Shown here in pieces: positions 1 through 64,000 of a stretch of 64,000 nucleotides of DNA. The position numbers were made by a program, and so were the translations under genes. Source of the DNA: Streptomyces sp. NBC_01335 (GTDB taxonomy: Bacteria; Actinomycetota; Actinomycetes; Streptomycetales; Streptomycetaceae); contig NZ_CP108370.1 in assembly GCF_035953295.1 (NCBI RefSeq), positions 1,674,001 through 1,738,000 of the forward strand, in the 5' to 3' direction. Under the pieces are notes generated by a model, which was not told where the DNA came from, searched no databases, and saw only the letters and a list, made by a program, of their open reading frames with translations. Position 1 is the first letter of the stretch. Every line of letters starts with the position of its first letter.

Positions 1-157
1 CCTCCCCCTCGTCGAGCTTCCCGGACGGCGCGTGCCACCGGCCGTGTCCGTAGGGGCCGCCGCGCTGGGACAGCAGGAGCTTCTCGCCGTCCCTGACGAT
101 CACATGGACGTCGACGATCGGCCGGGCGGGCACGGGGACTTGGGTGTGGGTGCTCAT
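1..157 (-). CDS. Nudix hydrolase, N-terminal fragment (cut by window edge)
   Basis: Only the first 52 residues are in the window; the gene continues leftward past base 1. It starts at the ATG complementary to 155-157. The fragment reads as the first beta strands of a Nudix fold: VDVHVIVRDGEKLLLSQRGG, followed by HAPSGKLDEGE, which is the beginning of the Nudix box (G-x5-E). The rest of the box, with the REx2EE metal-binding glutamates, lies outside the window. The family hydrolyses nucleoside diphosphates linked to another moiety; the substrate cannot be told from this fragment. A terminator-like hairpin (251-290) lies between it and the gene ending at 310. Confidence 0.75.
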   Translation of the reverse strand, partial: MSTHTQVPVPARPIVDVHVIVRDGEKLLLSQRGGPYGHGRWHAPSGKLDEGE

Positions 158-250
158 GACGGCGGACCGTAGCGGCCGGATCGAGTCGGGCGCAGACGAT
201 CGTGCGAGGTACATCCTTTCGAGTAAGGCCGCCCCGCACCGCGACAAAGG

Positions 251-290
251 CGCCCCGCCGCGCCTCCGGAGCCCGGAGTACGGCGGGGCG
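251..290 (-). terminator. Terminator hairpin downstream of the GH53 gene
   Basis: Perfect 10-bp outer stem (251-260 with 281-290, CGCCCCGCCG) enclosing a second perfect 6-bp stem (264-269 with 273-278, CTCCGG). It sits 20 bases past the GH53 stop codon, so it probably ends the GH42-GH53 transcript. There is no T tract, as is usual in high-GC actinobacteria. Confidence 0.6.
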
Positions 291-309
291 TCGTCATGTG
301 CCGGGTGTC

Positions 310-1920
310 CTACCGGTGCGAGAACCAGCTCGCCGCCGGGAGCAGCTTGTCGTTGTAGTCGAAGAGCGCCTGGTTCTCCCAGGCGTTGCCGGAGGAGGCG
401 TCGGCCGGGTCCCAGCCGCTGCCGGTGACGGCGGTCCAGGTGGGTTCCCAGTAGACGGCACCGAGGCCCCGGCCGCCGGGGACGGCTTCGACGACGTTGA
501 GTACGTCGCGGAGGTTGGCGGCCTGGCCAGCGGGGGTGGCGGGGTAGCCGGTGACGAGCTGGTCGGCGGTGGCGATGTTGTTCTCCAGGCCGTCCTTGTC
601 GGCGAGGGTGTGGGCGTAGGCGGTCTCGGCGACGAGGACCGGTTTGCCGTAGCGGGAGGCGGCGTCGTCCAGGTTGGTCTGGAGGTCGGAGAGGGCGCCG
701 TGCCAGTAGCCGTAGTACGAGAGGGCGATGACGTCGAACGGGACGCCGTGGGCGACGGCGTTGTCGAACCACCAGCGGGTTCCGGCGTTGTCGCCGCCCT
801 TGGCGAGGTGCAGGGCGACCTTCGTGCCGGAGGAGACGGCCTTGGCGGCGTTGGCGCCGGAGGTGAGGAGTCCGGCGAGCTGGGACCAGTTGTCGGTGGA
901 GCCCTCGGGCCAGAGCATTCCGGCGTTGATCTCGTTGCCGATCTGGACCATGTCGGCGGTGGTGCCCTGCGCCTTGAGGGCGTTGAGCACGTCGTAGGTG
1001 TGGTTGTAGACGTCGGTCTTCAGCTGGGTGTAGCTGTGGCCGGCCCAGGCGGCGGGCTTGGTCTGCTTGCCGGGGTCGGCCCAGGCGTCGGAGTAGTGGA
1101 AGTCGACGAGGACCTTCATGCCGAGCGCCTTGGCGCGTTTGGCCATGGCGAGGACGTGGGCCTTGTCGTTGTAGCCGTCCGCCGGGTTCACCCACACCTT
1201 GAGGCGTACGTAGTTCATTCCGGCGGAGTGCAGCAGGGTCATGGCGTCGCCGGTGGTGCCGCTCGCGTTGCGGTATACAGCGCCGTGGGCCTCGTTCTTG
1301 GGGAGGGTGGAGAGGTCGCCGCCCTTGACGCTGAGACCGGTGGTGCCCGAGGTGAAGGCGATGTCGTCGAAGTTGGCCCATTCTCCGGCGTGCGCGTCGG
1401 AGTTGAGGCTGATGGTGCAGGCGCCGCCGGTGACCTTGACCGAGGTCACCAGGCGTATCCAGGCGCCGTTGGCGGTGGGCGGGAGGTCGGTGCGCTGTTC
1501 GGCGGAGCCGCAGTTGCGCAGGGCGATGTAGGCGGAGTTCTGGCCGCCGCTGGAGCGGACCCACGCGCTGAGGGTGTACGTGCCGTCGGTCAGCCCGGAG
1601 AGGTACTGGTACGTCTCCACCTTGTAGGCGGAGGCCGACCAGTGGCTGAGCCGGGTGCTGCCCGCGTGACCGCCGGCCTCGGTGAAGGAGGCGGCGGTCT
1701 GGCCGCCGGCGGAGTAGGCGGTCCAGCCGGTGGCGCCCGATTCGAAGCCGGGGTTGGTGACGGTGGCCGCCGCGTGGGCGGCCTGGGCGGGGAGCCCGGC
1801 GAGCATCAGCCCGCCGAGGGCCGTGAGCGCGGCGGCGGCCCGGCGGCTGCCGCGCGGGGTGCGGCGGGCCGCCGCTCCCGGTTCGTCCTTCGTCCTGCCG
1901 AACAGCGTCTTTCCGTACAT
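310..1920 (-). CDS. Secreted GH53 endo-beta-1,4-galactanase with N-terminal carbohydrate-binding domain
   Basis: The 536-residue product should cut the beta-1,4-galactan side chains of rhamnogalacturonan-I outside the cell. Residues 1-51 are a signal peptide (twin Arg-rich n-region, then ALTALGGLMLAGLPAQAAHA). Residues about 52-185 form a CBM-like beta-sandwich beginning NPGFESGATGW. The GH53 barrel follows from about 190. The acid/base Glu is in QIGNEINAGM (about 326) and the nucleophile Glu in VLVAETAYAH (about 431); VDFHYSDAWADPGKQ is also typical of GH53. The frame stays open far upstream, but the ATG at 1918-1920 is chosen because it starts the signal peptide and has GAAGGGA about 11 bases before it. 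It lies 85 bases behind the GH42 gene on the same strand, so the two are probably cotranscribed: galactanase outside, beta-galactosidase inside. Confidence 0.93.
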   Translation of the reverse strand: MYGKTLFGRTKDEPGAAARRTPRGSRRAAAALTALGGLMLAGLPAQAAHAAATVTNPGFESGATGWTAYSAGGQTAASFTEAGGHAGSTRLSHWSASAYKVETYQYLSGLTDGTYTLSAWVRSSGGQNSAYIALRNCGSAEQRTDLPPTANGAWIRLVTSVKVTGGACTISLNSDAHAGEWANFDDIAFTSGTTGLSVKGGDLSTLPKNEAHGAVYRNASGTTGDAMTLLHSAGMNYVRLKVWVNPADGYNDKAHVLAMAKRAKALGMKVLVDFHYSDAWADPGKQTKPAAWAGHSYTQLKTDVYNHTYDVLNALKAQGTTADMVQIGNEINAGMLWPEGSTDNWSQLAGLLTSGANAAKAVSSGTKVALHLAKGGDNAGTRWWFDNAVAHGVPFDVIALSYYGYWHGALSDLQTNLDDAASRYGKPVLVAETAYAHTLADKDGLENNIATADQLVTGYPATPAGQAANLRDVLNVVEAVPGGRGLGAVYWEPTWTAVTGSGWDPADASSGNAWENQALFDYNDKLLPAASWFSHR

Positions 1921-2005
1921 CGTCGTCGATGTCCCTTCGACCGTCGTGCGGGATACGGGGGTGGTGCGGGTGGTACGTGGGGGGCTGGTGGTGCGGTGGT
2001 GCGCC

Positions 2006-4039
2006 TCAGGCGTCGAGCCGTACGACCCGGACCGCGCCCGCCGGGACGGCGAGGTGTCCGGAGGCGGGCTCGCCGGTGAGGAGTTCGGTGCCGGGGGCGT
2101 CGAGGGGCACCTTGGTGTCGCCCCCGGTGTGGTTGATGACGAAGAGGTAGCTGCCCCTCTCTCCGGTGCGGCGGACCACCTCGACGTCGTGCGGGAGCGA
2201 GGTGCGCGGGGTGATCCCGGCGTCCGCGCAGGCGCGGTCGAGTACGGCGTCGAGGCCGGCGCCGGACAGGCGGGTGGAGACGTACCAGGCGGTGCCGTCG
2301 CCGAGGCGGTTGCGGGTGACGGCGGGGCGGCCCGCGGCGACCCCGTCCGCGTACGACCAGGCGGTCTCGGCGCCGCGCGGGACGACCACGTCCGACCAGA
2401 GGTCGCCGGTGAGGGCGGGGCCTTCGGGGGCGCCCTCGGGGGTGGTGAGGCGGACGGTGTCGCCCTCGCCGAGCGGGGAGAACTCCTCGACGGTGAGCCC
2501 GAGGACGTCGCGCAGTACGCCGGGGTAGGCGCCGGGATGGACGTTGTCGTCGGGGTCCACGATGCCGGAGAAGTACGAGACGACGAGGGTGCCGCCCCCT
2601 TCGACGTACCGGCGCAGGTTCTCCCCCGCCTGCTCGGTGGCGAGGTAGAGGGCGGGTACGACGACCAGCGGGTAGGCCGAGAGGTCGGCCTCGGGGTGGG
2701 CGAAGTCCACGGTGAGGTGGCGGTCGTAGAGCGAGAGGTAGTAGGCGTCGGCGCGCTCGCGGGCGTCGTGGTCCTGGCTCGGGCGCCACTCCAGGGACTG
2801 GGCCCACCAGGACTGCCAGTCCCAGACCATCGCGGCGTCGGCGACCGTGCGGGTGCCCCGGATGCCGTCGAGGAGGCCGAGGCCGGCGCCGAGCCGGGTG
2901 ACCTCGCGCCAGATCCGGGTGTCGGTGCCGCCGTGCGGCAGCATCGCGGAGTGGAACTTCTCGGCGCCGCCGCGGGACTGGCGCCACTGGAAGAACATGG
3001 CGCCGTCGGAGCCGCGGGCCACGTGCGCGAGGCTGTTGCGGGCCATCTCTCCGGGGCTCTTGGCGGGGTTGCGGGGTTGCCAGTTGACGCCGCTGGTGGA
3101 GTGTTCGAGGAGCAGCCAGGGGGCGCCACCCGCGACGGAGCGGGTGAGGTCGGCGGCCATCGCGAGGTTGACGTGGGTGCGGCGGCCGTCGGTGATCAGG
3201 TAGTGGTCGTTGGTGACGAGGTCGACCTCGCGGCCCCAGGCCCAGTAGTCGATGGAGTCGCACTGGCTGAGCGCGGTCATGAAGTTGGTGGTGACCGGAA
3301 TGCCGGGGGCGAGCCGGTGCAGGATGTCGCGTTCGGCGGTGAAGTTCTCCCGCAGGGTGGCGTCGGCGAAGCGGCGGTAGTCCAGCTGCTGGGAGGGGTT
3401 GCCGACGGTGGGGGTGGTGCGCGGCGGGTCGATCTCGTCGAGGGTGCGGTAGTGCTGGCCCCAGAAGGCGGTGCCCCAGGCCTTGTTGACGGCGTCGACC
3501 GATCCGTGGCGGGCGGTGAGCCAGTGGCGGAAGTGGGCGGCACAGTTGTCGCAGTAGCAGGCGGAGACGGGGACGCCGTACTCGTTGTGGACGTGCCAGA
3601 GGGCGAGGGCGGGGTGGCCGGCGTAGCGGCGGCCGATCTCCTCGGTGATGCGGGCGGCGGCGGCGCGGTAGTCGGGGTTGCTGTGGCAGATGGCGCCGCG
3701 TGAGCCGAAGGCGTACCGGACCCCGTCGCGGTTGACCGGGAGCGCCTCGGGGTGAGCGCGGTAGAACCAGGCGGGCGGGGCGACGGTCGGGGTACCGAGG
3801 TCGACGCGGATGCCGCCTTCGTGGAGCAGGTCGAGTACGCGGTCGAGCCAGCCGAAGTCGTAGGCGCCGGGCTCGGGTTCGAGCAGGGCCCAGGAGAAGA
3901 TCCCGACGCTGACCATGGTCACGCCGGCCTCGCGCATGAGCCGCACGTCCTCGGGCCAGATCTCCTCGGGCCACTGCTCCGGGTTGTAGTCGCCGCCGAA
4001 GGCGAGCCGGTCCAGACCTCGGGGAGCGGTGTGGGACAT
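2006..4039 (-). CDS. GH42 beta-galactosidase
   Basis: This 677-residue protein has no signal peptide and should act in the cytoplasm, releasing galactose from imported galacto-oligosaccharides. The N-terminal barrel begins AFGGDYNPEQWPEEIW, a GH42 signature. The acid/base Glu is in HNEYG (E153), and the zinc-type cysteine cluster CYCDNC is at 161-166. The nucleophile Glu is in LLLEHSTSG (about 312). The GH42 trimerisation domain and C-terminal domain follow, and the length is normal for the family. AGGAG lies 7 bases before the ATG. Upstream is a 305-bp divergent control region shared with a sugar ABC importer, and downstream is a GH53 galactanase. Galactan is therefore the likely substrate source rather than lactose. 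Confidence 0.95.
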   Translation of the reverse strand: MSHTAPRGLDRLAFGGDYNPEQWPEEIWPEDVRLMREAGVTMVSVGIFSWALLEPEPGAYDFGWLDRVLDLLHEGGIRVDLGTPTVAPPAWFYRAHPEALPVNRDGVRYAFGSRGAICHSNPDYRAAAARITEEIGRRYAGHPALALWHVHNEYGVPVSACYCDNCAAHFRHWLTARHGSVDAVNKAWGTAFWGQHYRTLDEIDPPRTTPTVGNPSQQLDYRRFADATLRENFTAERDILHRLAPGIPVTTNFMTALSQCDSIDYWAWGREVDLVTNDHYLITDGRRTHVNLAMAADLTRSVAGGAPWLLLEHSTSGVNWQPRNPAKSPGEMARNSLAHVARGSDGAMFFQWRQSRGGAEKFHSAMLPHGGTDTRIWREVTRLGAGLGLLDGIRGTRTVADAAMVWDWQSWWAQSLEWRPSQDHDARERADAYYLSLYDRHLTVDFAHPEADLSAYPLVVVPALYLATEQAGENLRRYVEGGGTLVVSYFSGIVDPDDNVHPGAYPGVLRDVLGLTVEEFSPLGEGDTVRLTTPEGAPEGPALTGDLWSDVVVPRGAETAWSYADGVAAGRPAVTRNRLGDGTAWYVSTRLSGAGLDAVLDRACADAGITPRTSLPHDVEVVRRTGERGSYLFVINHTGGDTKVPLDAPGTELLTGEPASGHLAVPAGAVRVVRLDA

Positions 4040-4181
4040 GGGGGTCTCCTGGCGTTCTCGGCGGTGACGGCGGTCGCCCGCCGCCGGTCCGGCGGCGGCC
4101 CGTCACCGGGCGGTACGGGTGCACCCCGACCGGTCGGTCCTGCGGTGGCACCGCCACCCTGCGACGACGCTCCTCGACCCC

Positions 4182-4213
4182 TTGTGTGCACGATGCTGGG
4201 AACGTGCACACAA
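4182..4213. promoter_or_regulatory. Perfect 11-bp inverted repeat with 10-bp spacer, probable operator
   Basis: TTGTGTGCACG (4182-4192) is matched exactly by its complement CGTGCACACAA (4203-4213), with ten bases between. The arm centres are 21 bp, two helical turns, apart, so the same face of the DNA is presented twice. Each arm holds the self-complementary hexamer GTGCAC. The location between divergent sugar genes fits a dimeric regulator site; the LacI protein at 7556 is one candidate. The regulator is an inference. Confidence 0.6.
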
Positions 4214-4257
4214 CCGTTCGGCGGTGTGGAGCCAAGATAACCGCACAGTTACAACCA

Positions 4258-4300
4258 TTGACAAGTGTCGGTTCCGTTTCTCTACTGTGAACGCTCACAG
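4258..4300 (+). promoter_or_regulatory. Promoter with overlapping LacI-type operator for the sugar importer operon
   Basis: TTGACA at 4258-4263 looks like a -35 box, and TACTGT at 4283-4288 is a possible -10 (spacing 19, on the long side). The near-palindrome CTGTGAACGCTCACAG (4285-4300) matches its own complement at 14 of 16 positions and has the central CG typical of LacI-family operators. It overlaps the proposed -10, so a bound repressor would block transcription. The LacI regulator encoded at the end of this operon is the obvious candidate. Confidence 0.65.
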
Positions 4301-4344
4301 CGCATCTACCGCGCTGAACCCTCGGTTCTCGTCAGGGGAAAACC

Positions 4345-5664
4345 ATGAAGCACCGCAACGTCGCGTTGTCCACGGCCGTCGTCCTCGCCGCCTCCGCCCT
4401 CCTCACCGGCTGCGGCTCGTCGGACGACGGGAAGGGTGACGCGCCCGCCGCCGCCGGTCCCGCGCAGCTCACCTACTGGTCCTGGGCGCCCGGCCTCGAC
4501 AAGGTCGCGGACATCTGGAACAAGGGCGAGGGCAAGAAGGCCGGCATCACGGTCACGGTGAAGAAGCAGGCGTCGGGCGACGACCTGGTCACCAAGATCA
4601 TCACCGCGGCCAAGGCGCACAAGGCACCCGACCTGGTGCAGGCGGAGTACCAGGCGCTGCCCACGCTGGTCTCCAACGACGTCCTCGCGGACATCTCGAA
4701 GGAGGCGGGCGACGCCGAGAGCGCGTTCGCGGAAGGGATCTGGCAGCAGGCGACGCTGGGCACGGACGCCCTGTACGCGCTGCCGCAGGACTCCGGCCCG
4801 CTGATGTTCTACTACCGCGAGGACCTGTTCGAGAAGTACGGGCTGACCGTCCCGACCACCTGGGACGAGTTCGCCGAGACGGCCCGCGCGCTGAAGAAGA
4901 AGTCGCCGGACACCGACCTGACGACGTTCTCCTCGAACGACTCCGGGCTCTTCGCGGGCCTCGCCCAGCAGGCCGGCGCCCAGTGGTGGACCACCGGTGA
5001 CGACAAGTGGAAGGTCGCCATCGACGACGCGGCGACCCAGAAGGTCGCCGACTTCTGGGGCGGCCTGGTGAAGGAGGGGGCGATCGACAACCAGCCGATG
5101 TACACCCCCTCCTGGAACAAGGCGCTCGACACCGGCAAGCAGATCGCCTGGGTCAGCGCGGTCTGGGCCCCCGGCACCCTGACCACGGCGGCTCCCGACA
5201 CGGCGGGCAAGTGGGCCATGGCCCCGCTCCCCCAGTGGACGGCGGGCCAGAACGTCACCGGCAGCTGGGGCGGGTCCTCCACCGCCGTCACCAACGACTC
5301 GAAGAACAAGGGCGCGGCGGCGACGTTCGCGAAGTGGCTGAACACCGACCCCACCGCGCTCGCCGCGCTGGTGAAGGAGTCCGGCATCTACCCCGCCGCG
5401 ACCGCCGCGCAGACCGGGGGCGCGCTCTCCGCGCCGCCGGCGTACTTCTCCAACCAGCCCGACTTCTACACCAAGGCCTCCGAGATCGCGAAGGGCACGG
5501 CGCCCGCCGCCTGGGGCCCGAACGTCAACGTCGCGTACACCGCCTTCAAGGACGAGTTCGCCAAGGCCGCCAAGGACAAGTCGGACTTCGGCACGGCGCT
5601 GACCGCGATGCAGGACGCCACCGTCGCCGACCTGAAGAAGCAGGGCTTCGGAGTCTCCGAGTGA
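4345..5664 (+). CDS. Sugar ABC transporter substrate-binding lipoprotein
   Basis: A 439-residue cluster-B-type (maltose-binding-like) extracellular solute-binding protein. Residues 1-23 are a lipoprotein signal ending in LLTGC, with Cys23 as the lipidated residue, so the protein is anchored on the outer face of the membrane. QLTYWSWAPGLDK begins the mature fold. The start ATG is preceded by AGGGGA. It is the first gene of an operon with two permeases (overlap of 4 bases) and a LacI regulator, and is divergent from galactan-degrading GH42 and GH53 genes. The likely cargo is beta-1,4-galacto-oligosaccharides; this is inferred from neighbours, not from the binding site. No ATPase is encoded here. 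Confidence 0.92.
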   Translation: MKHRNVALSTAVVLAASALLTGCGSSDDGKGDAPAAAGPAQLTYWSWAPGLDKVADIWNKGEGKKAGITVTVKKQASGDDLVTKIITAAKAHKAPDLVQAEYQALPTLVSNDVLADISKEAGDAESAFAEGIWQQATLGTDALYALPQDSGPLMFYYREDLFEKYGLTVPTTWDEFAETARALKKKSPDTDLTTFSSNDSGLFAGLAQQAGAQWWTTGDDKWKVAIDDAATQKVADFWGGLVKEGAIDNQPMYTPSWNKALDTGKQIAWVSAVWAPGTLTTAAPDTAGKWAMAPLPQWTAGQNVTGSWGGSSTAVTNDSKNKGAAATFAKWLNTDPTALAALVKESGIYPAATAAQTGGALSAPPAYFSNQPDFYTKASEIAKGTAPAAWGPNVNVAYTAFKDEFAKAAKDKSDFGTALTAMQDATVADLKKQGFGVSE

Positions 5665-6587
5665 CACGCGCACGCCGCAGTGGGTCGTACGGGGTCAAGA
5701 GCGCCCCGTACGCCTTCCTGGTCCCCGCCACCCTGCTCTTCCTGCTCTTCTTCGCGCTGCCCATCGGCTACGCCCTCTATCTCAGCTTCCGCCGCACCGA
5801 GGTCGAGGGCCTCGGCCTCGGCAAGGGCGCCCGCGACGAGGTCTGGGCCGGCCTCACCAACTACAAGGACGCCCTCTCCGACTCCGAACTGCTGCACGGC
5901 GCGCTGCGCATCCTGGGCTACGGCCTGATCGTGGTGCCCGTGATGCTCGGCCTCGCGCTGCTGTTCGCCCTGCTGCTGGACACCGAGCGGGTCCGGCTGC
6001 GCGGCTTCACCCGGCTGGCGATCTTCCTGCCGTACGCCATCCCCGGGGTGGTGGCCGCGCTGATGTGGGGGTTCCTCTACCTGCCCGACGTCAGTCCGTT
6101 CTTCTGGGTGCTGGACCGCCTCGGGCTGCCGCAGCCGGACCTGCTGGACGGCGGGCCGCTCTACGCCTCGCTCGCCAACATCGCGGTCTGGGGCGGCACC
6201 GGCTTCAACATGATCGTCATCTACACCTCGCTGCGGGCGATCCCCGCCGAGGTCTTCGAGGCGGCCCGGCTGGACGGCTGCTCGCAGTGGCAGACCGCGC
6301 TGCGGATCAAGATCCCGATGGTGGCGCCCTCGCTGGTGCTGACGTTCTTCTTCTCCATCATCGCCACCCTCCAGGTGTTCAGCGAGCCGACCACGCTCAA
6401 GCCGCTCACCAACTCCCTCTCCACCACCTGGAGTCCGCTGATGAAGGTCTACCAGGACGCCTTCGTCAACAACGACATCTACGCGGCGGCGGCCCAGGCG
6501 GTCATCATCGCCGTCGCCACCCTCGCCCTGTCCTTCGGCTTCCTCCGGGCCGCCAACTCCCGTACCAAGCAGGGTGATGCACGATGA
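5661..6587 (+). CDS. Sugar ABC transporter permease (MalF type)
   Basis: A 308-residue integral membrane protein with six predicted spans, the first from about residue 18 (AFLVPATLLFLLFFALPIGY). The EAA loop that docks onto the ATPase is present as EAARLDGCS. The start is the GTG at 5661, which overlaps the binding-protein stop in a GTGA arrangement and indicates translational coupling. With the next gene it forms the transmembrane channel of the proposed galacto-oligosaccharide importer. The frame is open further upstream but that part is an out-of-frame read of the binding-protein gene. Confidence 0.93.
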   Translation: MTRARRSGSYGVKSAPYAFLVPATLLFLLFFALPIGYALYLSFRRTEVEGLGLGKGARDEVWAGLTNYKDALSDSELLHGALRILGYGLIVVPVMLGLALLFALLLDTERVRLRGFTRLAIFLPYAIPGVVAALMWGFLYLPDVSPFFWVLDRLGLPQPDLLDGGPLYASLANIAVWGGTGFNMIVIYTSLRAIPAEVFEAARLDGCSQWQTALRIKIPMVAPSLVLTFFFSIIATLQVFSEPTTLKPLTNSLSTTWSPLMKVYQDAFVNNDIYAAAAQAVIIAVATLALSFGFLRAANSRTKQGDAR

Positions 6588-7486
6588 GTACGCAGACCCT
6601 CCCGGCCACCGCCCGGACCTCCGGCACGTCCGGCGCCACCCGCGCCGCCCGCGCCCCGCGCCGGTTCGCCGCGATCCCCACCGCGGCGCTGCTGCTGGGC
6701 GCCGTCTACTGCCTGCTGCCGGTGCTCTGGGTGGTCGTGGCGTCGACCAAGTCCGGCAGCGAGCTCTTCTCCACCTTCACCTTCCTGCCCGGCTCCGGGT
6801 TCACGGACAACATCGCCGACCTGTCGGCGTACCGCGACGGCGTCTACTGGACGTGGATGGGCAACTCGGCCCTCTACGCCGGGGTGGGCGCCCTGCTCTC
6901 CACGGCGGTGTCGGCGGTCTCCGGGTACGCCCTGGCGGTCTACCGCTTCCGGGGCCGGGAGTCGATCTTCAACATCCTGCTCGCCGGGGTGCTGATGCCG
7001 CCGGTGATCCTGGCGGTCCCGCAGTACCTGCTGCTCGCGAAGGCCGACCTCACGGACTCGTACCTCTCGGTGCTGCTGCCGACCCTCCTCTCCCCGTACG
7101 GCGTCTACCTCGCCCGGATCTACGCGACGGCCGCGGTGCCGCCCGACGTGATCGAGGCGGGCCGGATGGACGGCGGCGGCGAGTGGCGGATCTTCCGCAC
7201 GATCGCGCTGCCGATGATGCTGCCGGGGCTGGTCACGGTGTTCCTGTTCCAGTTCGTCGCGATCTGGAACAACTTCCTGCTGCCCTACATCATGCTCAGC
7301 GACGACGAGAAGTTCCCGGTCACCCTCGGGCTCTTCACCCTGCTCCAGCAGGGCTCGAACACGCCGGCGCTCTATACGCTGGTGATCACCGGTGCGCTGC
7401 TGGCGATCCTGCCGCTGATCGCGCTCTTCCTCGTGGTCCAGCGGTTCTGGAGTCTCGACCTGCTCTCCGGCGCCGTAAAGTCCTGA
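6584..7486 (+). CDS. Sugar ABC transporter permease (MalG type)
   Basis: A 300-residue inner-membrane permease with six predicted spans and the EAA loop EAGRMDGGG in the last third. It ends in WSLDLLSGAVKS, the usual C-terminus of MalG-type sugar permeases. Its ATG overlaps the stop of the preceding permease in an ATGA arrangement. It completes the channel of the importer; the energising ATPase is missing, as in many Streptomyces sugar operons where one shared ATPase (MsiK) serves several importers. That sharing is general knowledge, not seen here. Confidence 0.93.
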   Translation: MSTQTLPATARTSGTSGATRAARAPRRFAAIPTAALLLGAVYCLLPVLWVVVASTKSGSELFSTFTFLPGSGFTDNIADLSAYRDGVYWTWMGNSALYAGVGALLSTAVSAVSGYALAVYRFRGRESIFNILLAGVLMPPVILAVPQYLLLAKADLTDSYLSVLLPTLLSPYGVYLARIYATAAVPPDVIEAGRMDGGGEWRIFRTIALPMMLPGLVTVFLFQFVAIWNNFLLPYIMLSDDEKFPVTLGLFTLLQQGSNTPALYTLVITGALLAILPLIALFLVVQRFWSLDLLSGAVKS

Positions 7487-7555
7487 CCATGCCCTCAGGG
7501 GCCGCCGGACCCGCCTCCTCGACCCGGGGGCCCCGAAAACGAAAGAACACGCACC

Positions 7556-8608
7556 ATGAGCCGCACTGAACCTCCCCCGCCCTCCGGGCAGCCCGGAAGG
7601 GGACGCCGCCGGCCGCCGACGATCCACGACGTGGCCCGCGAGGCGGGGGTGTCGCGCGGGACCGTCTCCCGGGTGCTGAACGGCGGCCACAACGTCAGCC
7701 CGGCCGCCCTCGAAGCGGTCAACTCGGCCATCCGCAAGACCGGTTACACCGTCAACCGGCACGCCCGGTCGCTGATCACCGGCCGCTCCGACTCGGTGGC
7801 GTTCCTGCTGACGGAGCCCCAGGAGCGGTTCTTCGAGGACCCCAACTTCAATGTGCTGCTGCGGGGTTGTACGAGCGCGCTGGCCGCGCACGACGTACCG
7901 CTGCTGCTGATGATCGCGGGTACGGAGGCCGAGCGGCGCCGGAACATGCGGTACATCGCGGGGCACGTGGACGGCGTGCTGCTGGTCTCCAGCCACTCGG
8001 GAGACCCGGTGGTCGCCCAGCTCCACGAGGCCGGCGTACCGGTGGTGACCTGCGGCAAGCCTCTCGGGCAGGGCTCGAAGGTCAGCTATGTGGCGGCCGA
8101 CGACCGGGACGGCGCCCGGGACATGGTGCGTTACCTGTACGAGTCGGGGCGCCGCCGGATCGGTACGGTCAGCGGCCCTCTGGACACCCCGGGCGGTGTG
8201 GAGCGGCTCGCCGGCTACCGCGAGACGCTCGCCGAGTGCGGGCTGCCCGTGGACGAGGACCTGATCGTCCCGGGCGACTACAGCCGGGCCGGCGGCGAGG
8301 CCGCCGGGACCCTGCTGCTGGAGCGCGCCCCCGACCTGGACGCGGTCTTCGTCGCGTCCGACCTGATGGCGCAGGGCGTGCTGACCTCGCTGGAACGGGC
8401 CGGGCGGCGGGTCCCCGAGGACATCGCGGTCGGCGGTTTCGACGACTCCCCGGCCGCGCTCGACTCCCGCCCGGCGCTGACCACCATCCGGCAGCCCTGG
8501 GACCGCATCAGCGCCGAGATGGTACGGGTGCTGCTGGCCCAGATCGGCGGCGAGGACCCGGCGGCGGTGATCCTCCCCACCGAGCTGGTGCGGCGGGAGT
8601 CGGCGTAG
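7556..8608 (+). CDS. LacI-family transcriptional regulator of the galactan module
   Basis: A 350-residue repressor. Residues about 20-45 carry the LacI helix-turn-helix (DVAREAGVSRGTVSRVLNG) followed by the hinge helix. The rest is the two-lobed periplasmic-binding-like sugar sensor with DAVFVASDLMAQGVL and VGGFDDSPAA, typical of the family. It follows the permeases after 69 bases and is most likely in the same operon. The predicted operator CTGTGAACGCTCACAG at 4285-4300, upstream of the binding-protein gene, is the probable target, giving induction by galactose or galacto-oligosaccharides. It ends facing the class V aminotransferase gene, with 29 bases between them. Confidence 0.92.
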   Translation: MSRTEPPPPSGQPGRGRRRPPTIHDVAREAGVSRGTVSRVLNGGHNVSPAALEAVNSAIRKTGYTVNRHARSLITGRSDSVAFLLTEPQERFFEDPNFNVLLRGCTSALAAHDVPLLLMIAGTEAERRRNMRYIAGHVDGVLLVSSHSGDPVVAQLHEAGVPVVTCGKPLGQGSKVSYVAADDRDGARDMVRYLYESGRRRIGTVSGPLDTPGGVERLAGYRETLAECGLPVDEDLIVPGDYSRAGGEAAGTLLLERAPDLDAVFVASDLMAQGVLTSLERAGRRVPEDIAVGGFDDSPAALDSRPALTTIRQPWDRISAEMVRVLLAQIGGEDPAAVILPTELVRRESA

Positions 8609-8637
8609 GACGAGTCGTCGAGGTGCCGTCGCGGATC

Positions 8638-9732
8638 TCAGCCGAGCACGTCGAGCGCCCGGTCCACGTCGGCCTCGGTGTTGTAGAGGTGGAAGGCGGC
8701 CCGCAGATTTCCCGCGCGGTCGGAGACGCTGATGCCGGCCCGGCTCAACTCCGCCTGGCGCTTGCCCAGTCCGGGAACCGCCACGATCGCCGACTCCCCC
8801 GGCACCGTGGGGTGCCCGAGGCGCGCCAGCCCCGCGCGGAAGCGGGCGGCGAGACTGGTGGCGTGCGCGTACAGGGCATCCGCGCCGATCTCCGCCAGCA
8901 GGGCGAGTGAGCGCTCCGCCCCGTAGTAGGAGAGGAAGGCCGGCGCCGAGTCGAACCGCCGTGCGGAGAGCGCGAGTCGGTCGATCGGGCCGTAGGTGCT
9001 GTTCTCCGTGTCCTCGGCCGCGACCCACCCCACGTGGATCGGCTTCAGCGACTCCTGCGCCTGTTCGGTCACCGTGAGGAACGAGGCGCCGCGCGGGCAG
9101 AGCAGGAACTTGAACCCGCCGGTCACCGTGTAGTCGAACTCCCCGGCGTCCACCGCCAGCCAGCCCGCCGACTGTGTCGTGTCGAGCAGCACCCGGGCCC
9201 CGTACGCGGTGGCGGCGGCCCGTACGGCGGTGAGGTCGGCGACCCGGCCGTCCGAGGACTGCACGGCGGAGAGGGCGACCAGCGCGGTGGTGGGCCGCAC
9301 CGCCCCGGCCAGTTCCGCGAGCGGGGCGTACGACACCCGCAGGTCCCTCCGGTGCGCGAACGGGGCGACCAGCGAGCTGAACTCGCCCTCCGGGCAGAGC
9401 ACTTCGGCGTACGCGGGCAGTGAGGCCGCGATCAGACCCACGTGCACCGCGACCGAGCTCCCGACGGCGACCCGGTCGGCTCCGACACCGGCCAGCCGGG
9501 CGAACCCGGCCCGCGCGGCGTCCACCACCTCGAAGTCCCCGGCCCCCACGGGCCCGCCCTCGGCGTTGGCCCGGGCCAGGTCGGTGACGGCGGCGACGGT
9601 ACGGCGGGGCAGCAGGCCCGCGGAGGCGGTGTTGAGGTAGGTGGTGGTGGGAGCGAACTCGGCGGCTGCGGCACGGCCCAGCGGAGTTGTCTCGCCCGGC
9701 TCGGTCGTCCGGTTCAACGGCGTGGTCTCCAT
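8638..9732 (-). CDS. Class V PLP-dependent aminotransferase/desulfurase-like protein
   Basis: A 364-residue fold-type I PLP enzyme. The Schiff-base lysine is in TGGFKFLLCPRG, and the pyridine-contacting Asp plus Gln are in VLLDTTQSAGW. The N-terminus (TYLNTASAGLLPRRTV) is typical of the cysteine desulfurase/isopenicillin N epimerase-like branch of class V. No substrate can be assigned from sequence alone. The gene stands alone: it converges on the LacI gene and its upstream side is a 320-bp region holding a MITE-like element. It is slightly short compared with SufS/IscS (about 400 residues) and shows no active-site Cys loop of desulfurases, so a transaminase or lyase role is as likely. Confidence 0.85.
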   Translation of the reverse strand: METTPLNRTTEPGETTPLGRAAAAEFAPTTTYLNTASAGLLPRRTVAAVTDLARANAEGGPVGAGDFEVVDAARAGFARLAGVGADRVAVGSSVAVHVGLIAASLPAYAEVLCPEGEFSSLVAPFAHRRDLRVSYAPLAELAGAVRPTTALVALSAVQSSDGRVADLTAVRAAATAYGARVLLDTTQSAGWLAVDAGEFDYTVTGGFKFLLCPRGASFLTVTEQAQESLKPIHVGWVAAEDTENSTYGPIDRLALSARRFDSAPAFLSYYGAERSLALLAEIGADALYAHATSLAARFRAGLARLGHPTVPGESAIVAVPGLGKRQAELSRAGISVSDRAGNLRAAFHLYNTEADVDRALDVLG

Positions 9733-9866
9733 ACGCCCCAGCCTGAGCCGACTTCCACCCGGCCGTCAACGAGACGGAGAGCGACTCGCCGAGGCGCCTG
9801 GGCCGTGTGTGGAGGAGCCGGGGCGTCGATTCGCCGGAACAAATCCCTCCACGCGGATCCGTGGCT

Positions 9867-10043
9867 AGGCCGTGTGTCGAAAGTTCCGCCTGTCCGGCGA
9901 CGCCCGGCACGCCCGCTCGCCGCGTTGTCGGGATCACCCCGATACACCCAGTATCGGGGCGACCCTCCGCCTTGCGATCGCACGCACCGGACACCGCCGG
10001 ACCCGCCCTTCGGGCGGATGGCGCCACTTTCGACACACGGCCT
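9867..10043. mobile_element. MITE-like element with perfect 18-bp terminal inverted repeats
   Basis: AGGCCGTGTGTCGAAAGT (9867-9884) is repeated exactly as its complement ACTTTCGACACACGGCCT (10026-10043), bounding 177 bp. The inside has two further hairpins: CCCCGATAC/GTATCGGGG (9937-9959, loop ACCCA) and CCGCCC/GGGCGG (10003-10017, TTC loop). It has no transposase, so it would be non-autonomous and need an IS-type enzyme from elsewhere. No clear target duplication is visible. A 10-base match to the end (GGCCGTGTGT) also occurs at 9801-9810. The surrounding gap 9733-10052 contains nothing else recognisable. The right end lies 9 bases before the next gene's first ATG. Confidence 0.65.
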
Positions 10044-10052
10044 GTCCGTCGC

Positions 10053-10625
10053 ATGACGCACATGAGGAAGGTCCGGGCGCGGAGGACGACCGTGGCACTC
10101 GTCGGCGCGACCGTGGCGCTGGTGCTGGGGGTCGGCGGGGCGATCGCCGTGGCCGCCGAGGACGGCGGACACTCCGGTCCGACGCAGACGACCCCGGTGA
10201 CGGTGGCACCCGACACGGACTCCGCCGGGGTCACAGGGGGCGCGGACACCGGTGGAGACACAGGAGGCTCGGACACCGTCGGGGTCACGGAGGGCGCGGA
10301 CACCGGCGGCGGGGACAGTGGTTCCGTCAGCGGCTCGGGGAGCACTGCCGAGGGCTCCAGCGATGGCGGCTCCCCAGACGGGGGCGGCGTCGCGGGTACG
10401 GACACGGGAAGCTCGGACGGTTCGGAGACGGGCGGATCGGAGACGGGCGGATCGGAACCATCGGGGTCCCCGGCCCCCACGGGGGGATCCACGGCTCCGC
10501 CGAGCCTGGAGGATCTGACGGCGCGCATCGACGAGTTGGAGAAGAAGGTGGATGAACTGCCCACCGACCGAGAGCTGGCCGATGCCCTCCGCGCCTTCGC
10601 CGACGCGTTGGATCAGCGGAACTGA
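10053..10625 (+). CDS. Secreted Ser/Gly/Thr/Asp-rich low-complexity protein with C-terminal helix
   Basis: A 190-residue protein of unknown function. Residues 1-38 are a signal sequence or membrane anchor (RRTTVALVGATVALVLGV core, then AVAAEDGG). Residues about 45-140 are a low-complexity acidic Ser/Gly/Thr tract with degenerate repeats such as TGGSDT and ETGGSETGGSEP. Residues about 150-190 form a heptad-like helix (LTARIDELEKKVDELPTDR). The layout suggests an extended wall or surface spacer with a coiled-coil end. Two in-frame ATGs (10053 and 10062) are possible; neither has a good ribosome-binding site, perhaps because the MITE-like element ends at 10043. The frame stays open through that element, so expression may have been altered by the insertion. 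Confidence 0.65.
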   Translation: MTHMRKVRARRTTVALVGATVALVLGVGGAIAVAAEDGGHSGPTQTTPVTVAPDTDSAGVTGGADTGGDTGGSDTVGVTEGADTGGGDSGSVSGSGSTAEGSSDGGSPDGGGVAGTDTGSSDGSETGGSETGGSEPSGSPAPTGGSTAPPSLEDLTARIDELEKKVDELPTDRELADALRAFADALDQRN

Positions 10626-10673
10626 GCGACCGAACGCAAGCCGTCAGCCACCTGATACGACCCGCGCGGTGAA

Positions 10674-10713
10674 GTGGGGAAGGGGGCATGTCCCCGTCTG
10701 GGCCCTTCCCCAC
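10674..10713. terminator. Bidirectional terminator between convergent genes
   Basis: Perfect 11-bp stem GTGGGGAAGGG (10674-10684) with CCCTTCCCCAC (10703-10713), with an 18-base loop that can fold a smaller GGGG/CCCC stem. It lies between the convergent genes ending at 10625 and 10737. Confidence 0.7.
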
Positions 10714-10736
10714 CGCAACAGCGCCGCGCGCGGCCG

Positions 10737-11468
10737 TCAGGCGGGGGCGCCACCCGGCTGCGGGACCTCGCAGGCGCCGTCGGCGTCGCAGGCGGCAGCG
10801 TCGTCGCCGATCGGGGTGAGGGCGGTGACCTCGCGGTCCTTCCACGCCTGCTCCAGCGCCTGGGCGAACACCTCGGAGGGCTGGCCGCCGGAGATGCCGT
10901 ACCGCCGGTCGAGCACGAAGAACGGGACGGCGTTGGCGCCGAGTTCGGACGCCTCGCGCTCGTCGGCGCGTACGTCGTCGGCGTACGCCGCCGGGTCGGC
11001 GAGCACCGCACGGGCCTCGGCCTCGTCGAGACCGGCCTCGACGGCCAGATCGACCAGCACCGCGTCGTGGTAGACGGAGCGCTCCTCGGCGAAGTTCGCC
11101 CGGTAGGCGAGGGTCAGCAGCTCGTCCTGGAGGCCGCGCGCCTTGGCGAGGTGGAGCAGCCGGTGGATGTCGAAGGTGCTGCCGTGGTCACGGCCCTCGC
11201 TGCGGTACCCGAGCCCCTCGGCCTGCGCGTTCGCGGCGACGTTGCCCTCCATCGCGAGGACCTCCTCGCGGGTGCGGCCGTACTTCTGCGCGAGCATGTC
11301 CACGACCAGCGCGATGTCGTCCTTGGCGCGCCCCGGGTCCAGCTCGAAGGAGCGGTGCACCACCTCGACCTGGTCGCGGTGGGCGAACCCCGCCAGCCCC
11401 TTCTCGAAGCGGGCCTTCCCGATGTAGCACCACGGGCAGGCGATGTCGCTCCAGATCTCGACGCGCAT
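10737..11468 (-). CDS. DsbA-family oxidoreductase, FrnE type
   Basis: A 243-residue cytoplasmic thioredoxin-fold protein with the active-site motif CPWC at residues 11-14 (SDIACPWCYIGKARF), right after the first beta strand, and an inserted helical domain. The cis-Pro loop is in GANAVPFFVLDRRYGISGGQ, which is characteristic of the FrnE subgroup (polyketide-associated and stress-linked DsbA-like proteins). It has no signal peptide. The C-terminal tail adds two cysteines (AAACDADGACEV), a feature often seen in FrnE homologues. The ATG has GGAGAG about 7 bases upstream. The exact substrate is unknown. Confidence 0.9.
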   Translation of the reverse strand: MRVEIWSDIACPWCYIGKARFEKGLAGFAHRDQVEVVHRSFELDPGRAKDDIALVVDMLAQKYGRTREEVLAMEGNVAANAQAEGLGYRSEGRDHGSTFDIHRLLHLAKARGLQDELLTLAYRANFAEERSVYHDAVLVDLAVEAGLDEAEARAVLADPAAYADDVRADEREASELGANAVPFFVLDRRYGISGGQPSEVFAQALEQAWKDREVTALTPIGDDAAACDADGACEVPQPGGAPA

Positions 11469-11666
11469 TCTCTCTTCTCTCCAGCTCTTCCCGTGAGGTA
11501 GCTCCCCCATGGCGGAGTGCTTCCCTCGACGGGCTCGGTGACGCGCGGAGGACCCTCCGCGCCCGGGGGAACAACGCGGGAACGGCTGTGCGGATTCCCG
11601 GGTGGGGGGGGCGCCGAGGCCATCGCCGGGGTGGTGTCGACCGCCCCCGCTCCGGGATGCGCGATC

Positions 11667-12359
11667 ATGAGCGGCATGGACGCCCTCTTCCTCGGTACCG
11701 ACGAACTGGCCGAAACCCCGTCCGTGGCGGTCGTGGTCGACGTGATGCGCGCCTTCACGGTGGCCGCGTGGGCCTTCGCCCGGGGAGCCGAGAAGATCGT
11801 GCTCTCCGGGTCGCTGGAGGAGTCCCTGGCGCTCAAGGCCCGCCACCCGGAGTGGGTGACGCTGAAGGACGGTCCGCCCGCCCCCGGGTTCGACGCCGTC
11901 AACTCGCCGGGTCTGCTGCGCTCGGTCGACCTCGGCGGGCGGACCGTGGTGCAGAAGACCACGGCGGGGACGGTCGGCGCGCTCGCGGTCAAGGACGCGC
12001 CGCTGGTGCTGTGCGCCGGCTTCGTGGTCGCGGAGGCGACGGCGGAGGTCCTGCGGACCAGCGGGACCGGCAGCGTCACGTTCGTCGTCACCGGCGAGGA
12101 CGGAAGGGCCGACGAGGATCTCGCGTGCGCGCAGTACATCGCGGGGCGGGCCGACGGGGCCGGGAGGGACGCCGGCGAGTTCCTCCGCCGCGGGGAGGAG
12201 TCCCTCGCCGCCTCCGAGCTGAGGGAAGGGGTGCGCGAGGGAGTCCACCCCGACGACGTGGAGCTCTGCCTCGAACTCGACCGTTTCCCCTTCGCCATGG
12301 TGGCCGCCGTGGAGGACTCGCTCATGGTCCTGCGCCCGCACCCGGCGCCTCGGACCTGA
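11667..12359 (+). CDS. 2-phosphosulfolactate phosphatase family protein (ComB-like)
   Basis: A 230-residue cytoplasmic protein matching the ComB family: an Asp/Arg strand-helix start ([20 protein letters not shown]), the [10 protein letters not shown] loop that corresponds to the TTNGT phosphate loop, and [14 protein letters not shown]. ComB removes phosphate from 2-phosphosulfolactate in coenzyme M synthesis, but actinobacteria do not make coenzyme M, so the real substrate here is probably a different phosphorylated acid. The ATG at 11667 is preferred because GGGA lies 10-13 bases before it and it begins the conserved part; the frame is open about 150 bases further up. No metabolic partner is adjacent. 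Confidence 0.8.
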
Positions 12360-12375
12360 GCCCGGGGCGGCGGTT

Positions 12376-12861
12376 TCAGCCGTCGCCGAGGACGAGCCGC
12401 AGCACCAGGTGGGTGCCGTCGCGCGGGGTGTCGGGGTCGGCGGTCCAGCCGTGGTGGGCGTAGAAGGCCTGGGCGCGGGTGTTGGGGGCGAACACCTCCA
12501 GGCGCGCGGTACGGACACCGGCCCGGCGCCAGGCGTCGGTGCACGCGGAGTGGAGGGCGGTGCCCACGCCGGTACGCCACTGCGAGGGGTCCACGTGCAG
12601 CTGGGTGAGGGTGGTGCCGCCGTCGCGTACGGCGTGACCGGCGACGCCCACCAGGGCGCCGTCGCGCTCCGCGCAGAGGACGGTGGCGTGCTCGGCGTCC
12701 ACGGCGCGCGCCCAGCCCGCGGCGGACCGGCCGACCTCCTCGGGGCCCGCGTACGCGTCGGGCGCGAGGTGCCCGCGGTAGTAGGTGGCGCGGGCCTCGG
12801 TGTGAAGGCGGACGATCGCGTCCAGGTCGGCGGGGGTGGCGGTGCGGATGAGGAGGGACAT
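12376..12861 (-). CDS. GNAT-family N-acetyltransferase
   Basis: A 161-residue acetyltransferase with the whole GNAT core: N-terminal IRTATPADLDAIVRLH, the central VGVAGHAVRDGGTTLTQLHV beta strands, the acetyl-CoA pyrophosphate loop QWRTGVGTALH, and the late strand-helix RLEVFAPNTRAQAFYAHHGW. The acceptor is unknown. It converges on the ComB-like gene with 16 bases between the stops and is divergent from the small kinase gene at 12988. No strong Shine-Dalgarno precedes the ATG at 12859-12861. Confidence 0.88.
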   Translation of the reverse strand: MSLLIRTATPADLDAIVRLHTEARATYYRGHLAPDAYAGPEEVGRSAAGWARAVDAEHATVLCAERDGALVGVAGHAVRDGGTTLTQLHVDPSQWRTGVGTALHSACTDAWRRAGVRTARLEVFAPNTRAQAFYAHHGWTADPDTPRDGTHLVLRLVLGDG

Positions 12862-12987
12862 GCCGGAGGGGACGCGGGGCGCGCGGGGCCGGTTCCGCGC
12901 GGGGCGCGTACCGGCGTGGGCTGCCGGCGCGTGACATCTCCTCGTACCACCGTGTGCCCGGAAACCGGCGTCCGTAGAGTCCCGTGG

Positions 12988-13524
12988 ATGAGAACCGGCA
13001 CCGCCCAGACCCGTCTCGTCGTGCTGCGCGGGAACTCCGCCTCCGGGAAGTCGGCCGTCGCGGCGGGGGTGCGCGAGCGGTTCGGCCGGGGGGTGGCTCT
13101 GGTGGGCCAGGACAATCTGCGGCGGACCGTGCTGCGGGAGCGTGACCGGCCCGGGGCGGCGAACGTCGGGCTGATCGACGCGGTCGCCCGGTACGCCCTC
13201 GACGCCGGGTTCCACGTCGTGCTGGAGGGCATCCTGTACGCCGACCACTACGGCGGGATGCTCGCCCGGCTGCGCGCGGACCACCGCGGTCCGACGTACG
13301 GGTACTACCTGGACGTGCCGTTCGAGGAGACGCTGCGGCGGCACGCCACCAAGCCGATCGCCGAGGTGGTGGGGGTCGACGACCTGCTCTCCTGGTACCG
13401 GCCTCTCGATCTGCTGCCGGGCGGCGCGGAGACCGTCGTCGGCGCTTCGAGCGCCCTCGCGGACACGGTGGATCGGGTGCTGCGGGAGACGGGGCTGGAC
13501 CGGCTGCCGGCGGTGGACCGCTGA
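12988..13524 (+). CDS. Small P-loop kinase-like ATPase (AAA_33 / zeta-like fold)
   Basis: A 178-residue protein with Walker A GNSASGKS at 15-22, VGQDNLRRTVL (a conserved Gln-Asp pair near the catalytic position) and HVVLEGILYADHYG (Walker-B-like strand), a layout shared by AAA_33 family kinases, chloramphenicol phosphotransferases and zeta-type nucleotide kinases. C-terminal RRHATKPIAEVVGVDDLLSWY resembles the lid and Arg finger region of this group. No antitoxin-like small gene is adjacent, so a toxin role is not supported; an antibiotic or small-molecule kinase is possible. A 20-bp stem terminator follows. Confidence 0.75.
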   Translation: MRTGTAQTRLVVLRGNSASGKSAVAAGVRERFGRGVALVGQDNLRRTVLRERDRPGAANVGLIDAVARYALDAGFHVVLEGILYADHYGGMLARLRADHRGPTYGYYLDVPFEETLRRHATKPIAEVVGVDDLLSWYRPLDLLPGGAETVVGASSALADTVDRVLRETGLDRLPAVDR

Positions 13525-13556
13525 CCGAGGAGCCGCACCGAGGGCCCGCACGCGCG

Positions 13557-13604
13557 GGTCCGGCCCCTGCCCGCCGGAAGAAGGCGGCGGGCAGGGGCCG
13601 GACC
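13557..13604. terminator. Very strong bidirectional terminator, perfect 20-bp stem
   Basis: 13557-13576 pairs without mismatch with 13585-13604 around the 8-base loop GAAGAAGG. It separates the kinase gene (ends 13524) from the convergent DUF1349 gene (ends 13623). Confidence 0.85.
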
Positions 13605-13622
13605 GGTGGCGACGAGCGGTGT

Positions 13623-14234
13623 TCAGCTGCCGTCGCGCAGGTCGGCGACGCCCTCCGTACGGAACGCGATCTCGTCGAACGACGCCTCGCAGCCGTCGCC
13701 GACGGGCGCCTGGACGAGGAAGCCGACCGAGGCGGAGGCCGTGCCCTCCGGGTCGCCGAGGGCGAAGACCCGGACGAAGGTCCAGGTGACGCCGTCGGGC
13801 GAGGCGTGGAAGGCGAAGGCGCCGCCGTTGCGGGTGAGGCGGAGCCAGAAGGTGTCGCCGTCCACGGTGAAGGAGTTGACGTCGTCGGAGACGCCCCGGG
13901 TGACCACCGTGCAGATGGTGGGGACGGCGGGCGAGAGTTCCAGGCAGAGCTTCGCCCAGTCGCGCTCCCCGACGTGCAGGTAGAGGACGCCCGCGTCGTA
14001 GGCGCCGGCGAAGCCGACCTTGACCCGGGCGAGCAGCTGGAAGTCACCGGCGGGCGCGGTGCCCAGCAGGCGCGGTGCGTCGCTCGTCGGTTCGAGGGAG
14101 TCGCCGCCGGGCGGTACGAAGCGGTCCTGCCGGGCACCCGCGCGGCCGGTCAGTACGCCGTCCTCGTAGGTCCACTTGCCCTCGGGTCCGAACGGCTCCA
14201 GCTCGAAGGGGAGTTCGGGAAGTCGCAGAGTCAT
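13623..14234 (-). CDS. DUF1349 beta-sandwich protein
   Basis: A 203-residue protein without signal peptide. DUF1349 proteins are concanavalin-like beta-sandwiches; typical stretches here are DFQLLARVKVGFAGAYDAGVLYLHVGE, broken by strands such as AKLCLELSPA and SPDGVTWTFVRVFAL and ending with an EASFDEIAFR strand. The fold resembles the lectin-like domain found in some GH43 enzymes, so a sugar-related role is plausible but unproven. It is transcribed 5 bases behind the aldehyde dehydrogenase gene and is surely in the same operon, which is divergent from an IclR regulator. Confidence 0.82.
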   Translation of the reverse strand: MTLRLPELPFELEPFGPEGKWTYEDGVLTGRAGARQDRFVPPGGDSLEPTSDAPRLLGTAPAGDFQLLARVKVGFAGAYDAGVLYLHVGERDWAKLCLELSPAVPTICTVVTRGVSDDVNSFTVDGDTFWLRLTRNGGAFAFHASPDGVTWTFVRVFALGDPEGTASASVGFLVQAPVGDGCEASFDEIAFRTEGVADLRDGS

Positions 14235-14239
14235 GGTGG

Positions 14240-15751
14240 TTATCCGTTCACCCGGCGGGGCAGGCCCAGCGGGTTGTCGTCGCGGAGCTCGGGCGGGAGG
14301 AGGCCCTCGGGGGTCGACTGGTACGTCACCGGGCGCAGCCAGCGCTCGATGGCGGTGGCGCCGACCGAGGTCGAGGTGGAGGTGGTCGACGGGTACGGGC
14401 CGCCGTGGTGCTGCGCCGGGGCGACGGCGACGCCGGTGGGCCAGCCGTTGACGAGGACGCGCCCGGCGAGCGGGGTGAGGGCGGCGAGGAGTCCGGCGGC
14501 GCCGCCTCCCTCTTCCTCGGCGGAGATGTGCAGGGTGGCGGTGAGGTTGCCGGGGAGGCGGCCGAGCACGGCGGCGACCTCGTCCTCGGAGGCGTACCGG
14601 GCGACGACGGTGACCGGGCCGAAGCACTCCTCCAGGAGCGCCTCGTGCGGGCCGTCCTCGGCGAGCCGGGCGGCCGGGACGGTGAGGAAGCCGGGGGCGA
14701 CGGCGTGTTCGCCGCCGTCGCCGGGGGTGACGGGCGCTTCCACGTCGGGGAGGGCTGCCCGGTCGCGTACTCCGGCGATGAAGGCGTCGCGCATCCGGTG
14801 GTCGAGCATGACGGCGGGGACGGTGTCGCCGACGGTCGCGGTGAGGGTCTTCACCAGTCCGTCGCCGTTCTCGTCCGCCGGGACCAGGACCAGGCCGGGC
14901 TTGGTGCAGAACTGCCCGGCGCCCATGGTCATGGAGGAACCGAGGCCGGCGCCGATCTGCTCGCCGCGCTCGGCCGCCGCGGCCTCGGTGACGACGACGG
15001 GGTTGAGGGAGCCGAGTTCACCGTGGAAGGGGATGGGCGCGGGGCGGGCCGCCGCCGCGTCGAAGAGGGCGCGTCCGCCGCGGATCGAGCCGGTGAAGCC
15101 GGCCGCGGAGATCAGCGGGTGGCGGACGAGTTCGACGCCGGCCTCGAAGCCGTGCACGAGCTGGACGACGTCCTCGGGCAGTTGGTGGGCGGCGGCGGCG
15201 CGGCGGAGCACGGAGGCGGCCAGCTCGGAGGTGGCCGGGTGGTCGGGGTGCGACTTGACGACGACCGGGCAGCCCGCGGCGAGCGCGCTGGCGGTGTCGC
15301 CGCCGGCGACGGAGAAGGCGAACGGGAAGTTGCTGGCCGAGTAGACGGCGACGACGCCGAGCGGGATCTTCCAGCGGCGCAGGTCGGGCCAGGGCGGGGT
15401 GCGGCCGGCGTCCTCGTGGTCGATGTGGATGTCGAGGAAGGCACCCTCGTCGACGACCTCGGCGAAAGCCCGCAACTGCTCCGCGGTGCGGGCGAGTTCG
15501 CCGGTCAGCCGGGGCGCTCCGAGCGCGGTCTCGGCGTCGGCGGTCGCGACGGCGTCCTCCTCGGCCCCGGCGAGCAGGTCGGCCGCGGTGCGCAGGAAGG
15601 CGGCGCGGACGGTGCGGTCGGCGAGGGCGTCGCGGACGGCGTACGCCGCCCGCACCACGCGGTCGACCTCCTCCGCGCTAGCCTCCACCGCAACCTGCTC
15701 GCGCGGGTTCCCGGTGCGGGGGTCGACGCTCCAGACTGGTGCTGCTGCCAC
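14240..15751 (-). CDS. Alpha-ketoglutarate semialdehyde (2,5-dioxopentanoate) dehydrogenase
   Basis: A 503-residue aldehyde dehydrogenase of the NADP-dependent fatty-aldehyde/dioxovalerate branch. The catalytic Cys is in AGQFCTKPG (about 281) and the general-base Glu in FHGELGSLNPV (about 244); the cofactor region begins VYSASNFPFAFSVAGGDTASAL. It would convert alpha-ketoglutarate semialdehyde to alpha-ketoglutarate, the last step of oxidative uronate and pentose pathways. The upstream parts of such pathways are at 34-41 kb, which strengthens the call. The GTG at 15749-15751 is chosen because GGAAGG lies 7 bases before it; an earlier in-frame GTG (15776-15778) would add nine residues. The IclR gene is divergent. 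Confidence 0.85.
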   Translation of the reverse strand: MAAAPVWSVDPRTGNPREQVAVEASAEEVDRVVRAAYAVRDALADRTVRAAFLRTAADLLAGAEEDAVATADAETALGAPRLTGELARTAEQLRAFAEVVDEGAFLDIHIDHEDAGRTPPWPDLRRWKIPLGVVAVYSASNFPFAFSVAGGDTASALAAGCPVVVKSHPDHPATSELAASVLRRAAAAHQLPEDVVQLVHGFEAGVELVRHPLISAAGFTGSIRGGRALFDAAAARPAPIPFHGELGSLNPVVVTEAAAAERGEQIGAGLGSSMTMGAGQFCTKPGLVLVPADENGDGLVKTLTATVGDTVPAVMLDHRMRDAFIAGVRDRAALPDVEAPVTPGDGGEHAVAPGFLTVPAARLAEDGPHEALLEECFGPVTVVARYASEDEVAAVLGRLPGNLTATLHISAEEEGGGAAGLLAALTPLAGRVLVNGWPTGVAVAPAQHHGGPYPSTTSTSTSVGATAIERWLRPVTYQSTPEGLLPPELRDDNPLGLPRRVNG

Positions 15752-15791
15752 CGTTTTCCCTTCCGTACTCTCTGCCACACGCCAGGAAGTT

Positions 15792-15814
15792 GTTCGGTAT
15801 TCTGAACAGCGTTC
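15792..15814. promoter_or_regulatory. Probable IclR-type operator
   Basis: GTTCGGTATTCTGAAC (15792-15807) is an imperfect palindrome matching its complement at 12 of 16 positions and resembles the GTTC...GAAC form of IclR-family sites. GAACAGCGTTC (15804-15814) overlaps it and is a second exact GAAC-N3-GTTC palindrome. It is in the divergent region just upstream of the dehydrogenase start, so the IclR protein at 15932 is the likely binder. Confidence 0.5.
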
Positions 15815-15860
15815 CTCATCGTGAATGTCCTGGAACTCTATTTCCGGGCGTTCCGCGTTG

Positions 15861-15897
15861 GCAAGAAGTCACAGGCAAGAAGTCACAGCGAAGTCAC
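15861..15897. repeat. Tandem 14-bp direct repeat in the IclR leader
   Basis: GCAAGAAGTCACAG occurs twice back to back (15861-15874, 15875-15888) followed by a third partial copy CGAAGTCAC (15889-15897). It ends 35 bases before the chosen IclR start and could be a binding array or a slippage product. Confidence 0.75.
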
Positions 15898-15931
15898 GGG
15901 ATTTCGAAGAAGTATGGAAGGGGCGAGGGCG

Positions 15932-16702
15932 ATGTCGGCTGCCGAGTCTGGTGGGGCGCAGGTCAAGTCCGCGGTACGGACGGTGGAGCTCCTCGAATAC
16001 TTCGCGGGGCGCCCCGGAATGCACTCCCTCGCCGCCGTGCAGGAGGCGGTGGGCTACCCCAAGTCCAGTCTCTACATGCTGCTGCGCACCCTCGTCGAGC
16101 TCGGCTGGGTGGAGACCGACGCCACCGGCACCCGGTACGGCATCGGGGTGCGCGCCCTGCTGGTCGGCACCTCGTACATCGACGGCGACGAGGTGGTGGC
16201 GGCGGCCCGCCCCACCCTCGACCGGCTCTCCGACGACACCACGGAGACCATCCACCTGGCCAGGCTCGACGGTACCAACGTGGTGTACCTCGCGACCAGG
16301 CAGTCCCAGCACTACCTGCGCCCCTTCACCCGCGTCGGCCGCCGGCTGCCCGCCCACTCCACCTCGCTGGGCAAGGCGCTGCTGGCCACCCACAGCGACG
16401 AGCAGGTGCGCAAGATGCTCCCCGAGACGCTCCCGGCGCTGACCGAGCACACCCTGACCGACCGCGAGCAGCTCATCGAGGAACTGCACACCATCCGTGA
16501 GCAGGGGTACGCGGTGGACCGCGAGGAGAACACGCTGGGGCTGCGCTGCTTCGGCGTGGCGATCCCCTACCGGACGCCCTCGCGCGACGCCATCAGCTGC
16601 TCGGTGCCGGTCGCCCGGCTCACCCCCGCCCACGAGCAGACGGTGAAGGACGCGCTCTTCGACGCCCGCGACCGGCTGACGCTGGCGACCCGCCGCCTCT
16701 GA
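15932..16702 (+). CDS. IclR-family transcriptional regulator
   Basis: A 256-residue regulator. The winged helix is at about 14-75 (SAVRTVELLEYFAGRPG, then VGYPKSSLYMLLRTLVELGWV) and the GAF-like IclR effector domain follows at 80-250 with RLPAHSTSLGKALLA and GYAVDREENTLGLRCF. It is divergent from the alpha-ketoglutarate semialdehyde dehydrogenase operon and probably controls it in response to a sugar acid or keto acid. The frame is open to 15821, but the ATG at 15932 has GGGCGAGGGCG ahead of it and begins the conserved region; an ATG at 15914 is an alternative. Confidence 0.9.
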   Translation: MSAAESGGAQVKSAVRTVELLEYFAGRPGMHSLAAVQEAVGYPKSSLYMLLRTLVELGWVETDATGTRYGIGVRALLVGTSYIDGDEVVAAARPTLDRLSDDTTETIHLARLDGTNVVYLATRQSQHYLRPFTRVGRRLPAHSTSLGKALLATHSDEQVRKMLPETLPALTEHTLTDREQLIEELHTIREQGYAVDREENTLGLRCFGVAIPYRTPSRDAISCSVPVARLTPAHEQTVKDALFDARDRLTLATRRL

Positions 16703-16807
16703 CCGCACCGGCCGGGTTCCCGGAAGGCGGGCCGGGCCGCCTGAGAAATCGGTGAGAAGCGGCACAACCGGGAACATCCGCCGCTCTCCCGCTCGTCCCC
16801 CATCGGG

Positions 16808-18259
16808 ATGAACAAGACGATCAGGCGTACTTCGGTCTTCTGCCTGCTCCTGGTGCTCTCGCTGCTGGTGCGGGCGACCTGGGTGCAGGTGTACGACGCG
16901 AAGGCACTCGCGGACAACGGCAACAACCGGCGGAACACCATCGCGCAGTACGCGCAGCCGCTCGGTGACATCATCGTGGCCGGTTCCTCGGTCACCGGAT
17001 CGCGGAGGACGGAGAGCGGAGATCTCGCGTACAGACGCACCTACGAGAACGGCGCGCTCTATGCCGCCGTCACCGGCTACAGCTCGCAGGCGTACGGCTC
17101 CACCCAGCTGGAGGGCATCTACGGCTCGGTGCTCGACGGCACGGACGACCGGCTGAAGAACCCCGCCGACGTGATCACCGGCGAGCAGGCCAAGCCGGGC
17201 GACGTGCTGACGACGATCGACCCGGACGTGCAGAAGGCGGCGTACGAGGCGCTCGGCGACGACAAGGGCGCGGCGGTCGCGATGGACCCGAAGACCGGCC
17301 GGATCCTCGGCATGGTCTCCACCCCGTCGTACGACCCGTCGACGATCAGCGGGACCACGGACCAGGACGCCTGGCAGAAGCTGCTGGACGACCCCGACAA
17401 GTCGCTGGTCAACCGCGCGCTGCGGCAGCCGCTGGCGCCGGGTTCGACGTTCAAGCTGGTGGTGGCGTCGGCCGCGCTGGAGAACGGCCTGTACGACTCC
17501 GTGGACCAGGCCACCGACAGCCCCGACCCCTTCACCCTGCCCGGCACCACGACCGTCCTGCGGAACGAGAGCGCCTCCGCGCCCTGCGAGAACGCCACCC
17601 TGCGCACCGCGCTCCAGTACTCCTGCAACAACGTCTTCGCCAAGGTGGCGGCCGACCTCGGCCAGGAGAAGCTGCGGGCGATGGCGGAGAAGTTCGGGTT
17701 CAACGTGGAGAAGCTCGACGTGCCGGTGCGCGCCTCGGCGAGCGTGTACCCGGAGAAGATGGACAGCGCGCAGACCGCGCTCACCGGCATCGGCCAGTTC
17801 GAGGTGACGGCCACCCCGATGCAGATGGCGATGGTCTCCGCGGCGCTCGCCGACAACGGCGAGCTGGCCGCCCCGCACATGGTCTCCTCGGTCACCGACG
17901 CCAAGGGCTCGCCGCTCCAGGAGTACGCGGACGGCGACACCGAGCGCGTGGTGTCGGAGCGGACCGCCGCCCAGTTGCGCAGCGCGATGGTGACGGTGGT
18001 CGAGGACGGTACGGGCACCAACGCCCGGATCGACGGCGCCGAGGTGGGCGGCAAGACGGGTACGGCCCAGAACGGCGTGGACAACGGGAACACCCCGTAC
18101 GCCTGGTTCACCTCGTACGCGAAGGACGACGCCTCCGGCAAGGAGGTGGCGGTCGCCGTGGTCGTGGAGGACTCGGGGGCGGCCCGCTCCGAGGTCAGCG
18201 GCAACGGCCTGGCCGCGCCCATCGCGCAGAAGATGATGAAGGCGGCGCTCGCGCGGTGA
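16808..18259 (+). CDS. Class B penicillin-binding protein (transpeptidase)
   Basis: A 483-residue peptidoglycan transpeptidase resembling actinobacterial PbpA. One N-terminal membrane anchor (SVFCLLLVLSLLVRATWV) is followed by a dimerisation region (NNRRNTIAQYAQPLGDI) and the catalytic domain with all three motifs: SxxK in PGSTFK (Ser about 211), SxN in YSCNN (about 271) and KTG in GGKTGTA (about 415). It acts outside the membrane in cell-wall cross-linking during growth or sporulation. Unlike the usual pbpA, no ftsW/rodA partner or kinase gene is adjacent, so it is a solitary paralogue. A tandem repeat begins within its last codons. Confidence 0.93.
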   Translation: MNKTIRRTSVFCLLLVLSLLVRATWVQVYDAKALADNGNNRRNTIAQYAQPLGDIIVAGSSVTGSRRTESGDLAYRRTYENGALYAAVTGYSSQAYGSTQLEGIYGSVLDGTDDRLKNPADVITGEQAKPGDVLTTIDPDVQKAAYEALGDDKGAAVAMDPKTGRILGMVSTPSYDPSTISGTTDQDAWQKLLDDPDKSLVNRALRQPLAPGSTFKLVVASAALENGLYDSVDQATDSPDPFTLPGTTTVLRNESASAPCENATLRTALQYSCNNVFAKVAADLGQEKLRAMAEKFGFNVEKLDVPVRASASVYPEKMDSAQTALTGIGQFEVTATPMQMAMVSAALADNGELAAPHMVSSVTDAKGSPLQEYADGDTERVVSERTAAQLRSAMVTVVEDGTGTNARIDGAEVGGKTGTAQNGVDNGNTPYAWFTSYAKDDASGKEVAVAVVVEDSGAARSEVSGNGLAAPIAQKMMKAALAR

Positions 18260-18325
18260 GGGCGGCGCTCGCCGGATGACGGCGGGCGCTCGCCGGGTGA
18301 GAGCGGGCGCTCGCCGGGTGAGAGC
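18241..18325. repeat. Imperfect tandem repeats (20-22 bp, about four units)
   Basis: Four consecutive copies of a GGCGGGCGCTCGCCGGGTGA-like unit begin at 18241, inside the PBP 3' end, and run to the terminator at 18326. The last two copies (18281-18302 and 18303-18323) are nearly identical. The first ends with the PBP stop codon. Confidence 0.75.
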
Positions 18326-18355
18326 GGGCCGGCCCCCTGGTACGGGGGCCGGCCC
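18326..18355. terminator. Bidirectional terminator, perfect 12-bp stem
   Basis: GGGCCGGCCCCC (18326-18337) pairs with GGGGGCCGGCCC (18344-18355), loop TGGTAC. It separates the convergent PBP and DUF1906 genes. Confidence 0.85.
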
Positions 18356-18383
18356 GTTCTCCGTACCGTGCGGGGCGTGCGGG

Positions 18384-19214
18384 TCAGCCGACGAGGGCGA
18401 CCGGGGCGTCCCAGGAGTCGCGGTCGACGGTCAGGGTGTAACCGCCGCGCTTCTCCTTGCTGTTGACCTTGTACTGGTGGGCCCGGCTGTGGTCGGTGAA
18501 GAGCGTCTTGCTCCACGGCCAGTCGGTCGTGGTGGTGGACTTGCCGTCCCAGAGCGCGTACCAGAGGTTGCCCGGCAGGTCGGTCTTGTTGGTCGCCGTG
18601 GCGATGGCCTTGGCGCTGGAGCTGCTGAAGCCGTAGAACCCGGCCCGGTAGGTCTTGGCGCGCAGGGTCTTGGTGAACGAGCGGACGTAGGTCAGGACCG
18701 CGTCGTTGCACGCCTTGTCCGTGATCGTGTACGGCTCCATGTCGAGGTAGACCGGGCTGCCGGCCTTCATGCCGAGCGCCGCCGCCCTGGCGACCGCGTC
18801 GTTGCCGTCCTTGACGCCGAGGGAGGCGGCCGTGGCAGCGGTCATCTTCTCCGGGTTGGAGCTCTTCTGGCACGGCGGCTGGGCGCCCACGTAGAGCGGG
18901 ATGAGCTTCCAGCCCGCGGAGTTGACCGACTTCACCCAGGAAGAGGTCAGGTTGGGCTGGGCGCAGCCCCGGTTCTTGCCCCCGATGTAGACGGCGGCGC
19001 CGCCGTAGAACTTGTCGGCCTTCCACGCCTTCATCGCGGCGAGCGACGGCGCGGTGCAGGTGTCGAACGCCTGGCCCGTGAAGGTCTTCTGCGCGGGCCA
19101 GGTGGTGGCCGCCATCGAGGTCTGGGCCACGAACCCGGACCCCACGACGGCGACCGCGGCCGCCGCCCCCCAGGCGATGTAGCGGCCCTTCTTGGACAAA
19201 CGGTGCTTGGACAA
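18384..19214 (-). CDS. Secreted DUF1906 glycoside-hydrolase-like protein (Rv2525c-like)
   Basis: A 276-residue secreted protein. Residues 1-36 are a signal peptide (KKGRYIAWGAAAAVAVVGSG). The mature part is the DUF1906 TIM-barrel, related in shape to GH25 lysozymes: FDTCTAPSLAAMKAW opens the barrel, YIGGKNRGCAQPNLT and PVYLDMEPY carry barrel strands with an acidic residue at the GH25 catalytic position, and FYGFSSSSAKAI and WYALWDGKS follow. Rv2525c relatives are linked to cell-wall homeostasis. The only frame-compatible start before the signal peptide is TTG (19212-19214), preceded by a GGGGTGGGGG tract. This is a rare start, and could hold expression low. Confidence 0.83.
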   Translation of the reverse strand: MSKHRLSKKGRYIAWGAAAAVAVVGSGFVAQTSMAATTWPAQKTFTGQAFDTCTAPSLAAMKAWKADKFYGGAAVYIGGKNRGCAQPNLTSSWVKSVNSAGWKLIPLYVGAQPPCQKSSNPEKMTAATAASLGVKDGNDAVARAAALGMKAGSPVYLDMEPYTITDKACNDAVLTYVRSFTKTLRAKTYRAGFYGFSSSSAKAIATATNKTDLPGNLWYALWDGKSTTTTDWPWSKTLFTDHSRAHQYKVNSKEKRGGYTLTVDRDSWDAPVALVG

Positions 19215-19419
19215 TCCCCCACCCCATTCGGATTCGTGCCTCCGGCCGTGAGCCGTGCCGGGCGTGGTCGGAGCGCGGCCGGAGCACGGAAGACGGCGCC
19301 CGTGGACGGGCGTTCGGAGCGGAAGGCACCATAACCGACTTCACCGGCATGACCGGCGGCGGGGTCCGTCCTCAGGCGTGGACGCCCGCCACCGGGTCAG
19401 CCGGCCGTGTGTCCGGGGC

Positions 19420-20928
19420 TCACTTCACGCCGAGCAGCTGCTCGATCGGGTCGATCGCGAAGTACACCACGAACAGGGCGGAGGTGGCCCACAGCAGCCA
19501 GTGGACCTCCCGCGCCTTGCCGAGGGCCGCCTTGATCACGACGTAGGCGAGGAAGCCCGCGCCGATGCCGTTGGTGATGGAGTACGTGAACGGCATGACG
19601 GCGATCGTCAGGAACGCCGGGATGGCGATCTCGTAGCTCTCCCACTCGATGTGGCGGACCTGCGCCATCAGCAGGAAGCCGACCGCGATGAGCGCCGGGG
19701 CCGCGGCCTGGGCCGGGACGACGGTGGCCAGCGGGGTGAGGAAGAGCGCGACGGCGAAGAGGGCGCCGGTGACCAGGGAGGCGAAGCCGGTACGGGCGCC
19801 CTCGCCGACGCCGGCCGCCGACTCGATGTAAGCCGTGTTGGAGGAGGCCGAGGCGGCTCCGCCGACGGCGGCGGCCGCTCCGTCGATCAGGAGGACGCGG
19901 CCGATGTTCGGGACGTCGCCCTTCTCGTCGAGCAGCCCGGCCTCCTGGGAGACACCGACGACCGTGCCCATGGTGTCGAAGAAGTCGCTGAGGATCAGGG
20001 TGAAGATCAGCAGGACGATGGTGACCACGCCGACCTGCTGGAAGGCGCCGAAGAGGCTGAAGGAGCCGACGAGCCCGAAGTCGGGGGCGGCGACGAGGTC
20101 CTCGGGGACCTCGGGGACGGTCAGGCCCCAGGCGGTCGGCGCGATGTCGGCGATCGAGTTGACGACGACGGCCAGGACGGTGCTGACCACGATGCTGATG
20201 AGGATGGCGCCCTTCACCTTGCGGGCCATCAGGGCGACGGTGAGCAGCACGCCGACGCAGAAGACCAGCACCGGCCAGCCGGTGAGGTGTCCGACCGCGC
20301 CGAGCTGTACGGGCGTGGAGCCGGTCTCGCCGGGGATGCGGGTGACGAACCCGGCGTCGACGAAGCCGATGAACGCGATGAAGAGCCCGATGCCGACGCT
20401 GATGGCCTGCTTGAGGGCGGGCGGGATCGCGCGCATCACGGCCTCGCGCAGCCCGGTGACGACCAGGACGCAGATGATGAGCCCTTCGAGGACGACCAGG
20501 CCCATCGCGTCGGGCCAGCTCATCAGCGGGGCGATCTGGAACGCGACGACCGCGTTGAGGCCGAGGCCGGCGGCGATGGCGAGCGGGAGGTTGCCGCCGA
20601 GTCCCATGATCGCGGTCATCACCGCCGCCACCAGTGCGGTGACGGTGACGAGTTGGGGCGTGGAGAGGTGCGCGCCGAACTTGTCCTCGGCCGAGCCGAG
20701 GATGATCGGGTTGAGGACCAGGATGTACGCCATCGTGAAGAAGGTCGCGAAGCCGCCGCGTATCTCGCGGGCGAAGCTCGATCCGCGGGCGGTGATCGCG
20801 AAGTAGCGGTCCAGCGCGTTGCTGGGGGCCGCGGTCGGGCCCGCGGCCGGCGCGGTCTCCGGTGCCGCCGGCGCTTCCGGTGTTTCGGGTGCCGCTGGTG
20901 CCTGTGGTGCTTCCGGCGTGTCCGGCAT
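19420..20928 (-). CDS. NCS2/AzgA-type purine (guanine/hypoxanthine) permease
   Basis: A 502-residue membrane transporter. The first 36 residues are an unusual Pro/Ala/Glu-rich cytoplasmic tail with repeats of PEAPxAPxxPET. The core matches AzgA/PbuG-type permeases: FFTMAYILVLNPIILG, GLGLNAVVAFQIA, SDFFDTMGTVVGVSQEAG, SASSNTAYIESAAGVGEGARTG, and a SITNGIGAGFLAY end. Proton-coupled uptake of guanine, hypoxanthine or adenine is the family role. GAGGAG precedes the ATG. It stands alone, divergent from an ECF sigma factor gene; no purine-salvage neighbour was seen. Confidence 0.92.
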   Translation of the reverse strand: MPDTPEAPQAPAAPETPEAPAAPETAPAAGPTAAPSNALDRYFAITARGSSFAREIRGGFATFFTMAYILVLNPIILGSAEDKFGAHLSTPQLVTVTALVAAVMTAIMGLGGNLPLAIAAGLGLNAVVAFQIAPLMSWPDAMGLVVLEGLIICVLVVTGLREAVMRAIPPALKQAISVGIGLFIAFIGFVDAGFVTRIPGETGSTPVQLGAVGHLTGWPVLVFCVGVLLTVALMARKVKGAILISIVVSTVLAVVVNSIADIAPTAWGLTVPEVPEDLVAAPDFGLVGSFSLFGAFQQVGVVTIVLLIFTLILSDFFDTMGTVVGVSQEAGLLDEKGDVPNIGRVLLIDGAAAAVGGAASASSNTAYIESAAGVGEGARTGFASLVTGALFAVALFLTPLATVVPAQAAAPALIAVGFLLMAQVRHIEWESYEIAIPAFLTIAVMPFTYSITNGIGAGFLAYVVIKAALGKAREVHWLLWATSALFVVYFAIDPIEQLLGVK

Positions 20929-21161
20929 GGCGCTCCTCGTGGTGTGAGTGGTCTGCGGGGCGAGTGACTGAATGTTCCCCTGTCGAAAGGGGGTTCAGGT
21001 TTTCGCCGTGTTACGCCTTACTTGGAGTGACACCCGCTTCACAGCGCTTCCGAGGTGCGCTGGTACGCTCTCGCACCGCTCGCACCCCTGGGTGCCGCTG
21101 AGGGAACGTACACAGCCACCGCGGTTCGCGTACAGGGATTCGAGAGCAGGGAGAGGTACCC

Positions 21162-21737
21162 GTGGGCACTGTGGTCGACGCTGCCGCTGCCGCCGAGTTC
21201 CATCAGTTCTTCGAGGCGCACTATGCCGAACTGGCCCGTCTCGCACACCTGTTGACAGGCGAGGCGGATGCGGCCGATGATCTGGCCGCCGACGCCCTGA
21301 TGGCTCTCTGGCACCGCTGGGACCGGATGAGGGAGGCCGATCATCCCGTCGCGTACGCGCGCGGGGTCGTCGCCAACCTGGCGCGGACCCGGATCCGGGG
21401 CGCGGTGCGCGAGCGCCGCAGGATCGCGCTGTTCTGGGCACCGCGCTCCGGGGCGGGCGACGGGTTCGCCGTCGACGCCCCCGACGTACCGACCGTGGTG
21501 GACGTCCAAGAGGCCCTGCGTAAGCTGCCGTTCAGGAAGCGGGCCTGCGTCGTGCTGCGGCACGCGTTCGACCTGTCCGAGCGGGACACGTCGTTGGTCC
21601 TCGGGATATCGGTCGGTACGGTCAAGAGCCAGACCTCCCGGGGCTTGGCGGAGTTGCAGCGGCTGCTCGGCCCCGAGACGGGCCCGGCTCCGGCACGGGT
21701 GGCCGTGGCGGGGCAGCCCGGCGGAGGAAGGCATTGA
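21162..21737 (+). CDS. ECF (SigE-family) RNA polymerase sigma factor
   Basis: A 191-residue sigma-70-family factor with only regions 2 and 4. Region 2 spans about 12-75 (FEAHYAELARLAHLLTG...DDLAADALMALWHRWDRM) and region 4 about 115-165 (LPFRKRACVVLRHAFDLSE, then LGISVGTVKSQTSRGLAELQ). The start is GTG with GGGAGAGG 6-13 bases upstream. Its stop overlaps the next gene's ATG by one base (TGATG), which indicates coupling to a membrane partner likely to be its anti-sigma factor. GGAAC at 21103-21107 may be an autoregulatory ECF -35 element; this is weak. Confidence 0.92.
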   Translation: MGTVVDAAAAAEFHQFFEAHYAELARLAHLLTGEADAADDLAADALMALWHRWDRMREADHPVAYARGVVANLARTRIRGAVRERRRIALFWAPRSGAGDGFAVDAPDVPTVVDVQEALRKLPFRKRACVVLRHAFDLSERDTSLVLGISVGTVKSQTSRGLAELQRLLGPETGPAPARVAVAGQPGGGRH

Positions 21738-22450
21738 TGGACGAGGAGCTGCGGGAGCGTCTGCGCGGTGCGGCGCTGGAGCATCGCCCGGACCGCGAGC
21801 GGATGTGGGCGCGGATCGAGCGCGGGATGACGCAGGACCCGCCGCCCGGACGCGTGGCACGCCCGCCGCGCGCGCCGATGCCCAGGCTGCGGATCGCGGC
21901 GGCCGCGGCAGCGGTCTGCGGGGTCCTCGTGGCGGTCCCGCTCGCCGTCGCCTGGACGGCCCGCGACGGCGGTTCCGGGCAGCCGGTGGCGGCTTCGCCG
22001 AGCCGTACGGGGACGGCGCCCGCCCTCTCCGGGGAGCGCGGCGCCCAACTCCCGGCGGCGAACGGCCCGGTGTCCACCCGGGGCATGGTGGACCCCGGGT
22101 CCAACGCGTACTGGGCGCAGAGCGACGTACTGGTGACCGCGACCCGGCCGCTCACCTCCCTCACGGTGGAGCTGCGGGTCGCGCTGACCGGCGGGGTGAC
22201 CAAGACGGACGCGTGGACGTCCGGCCACAAGGAGGACTACACGCTCTCCATCGGCGAGGAGGGTGGCTTCCTCGTGTTCCGCTGGACCCTGCTGCCGGGC
22301 CGTACCGCCCCGGCGACCACCCTCACCTTCGCGGGGCAGTACAACCACGCGGAGGGCGAACGGGACGCGAGCCGCGACGACTTCACCGTGCACAGCACCT
22401 TCGACACCGGCGTGTCGGCGAGCGGCGGGACGTTCTCGCCCGCCGGCTGA
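21737..22450 (+). CDS. Single-pass membrane protein, probable regulator of the upstream sigma factor
   Basis: A 237-residue protein: cytoplasmic N-terminus (1-50, charged: DEELRERLRGAALEHRPDRERMWARIERG), one membrane span (about 53-72, IAAAAAAVCGVLVAVPLAVAW), and an extracytoplasmic beta-rich domain (100-237). The N-terminal helix before a span is the usual anti-sigma layout, but no zinc-binding HxxxCxxC motif of ZAS anti-sigma factors is present. The outside domain may sense an envelope signal. The start ATG at 21737 shares a base with the sigma gene stop, and GGAGGAAGG precedes it. Anti-sigma function is inferred from position and layout. It is followed by a strong hairpin. Confidence 0.72.
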   Translation: MDEELRERLRGAALEHRPDRERMWARIERGMTQDPPPGRVARPPRAPMPRLRIAAAAAAVCGVLVAVPLAVAWTARDGGSGQPVAASPSRTGTAPALSGERGAQLPAANGPVSTRGMVDPGSNAYWAQSDVLVTATRPLTSLTVELRVALTGGVTKTDAWTSGHKEDYTLSIGEEGGFLVFRWTLLPGRTAPATTLTFAGQYNHAEGERDASRDDFTVHSTFDTGVSASGGTFSPAG

Positions 22451-22485
22451 GCGGACGCGGGCCGGGAGCAGGCCAGAAAACCGCA

Positions 22486-22528
22486 GCGGGAGAGGGCGCG
22501 GACCCGCACAGTCCGCACGCTCTCCCGC
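22486..22528. terminator. Bidirectional terminator, 18-bp stem with two mismatches
   Basis: 22486-22503 pairs with 22511-22528 at 16 of 18 positions around loop CCGCACA. It separates the membrane regulator gene from the convergent pectate lyase gene. Confidence 0.75.
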
Positions 22529-22593
22529 CGGTGGAGGTCCCGCCCGGGGCGACCAGCAGTCGGCAGACGGCCGGCAGCCCCGGAGGGACGGGG

Positions 22594-23919
22594 TCAGCAG
22601 TGGCCGCCGGCTCCGGCCTGGCGGTCCACGAGCGCGGGAACGGCGCGCGGCGAGTCGACCTTGGTCCGCAGGACGGGGGTCCAGCCGGCGCCCGAGGCGA
22701 GCTGCTCGGCGGGGACGCCCGCGTTGTGGACGGCGATCAGGTCGGTCTTCCTGCCGTTGACGTAGTTGTCGCCCGCCGTGAGCGGCGACTCCTTCCACTT
22801 CTTCAGGATGAGCGCCGGGTCGTAGCCCGCGGGAAGGGTGAACGCGTTGTGCTCGGCGACGAGCTGGGACTCGATGCCGATGCCGTAGGTGTAGCCGTAC
22901 GGGCTGCCGGCCGTGGCCACGAAGTGGTTGTTGTACGAGTCGACCTGGCCGAAGCGGACGCGCGGAGCGCGCTCCTTCACGTCCTGGAAGAGGTTGTGGT
23001 GCAGGGTCACCCGGAGCTTGCCCCGGTCGGTCGCGCCCGCGCTGTCGCTGTTGCCGATGAGCATCGTCTTGTCGTGGTCCTTGAGGACGTTCCACGAGAC
23101 GGTGACCAGGTCCGCGCCGCGCACGATGTCGAAGAGCCCGTCGTGCTGCTGGTAGACCGTGCCGAAGTAGTGCGGCTGGGCCGAGTCGGGGCGGTCGCCG
23201 TCGCTGAAGGTGTTGTGGTCGACCCAGACGTGGGAGGAGCCGGTGACGACGAGGTTGTCGTACTCGGAGTTCCAGGCCCCGGTGTCGGTGTCGGTCGGGT
23301 CCCACTGCGGGAAGCAGTCGTAGGTGTCCTCGAAGGTCAGGTTGCGGACGATGACGTTCGAGACGTTCTTGATCTGGAGGCTGGCCCCGATGACGGTGGC
23401 GTCGTCGCCGACGCCGATCAGGGTGGTGTTCGAGGGGACCTCGACGTTGACGGCCGCCGCCTGGAGGGCGGCGGAGGCGGCGCGGGCGTCCTCCAGCGGG
23501 CCGCTGGGCACGGCGTCGGTGCCCCAGACCGCCGGGTCGTAGGCGGCGAGGTACTTCTCCAGGGTGTAGCCGCCGGTGTAGTAGTCCTCGCAGCCGATGG
23601 GGGTGCCGTTGACGTCGGAGTTGCCGTGGACGGTCCCGGCGATCTTGACGATCTTGGGCGCGTCACCGGCGTCCTCGAACGCCGCGATCAGCTCCGCACG
23701 GTTGGTCACCGTGTAGACGTGGTCGCGGGTGGCCTTCGAACCGCCGGTGGTCGAGCCGTCCGCGGCGGCCCAGCCGTCGTGGGCGGGGAGCACGGCGCGC
23801 TCGACCGGGTTCGCGTGCGGCCGGGAGGCGGCCTGGGCGGGCAGCGACACGGCGAGGGCGAGGGAGGCGCAGCCCATCACCACGGTGATGGCACGGATGT
23901 GACGCATGCGTGCGGGCAT
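22594..23919 (-). CDS. Secreted PL1 pectate lyase
   Basis: A 441-residue secreted polysaccharide lyase. Residues 1-30 are a signal peptide (RAITVVMGCASLALAVSLPAQA). The mature part is a parallel beta-helix of the PL1 family: NVIVRNLTFEDTYDCFPQWDP, SSHVWVDHNTFSDGDRPDS (calcium-binding Asp), LVTVSWNVLKDHDKTMLIG and ERAPRVRFGQVDSYNNHFV (catalytic Arg region). It cleaves homogalacturonan by beta-elimination outside the cell, leaving unsaturated ends. The ATG at 23917-23919 has GAAGGA before it; the open frame further up is not coding. The next gene upstream on this strand is the acetylesterase (107 bases away), so they likely share a transcript. Confidence 0.94.
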   Translation of the reverse strand: MPARMRHIRAITVVMGCASLALAVSLPAQAASRPHANPVERAVLPAHDGWAAADGSTTGGSKATRDHVYTVTNRAELIAAFEDAGDAPKIVKIAGTVHGNSDVNGTPIGCEDYYTGGYTLEKYLAAYDPAVWGTDAVPSGPLEDARAASAALQAAAVNVEVPSNTTLIGVGDDATVIGASLQIKNVSNVIVRNLTFEDTYDCFPQWDPTDTDTGAWNSEYDNLVVTGSSHVWVDHNTFSDGDRPDSAQPHYFGTVYQQHDGLFDIVRGADLVTVSWNVLKDHDKTMLIGNSDSAGATDRGKLRVTLHHNLFQDVKERAPRVRFGQVDSYNNHFVATAGSPYGYTYGIGIESQLVAEHNAFTLPAGYDPALILKKWKESPLTAGDNYVNGRKTDLIAVHNAGVPAEQLASGAGWTPVLRTKVDSPRAVPALVDRQAGAGGHC

Positions 23920-24026
23920 GGGGTTCCTTCGTTCGGTGCGACGGATGGGGGTGGGGAGTGCGACGGAGTGGGGGGACGGGCGGTGCCGGGGGTGGTGCCG
24001 TGGTCCGGTGGGGCGGAGATCGGGGG

Positions 24027-24851
24027 TCATGGCTGCGGCCAGGTGATCCACTCGGTGGGGACGGGGGCGTCGAGCCGGCGCACCTCGCCGGGCGCGAGCA
24101 CGCGGGCGTCCAGGAGGGCGCGGGCGGTCGTCCGGGCCACGTCGACGGCACCGCGCGGCTGGAGGTGCGTGTTGTCCTGCACCCCGTCCGGGTAGTTGGG
24201 GGACTCCCCGGGCGCCTGCCAGTTGAAGTAGTCCTGGGTGGCGTCCGGACCCAGCTGCTGCCAGCGGGCCAGGGTGAGTGCCTGGGCGTCGATCAGCGGT
24301 ACGCGTTCCTCGGCGGCCAGTGCCCGCATGGCGGCCGGGTACTCGCCGTGGCTCGGCTTGGCGGTGCCGTCCTCGGCGAAGCGGCGGCGCTCGATCGGGG
24401 TGAGCAGGACGGGCCGGGCGTGGCGCGCGCGGGCCTGGGTGACGTACGTCCGCAGGTGGTCCTGGTAGGTGGTCCAGGGGTCGGTGCCGCGCAGCGGGTC
24501 GGTGGTCTTCTCGTCGTTGTGCCCGAACTGGATGAGCAGGAAGTCACCGGCGCGGACGTCCACGAGCAGTGCGGCGAGCAGCCCCTCGTCGATGAAGCTC
24601 TTCGAACTGCGGCCGTTCATCGCGTGGTTGGCGACTCTCAGGCCGGGGCCGAGGAAGAACGGCAGGGCCATGCCCCAGCCGGTCTCGGGCGCCGCGTCCG
24701 CGTACTTCTGGGCCGCCGTCGAGTCGCCGGCGATGTGCAGGGTGCGGGGGCGGGGGCGCCGTCCGGCGCTCTTCGCCGTCGCCGGAGTGGCGGCGAGGGC
24801 CAGGGGCAGGGCCGCGAGTGCGGCCGCCGTCCGTCTGCGGGTGAGTGACAC
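24027..24851 (-). CDS. Secreted SGNH esterase, rhamnogalacturonan acetylesterase-like (CE12)
   Basis: A 274-residue secreted esterase. Residues 1-27 are a signal peptide. SGNH blocks: catalytic Ser in IAGDSTAAQK, Gly and Asn in NHAMNGRSSKSF and IQFGHNDEK, and Asp/His in QDNTHLQPRGA; this set is typical of rhamnogalacturonan acetylesterases of CE12. It removes acetyl groups from pectin so that lyases can reach the chain. The start is GTG (24849-24851) directly before the signal sequence, with AGG about 8-10 bases upstream. It lies between two pectin-degrading genes and the binding protein, all on the minus strand. Confidence 0.9.
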   Translation of the reverse strand: MSLTRRRTAAALAALPLALAATPATAKSAGRRPRPRTLHIAGDSTAAQKYADAAPETGWGMALPFFLGPGLRVANHAMNGRSSKSFIDEGLLAALLVDVRAGDFLLIQFGHNDEKTTDPLRGTDPWTTYQDHLRTYVTQARARHARPVLLTPIERRRFAEDGTAKPSHGEYPAAMRALAAEERVPLIDAQALTLARWQQLGPDATQDYFNWQAPGESPNYPDGVQDNTHLQPRGAVDVARTTARALLDARVLAPGEVRRLDAPVPTEWITWPQP

Positions 24852-24897
24852 GGTGTACCTGCCTCACTGGACGGGATGGAGGGGACGGGATGGAGAG

Positions 24898-24934
24898 GGC
24901 CGGCGGCGGGGGTGGTCCCGGGCCGCCGCCGGCC
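24898..24934 (-). terminator. Hairpin between the binding-protein and acetylesterase genes
   Basis: GGCCGGCGGCGG (24898-24909) pairs fully with CCGCCGCCGGCC (24923-24934). It follows the binding-protein stop by 41 bases and may reduce read-through into the esterase gene. A 12-bp direct repeat GACGGGATGGAG (24870-24881, 24884-24895) lies next to it. Confidence 0.6.
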
Positions 24935-24975
24935 CCGGCATGCGGGGTGGTGGGGTGTGGACGGGCGGGCGTGGA

Positions 24976-26310
24976 TCAGCCGTTGCCCAGTTCCTTCCAC
25001 TCCTTCTGGGCGGCGTTCAGCTCCTTGGCGATCTTGTCCAGGAAGTCCTTCGCGGAGACCTTGCCGAGCAGCAGCTTCTGGAACTCCGGCTCGTTGTCGG
25101 CCTTGCTGATGTTGTTCCAGTCGGGCAGGTAGTAGGGCAGGTTCACGATCTTGGTGGAGCCGTCGGTGAGGGCCTTGGCCGCGAGCGCGGTCGGCTCGGA
25201 GGCGGTGATCCACGGGTCCTGCGCGGCCTCGGTGTTGGCGGGGATGGCGCCGGCCGACTCGTTCCACTTGCTGTTGGAGGCGTGCGAGGCGGCGAACTCG
25301 ATGAACTTCCAGGCGGCGGTCTTGTTCTTGCTGCTGCGGAAGAGGCCGAGTCCGTCGACCGGGTTGGAGACCTGGACGCGGGTGCCGCTGTCACCGATCG
25401 GGTTCGGGATGCCGGCGAACTTGTCCGCGCCGAGCGCCTTCACGTGGTCCTGATAGGAACCGAGGTTGTGGCTGAGCATCCCGATGGTGCCGGTGTCCCA
25501 CTGCGCGACCATCTTGGTGAAGTCGTTGTTGACGTCGGCGGACGGCGTCGCCTTCTTGAACAGGCCGACGTACTTCTCCAGCGCGGCGACGTTCTTCGGG
25601 TCGTTGACCGTCGTCGTGTCGCCGTTCCAGAAGTCCGTGATGCCGGACTGGCCGTAGGCGGCGTCCAGGGCCTGGGCGATGGAGCCCGCCCCGCCCCGGA
25701 TGGTGTAGCCGAACTTGTTGTTCTTGGAGTCGGTCAGCTTGTCGGCCGCGTCGTAGAACTTCGCCCAGGTGGAGGGGGCTTCCAGCCCCGCGGCCTGGAA
25801 CAGGTCGGTTCTGTACCAGAGGGTTCCGTTGTTCGCGGAGGTCGGCACGGAGTACATGTCGTCGCCCCGGCCGCCGGCGTCCTTGACGCTCGCCACCATG
25901 CCCTCGACGAGCTTGCCCTTGAGCGAGGACTCCTCGATCCGGTCCTGGACCGGCTCCAGCGCCTCCTGGGAGACGATGTTGGCGAGGTAGGCGGTGCCCA
26001 CGCCGCCCACGTCCGGCAGGCCGCCGCCGGCGATCGCGGTGTCGTACTTGGACTGCACGTCGGCGATCGGGATCGGGACGTACTTGACCTTGATGTCCGG
26101 GTTCTCCTTCTCGAAATCCTTGATGATCTCGGTCCAGATGGCGGTGCGCGGGCCGCCGTTGTTGTCCCAGAAGGTGATCTCGCCCTTGCCGCTGCCCTCG
26201 GTGCCGGAGCCGCTGCCGTCGTCGCCGCAGGCGGTGGCCGTCAGGGCGAGCATCGCGGTCAGCGAGACCGCTGCCGCGGCGCGCCCCCGGTACTTCTTGG
26301 AAATGGTCAT
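24976..26310 (-). CDS. Sugar ABC transporter substrate-binding lipoprotein without adjacent permeases
   Basis: A 444-residue extracellular solute-binding protein. The lipobox is in LTATACGDDG (Cys about 28); the mature fold starts ITFWDNNGGPRTAIW and includes YSVPTSANNGTLWYRTDLF, typical of cluster-B sugar binders. It sits between a pectate lyase-pectinesterase gene and an acetylesterase gene, so its ligand is probably an oligogalacturonide or rhamnogalacturonan fragment. No permease gene is next to it. The permease pair at 32176-34010 on the same strand has no binding protein of its own and is the best partner. GAAGAGC precedes the ATG by 7 bases. Confidence 0.92.
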   Translation of the reverse strand: MTISKKYRGRAAAAVSLTAMLALTATACGDDGSGSGTEGSGKGEITFWDNNGGPRTAIWTEIIKDFEKENPDIKVKYVPIPIADVQSKYDTAIAGGGLPDVGGVGTAYLANIVSQEALEPVQDRIEESSLKGKLVEGMVASVKDAGGRGDDMYSVPTSANNGTLWYRTDLFQAAGLEAPSTWAKFYDAADKLTDSKNNKFGYTIRGGAGSIAQALDAAYGQSGITDFWNGDTTTVNDPKNVAALEKYVGLFKKATPSADVNNDFTKMVAQWDTGTIGMLSHNLGSYQDHVKALGADKFAGIPNPIGDSGTRVQVSNPVDGLGLFRSSKNKTAAWKFIEFAASHASNSKWNESAGAIPANTEAAQDPWITASEPTALAAKALTDGSTKIVNLPYYLPDWNNISKADNEPEFQKLLLGKVSAKDFLDKIAKELNAAQKEWKELGNG

Positions 26311-26372
26311 GGTTCTGCTCTTCTCTGTGGGTGGGTACGGGTGTGCCGTGTACGCCGTGCAGGTGGGGGGCG

Positions 26373-28385
26373 TCAGCGCCGGCGGTGCGGTGCCCAGCCG
26401 TCGTCGCCCGCGAGGTAGTCGCCCACCTCGTGGAGCGCGGCGTCGGCCGGGGACATCTGGGGGCGGTCCGTGGTGGCGGCGGCGCCGGGACCGTGGGTCC
26501 GGTACTCGCTGAACCGGGCTTCCCGCCAGGAGAAGCCGCTCATGTCGGACCAGGGGCTCGCCTTGACGGCGGCGGGCAGCGAGGTCTCGCGGATCAGCAC
26601 CTGGCCGATCGCGTCCGGGTTGCCGCTCGGGTGCCAGGGGCGGCCGAGGTGGAAGGTGTCCCGAGGGGCGTCGCTGATGATCCGGCTGCGGGTGATCAGG
26701 ATGCCGTACGGGTTCTCCTTCCAGGTCGAAGCGGCCGTGATGTAGCCGTTGTTGGTGTCCGAGCCGCGGCTGAGCGCCTTGATCACGGAGTTCTCGACGA
26801 CGGTGGTGGCGCGGCCGTAGATGAAGTCGACGTCGCCCTCGACGTACGAGCCGGTGAGGTAGACGCGGGCCTTCTGGGTGAGCGCCGGGGTGTCGGTCAT
26901 CAGGGTGTCCTGGTTGCCGAGGAACGCGGTGTTCTCGAAGGTCAGGCGGTCGCCGGTGGTCTTCACGGCGAGCGCCTGCTCGCCGCTGATCTCCACGGCG
27001 GCCTCGTCGAAGTCGTTGGAGAAGGTGAGGTTCTCGGCCGTGAAGTCGTGGCCCTCCACCAGGACGGTGGCGCTGCCGGTGGAACCCTGGGTGGTGCCGT
27101 CCGGCTTGAGTTCGCCCTGCGGGGTGTCGAAGACGATCAGGGTGTCGGAGCGGCGCTTGCCGGTGCCGACGAGGGAGACGTACGGCTGGTTCTTGCCGAT
27201 GCGGACGTGCTCCCGGTAGGTGCCGGGCGCCAGGCGCACGGTGATCCGGCCGTCGTTGCCCTGCGGCACGGCGTCGACGGCCGCCTGCACGGTGGCGTAG
27301 TCGGCGGGGACCCGCAGCACGGTGTCGGTACCGATGTCCTTCTGCGGGCCGGAGTCGCGGGTGACGATCCCCGGCACGTCGGCGGCGCGGTCCAGCCGGT
27401 ACGGGTAGAAGGCGTGCGGGTCGAAGGCCGCGCCCCAGGCGTCGGTACGGCCCGTGGTGTGCTTCAGGATCGAGCCGCGCTGCACGAGCTGGGCGGTGGC
27501 GTCGGCCTGGTACGGGTGCTGGACGTCCCTGTAGTAGCTGTTCTCGATGACCATCTTCGTGGCGCCGCGCGCCCAGTTGCCGTACGTCCACACCGGGTCG
27601 CCGTCCGCGACCTGCGCGGAGACGTAGTTGTTGTAGAGGTGGGCGTAGGCGCAGTTGTCCGCCGAGGGGTTGCGCTGCTTGGTGCCGGTGAACCAGTTGT
27701 GGTCGATGGTGATCTCGGTGGTGACGTTCGTCGTCCAGCCGATCCCGAACGCCTTGTTGTGGTCGGCGAACTGGTTGTACGAGACGGTGATGTACCGGCT
27801 GTCCTTGCGGATGTCGAGCAGCCCGTCGCCCATGTGCGTGAAGCGGTTGTGGTCGATCCAGACGTGGTCGGCGGTGTCCATCTGGATGGCGTCGAAGTCC
27901 GTGGTCTTCCCGTCCCAGTCGCCCTCGATGTACGAGTCGCGGATGGTGAGGTTGCGGATGATCACGTTGTGGGTGCCGGGGTTCAGATGGAGTTCGCCGT
28001 GGACGATCTCGGCGGTGTCCCCGACGCCGACGATGGTCTTGTCCGAGGTCACGTCGATGTCGTGGCCGAAGGGTTCCACGGCCAGTGAGCCGGCGACCCT
28101 GATGGTGTAAGGCCCCTCGGCACCCGCGTACGTCGCCAGATCGGCGGGGGTGGTGACGGTGACGACCGGGCCGCCCGCCCCTCCGGTGGTCCCGCCCGCC
28201 AGGGAGGCGAACCCGTGCGGGGTGTCGGACCAGGCGCCGTGCTGGGCGGCGGGTCCCGCGCCGGCCGGTGCGGAGGCGGGGGCCGCCGCGGCGGCCGGGC
28301 TCGCCGGCAGGAGGAAGGCCCCGGCCAGGGCGAGCACAGCGGCGAGCGTGCTTCCCCGGGTGCGCGAGGTACGGAGGTGCGTCAT
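26373..28385 (-). CDS. Secreted bifunctional pectate lyase (PL1)-pectin methylesterase (CE8)
   Basis: A 670-residue secreted fusion. After a signal peptide (1-33) and an Ala/Pro/Gly linker, residues about 50-350 are a PL1 beta-helix (NVIIRNLTIRDSY, DHVWIDHNRFTHMGDGLLD, VSYNQFADHNKAFGIG, GTKQRNPSADN with the catalytic Arg). Residues about 365-620 are a CE8 esterase with ENLTFSND, FLGNQDTLMTDT (catalytic Gln/Asp), GDVDFIYGRATTVVEN (second Asp) and FHLGRPWHPSG. Joining both lets one enzyme remove methyl esters and cut the exposed chain. The ATG at 28383-28385 is preferred because GGGAGCC is 6 bases upstream; an ATG 12 bases earlier has no such site. The binding-protein gene follows after 62 bases. 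Confidence 0.95.
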   Translation of the reverse strand: MTHLRTSRTRGSTLAAVLALAGAFLLPASPAAAAAPASAPAGAGPAAQHGAWSDTPHGFASLAGGTTGGAGGPVVTVTTPADLATYAGAEGPYTIRVAGSLAVEPFGHDIDVTSDKTIVGVGDTAEIVHGELHLNPGTHNVIIRNLTIRDSYIEGDWDGKTTDFDAIQMDTADHVWIDHNRFTHMGDGLLDIRKDSRYITVSYNQFADHNKAFGIGWTTNVTTEITIDHNWFTGTKQRNPSADNCAYAHLYNNYVSAQVADGDPVWTYGNWARGATKMVIENSYYRDVQHPYQADATAQLVQRGSILKHTTGRTDAWGAAFDPHAFYPYRLDRAADVPGIVTRDSGPQKDIGTDTVLRVPADYATVQAAVDAVPQGNDGRITVRLAPGTYREHVRIGKNQPYVSLVGTGKRRSDTLIVFDTPQGELKPDGTTQGSTGSATVLVEGHDFTAENLTFSNDFDEAAVEISGEQALAVKTTGDRLTFENTAFLGNQDTLMTDTPALTQKARVYLTGSYVEGDVDFIYGRATTVVENSVIKALSRGSDTNNGYITAASTWKENPYGILITRSRIISDAPRDTFHLGRPWHPSGNPDAIGQVLIRETSLPAAVKASPWSDMSGFSWREARFSEYRTHGPGAAATTDRPQMSPADAALHEVGDYLAGDDGWAPHRRR

Positions 28386-28470
28386 TGCGGCTCCCATACG
28401 TGCGGTGCAGATGTGTCCGTGCTGCGGTGCGGCGTTCCGTGCGTGTGGTGCAGGTGTGGCCGTGCGGGCA

Positions 28471-28548
28471 GTGCGTGACGTGCGGCGGTGCGGGCGGTGC
28501 GGCCGTGCGTGACGTGCGAGGTGCCGGTGCGAAGGTGCGTGACGTGCG
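28471..28548. repeat. Three direct repeats of GTGCGTGACGTGCG upstream of the pectinase gene
   Basis: The identical 14-mer occurs at 28471-28484, 28505-28518 and 28535-28548. The whole stretch 28386-28577 is rich in GTGCGG-like words. It is the promoter side of the pectate lyase-pectinesterase gene, so an iterated activator or repressor site is possible; replication slippage is the other explanation. Confidence 0.65.
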
Positions 28549-28577
28549 GTGGTGCGGGGCGACCGGTGTCCGGTGGT

Positions 28578-28607
28578 GCCCGTACGCGCGACGGTGCGCG
28601 TACGGGC
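28578..28607 (-). terminator. Perfect 12-bp hairpin downstream of the GH43 gene
   Basis: GCCCGTACGCGC (28578-28589) pairs with GCGCGTACGGGC (28596-28607), loop GACGGT. It is 40 bases past the GH43 stop and probably ends the long operon that starts at 37458. Confidence 0.75.
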
Positions 28608-28646
28608 GGTGGCGCGGGTTCCTCGGGTGGAGCGGGGTGGTGCGGT

Positions 28647-30188
28647 TCAGGCGGGCGGCGTGGGGGTCCCGAAGGCGGTGAACTCGGCGGTGCCCGCGGG
28701 GCCCGTACCGGCGGGGGCGGTGGCGAAGAGGCCGAGCAGTGCGCCGACCCAGCGCCACGGTTCGGCTGCGAAGACCTGGCCGGAGGCGCGGAAGCCGTCC
28801 CCGGTGTCGGCGTGGAAGCGGCAGCGGGCTCCGGCGCTCACCTCGACGCGGAGCCGGACCCGCCCCTCGGGCGCGGGGCGGCCCGGTGCGGCGTCCCGTT
28901 CGTGTTCGGCGACGCTCTCGGCGTACCGGTGCACGAGCGAGACCGAACCGTCCTCACCGCGTTCGAGGCCGATCCAGCTGAACGCGTCGCCGAGTACGGC
29001 GAGTCCGGCCTTGGCTCCGGGTACCTCGCTGCCGAGGGCGAGCTCCACCTCCACGGTGAACTCCTCGGCGGGCAGCCGCTGCACGAGTACGTTCGCCAGG
29101 GTCCGCAGGTCGTGCGCGTGCGGGGTGCGGACGCAGGCGAGGCGCAGTCCGTCCCCGGCGTGCTCGACGGTCCAGCCGGCCCGCGGGTTGGCGGTCCACT
29201 GCCACTGCCGGCCGTAGCGGCCTCCGGGGAAGCCGTCGGCGAACGCCGGTGCACCCACGGGCTGTTGGGGCGCGATCGGCTTGGCGTGCGTGAGGACGGG
29301 TTCGCCCTCGTCGCCGAGGACCGGCCAGCCCTCCTCGTCCCAGCGCATCGGCTGGAGGTGGACGACCCTGCCGTACGCGCCCCGCTCCTGGAAGTGCAGG
29401 AACCAGTCCTCGCCCGCCGGGGTGCGGACCCAGCCGCCCTGGTGGGGGCCGTTGACGGCGGTGCGGCCCTGGGCCAGGACGACGCGTTCCTCGTACGGGC
29501 CGAAGAAGTCCTTCGACCGGAACGCGCCCTGCCAGCCCGTGGTCACCCCGCCGGCCGGGGCGAGGATCCAGAACTCGCCCTCGTGCCGGTAGACCTTGGG
29601 GCCCTCCAGGGTGAACCAGCCGGGGATCAGGTCCCCGTCGATCAACGTCGCCCCCTCGTCGAGGAGTTCGCGGCCGTCGGCGCTCATCCGGTGGCCGGTC
29701 AGCCGGTTCTTGATCCCGGAGCGGGATTTCGCCCAGGCGTGCACGAGGTAGGCCTCGCCGGTCTCCTCGTCCCAGAGCGGGCAGGCGTCGATCAGGCCCT
29801 TGCCCGCCTTCACCAGGTGCGGAGCGCTCCACGGGCCGCGTACGTCCTCGGCGTTGATCTGCTGGATGCCGTGGTCGGGGTCGCCCCAGAAGATCCAGAA
29901 CCGGCCCGCGTGGTGGCGGATCGAGGGTGCCCAGACGCCACGGTCGTGGCGCGGAGCCGCGAAGTCGGCGGCCGGTTCCAGGGTGTCGAGGGCGTGTCCG
30001 ATCAGGGACCAGTTGACCAGGTCCCGGGAGTGCAGCAGCGGCAGTCCGGGGGCGCGGCCGAAGCTGGACGCGGTGAGGTAGTAGTCGTCGCCGACGCGCA
30101 CCAGGTCCGGGTCGGACCAGTCGGCGTTGAGCACGGGGTTGCGGTAGGTGCCGTCGCCGAGGTCGGCGGTCCAGGGCCTCGGGCTCAT
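28647..30188 (-). CDS. GH43-family glycosidase with C-terminal beta-sandwich
   Basis: A 513-residue intracellular enzyme (no signal peptide). The five-bladed propeller has the GH43 acidic triad: general base Asp in NADWSDPDLVRVGDDYYL, the modulating Asp near LIDACPLWDEETGEAYLVHA, and general acid Glu in FTLEGPKVYRHEGEFW. The C-terminal 190 residues are a lectin-like sandwich of the GH43_C2/DUF1349 type. The family holds alpha-L-arabinofuranosidases, arabinanases and beta-xylosidases; the pectin context favours arabinan or arabinogalactan oligomers taken up by the adjacent permeases, but xylose compounds cannot be excluded. Its ATG overlaps the DUF6807 gene stop (ATGA). Confidence 0.9.
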   Translation of the reverse strand: MSPRPWTADLGDGTYRNPVLNADWSDPDLVRVGDDYYLTASSFGRAPGLPLLHSRDLVNWSLIGHALDTLEPAADFAAPRHDRGVWAPSIRHHAGRFWIFWGDPDHGIQQINAEDVRGPWSAPHLVKAGKGLIDACPLWDEETGEAYLVHAWAKSRSGIKNRLTGHRMSADGRELLDEGATLIDGDLIPGWFTLEGPKVYRHEGEFWILAPAGGVTTGWQGAFRSKDFFGPYEERVVLAQGRTAVNGPHQGGWVRTPAGEDWFLHFQERGAYGRVVHLQPMRWDEEGWPVLGDEGEPVLTHAKPIAPQQPVGAPAFADGFPGGRYGRQWQWTANPRAGWTVEHAGDGLRLACVRTPHAHDLRTLANVLVQRLPAEEFTVEVELALGSEVPGAKAGLAVLGDAFSWIGLERGEDGSVSLVHRYAESVAEHERDAAPGRPAPEGRVRLRVEVSAGARCRFHADTGDGFRASGQVFAAEPWRWVGALLGLFATAPAGTGPAGTAEFTAFGTPTPPA

Positions 30189-31012
30189 GCCGTCACCACC
30201 TTGCGGACGAGGGCCGCCGCCTCGTCGCGGCCGAGCGTCCCGTCCGCGACGACGGTCACGACCCGCCGTACGACGGTCGCGCCGGGCGCCACCGGCAGCC
30301 GGTCCTCGGCCGCGAGGGAGGAGCCGACGCCCGGGTACTCCGCGGTGCGGACGAACCACGGGTCGCGCCGGGTCTCCCCGGTCGCCCCGGCGAAGACGAG
30401 GGTCCAGCTGTCGCCGGCGAGGGCCAGCCAGTCGGCCCGGGCGCCGTGCACCGCCGCCTCGCCCTCGAGGGTGGCGCTGAACACCTCGGGTGCCCGCTCC
30501 TCCTTGGGGGCCCGCCAGAAGAAGCCGCCGTACCCGGCGCCGGGGCGGCCGTTGGTGGCGGGGCTGCCGATGGACAGGGCGGTGCGGCTGCGGTTGGTGA
30601 GGGAGAAGGAGAAGTCCAGCGCCCAGGCGGTGTCGGTCAGCGGGACGACGGCCACCGTGCGGTGCTCGCGCAGCAGTTCGGCGCCGCCGGCCTCCCAGCC
30701 GAGCTCCTCCACGAAGCCGTCCGGGTCGCGGAGCTTCCACCCGAGGTGGCGCTGCACCCCGTGGTTGTCGAGGACGGTGGGGCCCTGGCCGCGGACGAAG
30801 GTGCGCCCGCCCCAGAAGTTGTACCCGGCGACGTCGGGCACGGCGACCGAGGCGCCGAGGTGGTGCAGGTGGTCGGCGGGGCGCTCCTCGGTGACGGGGG
30901 TTCCCCCGAGGGTGGTGACGGGGTGCAGGTAGGGGCGGCCGTCGTGGACGTCGGGGTGGTAGCCGTAGCGGCCCACGGGGCGGCCCGCACAGCTGAGGCG
31001 CAGCGTGGTCAC
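30185..31012 (-). CDS. DUF6807 (PmoA-like) family protein
   Basis: A 275-residue protein with no signal peptide. It matches the DUF6807/PmoA-like family through YHPDVHDGRPYLHPVTTLGG, RPADHLHHLGASVAV, GYNFWGGRTFV and ATNGRPGAGYGGFFWRAP. The name comes from a loose link to methane oxygenase subunits, but these proteins are found in sugar operons and are probably beta-sandwich proteins with a carbohydrate-related job; no reaction is established. Start is GTG at 31010-31012, overlapping the Gfo/Idh stop as GTGA, and its own stop overlaps the GH43 ATG. The tight coupling on both sides argues that it works stoichiometrically with these two proteins. Confidence 0.82.
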   Translation of the reverse strand: MTTLRLSCAGRPVGRYGYHPDVHDGRPYLHPVTTLGGTPVTEERPADHLHHLGASVAVPDVAGYNFWGGRTFVRGQGPTVLDNHGVQRHLGWKLRDPDGFVEELGWEAGGAELLREHRTVAVVPLTDTAWALDFSFSLTNRSRTALSIGSPATNGRPGAGYGGFFWRAPKEERAPEVFSATLEGEAAVHGARADWLALAGDSWTLVFAGATGETRRDPWFVRTAEYPGVGSSLAAEDRLPVAPGATVVRRVVTVVADGTLGRDEAAALVRKVVTA

Positions 31013-32169
31013 GAGGCGCTCACCTCGCGGGAGCGGGCCCAGGGGACGCCGAGTTCGGAGAAGAGGGCGAGGGCGTCGGCGCCCGCGTCGACCACGGCGT
31101 CGATGCCCTTGACCACGCGCCGGGGTCCCTGGGTGGCGGGTTCGCCGTACCAGGCGTCGGCGGGCAGCGCGGTGGGCTCGGCTCCGGTGCGTACCGCCTC
31201 GACCACGCGCATGAAGGCGCCGGTGCGGTGCGGGGGGACCAGGAGGGGGGTGCCGTGGTCGAGGTGGGCGGCGAGGTTCTCCAGCAGGTCGGTGCGGCCG
31301 TGCACGGTCTCCTCGGGGCCGTGTCCGGCGCGCTGGAGGAGGACCCGGTCCTGCTTGTACCAGAAGGTGATCCGGCCCCGGTCGCCGTGGACGACGACGT
31401 ACGGCTCGGCGGCGCGTTCGGCGCAGAGGGTGACGCAGACCGCCACCTTCAGGCCGTCGGTGGTGGTGACGCGGAGGCTGCTGGTGTCGTCGGCCTCGAT
31501 GTCGTGGGCCCGGAAGAGCTCGGTCTCGATGTCGGCGACGTCGGCGGCGGTGCCACGGTCCGCGAGTTCGAGGGCGGTGGCGACGGCGTGGGCGAGGGGG
31601 TTGGTGAGGACTCCGTCGACCACGTCGGCGCCGCCGAGCCGGCGGCGCCCGGCCCAGGGCGCGCGCCGGTAGTAGGCCTCCTCGCGCACCCAGGCGCCGG
31701 CCGCGCCGATGCCCCGGACCGATCCGATGGCGCCGTCCGCGACGAGTTCGCGGATGGCGGGCACGGCGTGCGAGCCGAAGGACTGGAAGCCGATCTGGCA
31801 GGCGGTGCCCGCCTCCCGTACGCCGTCGCTCATCCGGGTGAAGTCGGCGAAGGTGGCCGCCGGGGGCTTCTCCAGGAGGAGGTGGACGCCGCGCCGGGCG
31901 GCGGTCAGGGCGAGGTCGGTGTGGGTCGGGATCGGGGTGCAGACGACGGCCACGCGGGCGCCGGTGGCGTCGAGCAGCGCCCCGAAGTCGGAGGACTGCT
32001 GCACGTGCTGACCGGCGAAGGCGCCGAGCTCGGCGTCGGTCAGGGGGTCGAGCTCGCAGATCCCGGCGAGCCGGAAGACGCCCTGGTGCTGGAGGCGTTC
32101 GATGTTGGCGAGGTGCCAGCGGCCGTGGCCCCTGGCGCCGGCGAGGACGATGGGGAGGGGGGTGGTCAT
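31009..32169 (-). CDS. Gfo/Idh/MocA-family oxidoreductase
   Basis: A 386-residue NAD(P)-dependent sugar dehydrogenase-type protein. The N-terminal Rossmann strand is VLAGARGHGRWH (a variant of GxGxxG), the conserved EKPPA lysine is in LLLEKPPAATFAD, and the C-terminal sheet includes GGADVVDGVLTNPLAHAV with the usual Asp/His positions. It may oxidise or epimerise the sugar released by the GH43 enzyme, for example L-arabinose to the lactone needed by the IlvD-type dehydratase upstream; this is inference. It lies 6 bases behind the permease gene and overlaps the DUF6807 gene by 4 bases. Confidence 0.88.
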   Translation of the reverse strand: MTTPLPIVLAGARGHGRWHLANIERLQHQGVFRLAGICELDPLTDAELGAFAGQHVQQSSDFGALLDATGARVAVVCTPIPTHTDLALTAARRGVHLLLEKPPAATFADFTRMSDGVREAGTACQIGFQSFGSHAVPAIRELVADGAIGSVRGIGAAGAWVREEAYYRRAPWAGRRRLGGADVVDGVLTNPLAHAVATALELADRGTAADVADIETELFRAHDIEADDTSSLRVTTTDGLKVAVCVTLCAERAAEPYVVVHGDRGRITFWYKQDRVLLQRAGHGPEETVHGRTDLLENLAAHLDHGTPLLVPPHRTGAFMRVVEAVRTGAEPTALPADAWYGEPATQGPRRVVKGIDAVVDAGADALALFSELGVPWARSREVSAS

Positions 32170-32175
32170 CGCGGG

Positions 32176-33084
32176 TCAGCCCTTCACCGCACCGGCGCTG
32201 AAGCCGGTGATCAGCCACTTCTGGATGAAGGCGAAGACGATCACCACGGGGACCGCGGCGATGACTCCGCCCGCGGCCAGCGCGCCCAGGTCGACGCTGT
32301 CCGCGCCGATGAGGGTGTTCAGGCCGACCGGGATCGTCTGCTTGTCCTGCTCGCTGAGGAACATCAGGGCGAACAGGAAGTGGTTCCAGCTGTGCACGAA
32401 GGCGAAGGAGCCGACGGCGATCAGCCCGGGCCGCAGCAGCGGGAGGACGACGGCGCAGAAGGCGCGGAAGCGCGAGCATCCGTCCACCCAGGCGGCCTCT
32501 TCCAGCGTGACGGGCACGTTCTTGATGAACCCGCTGATGAGGATGATCGACAGGGGGAGCTGGAAGACGGTCTCCGCGATGACCACGCTGCCCAGCGAGT
32601 TGATCATCTGGAGGTTCTTGAAGATCTCGAAGAGCGGTACGAGCATCAGCGCGCCCGGGATGAACTGCGAGCAGAGCAGCGCCAGCATGAAGGCGCCCTT
32701 GATCTTGAAGTCGAAGCGGGCCAGGGCGTATCCGCCGGCCAGGGCGACCAGGGTGGTGGCGATCAGGGTGGCGATGCCGACGATCATGCTGTTCTGGAAG
32801 AAGACGGCGAAGCTGCGTTCCGTCCAGACCTTCTCGAAGTGCTCGCCGGTCATCGGCCAGGGCACCAGCGAGGTGGAGCCCGCGGGGCGGACCGCGAAGA
32901 GGAGCATCCAGTAGAACGGGATGAGCGTGAAGAGCAGGTAGATGCCGAGGGGCACGTAGATCTGCCAGCGCGGGACGTCGTCGTAAGAACGCTCGCGTCC
33001 GCGGCGGCGGTTGCCGGCCGGCGGCGGCACGTCGGCGACCGGAGGCGGGGTGGTGCCGGTCTTCTCGGCGAGTGCGGCAGTCAT
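32176..33084 (-). CDS. Sugar ABC transporter permease (MalG type)
   Basis: A 302-residue membrane permease. A 40-residue Pro/Arg-rich cytoplasmic tail is followed by six predicted spans, the first at IYVPLGIYLLFTLIPFYWML. The EAA loop is EEAAWVDGCSRFRAF, and it ends KWLITGFSAGAVKG, the MalG-type C-terminus. Its ATG overlaps the stop of the upstream permease (ATGA). No binding protein or ATPase is next to it; the orphan binding lipoprotein at 24976-26310 probably delivers the sugar, and a shared ATPase encoded elsewhere would power it. Confidence 0.93.
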   Translation of the reverse strand: MTAALAEKTGTTPPPVADVPPPAGNRRRGRERSYDDVPRWQIYVPLGIYLLFTLIPFYWMLLFAVRPAGSTSLVPWPMTGEHFEKVWTERSFAVFFQNSMIVGIATLIATTLVALAGGYALARFDFKIKGAFMLALLCSQFIPGALMLVPLFEIFKNLQMINSLGSVVIAETVFQLPLSIILISGFIKNVPVTLEEAAWVDGCSRFRAFCAVVLPLLRPGLIAVGSFAFVHSWNHFLFALMFLSEQDKQTIPVGLNTLIGADSVDLGALAAGGVIAAVPVVIVFAFIQKWLITGFSAGAVKG

Positions 33085-34010
33085 TTGTGGTCGCCTCCGA
33101 ACTTGCTCAGGCGCAGATAGACGATCGAGCAGAAGAGCAGGATGACGAAGGCGACGGTGGTCAGCGCGGACGCGTAGCCGAAGTCGTGTCCGTCGATGCC
33201 GGTGTTGGCGACGTAGAGCGGGAGCGTGGTGGTCACGCCCGCCGGTCCGCCGCCCGTGAGGGTGTACAGCAGGTCCACGTTGTTGAACTCCCAGACCGCG
33301 CGGAGCAGTGTGGAGAGGACGATCGCGTCCCGCAGGTGCGGCAGGGTGATGTGGAAGAACTGCCGGAACCGTCCGGCGCCGTCCACCGAGGCCGCCTCGT
33401 AGAGCTCCTTGGAGACGGACTGGAGGTCGGCGAGGATGAGGATGGCGAAGAAGGGGACACCGCGCCAGAGTTCGGAGACGGTGGCGGCCCAGAAGACGGT
33501 CCCGGTGTCGGAGAGGACCGAGGTGCCGTAGTCGCCGATGCCTGCGTCCGCGAGGTAACGGCTGAACCCTGTCGAGGAGTTGTAGAGCAGGATCCAGATG
33601 GTGCTGGTCAGCACGCCGGAGACGGCCCAGGGCGAGAAGACCATCGCGCGGGAGATGCCGCGGCCGATGAAGGACTGGTTGACGATCAGCGCCAGGGCGA
33701 GGCCCAGCACGAGCTGGAGGCTGACCTGGGTGACGACCCACTGGGCGCTGAAGCCGAGGGTGGTCCAGAACTGGTCGTCGTCGGTGAAGATCCTGGTGTA
33801 GTTGTCCAGGCCGGCGAAGCCGTTCCGCCAGGGCTTGGTGACGTTGTAGTTCTGCAGGCTGTAGTAGAAGACGCTGATGACCGGATAGGCGATGAACCCC
33901 ACCATCAGCAGACCGGCGGGCGCGATCAGCAGATAGGGCAGTTTGCGGGGGTTCGCCGAACGGCGCCTGGGCACCTTGGGCGGTTTGGCCACGGCGGCAG
34001 CTTGTGCCAT
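33081..34010 (-). CDS. Sugar ABC transporter permease (MalF type)
   Basis: A 309-residue membrane permease with six predicted spans (first at LPYLLIAPAGLLMVGFIAYP) and the EAA loop YEAASVDGAGRFRQFF. The ATG at 34008-34010 has GGAGAGG 5-11 bases upstream; the longer open frame is not needed. It heads a permease-Gfo/Idh-DUF6807-GH43 stretch. Upstream (34011-34139) is a short gap with a LacI-like operator, which suggests an internal promoter in addition to read-through from the sugar-acid dehydratase gene. Confidence 0.92.
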   Translation of the reverse strand: MAQAAAVAKPPKVPRRRSANPRKLPYLLIAPAGLLMVGFIAYPVISVFYYSLQNYNVTKPWRNGFAGLDNYTRIFTDDDQFWTTLGFSAQWVVTQVSLQLVLGLALALIVNQSFIGRGISRAMVFSPWAVSGVLTSTIWILLYNSSTGFSRYLADAGIGDYGTSVLSDTGTVFWAATVSELWRGVPFFAILILADLQSVSKELYEAASVDGAGRFRQFFHITLPHLRDAIVLSTLLRAVWEFNNVDLLYTLTGGGPAGVTTTLPLYVANTGIDGHDFGYASALTTVAFVILLFCSIVYLRLSKFGGDHK

Positions 34011-34056
34011 GACACCTCTCCGTTCTCTCGTGTTTCCGGTCGTGGTGCGGTCCTGC

Positions 34057-34070
34057 TGCAAGCGCTTTCT
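34057..34070 (-). promoter_or_regulatory. LacI/CcpA-type operator upstream of the permease operon
   Basis: TGCAAGCGCTTTCT (34057-34070) has the AAGCGCTT core of LacI-family operators and resembles catabolite-response (cre) sites. It is 47 bases upstream of the permease ATG, in a 129-bp gap after the dehydratase gene. Which LacI-type protein binds cannot be read from the sequence. Confidence 0.55.
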
Positions 34071-34139
34071 CCTTGCCGTGCGAGGCCCCGGAGGGCTTCT
34101 CGGAAGGAGGGGGTGCGCCGGGGTGCTGCGGCGCCGGTG

Positions 34140-35867
34140 TCAGCCGGCGTACGGGTCGGGTACGTCGCCCTCGCGGGCCAGGAAGGCGAAGTCGCAGCCG
34201 GTGTCGGCCTGCGTGATCTGGTCCTGGTACAGCGCGCCGTAGCCGCGGCCGTACCGGGCGGGCGGCGGGGTCCAGGCGGCGCGGCGGCGCTCCAGTTCCT
34301 CGTCGTCGATGTCGAGACTGAGGCGGCGGGCCGCCACGTCCAGGGTGATGGGGTCGCCGGTGCGGACGAGGGCGAGCGGGCCGCCGACGAACGACTCGGG
34401 CGCGATGTGCAGCACGCAGGCCCCGTAACTCGTGCCGCTCATCCGGGCGTCGGAGATCCGCACCATGTCGCGCACCCCCTGCTTCAGCAGGTAGTCCGGG
34501 ATCGGCAGCATGCCGTACTCGGGCATCCCGGGGCCGCCCTTGGGGCCGGCGTTGCGGAGCACCAGCACATGGTCCGGGGTGATGGCCAGGGCCGGGTCGT
34601 TGATGGTGCGCTGCATCTCCCGGTAGTCGTCGAAGACGACGGCGGGGCCGGTGTGGCGGAGCAGGTGCTGTTCGGCGGCGATGTGCTTGATGACCGCGCC
34701 GTCCGGGCAGAGGTTGCCGCGGAGCACCGCGACCCCGCCTTCGTCGGCGAGCGGCTTGTCGCGGTCCCGGATGACGTCGTCGTCGTGGACGAGCGCCCCG
34801 TCGAGCTGTTCGCGCAGGGTGTCGTGGGTGACGGTGGGCCGGTCCAGGTGGAGGACGTCGGTGAGCCGGGAGAGGAAGCCGGGGAGCCCGCCCGCGAAGT
34901 GGAAGTCCTCCATGAGGTACTTGCCGCCGGGACGGAGGTTGGCGAGCACCGGCACGGTGCGGGCGATGCGGTCGAAGTCGTCGAGGGAGAGCTTGATGCC
35001 GGAGCGGCCGGCCATCGCGATGAGGTGGATGACGGCGTTGGTGGAGCCGCCGAGCGCGAGGACGGTGGCGACGGCGTCCTCGTACGCCTCCGGGGTGAGG
35101 ATCTGCGACAACGTTCGTTGCTGCCACACCAGTTCGACGATACGGAGACCGGACTGCGCGGCCATCCGGTCGTGGCCGGAGTCGACGGCGGGGATCGAGG
35201 AGGCGCCCGGGACGGTGACGCCCAGCGCCTCGGCGGCGGCCGTCAGGGTGGAGGCGGTGCCCATCGTCATGCAGTGGCCCGGGGAGCGGGCGAGCCCGTT
35301 CTCCAGTTCGGCCATCTCGCAGTCGCCGATGATGCCGGCCCGCTTGTCGTCCCAGTACTTCCACATGTCGGTGCCGGAGCCCAGGACTTCGTTGCGCCAG
35401 TGGCCCGGCAGCATCGGTCCGGCCGGTACGAAGACGGCCGGCAGGTCGACGGAGGCCGCGCCCATCAGCAGCGCGGGCGTCGACTTGTCACAGCCGCCCA
35501 TCAGCACGGCCCCGTCGACCGGGTAGGAGCGCAGCAGCTCCTCGGTCTCCATGGCGAGCATGTTGCGGTAGAGCATCGGGGTCGGCTTCTGGAACGTCTC
35601 CGACAGCGTGGAGACGGGGAATTCGAGCGGGAAGCCGCCCGCCTGCCACACCCCGCGCTTGACGGCCTGCGCCCGGTCGCGGAGGTGGACGTGGCAGGGG
35701 TTGATGTCGGACCAGGTGTTGAGGATCGCGATCACCGGCTTGCCGAGGTGCTCCTCGGGGAGGTAACCCAGCTGCCGGGTGCGCGCCTTGTGGCTGAACG
35801 AGCGGAGTCCGTCGGTGCCGTACCACTGGTGGCTGCGGAGCTCCTCGGGAGCGATGCGGGTGCTCAC
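34140..35867 (-). CDS. IlvD/Edd-family sugar-acid dehydratase, probably L-arabinonate-type
   Basis: A 575-residue Fe-S dehydratase. Cluster cysteines are in MGGCDKSTPALLMG and SPGHCMTMGTAST with an early one in DINPCHVHLRD; the C-terminal ARMSGTSYGACVLHIAPE is conserved in the family. The N-terminus HQWYGTDGLRSFSHKART and the neighbours point to the sugar-acid branch (L-arabinonate, xylonate, galactonate) rather than branched-chain amino-acid IlvD. The product would be a 2-keto-3-deoxy acid handed to the DapA-family enzyme encoded by the overlapping upstream gene. Start is GTG (35865-35867) overlapping the DapA stop as GTGA. Substrate assignment is inference from context. Confidence 0.85.
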   Translation of the reverse strand: MSTRIAPEELRSHQWYGTDGLRSFSHKARTRQLGYLPEEHLGKPVIAILNTWSDINPCHVHLRDRAQAVKRGVWQAGGFPLEFPVSTLSETFQKPTPMLYRNMLAMETEELLRSYPVDGAVLMGGCDKSTPALLMGAASVDLPAVFVPAGPMLPGHWRNEVLGSGTDMWKYWDDKRAGIIGDCEMAELENGLARSPGHCMTMGTASTLTAAAEALGVTVPGASSIPAVDSGHDRMAAQSGLRIVELVWQQRTLSQILTPEAYEDAVATVLALGGSTNAVIHLIAMAGRSGIKLSLDDFDRIARTVPVLANLRPGGKYLMEDFHFAGGLPGFLSRLTDVLHLDRPTVTHDTLREQLDGALVHDDDVIRDRDKPLADEGGVAVLRGNLCPDGAVIKHIAAEQHLLRHTGPAVVFDDYREMQRTINDPALAITPDHVLVLRNAGPKGGPGMPEYGMLPIPDYLLKQGVRDMVRISDARMSGTSYGACVLHIAPESFVGGPLALVRTGDPITLDVAARRLSLDIDDEELERRRAAWTPPPARYGRGYGALYQDQITQADTGCDFAFLAREGDVPDPYAG

Positions 35868-36766
35868 ACGGACCACCCGGCGATCTGGTCGGCGACCTCG
35901 GCGCGCTGCGCCTCGGGCAGGACCCGGCTGGGGGCGCGGACGTCGCGGCGGCAGAGGCCGAGGACCGCGAGCGCCTCCTTGACGACGGTGACGTTGTTGG
36001 CGGACTGCCGGTCGGCGCGCAGCTCCTCGAAGCGGCGGATGCGCTCCCAGATCTTCATGGCGGCGGCGTAGTCGCCGGCCCGCAGCGCCTCCAGCATGCC
36101 GAGCGAGACGGCGGGGGCGACGTTGACGAGGCCGGAGGTGAAGCCGGTGGCGCCGGTGGCGAAGTACGAGGGGGCGTACAGCTCGGCGAGGCCGGCGATC
36201 CACACGAACCGGTCCAGTCCCGCGTCCCGGGCGAAGGCGCCGAAGCGGGCGGCGTCCGGTACGGCGTACTTGACGCCGATCACGTTGGGGCAGTGGTCGG
36301 CGAGTTCGGCGAGCTTCTCACCGGCGAGCAGCGGGTTGCGGATGTACGGGACGACCCCGAGCTCCGGAACGGCCTCGGCGATCGCGCGGTGGTAGTCGAC
36401 CCAGCCGTCCTGGGAGACGTACGGGTGGACCGGCTGGTGCACCATGACCAGTTCGGCACCCGCGTCCCGGGCGTGCTCGGCGGCGGCGACGGCGGTGGGC
36501 ACGTCGTGCCCGACGCCCACCAGGACGGTGGCCCGGCCTCTCACCTCGTCGATGGTCAGCTCGGTGACGGCCCGCCGCTCCTTCGGGGTGAGCGCGTAGA
36601 ACTCCCCGGTGTTTCCGTTGGGCGTGACGATGCGGACGCCGCCGTCGAGGAGCCGCCGCAGCAGCGCCCGGTGGGTGTCCTTGTCGATCGTCCCGTCCTC
36701 CGCGAACGGGGTCACGGGGATCGCCACGACGTCGGCGAGGGCCGCCTTGAGCGGGATGAGGTCCAT
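35864..36766 (-). CDS. DapA-family dehydratase/aldolase of 2-keto-3-deoxy sugar acids
   Basis: A 300-residue TIM-barrel Schiff-base enzyme. The Schiff-base Lys is in IGVKYAVPDA, the Tyr in VVPYIRNPLL, and the substrate carboxylate loop is NGNTGEFYAL in place of the GTTGE of true DapA. Sitting in an operon with an IlvD-type sugar-acid dehydratase, it is likely an L-2-keto-3-deoxyarabonate dehydratase (giving alpha-ketoglutarate semialdehyde, used by the dehydrogenase at 14240) or a KDG-type aldolase. ATG 36764-36766 is chosen with AAAGG upstream; a GTG at 36794-36796 overlapping the GntR stop (GTGA) would add ten residues. Confidence 0.85.
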   Translation of the reverse strand: MDLIPLKAALADVVAIPVTPFAEDGTIDKDTHRALLRRLLDGGVRIVTPNGNTGEFYALTPKERRAVTELTIDEVRGRATVLVGVGHDVPTAVAAAEHARDAGAELVMVHQPVHPYVSQDGWVDYHRAIAEAVPELGVVPYIRNPLLAGEKLAELADHCPNVIGVKYAVPDAARFGAFARDAGLDRFVWIAGLAELYAPSYFATGATGFTSGLVNVAPAVSLGMLEALRAGDYAAAMKIWERIRRFEELRADRQSANNVTVVKEALAVLGLCRRDVRAPSRVLPEAQRAEVADQIAGWSV

Positions 36767-36792
36767 GCCAACTGGCCTTTCGTCGATGTGGT

Positions 36793-37458
36793 TCACGCCT
36801 GACCGCCCTTGTCGGCGGCGACGGTGCCGTCGGGGAAGGCGCGGCGCACGAACGACGCGATGTGTTCGTGGAGAGCGGCCGCCGCGCCCGCGGCGTCCGC
36901 GCCGAGCGCGAGCCGCAGGATCTCCCGGTGCTCGGCCGCCTCGTGCTCCCAGGACGGGTTGCTCGCCCAGGCCACGGTGGAGACGAGCGCCGCCTGGTCG
37001 CGGACCTCGTCGAGCATCCGGCCCAGCAGCGGGTTGCCGCACGGCAGGTACAGGGCGCGGTGGAAGTCCCGGTTGGCGAGGGAGCGTTCGGCCTTGTCGG
37101 GTGCCGAGTCGGCACGCTCCAGGGCCTCTTGGGCCGCGTCGAGAGAGGCTCCGCAGGTGATCGTGCGGCGCAGCGCCTCGGGTTCGAGCAGCAGCCGTAC
37201 GTCGTAGATCTCGCGCGCCATCTCGGCGTCCACGAGCCGGACGGTGGCGCCCTTGTACTGGCTCATGACCACCAGGCCGGTGCCGGCGAGCGTCTTCAGC
37301 GCCTCGCGTACCGGCGTCTTCGACACCCCGAACCGCGCGGCGAGTTCGGTCTCCACGAGCGCCTGCCCCGGCTGGAGCCGGGCCGTCAGGATCGCGTGCT
37401 TGATCGCCTCCAGCACGAACTGCGTCCTGGACGGGATCGGGGTGGGCGCAAAAGTCAT
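36793..37458 (-). CDS. GntR/FadR-family transcriptional regulator
   Basis: A 221-residue regulator. The winged helix-turn-helix is at about 15-70 (VLEAIKHAILTARLQPGQAL, ETELAARFGVSKTPVREAL), followed by the all-helical FCD ligand domain (YDVRLLLEPEALRR, NRDFHRALYLPCGNPLL, AEHREILRLALGADAAG with metal-type His residues). It heads the sugar-acid operon and probably regulates it, relieved by a sugar acid or 2-keto-3-deoxy acid. The ATG at 37456-37458 has GAGAG ahead of it; an ATG at 37471-37473 would add five residues. Operator-like palindromes lie just upstream. Confidence 0.9.
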   Translation of the reverse strand: MTFAPTPIPSRTQFVLEAIKHAILTARLQPGQALVETELAARFGVSKTPVREALKTLAGTGLVVMSQYKGATVRLVDAEMAREIYDVRLLLEPEALRRTITCGASLDAAQEALERADSAPDKAERSLANRDFHRALYLPCGNPLLGRMLDEVRDQAALVSTVAWASNPSWEHEAAEHREILRLALGADAAGAAAALHEHIASFVRRAFPDGTVAADKGGQA

Positions 37459-37488
37459 GAAGGGCTCTCGCATCTCGCGTATCGCGTC

Positions 37489-37511
37489 TCATATATGACG
37501 TACGAAGTACG
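37489..37511 (-). promoter_or_regulatory. Operator-like palindromes upstream of the GntR operon
   Basis: TCATATATGA (37489-37498) is a perfect 10-bp palindrome and CGTACGAAGTACG (37499-37511) a perfect 5+3+5 palindrome immediately next to it, in a locally AT-rich patch in front of the GntR start. They are the best candidates for autoregulation by the GntR protein. Confidence 0.5.
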
Positions 37512-37668
37512 ACGCGATGAAGCTAAAGCGGGCGCGATGTTTCGTCAACGCTTCCGACAGAAGAAGTTCGCTCGACTTCGCGAGCACCATGCCGCTTGCC
37601 GGGCACGGACGTTGAACGGGACGTGGTCCACGGGACGCTGCGGCGCAGGTCGGAGCGGGCTCGTGCCG

Positions 37669-37749
37669 CCGGGGCGACGGGGCGCGGACGGGTGCGGGAG
37701 CGGGCGCCGGAGCCGGCTCGTGCCGCCGGGGCGACGGGACGCAGACGGG
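37669..37749. repeat. 34-bp direct repeat, period 47 bp
   Basis: Two copies starting GCTCGTGCCGCCGGGG at 37669 and 37716 differ at only two positions over 34 bases. Function unknown; probably a local duplication. Confidence 0.8.
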
Positions 37750-37814
37750 CCGCCCGCGGTACGGGGCGTACAGGCAGCGCGCACCCCCGGGCCGTGTCCG
37801 GCTGCGGGCATGCC

Positions 37815-37898
37815 GACGACCGGCGGGAGGTCAGGTCTCCCGCCGGTCGTCGTGTCGGGGCAGCCGGTGCGGCCCGTACCGGAATCCGGTACGGGCCG
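37815..37898 (-). terminator. Tandem terminators downstream of the KdgD operon
   Basis: Two perfect stems in series: 15 bp (37815-37829 with 37837-37851, loop GTCAGGT) and 13 bp (37870-37882 with 37886-37898, loop AAT). They lie 97 bases past the stop of the leftward gene at 37995 and insulate the GntR operon that follows on the same strand. Confidence 0.85.
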
Positions 37899-37994
37899 TC
37901 TCATGCCCCGGCGGGCGTCATCCCGCCCGGCGTGTCCGGTTCATCCGACTCGTACGGTTAGTACGGCTCGTGCCATTCATCCGGCTCGTACGGC

Positions 37995-39197
37995 TCATCC
38001 GGCGATGCGGCCCAGGGCGCCGGAGACGGCCGCGAGGTCGGAGTCGGAGGCCAGTCCGGCGTGGTAGAGCCGGAGTTCGGTGGCGCCCAGGGACGCGGCG
38101 TGGGCGGCGTCGCGCTCCAGCGTGGCGGGGCTGCCGCCCATGCCGGAGACCACGCCGAAGTTGGCGGCGAGCACGCCCCGGTGGTCCGCGAAGGGTCCGA
38201 GGACCGCCTCGCGGGCGGTGTCGCCGCCGGTGCACGGCAGCACCACGCCGTCGGCGACGGAGAGGATGTGCCCGGGGTCGACGCCGACGTTGGCGCCGGT
38301 CCGGTGGAACGCCGGGTCCGCGTGCAGCAGGACCTGGAAGCCCTCCCCGTGCCCCTCTCCGGCCGCCGCCCCGGCCGCGGCCTCCCGTACGGCGGCGACG
38401 GCGGCCTCCTGGAGGCCGTGGGCGACCTCACGGCGCCATCCGAGGGTGGCCGCCGCCGTCTCGGCGCCGAGCAGCTCCGCCACTCCCGCCCAGCCGGCCG
38501 CGGGTTCGGCCCCCGTCCAGACGGGTTCCAGCGCGCGGCGCACGGCGGCGCGCAGCCCGTCCGGGTCGAGCCCGTGCCGGGCGTACCCGGCAGCGCATTC
38601 GGCGCAGAAGCAGAGCGACATAAGGTACTGGGCCGCCTCGCCGAGCGTCACCCCCTGGACCTTGTCGTGGCCGTGCAGGTGCGCGAAGCCGTACCAGCCG
38701 CACGACTCCAGCTCGGTGCCGCGCGCGCCGGGCCGGGCGGCCGCCTCGGCGGCCAGGTCGACGAGGTGGGCACGGACCTCGGGCCGGGCGATGCACGGGG
38801 CCCACGGATAGCGGTCCCCGTAGGCGTTGACCACGGACGTCCCGGGGAACTCCTCGCCGAGGCGGGAGTTGTGCGCGAGGACGACCCAGCTGTGCACCTC
38901 CAGACCGGCGTCGGCGAGCGCTTCGGCGGCGGCGGCCCAAGGGTCCTCGCCCGGGGTCCAGTTCTGCCTCCTGGGCGCCAACTCCCGCCCCGCCCACCGC
39001 TTCTCGTCCGGCGGGTAGAGCACCGCCGCGTACGAGGCGGTGACGATCCGGGTCGCGGGGTGACGCGGGGTGAGCGCCCGGGTGGAGTGGTACGCCGAGG
39101 CGAGGGTCACCTGATGGACGCCGAGTCCCGCGATGCGGGCGGCGGCGTCCGGGTCGCCGACGACGTCCCAGGGGTAGAGGAACGCCGAGGACTTCAC
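37995..39197 (-). CDS. Unknown TIM-barrel/glycosidase-like protein coupled to KdgD
   Basis: A 400-residue cytoplasmic protein I cannot place in a characterised family. Early strands (AFLYPWDVVGDPDAAARIAGLGVHQVTLAS) and later ones (LEVHSWVVLAHNSRLG, FQVLLHADPAF, GVLAANFGVVSGM) alternate with helices as in a beta/alpha barrel. Around residue 195 it has LMSLCFCAECAAGYARHGLD; the CxCxxC cluster is like the metal cluster of GH42 (CYCDNC in the GH42 here), which suggests a distant glycosidase-like ancestry. Start is GTG (39195-39197), overlapping the KdgD stop as GTGA, so it is translated together with a uronate-pathway enzyme. It may supply a missing step such as lactone opening or release of galacturonate from an oligomer; this is speculation. 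Confidence 0.75.
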   Translation of the reverse strand: MKSSAFLYPWDVVGDPDAAARIAGLGVHQVTLASAYHSTRALTPRHPATRIVTASYAAVLYPPDEKRWAGRELAPRRQNWTPGEDPWAAAAEALADAGLEVHSWVVLAHNSRLGEEFPGTSVVNAYGDRYPWAPCIARPEVRAHLVDLAAEAAARPGARGTELESCGWYGFAHLHGHDKVQGVTLGEAAQYLMSLCFCAECAAGYARHGLDPDGLRAAVRRALEPVWTGAEPAAGWAGVAELLGAETAAATLGWRREVAHGLQEAAVAAVREAAAGAAAGEGHGEGFQVLLHADPAFHRTGANVGVDPGHILSVADGVVLPCTGGDTAREAVLGPFADHRGVLAANFGVVSGMGGSPATLERDAAHAASLGATELRLYHAGLASDSDLAAVSGALGRIAG

Positions 39198-40153
39198 GCC
39201 CCGCCTCCCACGGCTCGCTCCGCCAGCAGGGCCCGGCCGTCGTCGATGATCTGGGCGAGCTCCTTGACGTGCGCGGCGGGCGGTTCGGTGAGCGGGGTGC
39301 GCACCTCGCCGACGTCGAGCCCCTGGAGCCGTACGGCGGCCTTGACCAGGGAGACGGCGTAGCCGCGCCCCTTGGCGCGCAGTTCGACCAGCGGCCGGTA
39401 GAACCGGTCCAGCAGGGCGTCGGCGAACGCGTCGTCGCCCGATGCGAGCGCGCGGTAGAAGGCGAGCGCGATGTCGGGGGCGAAGGCGAAGACGGCGGAG
39501 GAGTAGAGCGTGACCCCGATGCCCCGGTAGGCGAGACCGGTGAGTTCGGCGGTGGGCAGCCCGTTGAAGTACAGGAAGTCGCCGCCGGGCAGCGCGGTGC
39601 GGACGGCGCTGACGATGCGCTGCATCAGGTCCAGGTCGCCGACCCCGTCCTTGAGGCCGATGATGCCGGGCGTACGGGCCAGGGCGACGACGGTCTCGGG
39701 GGTGAAGACGGCGTTGTCGCGCTGGTAGACGATCGTCTCCAGGCTCGTCGCCGCGGCCAGCGCGGTGTAGTGCGCGAGCAGCCCCCGCTGGTCGGCGACG
39801 ACGAGGTACGGGGGCATGGCGAGGAGCCCGTCCGCACCGGCCGCCTCGGCGAGCTTGGCGTACTCCACCGCCAGGGCGGTGCCGTAGCCGGCCCCGGCGA
39901 CGACGGGTACCTGTCCGGCGGTCTCCTCGACCGCCGCGGCGACGACCCGCCCGAACTCGGCGGGGGTCAGCGCGTGGAACTCGCCGGTGCCGCAGCAGGC
40001 GAAGACCGCCGCCGCGCCGGCGTCGATGCCCGCCCGGACGTGACGGCGGAACGCGGCGAGGTCCACGTCCCCGTCCGGGCCGTACGCGGTGACGGGGAAG
40101 AAGAGCGGCCCGGCGACTGCGGTGAGCCGGGCGGCGAGGGGGGCTGAGGTCAC
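39194..40153 (-). CDS. kdgD: 5-dehydro-4-deoxyglucarate dehydratase (KdgD)
   Basis: A 319-residue DapA-family enzyme that dehydrates and decarboxylates 5-keto-4-deoxyglucarate to alpha-ketoglutarate semialdehyde. Diagnostic blocks are LFFPVTAYGPDG, CCGTGEFHAL, LLAMPPYLV, the Tyr in VYQRDNAVF, the Schiff-base Lys in IGLKDGVGD, FNGLPTAEL, TLYSSAVFAFAP and GYAVSLVKAA. These distinguish KdgD from DapA and from the second DapA-like protein at 35864. GTG 40151-40153 is the start (GGGAG 6 bases upstream, residues VTSAPLAARL); the longer frame above it runs through the promoter. It is divergent from uronate dehydrogenase, which feeds the same pathway, and overlaps the unknown gene downstream. Confidence 0.92.
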   Translation of the reverse strand: MTSAPLAARLTAVAGPLFFPVTAYGPDGDVDLAAFRRHVRAGIDAGAAAVFACCGTGEFHALTPAEFGRVVAAAVEETAGQVPVVAGAGYGTALAVEYAKLAEAAGADGLLAMPPYLVVADQRGLLAHYTALAAATSLETIVYQRDNAVFTPETVVALARTPGIIGLKDGVGDLDLMQRIVSAVRTALPGGDFLYFNGLPTAELTGLAYRGIGVTLYSSAVFAFAPDIALAFYRALASGDDAFADALLDRFYRPLVELRAKGRGYAVSLVKAAVRLQGLDVGEVRTPLTEPPAAHVKELAQIIDDGRALLAERAVGGGA

Positions 40154-40399
40154 GGGCGCTCCCTGAGCGAGTTCCGGGCGTACACAATTCTGATTGATGT
40201 CCATATTCATGAACGACGTCACGCTAAGGCAGTTTCCCGGGGGCGGTCAAGGCGGAAACCGTGACGGTCGAAGCGAGTTCGACGCGCCCCTCACCCCTTG
40301 ACGCGCACCGCCACCCCTCCCTACGTTGTCCACGCATGTGAATATCGTCCATGAATCTGGCGTGTCGCGGTGCACTCCCCGCCGCGCCGAGGAGGCCCA
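40154..40399. promoter_or_regulatory. Divergent kdgD/udh control region
   Basis: For udh (plus strand) TTGACG (40298-40303) and TACGTT (40322-40327) form a promoter with 18-bp spacing. Operator-like words flank both start regions: palindrome TTCATGAA (40206-40213) near the kdgD side and TCCATGAA (40348-40355) downstream of the udh -10. A TGAATAT word occurs on opposite strands at both sites (ATGAATATG on the minus strand near 40203-40211, TGTGAATATCG at 40337-40347). A common regulator for both genes is likely; which one is unknown. Confidence 0.55.
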
Positions 40400-41218
40400 G
40401 TGCCCGGTTTGCCCGCTCCCCGCACGATTCTGCTCACCGGAGCCGCCGGCGGTCTCGGCACGCTGATGCGCGAGCTGCTCCCGGCGTACGGATACGAGCT
40501 GCGCCTCTTCGACCTCGTGCCGATCGAGGGCGAGCCGGACGCGATCGTGGCCGACCTGGCCGACCGGGAGGCGCTGCGCGAAGCCGTACGCGGCGTCGAC
40601 GCGATCATCCACCTCGCCGGCATCTCACTGGAAGCCTCCTTCGACAAGATCCTGCGCGCCAACGTCGAGGGCACGTACAACCTGTACGAGGCGGCCCGCG
40701 AGGAGGGCGTGCGCCGGATCGTGTTCGCCTCCTCCAACCACGCGATCGGCTGGACCCCCGCCCCGGCGGCCGGTGAGCCGCTCATCGGTGTCGACACGCC
40801 CCGGCGTCCCGACACCTTCTACGGCCTCTCCAAGTCCTTCGGCGAGGACCTGGCCCAGCTCTACCAGGACAAGCACGGCGTCGAGACCGTCTCGGTCCGC
40901 ATCGGCTCCTGCTTCCGCGAGCCGACGTCGGTGCGGATGCTCTCGGTCTGGATGAGCCCCGAGGACGGCGCCCGCCTCTTCCACGCGGCGCTCACCGCCC
41001 CGGACGTCGCCCACACGGTGGTCTACGGCTCCTCCGCCAACACCCGGCTGTGGTGGGACCTGTCGACCGCCCGGGCGCTCGGGTACGAGCCGGAGGACGA
41101 CTCGGAGCGGTTCGCGGAGAAGCTGGTCGCCGAGTTCGGCGAGCTGGACCCGGCCGACCCGGCCCAGACGCACGTCGGCGGCCCCTTCGTCACCGACCCG
41201 CCGATCTGGCCGTACTGA
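40400..41218 (+). CDS. udh: Uronate dehydrogenase
   Basis: A 272-residue extended short-chain dehydrogenase. It carries the NAD motif TGAAGGLG, IIHLAGISLEASFDKILRAN, RIVFASSNHAIGW, the catalytic YxxxK in FYGLSKSFGE, VRIGSC, and a C-terminal WWDLS block; this series is characteristic of bacterial uronate dehydrogenases. It oxidises D-galacturonate or D-glucuronate to the aldarolactone, the first step of the oxidative pectin pathway ending in alpha-ketoglutarate. GTG at 40400 has AGGAGG 4 bases before it and is preferred over an earlier in-frame GTG. It is divergent from kdgD, the later step of the same pathway, and ends with a hairpin at 41253. Confidence 0.9.
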   Translation: MPGLPAPRTILLTGAAGGLGTLMRELLPAYGYELRLFDLVPIEGEPDAIVADLADREALREAVRGVDAIIHLAGISLEASFDKILRANVEGTYNLYEAAREEGVRRIVFASSNHAIGWTPAPAAGEPLIGVDTPRRPDTFYGLSKSFGEDLAQLYQDKHGVETVSVRIGSCFREPTSVRMLSVWMSPEDGARLFHAALTAPDVAHTVVYGSSANTRLWWDLSTARALGYEPEDDSERFAEKLVAEFGELDPADPAQTHVGGPFVTDPPIWPY

Positions 41219-41252
41219 GCCTCCGGACCGGCGGAGAACACCCCGGGCCCGC

Positions 41253-41279
41253 CCGGAGGGGGCGCGCGGCCCCCTCCGG
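41253..41279 (+). terminator. Terminator after udh
   Basis: Perfect 10-bp stem CCGGAGGGGG (41253-41262) with CCCCCTCCGG (41270-41279), loop CGCGCGG, 35 bases past the udh stop. Confidence 0.75.
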
Positions 41280-41369
41280 CGCGCTCGCCCGTGCGGGTAC
41301 TGATGCGGAGGGCACGGAAGGGACGGAAGGTAAGGGAACGGCAAAGCCGGGTCGTTCGTTACCCCGGTC

Positions 41370-42620
41370 ATGACCGCAATGACCCCCGGCTCGAACATCC
41401 CTCTCTCCGCCGTCCGCGTGGCGGTGGACGTCGCCGCCCCGGTGCGGCTCGACGTCTCGGGCCTGCTGCTCTCCGCCGACGGCAAGGTCCGCTCCGACGA
41501 CGACTTCATCTTCTACAACCAGCCCTCGGGCCCCGGAGTGACCTACCGCTCCGGCGGCGGCACGGCGCCGGACTCGATCGTGGTCGACACCGGGGCGGTG
41601 CCGCCGGGGATCGAGAAGATCGTCGTCACCGCGAGCCCCGACGCGGCGGGCCAGACCTTCCAGGGCATCGAGCCCACCGCCACCGTGCGCGACGCCGACA
41701 GCGGCAGCGCCCTCGCGACGTTCACCCCGCCGCGTCTGGGCACCGAGACGGCGCTCGTGGTCATCGAGATCTACCGCCGCCAGGGCGCCTGGAAGGCCCG
41801 CGCGGTCGGCCAGGGATACGCCGACGGCCTGGCGGGCATCGCCACGGACTTCGGCGTGACGGTCGAGGAGCCCGCCGCCCAGCCCGCTCCCCCGGCCCCC
41901 GCCGCGCAGGCGTACCCGCAGACGGCTCCCCCGGCCGCACCGGCGTACCCGCAGGCCGCGCCCGTGGACCCGAGGATCGCACCGCCGATGCCGTCGGCGC
42001 CGCCCGCGCCCCCGGCCGCCGCGCCGGCTCCCGCGGCCTCCGGGAAGATCAACCTCGACAAGGGCCGGGTCAGCCTCCAGAAGAACCAGACGGTCTCGCT
42101 GGTCAAGGGCGGCCGGCCGCTGCTCTCGCAGGTCAAGATGGGCCTCGGCTGGGAGCCCGCGTTCCGGGGCAAGGACATCGACCTGGACGCCTCGGTGATC
42201 GCGTACGGCCCCGACCGCAAGCACCTGGACAGCTGCTACTTCGGCAAGCTGTCCATCCTCAACGGCGCGATCAAGCACTCCGGCGACAACCTCACCGGCG
42301 AGGGCGCGGGGGACGACGAGGTGATCGTCGTGGACCTCGGCCGCATCCCTGCGGAGGCCACGGGTCTCGTCTTCACGGTGAACTCCTTCACCGGCCAGAA
42401 GTTCACCGAGGTGGCGAAGGCGTACTGCCGGCTGCTCGACGCGGCCACCGGCGAGGAGCTGGTCCGCTTCGACCTGAGCAGCACGGAGCCGCAGACCGGC
42501 GTGATGATGGCCAAGCTGATCAAGCAGTTCACCGGCGAGTGGGAGATGACCGCCATGGGCGAGTTCGTGAAGTCACGCACCGTACGCGGCATGGTGAAGC
42601 CCGCGGCCGCGGCGCTCTAG
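41370..42620 (+). CDS. Tandem TerD-domain protein
   Basis: A 416-residue cytoplasmic protein built of two TerD domains joined by a Pro/Ala-rich linker. Domain 1 (about 5-165) has LDVSGLLLSADGKVRSDDDFIFYNQP; the linker (about 168-230) repeats AYPQ and AAPAPP motifs; domain 2 (about 232-416) has INLDKGRVSLQKNQTVSLVK, MGLGWEP and DIDLDASVIAY, plus DEVIVVDL. TerD domains bind calcium through Asp-rich loops and are linked to tellurite resistance and stress signalling; both domains keep Asp residues. In streptomycetes such genes influence calcium response and differentiation (family knowledge). ATG 41370 and 41379 are both possible; the ribosome site is weak. Confidence 0.9.
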   Translation: MTAMTPGSNIPLSAVRVAVDVAAPVRLDVSGLLLSADGKVRSDDDFIFYNQPSGPGVTYRSGGGTAPDSIVVDTGAVPPGIEKIVVTASPDAAGQTFQGIEPTATVRDADSGSALATFTPPRLGTETALVVIEIYRRQGAWKARAVGQGYADGLAGIATDFGVTVEEPAAQPAPPAPAAQAYPQTAPPAAPAYPQAAPVDPRIAPPMPSAPPAPPAAAPAPAASGKINLDKGRVSLQKNQTVSLVKGGRPLLSQVKMGLGWEPAFRGKDIDLDASVIAYGPDRKHLDSCYFGKLSILNGAIKHSGDNLTGEGAGDDEVIVVDLGRIPAEATGLVFTVNSFTGQKFTEVAKAYCRLLDAATGEELVRFDLSSTEPQTGVMMAKLIKQFTGEWEMTAMGEFVKSRTVRGMVKPAAAAL

Positions 42621-42680
42621 CCGTACGCCCCGGCACGTCCGTCGCCCCGTGCGCGCGGGGAGGCGGCCCCGGAACGGCTT

Positions 42681-42712
42681 CCGGGGCACCTGGTGTCTCT
42701 CAGGTGCCCCGG
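42681..42712. terminator. Bidirectional terminator, perfect 12-bp stem
   Basis: CCGGGGCACCTG (42681-42692) pairs with CAGGTGCCCCGG (42701-42712), loop GTGTCTCT, between the convergent TerD gene and the small gene ending at 42783. Confidence 0.8.
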
Positions 42713-42782
42713 TTCCGGGTGTCCTCCGGCGGACGGCCGCTCGTGCCCGTGGACATGTCCGTCCGACACGTCCTTGGCACTC

Positions 42783-43013
42783 TCAGAGCTTGGTCAGCTT
42801 GGAGTACGGGCTGAGGATCCTCCCCTGACGCCCGGCGAAGTCGATCAGGACTGCGTCGTTGTCGCCCTCGACAGCGAGAATGCGCCCGAGGCCGAACTGG
42901 TCGTGCGACACCCGGTCGCCCACGTCGAAGCATTCGACCGGTGGGGCCGCCTGGGCCGGGCGGTTGAAGGGACTGGAAGGCAGGTGACGCCGGGATCCGG
43001 CTGACTGTTTCAT
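42783..43013 (-). CDS. Small conserved protein with UvrD C-terminal (Tudor-like) motif
   Basis: A 76-residue protein. The C-terminal half (FDVGDRVSHDQFGLGRI, then AVEGDNDAVLIDFAG) looks like the Tudor-like beta-barrel at the end of UvrD/PcrA helicases and in CarD-type proteins, a fold that contacts RNA polymerase or nucleic acid. The N-terminal 28 residues are Pro/Arg-rich and disordered. It is a single gene with AAGG before its ATG (43011-43013). A role in transcription-linked DNA repair or in modulating polymerase is possible, inferred only from the fold motif. Confidence 0.75.
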   Translation of the reverse strand: MKQSAGSRRHLPSSPFNRPAQAAPPVECFDVGDRVSHDQFGLGRILAVEGDNDAVLIDFAGRQGRILSPYSKLTKL

Positions 43014-43452
43014 TACCTTGAGTATGCGCCACCCGGACGCCGGGCGCTATGCCCGTTCCCGCCCTCGGCCCAGTAGTGCCGCATTCGTGATACGCCCGCG
43101 ACCAGGGGCGGTCGCCGCCACGGAGCGCTTCGGACGGCGTGGCCGCCCGGGTCACCGGTCCCGAAAGACCCCCGAAGGTGTGGCGGTTCGGGGGCGTCCG
43201 GCGGGGGTGCGGAGCCGCCCGGCCTGCCCGGTCCGCCGCACGGGCGGCGAGCGACGGACGAACGGCCGGCACGCGGCGCCCACCCCGGCGGGCCCCCGGC
43301 CGGCCCTGTGCCCGGCCCGGCTCCTCGGTGCCGTACCGCGGTCCCGTACGTCGGTCTCGTCCACCGGACCCCACTGCGGGCTGTAATGCCCGAGTAACGG
43401 CGTCTGTCTAACGTCCGGGCTCCCCCGTACCGTCCCTGGAGGAGCACCCCCG
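43014..43452. other. Intergenic region before the subtilase gene
   Basis: These 439 bases are GC-rich with no convincing gene on either strand; open frames are low-complexity Arg/Pro/Gly. The right end carries the subtilase ribosome site (GGAGGAG). No clear promoter boxes or repeats were recognised. Confidence 0.6.
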
Positions 43453-46044
43453 ATGCACCTGCCCCGATCGTCCCGGCGCAGATCCGCCGCGCTGGTGGCC
43501 GCCGCGCTCACCACCGCCGGTCTGCTGATCGGCCCGCCGGCCGCGGCTGCCGCCGACGCCGCGCCGTCCCCGAAGGTCGACTCCGCCCTGCTGACCGCCG
43601 TCGACGGCGGTGGCGAGGCGACCTTCTTCGTCACGCTGAAGGACCAGGCGGACCTGTCCTCCGCCAAGAAGCAGAAGTCCCACGCGGCCCGTGCGAAGGC
43701 CGCGTACGGCGAACTGCGCGCCCACGCCAAGTCCAGCCAGAAGTCGCTCAACTCTTTCCTCGACAAGGAAAAGGTGAGCCACGAAGGTTACTGGATCGCG
43801 AACACCGTCAAGGTGACCGGTGACCAGGACCTGATCAATCAGCTGGCGAAGCGCTCGGACGTCGCGAGCATCGTGCCGGAGCGGCACTACCAGCTCGACG
43901 ACATCGAGACCTCCGACGCGAAGATCACCACGTCGCGCACGAACCCTTCGGTCAAGGGCTCGTCGGCCAAGAGCGCCACGGATTCGTCCGCGAACGGTGA
44001 CGAGACCCCCGAGTGGGGCGTCGCCGACATCAACGCCGACGACGTGTGGAACCAGTACGACGACCGCGGCGAGGGCATCGTCATCGCCAGCGTCGACTCG
44101 GGCGTGCAGTTCGACCACCCCGACCTGGTGGCCCAGTACCGGGGCAACAACGGCGACGGCACCTTCACGCACGACTACAACTTCTACGACCCGTCCGGGA
44201 CCTGCGCCGCCGACGGCACCCCGTGCGACAACAACGGTCACGGCACCCACACCATGGGCACCATGGTCGGCAAGCACGGCATCGGCATCGCCCCGAACGC
44301 CAAGTGGATCGCCGCCAAGGGCTGCGAGTCGAGCCAGTGCACGGACGAGTACCTGCTCGCCGCCGGCCAGTGGATCCTCGCCCCGACCGACCACAACGGG
44401 CAGAACCCGCGCCCGGACCTGGCGCCGAACATCGTCAACAACTCCTGGGGCGGCGACGACACGACGTTCTACCAGGACATCGTCGAGGCCTGGAACTCCG
44501 CGGGCATCTTCGAGGCGTTCGCGGCCGGCAACGACGGTGACGGCACCACCTGCTCCACCGCCCACGCACCCGGTTCCCAGGCGCCCTCCTACGGCGTCGG
44601 CGCGTACGACGCGAACGGCAAGATCGCGTCCTTCTCCGGTTTCGGCCCGTCGCTGGTCGACGGTTCGGCGAAGCCGAACATCTCGGCGCCGGGCGTGAAC
44701 GTCGAGTCGACGTGGCCGGGTTCTTCGTACAACACGGAGAACGGCACCTCCATGGCCACCCCGCACGTGGCGGGCGCTGTCGCCCTCCTGTGGTCGGCGG
44801 CCCCGTCGCTGATCGGTGACATCCAGGGCACGCGTGACCTGCTCAACCAGGGCGCCCGTGACGTCGACGACACCCACTGCGGTGGCACCGCCGACATGAA
44901 CAACGTCTGGGGCCAGGGCAAGCTCGACATCCTCGCGTCCGTCGACAAGGCCCCGCACACCGCGGGCACCGTCAGCGGCAAGGTCACCGACAAGGCCACC
45001 GGCACCGCCGTCTCCGGCGCCGTCGTCAAGGCCACCAACGCCACCTACGGCACCCGTACGGTCACCACCGGCGCCGACGGCACGTACCGCCTGTCGCTCA
45101 ACCCGGGCACGTACGACTTCGCGCTCAGCGGCTACGGCTACGCGACCGCCCAGGTCGCCGGCGTCGAGATCACCGAGAACCAGGCGCTGACGCAGGACAT
45201 CGCGCTCTCCGCCGTCGCCTCGCACAAGGTCACCGGCACCGTCCTGGACGTCACCGGCAAGGCCCTGCCCGGCGCGACCGTCGAGCTGACCGGCTCCCCG
45301 GTCCCCTCGGTGGTCACCAACGCCAAGGGCAAGTACACGCTGCCGAAGGTCGCCGAGGGTGCCTACACCCTGACCGTGAAGCCGACCGCGCCGGTCCTGT
45401 GCAACGGCATCTTCACCGGTGCCACCACCGTCGCCGCCGCCGACCTGACCAAGGACGTCCAGGTCCCGGCCCGCACCGACGCCACCGGCAACAGCTGCGC
45501 CCCGGCCGCCTACTCCTGGATCGCCGGTTCGAAGAAGGTCGCCCTGACCGGTGACGAGGACGCCACGACGATCTCGCTGCCCTTCCCGGTGAAGCTGTAC
45601 GGGGTCTCGTACTCCACGACCTCCGTCACCACCGACGGCATGCTGAACTTCCTGGCGCCGCGCGTCGGCGACTACGCGAACACCACGCTGCCGACCGAGT
45701 ACAACCCCAACGGCTTCATCGCCCCGCTCTGGGACGACCTGACGCTCGACAAGAAGTCGTCCGTCCAGACCGCCACCACCGGCACCAAGGGCAGCCGCAA
45801 GTTCGCCGTCGTCTGGAACGACGCGGCCTACGCGAACGGCACCACCGGGCGCGCCACCTTCGAGGCCGTCTTCGACGAGGCCACCGGCGCGGTGACCCTC
45901 CAGTACAAGTCGGTCGCGGACCTGGGTGCGGGTGCCACGGTCGGCATCCAGAACCAGGCCGGCACCGACGCCCTCCAGTACGCCTACAACCAGTCGGTCA
46001 TCACCGCCGGTTCGGCGATCCGCTTCACGCAGGGAGCCAAGTGA
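43453..46044 (+). CDS. Secreted S8 subtilisin-like serine protease with regulatory-like beta domains
   Basis: An 863-residue secreted protease. Residues 1-36 are a signal peptide; about 37-155 an I9-type propeptide (ATFFVTLKDQADLSSAKK...IVPERHYQLDD). The catalytic domain carries Asp in VIASVDSGVQFDHPDL (about 215), His in NNGHGTHTMG (about 262), the oxyanion Asn region NNSWGGDD, and Ser in NGTSMATPHVAG (about 433). Two carboxypeptidase-regulatory-like beta sandwiches follow (about 500-570, SGKVTDKATGTAVSGAVV; and 575-650, VTGTVLDVTGKALPGATV), then a C-terminal beta domain. GGAGGAG lies 8-14 bases before the ATG. Its stop overlaps the ATG of the next gene (TGATG). Confidence 0.93.
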   Translation: MHLPRSSRRRSAALVAAALTTAGLLIGPPAAAAADAAPSPKVDSALLTAVDGGGEATFFVTLKDQADLSSAKKQKSHAARAKAAYGELRAHAKSSQKSLNSFLDKEKVSHEGYWIANTVKVTGDQDLINQLAKRSDVASIVPERHYQLDDIETSDAKITTSRTNPSVKGSSAKSATDSSANGDETPEWGVADINADDVWNQYDDRGEGIVIASVDSGVQFDHPDLVAQYRGNNGDGTFTHDYNFYDPSGTCAADGTPCDNNGHGTHTMGTMVGKHGIGIAPNAKWIAAKGCESSQCTDEYLLAAGQWILAPTDHNGQNPRPDLAPNIVNNSWGGDDTTFYQDIVEAWNSAGIFEAFAAGNDGDGTTCSTAHAPGSQAPSYGVGAYDANGKIASFSGFGPSLVDGSAKPNISAPGVNVESTWPGSSYNTENGTSMATPHVAGAVALLWSAAPSLIGDIQGTRDLLNQGARDVDDTHCGGTADMNNVWGQGKLDILASVDKAPHTAGTVSGKVTDKATGTAVSGAVVKATNATYGTRTVTTGADGTYRLSLNPGTYDFALSGYGYATAQVAGVEITENQALTQDIALSAVASHKVTGTVLDVTGKALPGATVELTGSPVPSVVTNAKGKYTLPKVAEGAYTLTVKPTAPVLCNGIFTGATTVAAADLTKDVQVPARTDATGNSCAPAAYSWIAGSKKVALTGDEDATTISLPFPVKLYGVSYSTTSVTTDGMLNFLAPRVGDYANTTLPTEYNPNGFIAPLWDDLTLDKKSSVQTATTGTKGSRKFAVVWNDAAYANGTTGRATFEAVFDEATGAVTLQYKSVADLGAGATVGIQNQAGTDALQYAYNQSVITAGSAIRFTQGAK

Positions 46045-48992
46045 TGAGAAACCTCCACTCGCGGCGGGGCGTCCAGCTCGCCTCCGCCCTGGTCGCCGCC
46101 GGGCTCTGCCTGAGCATCGCCCCGCAGGCCCTGGCCGCCGACGACGGTGACGGCGTCCTGAAGCTGACGGCCGCCCAGGCGCAGCAGCTGACCGCCGATG
46201 TCGCCCTGGACCCGTACGGTGACGCGGCCGAGAACCAGGTCAGCCCCCAGGCGGAGGACGCGCCCGCGTCCGGTACGGACGCGCCGTCCTCCGGCTCCGG
46301 TTCCTCGCTGGACGGCACGTCCACCGATGCCGCCACCGACGCCGCCGCCCCGGTCACCTTCACCGGCACCTCCTCCCTGGAGGGCGTGCTGGGCATGGGC
46401 GCGACCGTGCCCGTCGGCAAGAACGGCGACTACTTCACCGTCCACGGCCGGGGCAACGTGCAGCTGCACACCGCGGACGGCGAGTCCGTGTGGGAGCGCA
46501 CGAACAACTCGTACTACACGGACTGGCAGGTCAAGGCCCTGCGCCCGTGGCAGCCCGAGCCGTTCCCGGTGCGGATCATGATGGGCTACAACGCGGTCTC
46601 GCCGTTCACGCCCTCCTCCGACTCCGGCTACTCCACGGGCGACCTGACCGGTGACGGCGTCGACGACATCGTCTTCTCGGCGAGCGTCGGCATCCTGTCC
46701 TACCGCCCGTTCACCTCGCCCGGCTCGTCGCTGCCCAACGGCACCTTCGTGACCATCCTCGACGGCAAGACCGGCAAGACGGTGTGGTCGAAGCTGTACG
46801 ACTACGCCACCATGGTCAAGATCGTCGACGGCACGCTGCTCGTCGCCGACGCGCCCCGGATGAACATGAACTCTCCGGCCGCCGACACGGCGAAGCTGTA
46901 CGGCATCCGCTTCTCCTCGGCGGACGGCAAGCTGACTCCGTCGTCCACGTGGACGTACGACACCGGTGAGGCGGGCGACGCCGCCTGGGGCGACATCCAG
47001 GACCTCGGCAAGGGCAAGGTCGCCGTCTCGTGGGACCGGGCGATGACCAGCACGGTGGAGGGCCGGGGTCACACCCTCGCCCTGAACGTGGCGGACGGCT
47101 CGGTCACCTGGAAGACCGACAGCCTGCTCTACAGCCGTCAGCTGCGCGTCGACGCCGGCCGCAAGCGGCTCGTCGCCATCGAGCAGTCCGACGTCAACGA
47201 CGCGGTGAAGTACGAGGTCGCCGCGTACGACCTGAAGACCGGCAACCGTACGACGCTGGACAGCCGGGTCAACGTGCTGCCCACCGCTCTGACGATCGGT
47301 GACCTCACCGCCAAGGCGGGCGACGAGTACGTGGTCGCCGAGTCCTCCCTGGACAACTACCTCCAGGTGAACGCCAACACGGTGCGTGTCGTGAACGGCG
47401 ACGCGCCCGGCAAGCTGCTGTGGTCGCAGACGACCAAGCGCGACGCCGGGAACAGCCAGGACGGGCCGAACGTCTGGCGTCTCCAGGTCGCCGACGGCAA
47501 GCTCGTCGTCGCGGGCGACGACGACCGCATGATCTCCGGGTCGCAGAACTCCGGCGGCGAACGCTTCGCCGCGACGACCGTGTACTCGGGCAAGGGCGCC
47601 GTCGTCTGGCAGAACAAGGGCCTCACCGGCGCGCCGATGTACCAGGACGTCTTCAGCGACGCCGAGGGCACCCACGTCCGGGTCATCGACCAGAGCCAGA
47701 ACATCCGTACGTTCAAGCTCGGCAACGGCAAGCAGCAGAGCATCACGCCGCTCCAGGCGGACATCTCCTACGCGCAGACCGCCGACGTGAACAAGGACGG
47801 CAAGTCCGACGTGGTGATGGCCGGTTCGTCGGACGGCGTGTGGGCCTACTCCGGTCCCTCGCTCGTCTCCGGCAAGCCCGAGAAGCTGTGGAGCGCCACG
47901 GTTCCCGGCGCGGTGCACGACATGCAGAAGGGTGACGTCAACGGGGACGGCAAGGACGAGATCGTCGTCGCCGCCGACTCCGCCGTGGTCGTCCTCAACG
48001 CCAGGACCGGCAAGACGCTGGCCACCATCGACAGCGGCGGCCAGTTCGTCCACTCGGTGAAGCTCGCCGACCTCGACGGCGACGGCGAGCAGGACATCGT
48101 CGTCCCGACGAACACCCTGAACGCCTACTACGGCGACGGGCACAAGATCTGGTCGTACGCGGCGCCCAAGGACCTCGGTGACGTGGTCTTCTCCGACCCG
48201 TCGGTCCTGGACGGCAAGGTCTACACCTCGTACTCCAAGGTCGACTCGATCAACCTGGCCGACCCGGGGGCGAACGCGGTCGCGCTCAACGCCAAGACCG
48301 GCAAGACGAAGTGGAGCATCGCGCCGGAGGTCCCGGCCGCGTCGACCGACGGGGTCGTCCACGCCGCGCTGACGTACAAGGGCACCTTCGCCTCCCCGGA
48401 GATCCCGTACGCCGACGGCCACGCGGTCGTCTACACCTGGGACATCCAGTCGCAGGCCGGCCTCGGCGCCACCGACGCCAGCGCCCCGCACACCTACATG
48501 GAGATCCGCGACGGCCGCACCGGCAAGGTCGTGCACTCCACGACCATGGGCGGCCTGTGGACGCACGGCGGCTTCTTCACCGACGACGGCGTCCTCTACC
48601 AGGCGGGCACCTCGTCCTTCCGGAAGTTCTCCGGTGAGGGCACCGAAGACGAGAAGGCCGGGGTGCTCGGGCAGTCCTACAACGGCGCCTTCGCCACCGG
48701 CCCCGGCGGCCGGAAGCTGCTGATCGTCGGCGGGGAGGGCTCCGTCGGCGCCTACACCGGGGACGCGGACTTCTTCGCGAGCGAGGACTCCTTCCAGGGG
48801 TCTCTCGGCGGCGCCAACCTGATCGGCGCCCGCAACTTCCTCGCCGCCGACCTCGACGGCGACGGCACCGACGAGGTGCTCTCGCTCCAGGGCGACGACT
48901 ACGGCTCGGACCGGCTCGCCGAAGACCTCGGCGGTCGCTACCTGCTCGACGACAACGGCATCCACCAGGTCGCCACGTACAAGCTCTCCTGA
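46044..48992 (+). CDS. Large secreted FG-GAP/VCBS and PQQ-like repeat protein
   Basis: A 982-residue secreted protein. Residues 1-31 are a signal peptide, followed by a Ser/Asp/Ala-rich spacer (60-105). The body is a beta-propeller-like array with at least five calcium-type FG-GAP loops: DLTGDGVDDIVF, DVNKDGKSDVVM, DVNGDGKDEIVV, DLDGDGEQDIVV and DLDGDGTDEVLS, mixed with PQQ-like strands (ILDGKTGKTVWSK, LNARTGKTLAT, VALNAKTGKTKWS). Such propellers bind proteins or glycans extracellularly. ATG 46044 overlaps the subtilase stop (TGATG), with AGGGAG 6-11 bases upstream. The pair is therefore made together and may form a protease-adhesin unit. A terminator follows. Confidence 0.88.
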   Translation: MRNLHSRRGVQLASALVAAGLCLSIAPQALAADDGDGVLKLTAAQAQQLTADVALDPYGDAAENQVSPQAEDAPASGTDAPSSGSGSSLDGTSTDAATDAAAPVTFTGTSSLEGVLGMGATVPVGKNGDYFTVHGRGNVQLHTADGESVWERTNNSYYTDWQVKALRPWQPEPFPVRIMMGYNAVSPFTPSSDSGYSTGDLTGDGVDDIVFSASVGILSYRPFTSPGSSLPNGTFVTILDGKTGKTVWSKLYDYATMVKIVDGTLLVADAPRMNMNSPAADTAKLYGIRFSSADGKLTPSSTWTYDTGEAGDAAWGDIQDLGKGKVAVSWDRAMTSTVEGRGHTLALNVADGSVTWKTDSLLYSRQLRVDAGRKRLVAIEQSDVNDAVKYEVAAYDLKTGNRTTLDSRVNVLPTALTIGDLTAKAGDEYVVAESSLDNYLQVNANTVRVVNGDAPGKLLWSQTTKRDAGNSQDGPNVWRLQVADGKLVVAGDDDRMISGSQNSGGERFAATTVYSGKGAVVWQNKGLTGAPMYQDVFSDAEGTHVRVIDQSQNIRTFKLGNGKQQSITPLQADISYAQTADVNKDGKSDVVMAGSSDGVWAYSGPSLVSGKPEKLWSATVPGAVHDMQKGDVNGDGKDEIVVAADSAVVVLNARTGKTLATIDSGGQFVHSVKLADLDGDGEQDIVVPTNTLNAYYGDGHKIWSYAAPKDLGDVVFSDPSVLDGKVYTSYSKVDSINLADPGANAVALNAKTGKTKWSIAPEVPAASTDGVVHAALTYKGTFASPEIPYADGHAVVYTWDIQSQAGLGATDASAPHTYMEIRDGRTGKVVHSTTMGGLWTHGGFFTDDGVLYQAGTSSFRKFSGEGTEDEKAGVLGQSYNGAFATGPGGRKLLIVGGEGSVGAYTGDADFFASEDSFQGSLGGANLIGARNFLAADLDGDGTDEVLSLQGDDYGSDRLAEDLGGRYLLDDNGIHQVATYKLS

Positions 48993-49020
48993 CCGACGGG
49001 CTGACGCCCTGACGTGACAC

Positions 49021-49049
49021 GGACCCCTCGGGCCTCGCCCGGGGGGTCC
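49021..49049 (+). terminator. Terminator after the protease/FG-GAP operon
   Basis: 13-bp stem (49021-49033 with 49037-49049) with one G-U pair and a 3-base loop, 28 bases after the FG-GAP stop. Confidence 0.75.
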
Positions 49050-49077
49050 CATGTGTGTTCGATTACAGTGCATCCTG

Positions 49078-52000
49078 ATGAACGCGCAACGACCGGACAG
49101 TACGACTTCCGCCGCGCCGTTGCTGCGCCTGCACCTGCTCGGCGGATTCAGGGCCACCCGCGACGGCGGACCCGAACTCGCCGACCGGTGGCCGCGCCCC
49201 GGAGCACGCGCGCTGGTGAAGCTGCTCGCCGTCGTGCCCGGCCACCGCCTCCACCGCGAGGAGGCCATCGCCGTCTGCTGGCCCGACGCCGATCCGAAGG
49301 CCGCCGCCGGCAGCCTGCGGGTCGCCCTGCACGCCGCCCGCCGCGCCCTGGAACCCGAACTCGCCCCGCGCGCCACCTCCTCGTACCTGGTCTCCGACGG
49401 GGCGCTCCTCCATCTCGATCCGGCCACCGTGTGGATCGACGCCGACGAGGCCGAGACCTCCGCCCGCACCGCCCTCGCCGACGGCGGGGCCGACGAACTG
49501 ATGGCCGCGATCGAACGGTTCACCGGCGAGCTGCTGCCGGAGGACCGGTACGCGCGCTGGGCCGACGACCGGCGTGGCCGGCTCACCCTGCTCCGCGAGC
49601 AACTGCTGCTCCGGCTCGCCGGGCAGCACCTGGAACGAGGTGCTGCCGCCGAGGCGGCGGCCGTCGCCGGACAGGTGCTCGCGGGCAGCCCCGCCGAGGA
49701 GCTGGCCCACCGCATCCTCATCGAGGCCTGGCTGCGCCAGGGGCTGCGGCGCCGGGCCGTGCACCAGTACCACGTGTGCCGCGAGGCCCTCGACACCGAA
49801 CTCGGCGTCCGGCCGGGCCCGGAGACGGAGCGTCTGCACCGGGCCGCGCTGGCCGCCGCACCCGCGCCCGTACCCGCCACTCCCCTGCTCCCGGCCCCGC
49901 TGCGGGCGGCGACCGCACCGCCGCTGCGGGGCCGCGACGCGGTGCTGGACCGCCTCCTGGCGGCGGACGGCCCGCCCCTCACCCTGCTCACCGGGGAAGC
50001 GGGGGTGGGGAAGACCCGCCTGGTCGGCGATGTGGCGCGGCGGGCCACCGCGGCGGGTACGGCCGTGCTCTGGGGCGGCGGCCAGGACGCCGGAGCTCAC
50101 ACGCCGTACGGGGCGTTCGCGGAGGCGCTCGACGGCTGGCTCGCCGAACACAGCGCGGCCGAGCGGGCCCGGGTCGGCTCCGAGTACCCCGAACTCGCCG
50201 CGTTCCTGCCGTCGCTCGGGCAGGTGGGGACGACCGGCGAGCGCAGCCCGGAGGAGGAGCGGGACCGGCTGTTCCGGGCGAGCACGGCGCTCCTGGGCGA
50301 TCTGGCGGCGGTCCGCCCGGTGCTGGTGGTGCTCGACGACCTGCACAGCGCCGACTCCGGCTCGTACCAGCTCCTCGGCCATCTGGCCCGGCGGTCCGTG
50401 CAGCGGGGGACGGCGCTGCGCTTCCTGGCGACCTACCGCGAGGAGGAGCTTCCCGACGGCGACGCGCGCCGCTCGGCCGTGGCCTCCCTGATGCGCCAGC
50501 GCCTCTGCGTGCGCGAGGAGTTGGAGCGCCTCGACAAGGAGGCGTGCCTGGCGGTGGTACGGGACGCGGGGGGCGGGCCGCCCCACGGCGGCGGGGCCAA
50601 CCGGGTCTGGGAACTCTCCCTCGGCAACCCGCTGTTCGCCCTCGAACTCGCCCGCGACCTGCCCCGCGGCGACATGGGCGACTACGCCCCCGAGGGCGTG
50701 CGGGACCTGGTGGCCGACCGGCTCGAACGGCTCGACACGGACACGCGCCGCCTGGTCGAGGCGCTCTCGGTCGCCGGTGGTGACGCCGCGCTCTCCGAAC
50801 TGCTCGACGTCGCCGAGCACGGTCTCAACCCGCAGGTGTCCGGCGCGGCGGCGGCCGACGCGCTGGAGCGCGCCATCGCCGCCTCGCTCGTCGAGGAACG
50901 GCAGGTGGTGGTGGCCGGACGGCCCGAGGCCGGGGTCGCCTTCCGCCATCCGCTGGTCCGGCTGACCTGCTACGAGCAGCTGGCCGTGGTCCGCCGCAGA
51001 CAGTTGCACGCCGCGTTCGCGCAGGCGGTCCAGCGGCGGCGCCCCGACGCCGTCGACACCCTCGCCTCCCACTTCGCGCGCGCCGACGACCCGCGCGCCG
51101 CCGAGTACCTGCGCCGGGCCGCCGAGCGGGCCGCCGCCCTGTACGCCAACGACGCCGCCGACCGCTACTACCGCGACCTGGTGGCCCGCCTCGATGTCGA
51201 CGCGGCCCGCGCCCGGCTCGCGCACGCCCATGTCCTGCGCAGGATGGGCCACTTCGAGCAGGCCGCCGACGCGGTACGGCTCGCCCTGACCGAGTTCGAG
51301 CGGCGCGGCGACCACGACGACGCGGTCCTCGCGGCGGCGCTGCTCGCCGAGACGCTCGCCAAGACGAGCGGCCCGGCCACCGGCCTGCGGACCCTGCGGA
51401 ACCACCCGGTGACCGAGGACACCGCGCCGGAACCGGCCACCGGCCACTTCCTCGCCCTCTCCCTCATCCGCTGCGTCCAGGGCCGGTACATGGCCGGAGC
51501 CGAGGCCGCCCTCGACGCCCTGGCCGCCGCCCGGAACGTGCCGGGGACCCGCGGGCAGGGCCTGTCCGCCCGCGCGTTCGGTCTGCGGGCCGCCAACCTC
51601 GGCCTCGCCGGCCACCTCGACCAGGCGCGCGAAGCGGGCGACCAGGCCCTGGCCCCGGCCGAGGCGTACGGCGACCCGACGCTGCTCGGTACGGTCCTGT
51701 CGACGCTGCGGGAGAACGCGCGGCGGGCCGGCCGGCTGCGCGAGGCCGTCGAGATCGGCGCCCGCGCGCTCGGGCTGGCCAAGCAGTCCGGCGACCCGAC
51801 GGCCGCCGCGTTCGAGCGCGGGAACCTCGCCGAACTCCGCCTGCTCCTCGAAGAACCCGAACCGGCCCGCGCGCTCGCGGAACAGGCCGTCGCGGGCGCG
51901 GAGGCGTACGAGGCCTGGTGCCTCCCCTACGCGCTGGCCACGATGGCACGGGTACGGGCGTTCCTGGGCGACCCCGCGGAGTCCGCCGCCCTCCTGGACC

Positions 52001-52419
52001 GCGCCGGGGCCGCCGCCACCGCCCTCGGCGACCGCCAGGCCGAGTACGAGGTGCGCACCGCCCGCGCCGAATCCGCCCTGCGCGCACGCCGCCCCGACGA
52101 CGCGCTGCACGCCCTGGACGGCCACACCGGCGACGCACCGGTCCTGGTGGCCTGGGCGGAACTCCTGTCGGGACGCCCCGAGAGCGCGACGCGCCTGGCC
52201 CGCGCCGAGGTGACCCGGTCCGAGCGCACCGGGGAGCGCCTCGCCGAGGTGGAGGCCCGGATCGCCCTCGGCACCGCCCTCTCCCGGCTCGCCCAGGAGC
52301 GGGAGGGCGCCAGGGAGCTGGCCCGCGCCGAATCCCTGGCCAGGACCCTGCCGTACCCGGCGGGCGCCCGCAGGACCGAGCGGGCGCGGGCGTTGCTGCG
52401 CGAGGCGCCTCACGGGTGA
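49078..52419 (+). CDS. Large SARP-type regulator (BTAD + AAA ATPase + TPR-like)
   Basis: A 1113-residue regulator. Residues about 15-95 are an OmpR-type DNA-binding domain (LLRLHLLGGFRATRDGGPEL, LHAARRALEPEL), 100-245 the bacterial transcriptional activation domain (RFTGELLPEDRYARWADDRR, AHRILIEAWLRQGLRRRAVHQY, DTELGVRPGPETERLH). Next comes an AAA-type ATPase with Walker A GEAGVGKTRL (about 307) and Walker B VLVVLDDLHSADSG. The C-terminal 400 residues are TPR-like helical repeats. Members activate secondary metabolism or other genes; no biosynthetic core gene is in the window. The ATG at 49051 follows directly on the terminator, so ATG 49078 is preferred. TACAGT at 49064-49069 could be a -10 box giving a leaderless transcript. 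Confidence 0.87.
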   Translation: MNAQRPDSTTSAAPLLRLHLLGGFRATRDGGPELADRWPRPGARALVKLLAVVPGHRLHREEAIAVCWPDADPKAAAGSLRVALHAARRALEPELAPRATSSYLVSDGALLHLDPATVWIDADEAETSARTALADGGADELMAAIERFTGELLPEDRYARWADDRRGRLTLLREQLLLRLAGQHLERGAAAEAAAVAGQVLAGSPAEELAHRILIEAWLRQGLRRRAVHQYHVCREALDTELGVRPGPETERLHRAALAAAPAPVPATPLLPAPLRAATAPPLRGRDAVLDRLLAADGPPLTLLTGEAGVGKTRLVGDVARRATAAGTAVLWGGGQDAGAHTPYGAFAEALDGWLAEHSAAERARVGSEYPELAAFLPSLGQVGTTGERSPEEERDRLFRASTALLGDLAAVRPVLVVLDDLHSADSGSYQLLGHLARRSVQRGTALRFLATYREEELPDGDARRSAVASLMRQRLCVREELERLDKEACLAVVRDAGGGPPHGGGANRVWELSLGNPLFALELARDLPRGDMGDYAPEGVRDLVADRLERLDTDTRRLVEALSVAGGDAALSELLDVAEHGLNPQVSGAAAADALERAIAASLVEERQVVVAGRPEAGVAFRHPLVRLTCYEQLAVVRRRQLHAAFAQAVQRRRPDAVDTLASHFARADDPRAAEYLRRAAERAAALYANDAADRYYRDLVARLDVDAARARLAHAHVLRRMGHFEQAADAVRLALTEFERRGDHDDAVLAAALLAETLAKTSGPATGLRTLRNHPVTEDTAPEPATGHFLALSLIRCVQGRYMAGAEAALDALAAARNVPGTRGQGLSARAFGLRAANLGLAGHLDQAREAGDQALAPAEAYGDPTLLGTVLSTLRENARRAGRLREAVEIGARALGLAKQSGDPTAAAFERGNLAELRLLLEEPEPARALAEQAVAGAEAYEAWCLPYALATMARVRAFLGDPAESAALLDRAGAAATALGDRQAEYEVRTARAESALRARRPDDALHALDGHTGDAPVLVAWAELLSGRPESATRLARAEVTRSERTGERLAEVEARIALGTALSRLAQEREGARELARAESLARTLPYPAGARRTERARALLREAPHG

Positions 52420-52433
52420 CGCCGGACCCCACC

Positions 52434-52469
52434 CGGGCCGGGCCGCGCGTGTGGCGCCGGCCCGGCCCG
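52434..52469. terminator. Bidirectional terminator, perfect 11-bp stem
   Basis: CGGGCCGGGCC (52434-52444) pairs with GGCCCGGCCCG (52459-52469), between the convergent SARP and PhoX genes. Confidence 0.75.
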
Positions 52470-52486
52470 CGGGTGGGGCGGAGCCG

Positions 52487-53980
52487 CTACTTGTTCGGCT
52501 GGCGCTTCCAGGGCCCCGTGATGGCGAGCATGATGCCGGGGGTCTGGATGTTGGCGAAGAGCGTCTTGCCGTCGGGCGAGAAGGTGACGCCGGTGAACTC
52601 GCTGTACGCGGGTGCCTCGGCGGTGCCCTCGTTCAGCTCGTTGCGCGCGATGGGGTAGGTGGCGCCGCTGTCGGTCGCCCCGAAGAGGTGCTGGACGCCC
52701 TCGCCGTCCTCGGCGATGACCAGGCCGCCGTAGGGCGAGACGGTGATGTTGTCCGGGCCGTCGAAGGCGCCGTCCTTCGACGGGTCGGGGTTGACGCCGA
52801 GGAGCACCTTGAGGGTGAGGGTGCGGCGCTTGGGGTCGTAGAACCAGACCTGGCCGTCGTGCTGGACGGGGCTCTCCGAGCGGGCGAACGAGGAGACGAT
52901 GTAGACGCCGCCGTCGCCCCACCACATGCCTTCGAGCTTGCGGGCGCGGGTGACCTCCGCGTCGGTGAACTGCTTGCGCACGGAGACGGTCCTGGCGTCG
53001 CGGTCCGGCACGTCGACCCAGTCGACGCCGTACACGGTGCCGATCTTCGTGGCGCGGGACAGGTCGTCGACGAACGCGCCGCTCTTGTCGAAGCACTTGG
53101 TGGCCTGGAGGACACCGGCGTCGTCGGCGAGCGTGCGGAGCTTGCCGCGGCCGTGCTCGAAGCCCTGCGGCGGGACCCAGCGGTAGAGCAGCCCGTTCGG
53201 GGTGGACGCGTCCTCGGTGAGGTAGGCGTGGCCGCGCTGCGGGTCGATGACGACGGCCTCGTGGGCGTAGCGGCCGAAGGCCTTGACGGGGCGCGGGTCG
53301 CGGTTGGCGCGCTTGTCGTAGGGGTCGACCTCGAAGACGTAGCCGTGGTCCTTGAGGAGCCCGTTCTTGCCCGCCCGGTCCTCGGTCTCCTCGCAGGTCA
53401 GCCAGGTGCCCCACGGGGTCGCGCCGCCCGCGCAGTTGGTGGACGTACCGGCGATGCCGACCCACTCGGCGGTGTGGCCGCCCTGGCGGGTCTCCACGAC
53501 GGTGCAGCCGCCGGCCGCGACCGCGTCGTAGACGAGTCCCTCGGCGAGCGGGACGGGGCGCGGCCAGTCGGCGCGTGTACCGCTCAGCTCGTGGTTGTTG
53601 ACCAGGAGGGTGACGCCGCGCGGGCCCTCGAAGGCGGCGGTGCCGTCGTGGTTGGAGGGGGTGGTCTCGCCCGACTCCAGCTTGGTGACACCGCTGTGCG
53701 TGATGATCCGGTACGAGAAGCCGGCGGGCAGCGCCAGGATGCCCTTGGGGTCGGCGATCAGCGGGCCGTAGCCGGGCGCCTTGGTGTGCCCGTGGCCGTC
53801 GTGCCCGTGGCCGTGCTGGTCGCGGCCGTCGTGGTCGTCGTGCCCGCCGTGGCCGTGTCCGTCGTGCTCCGCGGCGAGGGCACCGGGCGCGGTGGCCAGG
53901 GTGCCGACCACCCCGGTGAGGGCGATTCCGGCGCCGGCTACGGCGGACTGACGGTTGAATTCCCTGCGCGTGAACGACAT
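52487..53980 (-). CDS. Tat-exported PhoX/DUF839 phosphatase-like protein with His-rich linker
   Basis: A 497-residue exported protein. Residues 1-37 are a Tat signal (SFTRREFNRQS, then AVAGAGIALTGVVGTLA). Residues 38-72 form an unusual His/Asp/Gly-rich stretch (GHGHGGHDDHDGRDQHGHGH) that could bind metal. The rest is the PhoX beta-propeller: LLVNNHELSG, WGTWLTCEETEDR (metal-binding Glu region), RYAHEAVVIDP, EDASTPNGLLYRWV and DGPDNITVSPYGGLVIAEDG. PhoX enzymes are iron/calcium alkaline phosphatases, often under PhoP control. AGGAG precedes the ATG. A weak PHO-box-like pair is at 54035-54052. The His tract is not a general PhoX feature. Confidence 0.88.
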   Translation of the reverse strand: MSFTRREFNRQSAVAGAGIALTGVVGTLATAPGALAAEHDGHGHGGHDDHDGRDQHGHGHDGHGHTKAPGYGPLIADPKGILALPAGFSYRIITHSGVTKLESGETTPSNHDGTAAFEGPRGVTLLVNNHELSGTRADWPRPVPLAEGLVYDAVAAGGCTVVETRQGGHTAEWVGIAGTSTNCAGGATPWGTWLTCEETEDRAGKNGLLKDHGYVFEVDPYDKRANRDPRPVKAFGRYAHEAVVIDPQRGHAYLTEDASTPNGLLYRWVPPQGFEHGRGKLRTLADDAGVLQATKCFDKSGAFVDDLSRATKIGTVYGVDWVDVPDRDARTVSVRKQFTDAEVTRARKLEGMWWGDGGVYIVSSFARSESPVQHDGQVWFYDPKRRTLTLKVLLGVNPDPSKDGAFDGPDNITVSPYGGLVIAEDGEGVQHLFGATDSGATYPIARNELNEGTAEAPAYSEFTGVTFSPDGKTLFANIQTPGIMLAITGPWKRQPNK

Positions 53981-54034
53981 GACGGGCTCCTGTGCGGTGT
54001 CCGGGGCGTTGGCGCGCTCACATTCGCGGCCCCA

Positions 54035-54052
54035 GGCCAACTCCGCATGAAC
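54035..54052 (-). promoter_or_regulatory. Possible weak PHO-box-like repeat
   Basis: On the minus strand GTTCATG and GTTGGCC occur with an 11-bp period, a partial match to the GTTCACC direct repeats bound by PhoP in streptomycetes. Only 5 and 4 of 7 positions fit, so this is weak. Confidence 0.25.
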
Positions 54053-54177
54053 TCCGGGCGACTTGTGGGCACACCCTTGCCGTGCAACGGACGCCCGGGG
54101 CGCGTGGATACCCAACCACCGCGCGCCGCACCGGTGTCGGCTGCCACCCGCATCCGCGAGCGGCAGCCGGCACACCG

Positions 54178-55680
54178 TCAGGCGCCGCTGCGGGAGCGGG
54201 CCTTGAAGGCCGCCTTGCGCGCTTCCTTCGCCGTCTTCTTGTCGCCGTGCAGCCGGCCCATGGCGTCGAGCACCTCGGCGGTCGCCGGGTGGTCGACCCG
54301 CCAGATCTGGTCGAAGAAGTCGCCGTCCCGGCTGACGAGCCCCTCGACGAGCCCTTGCAGCTCCGCCACCTCGCCGTCGGCGTCCAGCTGCGCCGCGAGC
54401 GTGTCCACGGCCAGCCAGAAGACCATGGACTCCGGCGGCGGCGGGACGTCCGTCGCGCCGTGTTCCGCGAGCCAGACCCGGGCGAGCCCGCCCAGCTCCG
54501 GATCGCCGAGCACCGCGCGCAGGGCGGGCTCGGCGGCGGGGCCGGTGAGGGCGAGCGCCTGCTGGCAGTGGAGCCGGCGCAGCGGGGCGCCCTCGTCGTC
54601 GCCCCGGGCGGCGGCGAGCAGGTCGGCGGCGGTCGCGACGGCGTCGCCGTCACCGCGTCCGCTGATCCACAGCCCGATCTCCGCCTGGGCGGCCGCCTCG
54701 GGGTAGTACGCGACACCGTCCAGGAGGGCGGCGGCGTCCTTGTCCGCGAGGTCGCCGACGGCGGGCGCGTCCACACCCGCCTCCAGCATCCGGGACCGGA
54801 TGCCGTAGAGCCCGAGCGGGGTGAGCCTGACCATGCCGTACCGGCTGACGTCGTCCTCGTCGCCGACGGGCTGGGCCGCCGCCTCGCCCTCCTCGAACAT
54901 CAGCGTCTCGTCGACGGGGTGGTACTCGACGATCCCGATCGGTTCCAGCACCCGGAACTGGTCGTCCAGCCGCATCATCGCCTCCGACACCTGTTCCAGG
55001 ATGTCGTCGGTGGGCTCGCCCATGTCGTCCGGGACGATCATGGACGCGGCGAGGGCGGGCAGCGGTACGGGGCCGTCGCCCGGGCCGCCCTCGGAGAGGG
55101 TGAGGAGGTAGAGGTTGCCCAGCACGCCTTCGAGGAACTCGGCCTCGGCCTCCGGGTCCCAGTCCAGGGCGCCGAAGTCGACGGAGCCGTCCTCGCCGAC
55201 CAGGTCGGCGAAGTCGTCGAAGACCGGGGCGGTGGCGTCGGCGAAGGCGGCCTCCAGGCCGTCGAGCCAGACGGAGAGGACATCGGCCGGCGAACCACCG
55301 GTCAGCAGGGCGAGACTCTCCCCCTGCGTGGCCGTGCCCTCGGCGGGCTCCGCCGCCCCGGCGACCCCGTCGCCACCGGCCGGGGAGTCGGAACCGTCGG
55401 ACGGGTCGGTGACGTCGACCAGCCCGGTGTCCACGGCCAGCCGCCACGCCTCGCTGGCGAGGGCGGCCCCGTCCTCGTCGGCGGGGAGGCCGAGGTGCTC
55501 GGCGGCTGCGGGGAGCTGCGCCTCGACGAGCTCTCCGCCGGCGCCGACGCGCGTACCGGGCCCGGCCCAGCGGGCGAGGCGCACGGCCCGCACCAGCAGC
55601 GGCGCGGCCAGGGCGTCCCTCGCCAGTTCGGCCTCGGCGGGGAGCCGCACCGGCGGCAGGGTGGGACGCTCTGCGGACAT
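54178..55680 (-). CDS. Conserved actinobacterial protein of unknown function, acidic, HEAT-like
   Basis: A 500-residue cytoplasmic protein, strongly acidic. No recognised enzyme motif is seen. It shows a helical N-terminal region (AELARDALAAPLLVRAVRLARWAG), an acidic low-complexity loop (DVTDPSDGSDSPAGGDG), winged-helix-like segments (SRYGMVRLTPLGLYGIRSRML) and a C-terminal series of helical pairs resembling HEAT-type repeats (RRLHCQQALALTGPAAEPALRAVLGDPELGGLARVWLAEHG). It ends in a Lys/Arg-rich basic tail (KKTAKEARKAAFKARSRSG). AGGAGA lies 9 bases before the ATG at 55678-55680. A scaffolding or regulatory role is possible; nothing in the neighbours clarifies it. Confidence 0.78.
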   Translation of the reverse strand: MSAERPTLPPVRLPAEAELARDALAAPLLVRAVRLARWAGPGTRVGAGGELVEAQLPAAAEHLGLPADEDGAALASEAWRLAVDTGLVDVTDPSDGSDSPAGGDGVAGAAEPAEGTATQGESLALLTGGSPADVLSVWLDGLEAAFADATAPVFDDFADLVGEDGSVDFGALDWDPEAEAEFLEGVLGNLYLLTLSEGGPGDGPVPLPALAASMIVPDDMGEPTDDILEQVSEAMMRLDDQFRVLEPIGIVEYHPVDETLMFEEGEAAAQPVGDEDDVSRYGMVRLTPLGLYGIRSRMLEAGVDAPAVGDLADKDAAALLDGVAYYPEAAAQAEIGLWISGRGDGDAVATAADLLAAARGDDEGAPLRRLHCQQALALTGPAAEPALRAVLGDPELGGLARVWLAEHGATDVPPPPESMVFWLAVDTLAAQLDADGEVAELQGLVEGLVSRDGDFFDQIWRVDHPATAEVLDAMGRLHGDKKTAKEARKAAFKARSRSGA

Positions 55681-55901
55681 CGGGGGTTCTCCTCGGCGCG
55701 TGCTCGGGTGCACGGGTGCGTACACGGTTCAGGCCGTCCAAGCCTAGTGCCGCCGACCGGCAGGGTTCGCCCAGTCGCCTCACGGACGGGGGAACCCCTC
55801 GGAGCGTGTTGACGCGCAGGTCCGAGGGAGCGGGCGGCGGGACACCAAGGCGGGGCACCAGGCGGCGGGCATCAGGCGGCGGACTCCGGAAGGCGGTCGC
55901 C

Positions 55902-56603
55902 TCAGCTCGGCAGCTTCGTGCGCCAGGCCGTCATGTTCAGCTCGTCCATCAGCCGGAGGTCGTGCTCCACCAGCGGAACGTTCCGCGATCCCGCGTCCGG
56001 GGCCGCCGCGAGCTCCAGGGAGTCGCTCTCGATGAGGTCGCCGCCCTCCTTGGTCGAGACCCAGGCGAGGACGGACTTCATGGTCCCGCCGGGCTTCAGC
56101 GCCACCGGCTCGGGGCCGAGGTCGGCGCCGAACATCGAGCGGCCCGGGTTGACCGGGACCGGCAGCCGGTCGCCGTTCTCGTCCAGGACCCGGACCGAGG
56201 GGTAGCCGTCGACCCGGTAGGGCTTGGTACCGCAGTTGACGAGGGTCAGCACGACGGCGCGGGCGAACATGGCCGCCTCCACCGGCCCCATGTCCACCCG
56301 GACGCCGGAGTCGGGGCAGTCGCCGGTCGGAGTGGGGGCCGAAGCAGGAGCCGGGGCGGCGGCCTGAGCGGGAGTCGGCCGTGCGGTGTCGCCCGAGGGG
56401 AAGGCGGAGGGGTCCAGGGTCTCCGCCGCGACGGGCCCGCCGGACGGGACCGGCGCGCGGGTGGCGGTCGGCGAAGGCCGGGGTTCGCCCTCCCCCGCCG
56501 GTACGAAGATCCCCGCACAGCCGGCCAGGGCCAGTGCCCCCGCCCCGAGCAGCGCGGCGGCGCCGCTCCCGCGCCGTATCCGTTCACCCGCACGTGTAGG
56601 CAT
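55902..56603 (-). CDS. DUF4232 lipoprotein
   Basis: A 233-residue lipoprotein. The lipobox is in ALALAGCAGIF (Cys about 29). A Pro/Ala/Thr-rich spacer (40-95) leads to a DUF4232 beta-sandwich (about 95-233), with the paired cysteines CPDSGVRVDMGPVEAAMFARA and VLTLVNCGTKPYRVDGYPSV, then LKPGGTMKSVLAWVS. DUF4232 proteins are common actinobacterial surface lipoproteins of unknown role. GGGGAG precedes the ATG. Its stop is 221 bases upstream of the next gene's ATG on the same strand; short GGCGGGCA-type repeats are in the gap. Confidence 0.85.
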   Translation of the reverse strand: MPTRAGERIRRGSGAAALLGAGALALAGCAGIFVPAGEGEPRPSPTATRAPVPSGGPVAAETLDPSAFPSGDTARPTPAQAAAPAPASAPTPTGDCPDSGVRVDMGPVEAAMFARAVVLTLVNCGTKPYRVDGYPSVRVLDENGDRLPVPVNPGRSMFGADLGPEPVALKPGGTMKSVLAWVSTKEGGDLIESDSLELAAAPDAGSRNVPLVEHDLRLMDELNMTAWRTKLPS

Positions 56604-56991
56604 CCGCTCCCCTTGCCACTCTCCCGCGACCCTTCCGGATCATGTGGGACGCCACCGCGCCCCTGACGGTTCGACCCGAACGCGCCCGGCGCGCCCCGGA
56701 GCCTGCTCGGCCCGAACGCGCCCGAACGCGCCCGGCACACCCCACCGTGCTCGGCCCGAACGCGCCCGGTTCGCCACGCCGTTCAGCCCGCCGGACATGT
56801 CCGTCAACGGTCAGGACCTGCACATTCCCGCTCTTCTATGCACGAACTCGCCGCCAGTGAGGACCTTTTGACGGTTTCTTGGCAAATGCATGCCCCTTAC
56901 ATGAAGGGTTCCTCGTAAGAGTGACGGGACTACATGTGCACATCATCCAGCACATGTACCGCACGCGAACACCCATATCGCAGGGGGTTAC
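56604..56991. other. Intergenic region before the sedolisin gene, with repeats and an inverted repeat
   Basis: Left part holds four copies of CCCGAACGCGCCCG (56675-56689, 56711-56724, 56721-56735, 56755-56769), two of them sharing four bases. The right part (56820-56991) is much more AT-rich and holds TTGACG (56868-56873, a possible -35) and the inverted repeat listed at 56931. No gene is supported. Confidence 0.7.
56931..56958. promoter_or_regulatory. Perfect 9-bp inverted repeat with 10-bp spacer, probable operator
   Basis: TACATGTGC (56931-56939) is repeated as GCACATGTA (56950-56958). The 10-bp spacer equals that of the repeat at 4182-4213. It ends 33 bases before the sedolisin ATG, so a dimeric repressor or activator of the protease gene is likely. 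Confidence 0.6.
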
Positions 56992-58935
56992 ATGAGAATC
57001 AGCCGCGCCAGAAGGCGCGCCGGACTGAGCATGGCAGCGACACTGCCGCTGCTCGCCGGCGCACTCGCCCTCGGCATACCGTCCGCCAGCGCGGACTCCG
57101 CTCCGGGTGGGCGCGACGCGCTGCAGGGCACCAAGCCGGCCTGGGCGACCGCCCAGGCCGACCAGGGTGCCACGGCGGACAGCGGCAAGGTGAGCGTCCG
57201 TGTCCACCTCGCCGGGCGGGACGCGGCCGGGCTGGCCGCCTACGCCACCGCCGTGTCCGACCCGCAGTCCTCCTCGTACGGGAAGTACCTGAGCGCCGAG
57301 CAGGCCCAGGCCCGGTTCGGAGCGACCCAGCAGCAGATCGACGAGGTCAGCCAGTGGCTGACGTCGAACGGTCTGACCGTCACCGGCGCGAACCAGCACT
57401 ACGTCTCCGCCACCGGTGACGTCGCCGCGGCCGAGAAGACGTTCAGCACCCAGCTGCACAACTACCGCAAGGGCAGCCGGACCTACCGCGCCCCGTCCGC
57501 GACGGCCTCCGTGCCGGCCGGGCTGAGCAAGGCCGTGCTGGCGGTGTCCGGCCTGGACAACGCGCCGCACAAGTCGAGCCAGGACGAGGTCCTGCCGCCG
57601 CCGGACGCGGTGTTCCGCAACGCCGGCCCCTTCTCCACGTACTACGGCTCGAAGACCGCCTCCTCGCTGCCGAGCGCGTACGGGTCCAAGGCGCCGTACG
57701 CGGTCAAGGGCTACACCGGCGACCAGCTCCGCTCCGCGTACGGTGCGGGCAGCTGGACCGGCAAGGGCGTGACCGTCGCCATCACCGACGCCTACGCCTC
57801 GCCGACCATCGCGAAGGACGCCGCGGAGTACGCCAAGCGCAACGGCGACGCCCCGTACAAGAAGGGCCAGCTCAGCCAGGTGCTGCCGGCCGACTACACG
57901 GCGACCGAGGAGTGCGGGGCGTCCGGCTGGTACGGCGAGGAGACCCTCGACGTCGAGGCCGTGCACGCCGTCGCGCCCGCCGCGGACATCGTGTACGTGG
58001 GCGGCGCCTCCTGCTACGACGCCGACCTGCTGGACTCGCTCAACAAGGTCGTCGACCACCGGCTCGCCGACATCGTCTCCAACTCCTGGGGCGACGTCGA
58101 GGCCAACGAGACCCCGGACGTCGCGGCCGCGTACGACCAGGTGTTCAAGCTGGGCGCGGTCGAGGGCATCGGCTTCTACTTCTCCTCCGGCGACGCGGGC
58201 GACAACGTCGCGTCCACCGGCACCAAGCAGGTCGACGTCCCGTCCAACTCCGCGTGGGTCACGTCGGTCGGCGGCACCTCGCTGGCCGTCGGCAAGGGCG
58301 ACGCGTACCAGTGGGAGACCGGCTGGGGCACGCTGAAGTCGTCCCTGTCGGCCGACGGGAAGAGCTGGACCGACTTCCCCGGCGCCTACACCTCCGGCGC
58401 CGGCGGCGGCACCAGCTCGACCGTGAAGCAGCCGTCCTACCAGCGCGGTGTCGTGCCCGACGCGCTCGCGCGGGCGAACGGCAAGACCCGGATGCGTACC
58501 GAACCGGACATCTCGGCGGTCGCCGACCCGAACACCGGTTTCCTGGTCGGCCAGACCCAGACGCTGCCCGACGGCTCGCTCGGCTACGACGAGTACCGCA
58601 TCGGCGGTACGTCGCTGGCCGCCCCGGTCATCGCCGGTGTCCAGGCCCTCGCGCAGCAGGCGCAGCACGGCCGGTCGATCGGCTTCGCCAACCCGGCGAT
58701 CTACGCCCGCTACTCCTCCAAGGCGTACCACGACGTCACCGACCACCCGCTGGGTGCGGGCCGTGACCTCGCGGTGGTCCGGATGGACTTCGCCAACAGC
58801 GTCGACGCGGCGGACGGTCTGCTGACGTCGGTGCGGAGCCTCGGCAAGGACGCCTCGCTCAAGGCGGTCAAGGGATACGACGACGTGACGGGCGTCGGCA
58901 CCCCGGCGGCCGGGTACATCAACTCCTTCCGCTGA
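56992..58935 (+). CDS. Secreted S53 sedolisin (pepstatin-insensitive serine-carboxyl protease)
   Basis: A 647-residue secreted protease. Residues 1-35 are a signal peptide. Residues about 60-200 form the activation propeptide (VSVRVHLAGRDAAGLAAYATAV, YGKYLSAEQAQARFGAT, LSKAVLAVSGLDNAPH). The catalytic domain carries the Glu/Asp pair in WYGEETLDVEAVHAVAP (about 316-320), IVSNSWGDVEANE and the nucleophile Ser in GGTSLAAPVIAGVQ (about 540). A calcium site is expected near the end (VTDHPLGAGRD, TGVGTPAAGY). Sedolisins work at acid pH. AGGGGG precedes the ATG by 7 bases, and the operator-like repeat at 56931 lies just upstream. A 14-bp-stem terminator follows. Confidence 0.93.
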   Translation: MRISRARRRAGLSMAATLPLLAGALALGIPSASADSAPGGRDALQGTKPAWATAQADQGATADSGKVSVRVHLAGRDAAGLAAYATAVSDPQSSSYGKYLSAEQAQARFGATQQQIDEVSQWLTSNGLTVTGANQHYVSATGDVAAAEKTFSTQLHNYRKGSRTYRAPSATASVPAGLSKAVLAVSGLDNAPHKSSQDEVLPPPDAVFRNAGPFSTYYGSKTASSLPSAYGSKAPYAVKGYTGDQLRSAYGAGSWTGKGVTVAITDAYASPTIAKDAAEYAKRNGDAPYKKGQLSQVLPADYTATEECGASGWYGEETLDVEAVHAVAPAADIVYVGGASCYDADLLDSLNKVVDHRLADIVSNSWGDVEANETPDVAAAYDQVFKLGAVEGIGFYFSSGDAGDNVASTGTKQVDVPSNSAWVTSVGGTSLAVGKGDAYQWETGWGTLKSSLSADGKSWTDFPGAYTSGAGGGTSSTVKQPSYQRGVVPDALARANGKTRMRTEPDISAVADPNTGFLVGQTQTLPDGSLGYDEYRIGGTSLAAPVIAGVQALAQQAQHGRSIGFANPAIYARYSSKAYHDVTDHPLGAGRDLAVVRMDFANSVDAADGLLTSVRSLGKDASLKAVKGYDDVTGVGTPAAGYINSFR

Positions 58936-58961
58936 CGGTCGCGCACCGGCTCGACGCGTGA

Positions 58962-58993
58962 GACTGCCCCGGGGCTCCGGCCCCGGGGCAGTC
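58962..58993 (+). terminator. Terminator after the sedolisin gene, perfect 14-bp stem
   Basis: GACTGCCCCGGGGC (58962-58975) pairs with GCCCCGGGGCAGTC (58980-58993), tetraloop TCCG. Confidence 0.85.
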
Positions 58994-59221
58994 GTGCGTC
59001 CGCTGCCCGGTGTCCTGCGGGGCCGCCCACCGAACGGCGCCGAGAACTGGCGTCACCCGGCCGCCCCCGCTTGTCTGGACGGACGACGGCACGCTCCCGG
59101 TCCGGTGCACCTGGACGGCGCGCGCCGGTGCCCTCCCCCGGCCCCTGGAGTCCGCCATGTCCCGCGGCACAGCGCACCGCACCACCGCCAGGTGGTGTCC
59201 GACGGCGTGGGAGGCGCGCCG

Positions 59222-60412
59222 ATGAAGGAGTCCTCCGGAGACTTGGCCGAACACGTCCTGCACGCCCTCCTGGCGGAGGTGCACGCGACGGCTCCGACCA
59301 ACCTCTCCGTCCTCGTCAACCGGTACGCCGCACGCCTCGGCCTCGGCCACGTGGACGTCTACCTGGTGGACCTCCAGCAGAGGTGCCTGACCCTCCTCTC
59401 GGGCGGGAACCGGATGCCGGTGGACGGGTCCCTGGCCGGCTGGGCCTACCGCGCGCTGTCGCTGCGCGTGCAGAACACCGACGCCCGCACGCTGATCGTC
59501 TGGCTCCCGCTCGTCGACGGCGAGGAGCGGCTGGGGGTGGCCGGCTTCCATCTGGAGACGCTGGACGGCACCCTGCTGGAACGGTGCGGGTCGCTCGCGT
59601 CCGTCCTCGCCATGGCCATCACCTCCAAGCGCGCGTTCAGCGACCGGCTCGTGCAGCAGGCGCGCACCGGGACCATGACGCTGCCGGCGGAGATGCTGCG
59701 GGCCCTGCTGCCGCCCCGCTCCATCGGCGACGACCGGGCCGTCTCCACCGCGGTCCTCGAACCCGCCTACGAGCTGGGCGGGGACGCGTTCGACCACGCG
59801 ATGACGGAGTCGACGCTGCACGCCGTGATCCTGGACGCGATGGGGCACAACCTCGCGTCCGGGCTGACCACCGCGATCGCGATGGCCGGCTGCCGGAGTG
59901 CCCGGCGCCGGGGCTCCGGGCTGGGCGAGATGGTGAGGACCGTCGACGAGGCGCTCGCGGAGTGGCTTCCGGACCAGTTCTGCACCGGGATCGTCCTCCA
60001 GCTCGACCTGGCCAGCGGCATTCTGAGCTGGGTCAACAGCGGGCACCCGCCGCCCCTCCTCATCCGCGACGAACAGGTCCTGGAGAGCGCCCTCGAATAT
60101 CCGGGCGAACCCCCGATGGGCACGCCCGGAGTGCTCGGCGGTGGCTCCCGCACGGTGCACGAAGCGGCGCTGGAGCCGGGTGACCGCGTCATCCTGTACA
60201 CGGACGGGGTGACCGAGGCGCGCCTGGCCGGCGGGTCGCAGTTCGGCCTCGCGGGCTTCACCACCTCCATCATCCGCGCCACCGCGGTCGGCGAACTCGC
60301 CCCGGAGGCCCTTCGTCAGCTCATCCACTCGATCCTTGAGCACCAGAACGACAACCTGAAGGACGACGCCACCATCCTCATGATCGAGTGGCGGCAGCGG
60401 CACCGGGGGTGA
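59222..60412 (+). CDS. SpoIIE-type PP2C phosphatase with N-terminal GAF-like domain
   Basis: A 396-residue cytoplasmic phosphatase. Residues about 10-150 fold like a GAF sensor (TNLSVLVNRYAARLGLGHVD, LIVWLPLVDGEERLGVAGFHLE). Residues about 165-395 are the PP2C_SIG domain with metal-binding motifs LEPAYELGGDAFDHAM, HAVILDAMGHNLASGL, WVNSGHPPPLLI, ILYTDGVTEAR and NLKDDATILMIEW. Such proteins dephosphorylate anti-anti-sigma factors in stress or developmental signalling. ATG 59222 is chosen for GGGAGG upstream; the frame is open about 260 bases further. No anti-sigma or STAS gene is adjacent, so its partner is elsewhere. It converges on the alcohol dehydrogenase gene with 39 bases between stops. 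Confidence 0.9.
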   Translation: MKESSGDLAEHVLHALLAEVHATAPTNLSVLVNRYAARLGLGHVDVYLVDLQQRCLTLLSGGNRMPVDGSLAGWAYRALSLRVQNTDARTLIVWLPLVDGEERLGVAGFHLETLDGTLLERCGSLASVLAMAITSKRAFSDRLVQQARTGTMTLPAEMLRALLPPRSIGDDRAVSTAVLEPAYELGGDAFDHAMTESTLHAVILDAMGHNLASGLTTAIAMAGCRSARRRGSGLGEMVRTVDEALAEWLPDQFCTGIVLQLDLASGILSWVNSGHPPPLLIRDEQVLESALEYPGEPPMGTPGVLGGGSRTVHEAALEPGDRVILYTDGVTEARLAGGSQFGLAGFTTSIIRATAVGELAPEALRQLIHSILEHQNDNLKDDATILMIEWRQRHRG

Positions 60413-60451
60413 CGACGGACGGACCCCGCCACCGGGTGCGGCGCGCTTCCG

Positions 60452-61636
60452 TCAGGGGTTCAGCAGGGTTTTGATCATGCCGTCCGCCTTCTGCTGGAAG
60501 GCGGCGTACGCCTGAGGTCCTTGTTCCAGCGGCATGTGGTGCGTCGCGAAACTGTCGACGCCCAGCGGGTCGGTGTCGGTGAGCAGCGGCAGGATGTCGT
60601 CGACCCAGCGCCACACGTTCGCCTGTCCCATCCGGAGCTGGATCTGCTTGTCGAACATCTTCAGCAGGGGCAGCGGGTCGACGGCGCCTCCGTAGACGCC
60701 GGAGAGCGAGATCGTGCCGCCCCGGCGCACCGCGTCCACGGCGGCGTACACCGCGGACAGCCGGTCGATGCCCGCCGTCTCCATGAGGCGTTCGGCGACC
60801 GCGTCCGGGAGCAGTCCGACCGCCCAGTGGGCCGCCTTGGCCGTCGGGGCGCCGTGCGCCTCCATGCCGACGGCGTCGATGACGGAGTCCGTACCGCGCC
60901 CCTGGGTGAGTTCCCGGATCGCGTCGCCCGGACCCTTGTCGTACCGGCGCAGGTCCAGGCAGGTGGCACCGTACGTACTCGCCCTGGCCAGGCGTTCGGG
61001 TACGAGGTCCACGCCGACGACGAGTCCGGCTCCCCGGTGGCGGGCGATGCGGGCCGCCATCGCCCCGATCGGGCCGAGGCCCAGGACGGTGACCGTGCCG
61101 CCGGGCGGGATCGCCGCGTACTCGACCGCCTGCCAGGCGGTGGGCAGCACGTCGGAGAGGTAGACGAACCGGTCGTCCGGCGGGCCCGCCGGTACCTTGA
61201 TCGGCAGGCTGTTGCCGAACGGGACCCGGAGGAACTGTGCCTGCCCGCCCGGGACTTGGCCGTACAGCTTGGTGTAACCGAAGAGCGCGGCGCCCATGCC
61301 GCGGGAGCGCACCTGGGTGGTCTCGCACTGGGAGTGCAGGCCCTGCTCGCACATGAAACAGCGGCCGCAGCAGATGTTGAACGGGATGACGACCCGGTCG
61401 CCCTTCGCCACGGCGGTGACCTCGGGGCCAATCTCCTCGACGATCCCCATCGGCTCGTGGCCGAGGATGTCGCCCGGGTCGAGATAGGGGCCGAGGACCT
61501 CGTAGAGATGGAGGTCGGAGCCGCAGATCCCGGTCGAGGTGATGCGCACGATCACGTCGTCCGGCTTCTCGATCGGGGGATCGGGGACCGTCTCGACCCT
61601 GACGTCCCGCTTCCCGTGGTAAGTGAGCGCCCGCAC
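60452..61636 (-). CDS. Zinc-dependent alcohol dehydrogenase, formaldehyde-dehydrogenase-like
   Basis: A 394-residue MDR-family dehydrogenase. Catalytic zinc ligands are in TGICGSDLHLY and GHEPMGIVEEIG; the structural zinc cysteines are in CCGRCFMCEQGLHSQC. The cofactor strand is VTVLGLGPIGAMAARIA. Length and the CGSDLH/GHEPMG pair resemble glutathione-independent formaldehyde dehydrogenase-type proteins, but the substrate is not fixed by the sequence. GTG at 61634-61636 is the start (GGGGAT upstream); the frame open further up is not coding. It stands alone, upstream of nothing metabolic in this window. Confidence 0.88.
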   Translation of the reverse strand: MRALTYHGKRDVRVETVPDPPIEKPDDVIVRITSTGICGSDLHLYEVLGPYLDPGDILGHEPMGIVEEIGPEVTAVAKGDRVVIPFNICCGRCFMCEQGLHSQCETTQVRSRGMGAALFGYTKLYGQVPGGQAQFLRVPFGNSLPIKVPAGPPDDRFVYLSDVLPTAWQAVEYAAIPPGGTVTVLGLGPIGAMAARIARHRGAGLVVGVDLVPERLARASTYGATCLDLRRYDKGPGDAIRELTQGRGTDSVIDAVGMEAHGAPTAKAAHWAVGLLPDAVAERLMETAGIDRLSAVYAAVDAVRRGGTISLSGVYGGAVDPLPLLKMFDKQIQLRMGQANVWRWVDDILPLLTDTDPLGVDSFATHHMPLEQGPQAYAAFQQKADGMIKTLLNP

Positions 61637-61715
61637 GGTGGATCCCCTTTCGAGCGTCGGGAGGTTCTCCTCCCTCCACTCTCCGCGCCCGGCGCTCCCC
61701 TGTCGCGTCGGCCGG

Positions 61716-61758
61716 GTACGGAACAGCCCCCGGGGGCACCGGGGGCTGTTCCGTACCG
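61716..61758. terminator. Very strong terminator, 19-bp perfect stem
   Basis: 61716-61734 pairs with 61740-61758 without mismatch, loop GGGCA. It is 16 bases past the DapD stop on the minus strand and separates it from the alcohol dehydrogenase gene downstream on the same strand. Confidence 0.88.
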
Positions 61759-61773
61759 CCTGGCCGTGCGCGC

Positions 61774-62772
61774 TCAGTTGTGCGCGTGCAGGATGTCGTT
61801 CAGTCCGCCCCAGACCGCGTTGTTCGGGCGGGCCTCGACGGCGCCCGTGACGGAGTTGCGGCGGAAGAGGATGTTCGAGGCGCCCGAGAGGTCGCGGGCC
61901 TTGACGACCTGGCCGTCCGGCATCGTGACGCGGGTGCCGGCGGTGACGTACAGCCCGGCTTCGACGACGCACTCGTCGCCGAGCGCGATGCCGATGCCCG
62001 CCTCCGCGCCGATGAGGCAGCGCTCGCCGATCACGATGCGCTCCTTGCCGCCGCCGGAGAGGGTGCCCATGGTGGAGGCGCCGCCGCCGATGTCCGAGCC
62101 GTCGCCGATGACGACGCCCGCGGAGATGCGGCCCTCGACCATCGACGTGCCGAGCGTGCCGGCGTTGAAGTTGACGAAGCCCTCGTGCATGACGGTCGTA
62201 CCGGACGCCAGGTGCGCGCCGAGGCGGACCCGGTCGGCGTCGGCGATACGGACGCCCTTGGGCGCGACGTAGTCCGTCATCCTGGGGAACTTGTCGACCG
62301 AGGTGACCTGGAGGTGCAGGCCCTCGGCACGGGCGTTCAGCCGGACCTTGTCCAGGTCGTCCACGGCGACAGGGCCGAGCGAGGTCCAGGCGACGTTGGC
62401 AAGGAGGCCGAAGAGGCCGTCCAGGTTCTGGCCGTGCGGCTGGACGAGCCGGTGGGAGAGCAGGTGCAGGCGCAGGTAGGCGTCGTGCGCGTCCAGCGGC
62501 TTGTCGTCCAGCGAGGAGATGACCGTGCGGACGGCGACGATCTCGACTCCGCGGCGGGCGTCCACGCCGACGGCCTTGGCGGCGCCCTCGCCGAGCAGGT
62601 TCACGGCCTCGTCGGCGGTGAGCCGCTGCGTGCCGGCCGGGCCGGGCTCGGCGGTGAGCTCGGGGGCGGGGAACCAGGTGTCGAGGACGGTGCCGTTCCC
62701 GGCGATGGTGGCGAGGCCGGCGGCGACGGCGCCGGTGGTACGGGACGAGCCCTGGGAAGTCGTGTCGGTCAT
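61774..62772 (-). CDS. dapD: 2,3,4,5-tetrahydropyridine-2,6-dicarboxylate N-succinyltransferase
   Basis: A 332-residue acyltransferase of lysine/diaminopimelate synthesis: it adds succinyl from succinyl-CoA to tetrahydrodipicolinate in the cytoplasm. The C-terminal left-handed beta-helix carries hexapeptide repeats ([61 protein letters not shown]). The N-terminal domain of about 150 residues and the length match the actinobacterial DapD type rather than the shorter proteobacterial one. It is a single gene ended by a 19-bp-stem hairpin. No other dap gene is next to it. Confidence 0.93.
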
Positions 62773-62941
62773 GACCGAAACCTAACCGTCCGGGTCCCGC
62801 CCGGGCGAACCGGTCTCAGGAACCGGCTGGTCGCGTCCCGGTTCTACGCCCTCCCGCAGATCCGTCCCCAGGTCCCGAGCGCTACCGTGTCCCGCATCGG
62901 CCTCCGGTCGAACAACCGAACAATCATCACGTGGGGGAAGA

Positions 62942-64000
62942 GTGACGCAGGACGCGGGGTGGGGCGGCGGAGCGCAGGGTGGCGCGCCGTACGGCTGGGG
63001 AGCTCACCAGGGCTGGGGCGGCCGGCGGATGCCACCGCCGCCGGAGCCCGGGGTGATACCGCTGGCGCCCTTGCAGCTCTCGAACATCTTCAACGGCGCC
63101 TTCTCCACGATGGGCCGCTACTGGAAGGCGCTGTTCGGCTTCACCGCGGCGACCTACGGAGCGGCGGCGGTCGCGTTCATGGCGACGCTGCTGATCGCCC
63201 TGTCGGCCGTCCACGGATCCCTGGACCGCATCAGCGAGTACTCCGGGGAGACGGACGTGGACTGGGACGACATCACCCCGGTCCTGGTGGCACTCGGCGT
63301 CGTGGTGCTGATCGGGATCGTGCTGTTCGTCCTGGCCCTCACCCTGGTGCAGGCAGCCGTGCCCGCGGTGCTCCAGGGGGCGGTGCTGGGTCGCCCGGTC
63401 ACCTTCCGCATGGTCCGCGAGACCGCCGTGTCCAGGCTGCGGGCCATGCTGGGCACGGTGTTCCTGACCGCGCTGATCGCGTTGGTTCCCCTCGTCCTGC
63501 TGATGGCGTGCGAGGCGTCCGTACTCGCGCTGGTCGTGTCGAACGGCGACGCGGACAGCGCCGCCGTGTTCCTCGGGATCACCTTCCTGCTCCTGCTGGC
63601 GGCCGGACCGCTCGCCTCCTGGCTCTGGGTCAAGTTCTCGCTGGCGCCGACGGCGGTAGTCCTCGAACACCAGGGACCGATCGCCGCGATGCGCCGCTCG
63701 TCCCGGCTGGTACGCGGCAGTTGGTGGCGGATCCTCGGCATATCGCTGCTGGGCCAGATGATCGCCGGCATGGCCTCGTACGTCATCCAGCTGCCGTTCT
63801 CCGCCGCCGCCATGTTCTCCTCCGTGCTGACCACGTCGAACGTGGACAGCGACTCGAGCCTCACCAGCGTCCTGATCTCCATGGCCGGCGTCGTCGCGCT
63901 CGCGCTGGCCGGTCAGATGATCGGCCAGATCTTCGTGGGCACCTTCCCCCCGCTGATCCTGGGGCTGCTCTACATCGACCGCCGCATGCGTACGGAGAAC
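62942..64000 (+). CDS. Multi-span membrane protein, C-terminus beyond window
   Basis: The first 353 codons of a membrane protein that is still open at base 64000. GTG 62942 is the start (GGGGGAAGA right before it), beginning VTQDAGWGGGAQ. After a Gly/Pro/Trp-rich 40-residue cytoplasmic N-terminus (QGWGGRRMPPPPEPGVIPL) come LQLSNIFNGAFSTMGRYWKALFGF and about six hydrophobic spans, with the soluble stretch EYSGETDVDWDD in between. This order is typical of actinobacterial proteins annotated as glycerophosphoryl diester phosphodiesterase membrane-domain (YesL/DUF7544-like) proteins; no catalytic phosphodiesterase domain is visible. Function unknown. Confidence 0.8.
   Translation, partial: MTQDAGWGGGAQGGAPYGWGAHQGWGGRRMPPPPEPGVIPLAPLQLSNIFNGAFSTMGRYWKALFGFTAATYGAAAVAFMATLLIALSAVHGSLDRISEYSGETDVDWDDITPVLVALGVVVLIGIVLFVLALTLVQAAVPAVLQGAVLGRPVTFRMVRETAVSRLRAMLGTVFLTALIALVPLVLLMACEASVLALVVSNGDADSAAVFLGITFLLLLAAGPLASWLWVKFSLAPTAVVLEHQGPIAAMRRSSRLVRGSWWRILGISLLGQMIAGMASYVIQLPFSAAAMFSSVLTTSNVDSDSSLTSVLISMAGVVALALAGQMIGQIFVGTFPPLILGLLYIDRRMRTEN

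Follow-up and report, generated by a model that had tools for sequence, protein, structure and literature searches.

Streptomyces are major soil decomposers. Galactan utilization clusters usually comprise GH53, GH42, ABC importer and LacI genes, and L-arabinose can be used by a non-phosphorylative pathway known as the Azospirillum type. In the oxidative hexuronate pathway of Agrobacterium tumefaciens, Udh, galactarolactone cycloisomerase, KdgD and KGSA dehydrogenase act in this order.

We compared these systems with a Streptomyces locus in a window of 64 kb (the whole stretch of DNA that was analyzed). The carbohydrate genes made up about 29.5 of the 41 kb between 310 and 41218 and fell into four modules, A to D. 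Judged by sequence comparison, the region is probably a conserved Streptomyces plant-cell-wall neighborhood of separately regulated modules, and its gene sets for pectin and side chains are largely ordinary. The families listed by the original prediction were confirmed by a Pfam/NCBIfam scan, and the family matches supported the depolymerization of pectin and galactan and the importers. DUF1349, DUF6807 and Gfo/Idh/MocA genes inside the modules were absent from that list. A single supercluster of ~40 kb, as then proposed, was overstated, since unrelated genes were interspersed and three different operator-like sites were present. In the family scan, positions 8638-13524 (aminotransferase V, DsbA, 2-phosphosulpholactate-phosphatase-like, GNAT, AAA) and 16808-22450 (PBP, Rv2525c-like, xanthine/uracil permease, sigma-70 factor, one ORF without match) held no recognizable pectin genes and look unrelated to the carbohydrate modules. 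Scans of the window for Rfam families (gathering threshold) and tRNAs were empty.

Module A would serve galactan use, and module C the depolymerization of pectin and arabinan, import, and an L-arabinonate-type dehydratase pair in a GntR operon:

310..1920, minus strand: GH53 endo-beta-1,4-galactanase, apparently secreted (PF07745, 432 bits; signal-peptide-like N-terminus by eye)
2006..4039, minus strand: GH42 beta-galactosidase, signal peptide not seen (PF02449, 506 bits)
4345..7486, plus strand: ABC importer 1, SBP and two permeases (PF01547, PF00528 twice)
7556..8608, plus strand: LacI-type regulator of module A (PF00356, PF13377)
22594..24051, minus strand: PL1 pectate lyase (PF00544, 178 bits)
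24027..24851, minus strand: GDSL esterase, CE12-like (PF13472)
24976..26310, minus strand: SBP of importer 2 (PF01547, PF13416)
26373..28397, minus strand: PL1-CE8 fusion, pectate lyase and pectin methylesterase (PF00544, PF01095)
28647..30188, minus strand: GH43, signal peptide not visible (PF04616, 234 bits)
30185..31012, minus strand: DUF6807 protein, mutarotase-like beta-supersandwich (PF14100, 239 bits; fold matches)
31009..32169, minus strand: Gfo/Idh/MocA oxidoreductase (PF01408)
32176..34061, minus strand: two permeases of importer 2 (PF00528 twice)
34140..35867, minus strand: IlvD/Edd-type sugar-acid dehydratase, L-arabinonate type (NF009559, 923 bits, cut-off 882)
35864..36796, minus strand: DapA-type lyase, candidate 2-keto-3-deoxy-arabinonate dehydratase (PF00701)
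36793..37473, minus strand: GntR/FCD regulator (PF00392, PF07729)
37486..37499, minus strand: candidate GntR operator GTCATATATGAGAC (present in 47 of 48 upstream regions, counting that of the window)

The CE12-like esterase matched the pectin acetylesterase model PaeY weakly (75 of 1000 bits), and the solved relatives of the GH43 protein were GH43 xylosidases and arabinofuranosidases. An attack on the RG-I backbone, as first suggested, was not borne out: the lyase and esterase types present are those for homogalacturonan, the hydrolases those for side chains, and the window genes scanned included no backbone enzyme of PL4/PL9/PL11/GH28/GH105 type. Both importers, described before as incomplete, have an SBP and both permeases; the ATPase gene is indeed missing, as is usual for such Streptomyces importers, which share MsiK. 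The likeness to a polysaccharide-utilization locus lacking SusCD was correct insofar as SusC and SusD were not found among the window genes scanned, but their absence is expected in a Gram-positive host and the comparison is uninformative. The proposed L-arabinonate branch stood in part. The IlvD protein exceeded the L-arabinonate dehydratase cut-off and matched solved L-arabinonate dehydratase 9evv (E 1e-181), but the DapA-type lyase met no equivalog cut-off (closest solved structures 3e96 and 3d0c), and neither a sugar dehydrogenase nor a lactonase could be assigned. The only candidate dehydrogenase, the Gfo/Idh protein, showed a very weak likeness to L-arabinose dehydrogenase (7cgq, E 1.9e-4).

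Module B would supply KGSA dehydrogenase and module D uronate oxidation, with udh divergent from kdgD and an orphan gene. The orphan lies between the GntR gene and kdgD and was not mentioned in the original prediction:

13623..14234, minus strand: DUF1349 protein, downstream of the ALDH (PF07081, 139 bits)
14240..15778, minus strand: divergent ALDH, probable KGSA dehydrogenase (PF00171; closest solved structures 1eyy and 3v4c)
15792..15807, plus strand: candidate IclR operator GTTCNNNATNNNGAAC (present in 18 of 18 IclR-ALDH gaps, counting that of the window)
15869..16702, plus strand: IclR-type regulator of module B (PF01614, PF09339)
37995..39197, minus strand: orphan gene, 400 aa, unclassified glycosidase-like TIM barrel (AF2 model, fold matches)
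39194..40222, minus strand: KdgD, 5-keto-4-deoxyglucarate dehydratase, start probably 40153 (PRK03620, 427 bits, cut-off 278)
40199-40214 and 40328-40343, no strand assigned: operator-like RTYCAYNNNNRTGRAY, two copies (present in 60 of 73 gaps, counting that of the window)
40370..41218, plus strand: Udh, uronate dehydrogenase, start probably 40400 (solved uronate dehydrogenases, E 2e-76 to 6e-66)

The oxidative uronate route was well supported by the matches of Udh and KdgD to solved enzymes and by an ALDH near both genes across the genus. No Udh model was among the NCBIfam matches listed for Udh; the best was the glucose-6-phosphate dehydrogenase Azf, far under its cut-off (154 of 400 bits). 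The name Udh is taken from the solved structures. KdgD stayed under the cut-off of TIGR03249 (323 versus 374 bits) and matched solved 4ur7 with E 1e-64. The ALDH passed no curated NCBIfam cut-off; its earlier name, KGSA dehydrogenase, draws on its linkage to Udh-KdgD. Of 121 genomes, 108 contained a match to it with an E-value of 1e-150 or lower, and where it shared a contig with the orphan gene (77 cases), the two were at most 60 kb apart in 73. In several relatives it was found a few genes downstream of the orphan with no pectinase operon at that place, and in three genomes ALDH paralogues lay near KdgD paralogues. DUF1349 was labelled, adjoining the ALDH, in 10 of 80 relatives' loci. No aldarolactone cycloisomerase or aldarate dehydratase was seen among the window genes scanned, and GarD/UxaA had no match in the whole genome; two glucarate-dehydratase-like genes, below cut-off, are encoded elsewhere in it.

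In the pathway that we propose, PL1, PL1-CE8, the CE12-like esterase and GH53 would act extracellularly, importers 1 and 2 would take up the oligosaccharides, and GH42 and GH43 would remove side-chain sugars intracellularly. The orphan protein, most likely a glycosidase that acts in the cytoplasm and belongs to no classified family, would free uronate from imported oligouronides, and Udh would oxidize the uronate to aldarolactone. An enolase-type dehydratase encoded elsewhere would convert this to 5-keto-4-deoxyglucarate, KdgD would form KGSA, and the module B ALDH would yield alpha-ketoglutarate. The assayed Streptomyces Udh reportedly prefers glucuronate, and hence the uronate could come from a glucuronide instead of pectin. 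We give this explanation as a whole, including the role of the orphan, an even chance.

The three different conserved operator-like sites suggest that modules B, C and D are probably separate regulons. A shared regulon was rejected, as each site had its exact match only at its own unit within the window: GTTCNNNATNNNGAAC and GTCATATATGAGAC each occurred once, and the two copies of RTYCAYNNNNRTGRAY were the only ones in 64 kb (0.06 expected). The patterns of modules B and D were absent from each other's gaps. A scan of positions 37300-40600 for sigma-70 promoters found none.

The orphan ORF overlaps kdgD by 4 nt, and the two are apparently translated together. A match to the orphan was present in 91 of 121 Streptomyces genomes (KdgD gave 90 matches at E 1e-60, 82 of them at orthologue level). 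Of the 88 orphan-udh pairs sharing a contig, 87 faced each other at a distance of at most 3 kb. Nine genomes had Udh without the orphan, including G357, where KdgD adjoins Udh; the uronate route can thus run without it. Module C was rejected as the origin of the Udh-KdgD link, since many relatives carry Udh-KdgD-orphan and an IclR-ALDH block with no module C nearby. In loci L146 and L147 a GH48 cellulase, and no pectinase, adjoins the orphan homologue.

The orphan protein had no Pfam or NCBIfam match, and none of 14 family members matched GH42 (PF02449) at E up to 1. Its AF2 model (pLDDT 85.9, pTM 0.89) is a TIM barrel, and its fold matches were of GH type: alpha-L-fucosidase 6tvk, the PgaB C-terminal domain, Cwp19 and GH42 beta-galactosidases. 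No uronidase was among the matches listed (VIA-align, Foldseek), which weighs neither way. Across the 14 orphan sequences, the most distant being 24% identical to that of the window, 36 alignment columns were invariant, including E164 at the end of predicted strand 4 and a GH42-type cluster of C135, C196, C198 and C201. In the profile match, C135, C198 and C201 fell on GH42 cysteines; this hhalign comparison covered a single pair, its alignments were shallow, and E164 lay in a gapped part. The same C-x-C-x2-C cluster is present in the GH42 beta-galactosidase of module A. Further conserved residues near strand ends were D11, H37, H109 and Y378, with additional histidines. In clan-A hydrolases, strand 7 carries the nucleophile. 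Visual inspection of the predicted strand 7 of the orphan revealed no conserved carboxylate, and its chemistry could thus differ from clan A.

The orphan is possibly a new type of sugar-cutting enzyme tied to uronate-catabolism genes. That it founds an unclassified GH family, linked to GH42 by a site of zinc-cysteine type and releasing uronate from oligouronides in the cytoplasm for Udh, is a tentative reading, to which we assign somewhat less than an even chance. The protein could instead act downstream of Udh, hydrolyzing or isomerizing the aldarolactone and so readying it for the dehydratase. In some genomes without an adjacent KdgD the orphan is still paired with Udh, its conserved D, H and E residues near strand ends could bind metal, and even locus L150, which has a dehydratase-type gene, requires a lactone step once Udh has acted. 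Nevertheless, this role is rather unlikely: fold and cysteine cluster point to glycosidases, homologues also occur in sugar-import and amino-sugar-like loci without labelled Udh, and aldarolactones from Udh also open spontaneously. The orphan was rejected as the aldarate dehydratase itself, because L150 holds the orphan, Udh and KdgD (56%) and, adjoining Udh-KdgD, a separate enolase-superfamily gene of glucarate-dehydratase type (typed solely from Pfam and from an N-terminus resembling those of L138/L139).

Cleavage of imported oligouronides by 3-keto chemistry through the Gfo/Idh/MocA and DUF6807 proteins, leaving the orphan another, minor role, is improbable. The best solved match of the Gfo/Idh protein was indeed glucuronide-3-dehydrogenase 8tdi (E 3.5e-11), and the adjoining DUF6807 protein has a mutarotase-like carbohydrate fold (model pLDDT 85.5), but with 45.9 bits over 161 residues the 8tdi match is a weak one, and no eliminase or hydratase family was recognized. 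Moreover, these genes were labelled in only about half of the 80 orphan loci (Gfo/Idh 41, DUF6807 36; up to 10 kb on each side, some loci being short). Least probable of the readings is an ordinary pectin locus with a catalytically dead or regulatory TIM-barrel protein. The second catalytic carboxylate was not seen, some Udh-bearing genomes do without the gene and a few carry broken copies (matches in pieces or with stops), whereas the invariant columns with E164 and the cysteines, and the overlap with kdgD, argue against a dead protein.

The preferred reading, a glycosidase that frees uronate, would fill a gap. Pectate lyases and Udh are present, yet a search of this genome covering GH28 and GH88/GH105 gave no match, and within these families the step from oligouronide to monomer lacks a named enzyme. 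A conserved, kdgD-overlapping gene with a glycosidase-like fold is a concrete candidate. A PL1 match was absent in 21 of the 91 orphan genomes, and 50 of the 70 with PL1 and the orphan lacked any GH88/GH105 match. Strong GH88/GH105 matches occurred in 16 of 91 orphan-bearing and 0 of 30 orphan-free genomes (Fisher values ignore ancestry); because they occurred only with the orphan, it is not a simple replacement of GH88/GH105.

In the open literature searched (PMC12772271 and PMC4476818 included), no description of a Udh-KdgD-orphan cluster or a pectin cluster from Streptomyces came up. The terms uronate, glucuron- and ketoglutar- were absent from the accessible part of the SirexAA-E xylan proteomics paper (PMC12772271). 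Searches on a new-family oligogalacturonide enzyme, on DUF6807 (PMC10971088 included) and on 3-keto glycoside cleavage (PMC10628242 included) brought up nothing assigning these genes. Should the preferred reading be true, the orphan would supply the intracellular saccharification that many Streptomyces otherwise lack in their use of pectin or glucuronides; if confirmed, it would provide a new enzyme family of use in turning pectin or glucuronides into aldaric acids and alpha-ketoglutarate.

Module A has the gene set of galactan utilization clusters, with no notable difference seen. With the non-phosphorylative L-arabinose pathway, module C shares an L-arabinonate dehydratase over a curated cut-off and an adjoining DapA-type partner, whereas a lactonase was not recognized and the ALDH lies outside the operon. 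The orphan resembles GH42 and related TIM-barrel glycosidases in fold, in the C-x-C-x2-C motif plus upstream Cys and in the Glu at the end of strand 4, but it is a single domain without a Pfam GH42 match or a conserved acid seen on strand 7. As in Agrobacterium tumefaciens, Udh and KdgD, both with strong matches to solved enzymes, occur with a linked ALDH. In contrast to that pathway, no cycloisomerase or dehydratase was seen among the scanned genes of the window, the ALDH belongs to a separate IclR unit, and an extra gene, the orphan, overlaps kdgD.

Gene calling in this high-GC DNA with a simple script based on composition, followed by naming through Pfam and NCBIfam, confirmed the carbohydrate genes of the original prediction at the positions it gave. 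They form four modules, which sum to about 29.5 kb of 41 kb:

310-8608, module A: GH53, GH42, importer and LacI genes
13623-16702, module B: DUF1349, aldehyde dehydrogenase (ALDH) and IclR genes
22594-37473, module C: PL1, GDSL, importer binding protein (SBP), PL1-CE8, GH43, DUF6807, Gfo/Idh, two permease, IlvD, DapA-type and GntR genes
37995-41218, module D: orphan (37995-39197, minus strand), KdgD and Udh genes

As an observation the prediction was largely right; its pathway reading, in which uronate and L-arabinonate both reach alpha-ketoglutarate through ALDH, was half right. The single supercluster of about 40 kb was not supported, as the modules are set apart by genes without evident relation to them and carry different operator-like palindromes at udh-kdgD, IclR-ALDH and GntR. 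At 43453-48992 a subtilase with carboxypeptidase-regulatory-like domains is followed by an FG-GAP repeat protein; both are large and unrelated to the pectin finding.

There are three conserved palindromes that resemble operators. RTYCAYNNNNRTGRAY has two copies in the 64 kb, each within the udh-kdgD gap (0.06 expected), and occurs in 60 of 73 udh-kdgD gaps including this one (0.12 expected in shuffles), a partly circular count because the pattern was generalised by eye from a motif search on 21 of the same gaps. GTTCNNNATNNNGAAC, derived likewise from the 18 IclR-ALDH gaps and counted with the same circularity, precedes ALDH in 18/18 of them and is found in 0/73 udh-kdgD gaps; the window contains it once exactly and twice with a single mismatch, one of the latter two also in the IclR-ALDH gap. 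GTCATATATGAGAC, derived from word counts and partly circular in the same way, lies ahead of GntR in 47 of 48 upstream regions and occurs once in the window, as an exact match (0.72 expected when up to 3 mismatches are allowed). Since these palindromes differ, the units look separately controlled, judging from sequence.

Udh matched solved uronate dehydrogenases, and its top NCBIfam model was a glucose-6-phosphate dehydrogenase, scoring 154 bits against a cut-off of 400. Assays of the S. viridochromogenes Udh gave kcat/Km values (per s per mM) of 257 for glucuronate and 88 for galacturonate in phosphate, and of 201 and 98 in Tris (PMC4476818). KdgD matched a solved keto-deoxy-galactarate dehydratase and scored over the PRK03620 cut-off and under the stricter TIGR03249. 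No dehydratase acting between Udh and KdgD was present in the window, and GarD/UxaA had no match in the whole genome. The genome holds two glucarate-dehydratase-like enolase genes, both below the equivalog cut-off, one of which adjoins a sodium:solute symporter gene and another KdgD homologue of 57% identity (L139, G000 C1:7821484-7823591).

ALDH met none of the curated NCBIfam cut-offs; its closest solved relatives were 1eyy, a Vibrio enzyme, and 3v4c, an NADP ALDH. Of 121 Streptomyces genomes, 108 had a match at E 1e-150 or better and 109 at 1e-60. In 73 of the 77 cases where ALDH and orphan share a contig they are at most 60 kb apart, and ALDH paralogues lie near KdgD paralogues in three genomes (G305, locus L148; G391; G392). 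This genus-wide linkage to orphan and KdgD genes supports ALDH as a probable alpha-ketoglutarate semialdehyde dehydrogenase. The DUF1349 gene (13623-14234) directly downstream of ALDH is kept there in 10 of 80 relatives' loci.

For the predicted L-arabinonate route the dehydratase stood: IlvD scored over the L-arabinonate dehydratase cut-off and matched 9evv. The neighbouring DapA-type gene met no equivalog (closest 3e96 and 3d0c, both named only dihydrodipicolinate synthase), no lactonase was recognised for the L-arabinose branch, and the Gfo/Idh protein showed weak likeness to L-arabinose dehydrogenase (E 1.9e-4), being somewhat closer to its best solved match, glucuronide-3-dehydrogenase (E 3.5e-11). 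The branch may plausibly operate. DUF6807, with a mutarotase-like fold, directly adjoins the Gfo/Idh gene (30185-32169), and the pair may possibly serve a 3-keto route.

The orphan is tightly tied to Udh and KdgD. Among the 121 genomes (best match per genome, Udh counted at E 1e-60), orphan and Udh occurred together in 90, the orphan alone in one (G322, contig edge), Udh alone in nine and neither in 21. Of 88 pairs on one contig, 87 were no more than 3 kb apart, all divergent; the remaining pair, in G305, consists only of 46-47% homologues. For KdgD at E 1e-60 the numbers were 86 with both, five orphan only, four KdgD only and 26 neither, or 81, 10, one and 29 without paralogue-like matches of about 57% identity or less; in one set of KdgD genomes chosen at mixed thresholds 83/83 same-contig pairs lay within 3 kb. 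Fisher values were small, computed without regard to ancestry. The nine genomes with Udh alone speak against a strict need for the orphan; eight of these also lack KdgD beside Udh, and one has it (G357, L051).

A homology search with the orphan confirmed 523 loci. Of the best 80, all from Streptomyces, 78 had a KdgD label, 75 an orphan label and 73 a Udh label, some genes being missed by the gene caller or off short contigs. Both KdgD and orphan were called in 73 loci, and in 63 of these their reading frames share 4 nt. The orphan still adjoins Udh where KdgD is not next to Udh in L149 (66% identical) and in L146 and L147 (35-42% homologues); in the latter two the diverged homologue adjoins a GH48 cellulase with CBM2. 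In several relatives without module C at this place (e.g. L060, L077, L085, L121, L123) just a few genes separate the orphan from the IclR-ALDH block downstream of it; an insertion of module C between the two, or its loss elsewhere, seems to account for this. An extra importer (DeoR, SBP, two permeases, zinc alcohol dehydrogenase-like gene), absent from the window, sits between Udh and TerD in 18-19 of the 80 loci (e.g. L104, L112, L114, L117, also L018-L020).

The orphan had no match in Pfam or NCBIfam. Loose scans of 14 members gave GHL10 in one (E 0.023), GHL6 in one (E 0.28) and a chance-like match in two; against the PDB the single sequence matched one aminopeptidase (E 0.013) and the profile matched Cwp19 best (E 0.0065). 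In a phylum-wide sample of 296 genomes 17 had a match: seven in the genus, the window's genome among them; five from two other families (f16 and f18) at about 30% identity; and five marginal. Within the genus, 91 of 121 genomes matched at E 0.001, some with fragments or copies that are split or contain stops. Second copies, about 40% identical, stand beside LacI-like and 2-hydroxyacid dehydrogenase genes in L144 (G349) and L145 (G310), the latter also with an ABC importer and an enolase-family gene.

Neither GH28 nor GH88/GH105 had a match in the own genome, which leaves a step for which a glycosidase would be needed; the same searches of 14 control genomes found GH88-type genes in three and GH28 in four. 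PL1 was present in 77 of the 121 genomes, together with the orphan in 70 and without it in seven (orphan only 21, neither 23), and 50 of these 70 had no GH88/GH105 match whatever. All 16 genomes with a strong GH88/GH105 match also carry the orphan, which disfavours its simple replacement of these enzymes. A role as aldarate dehydratase is likewise disfavoured, as L150 has a dehydratase-type gene together with orphan, Udh and KdgD; this arrangement does not speak against a lactone role. As a pectin neighbourhood the locus is a good one, though ordinary for Streptomyces. What raises its interest is the orphan, which is conserved, overlaps kdgD, has a predicted fold like that of glycosidases and may fill the missing step.
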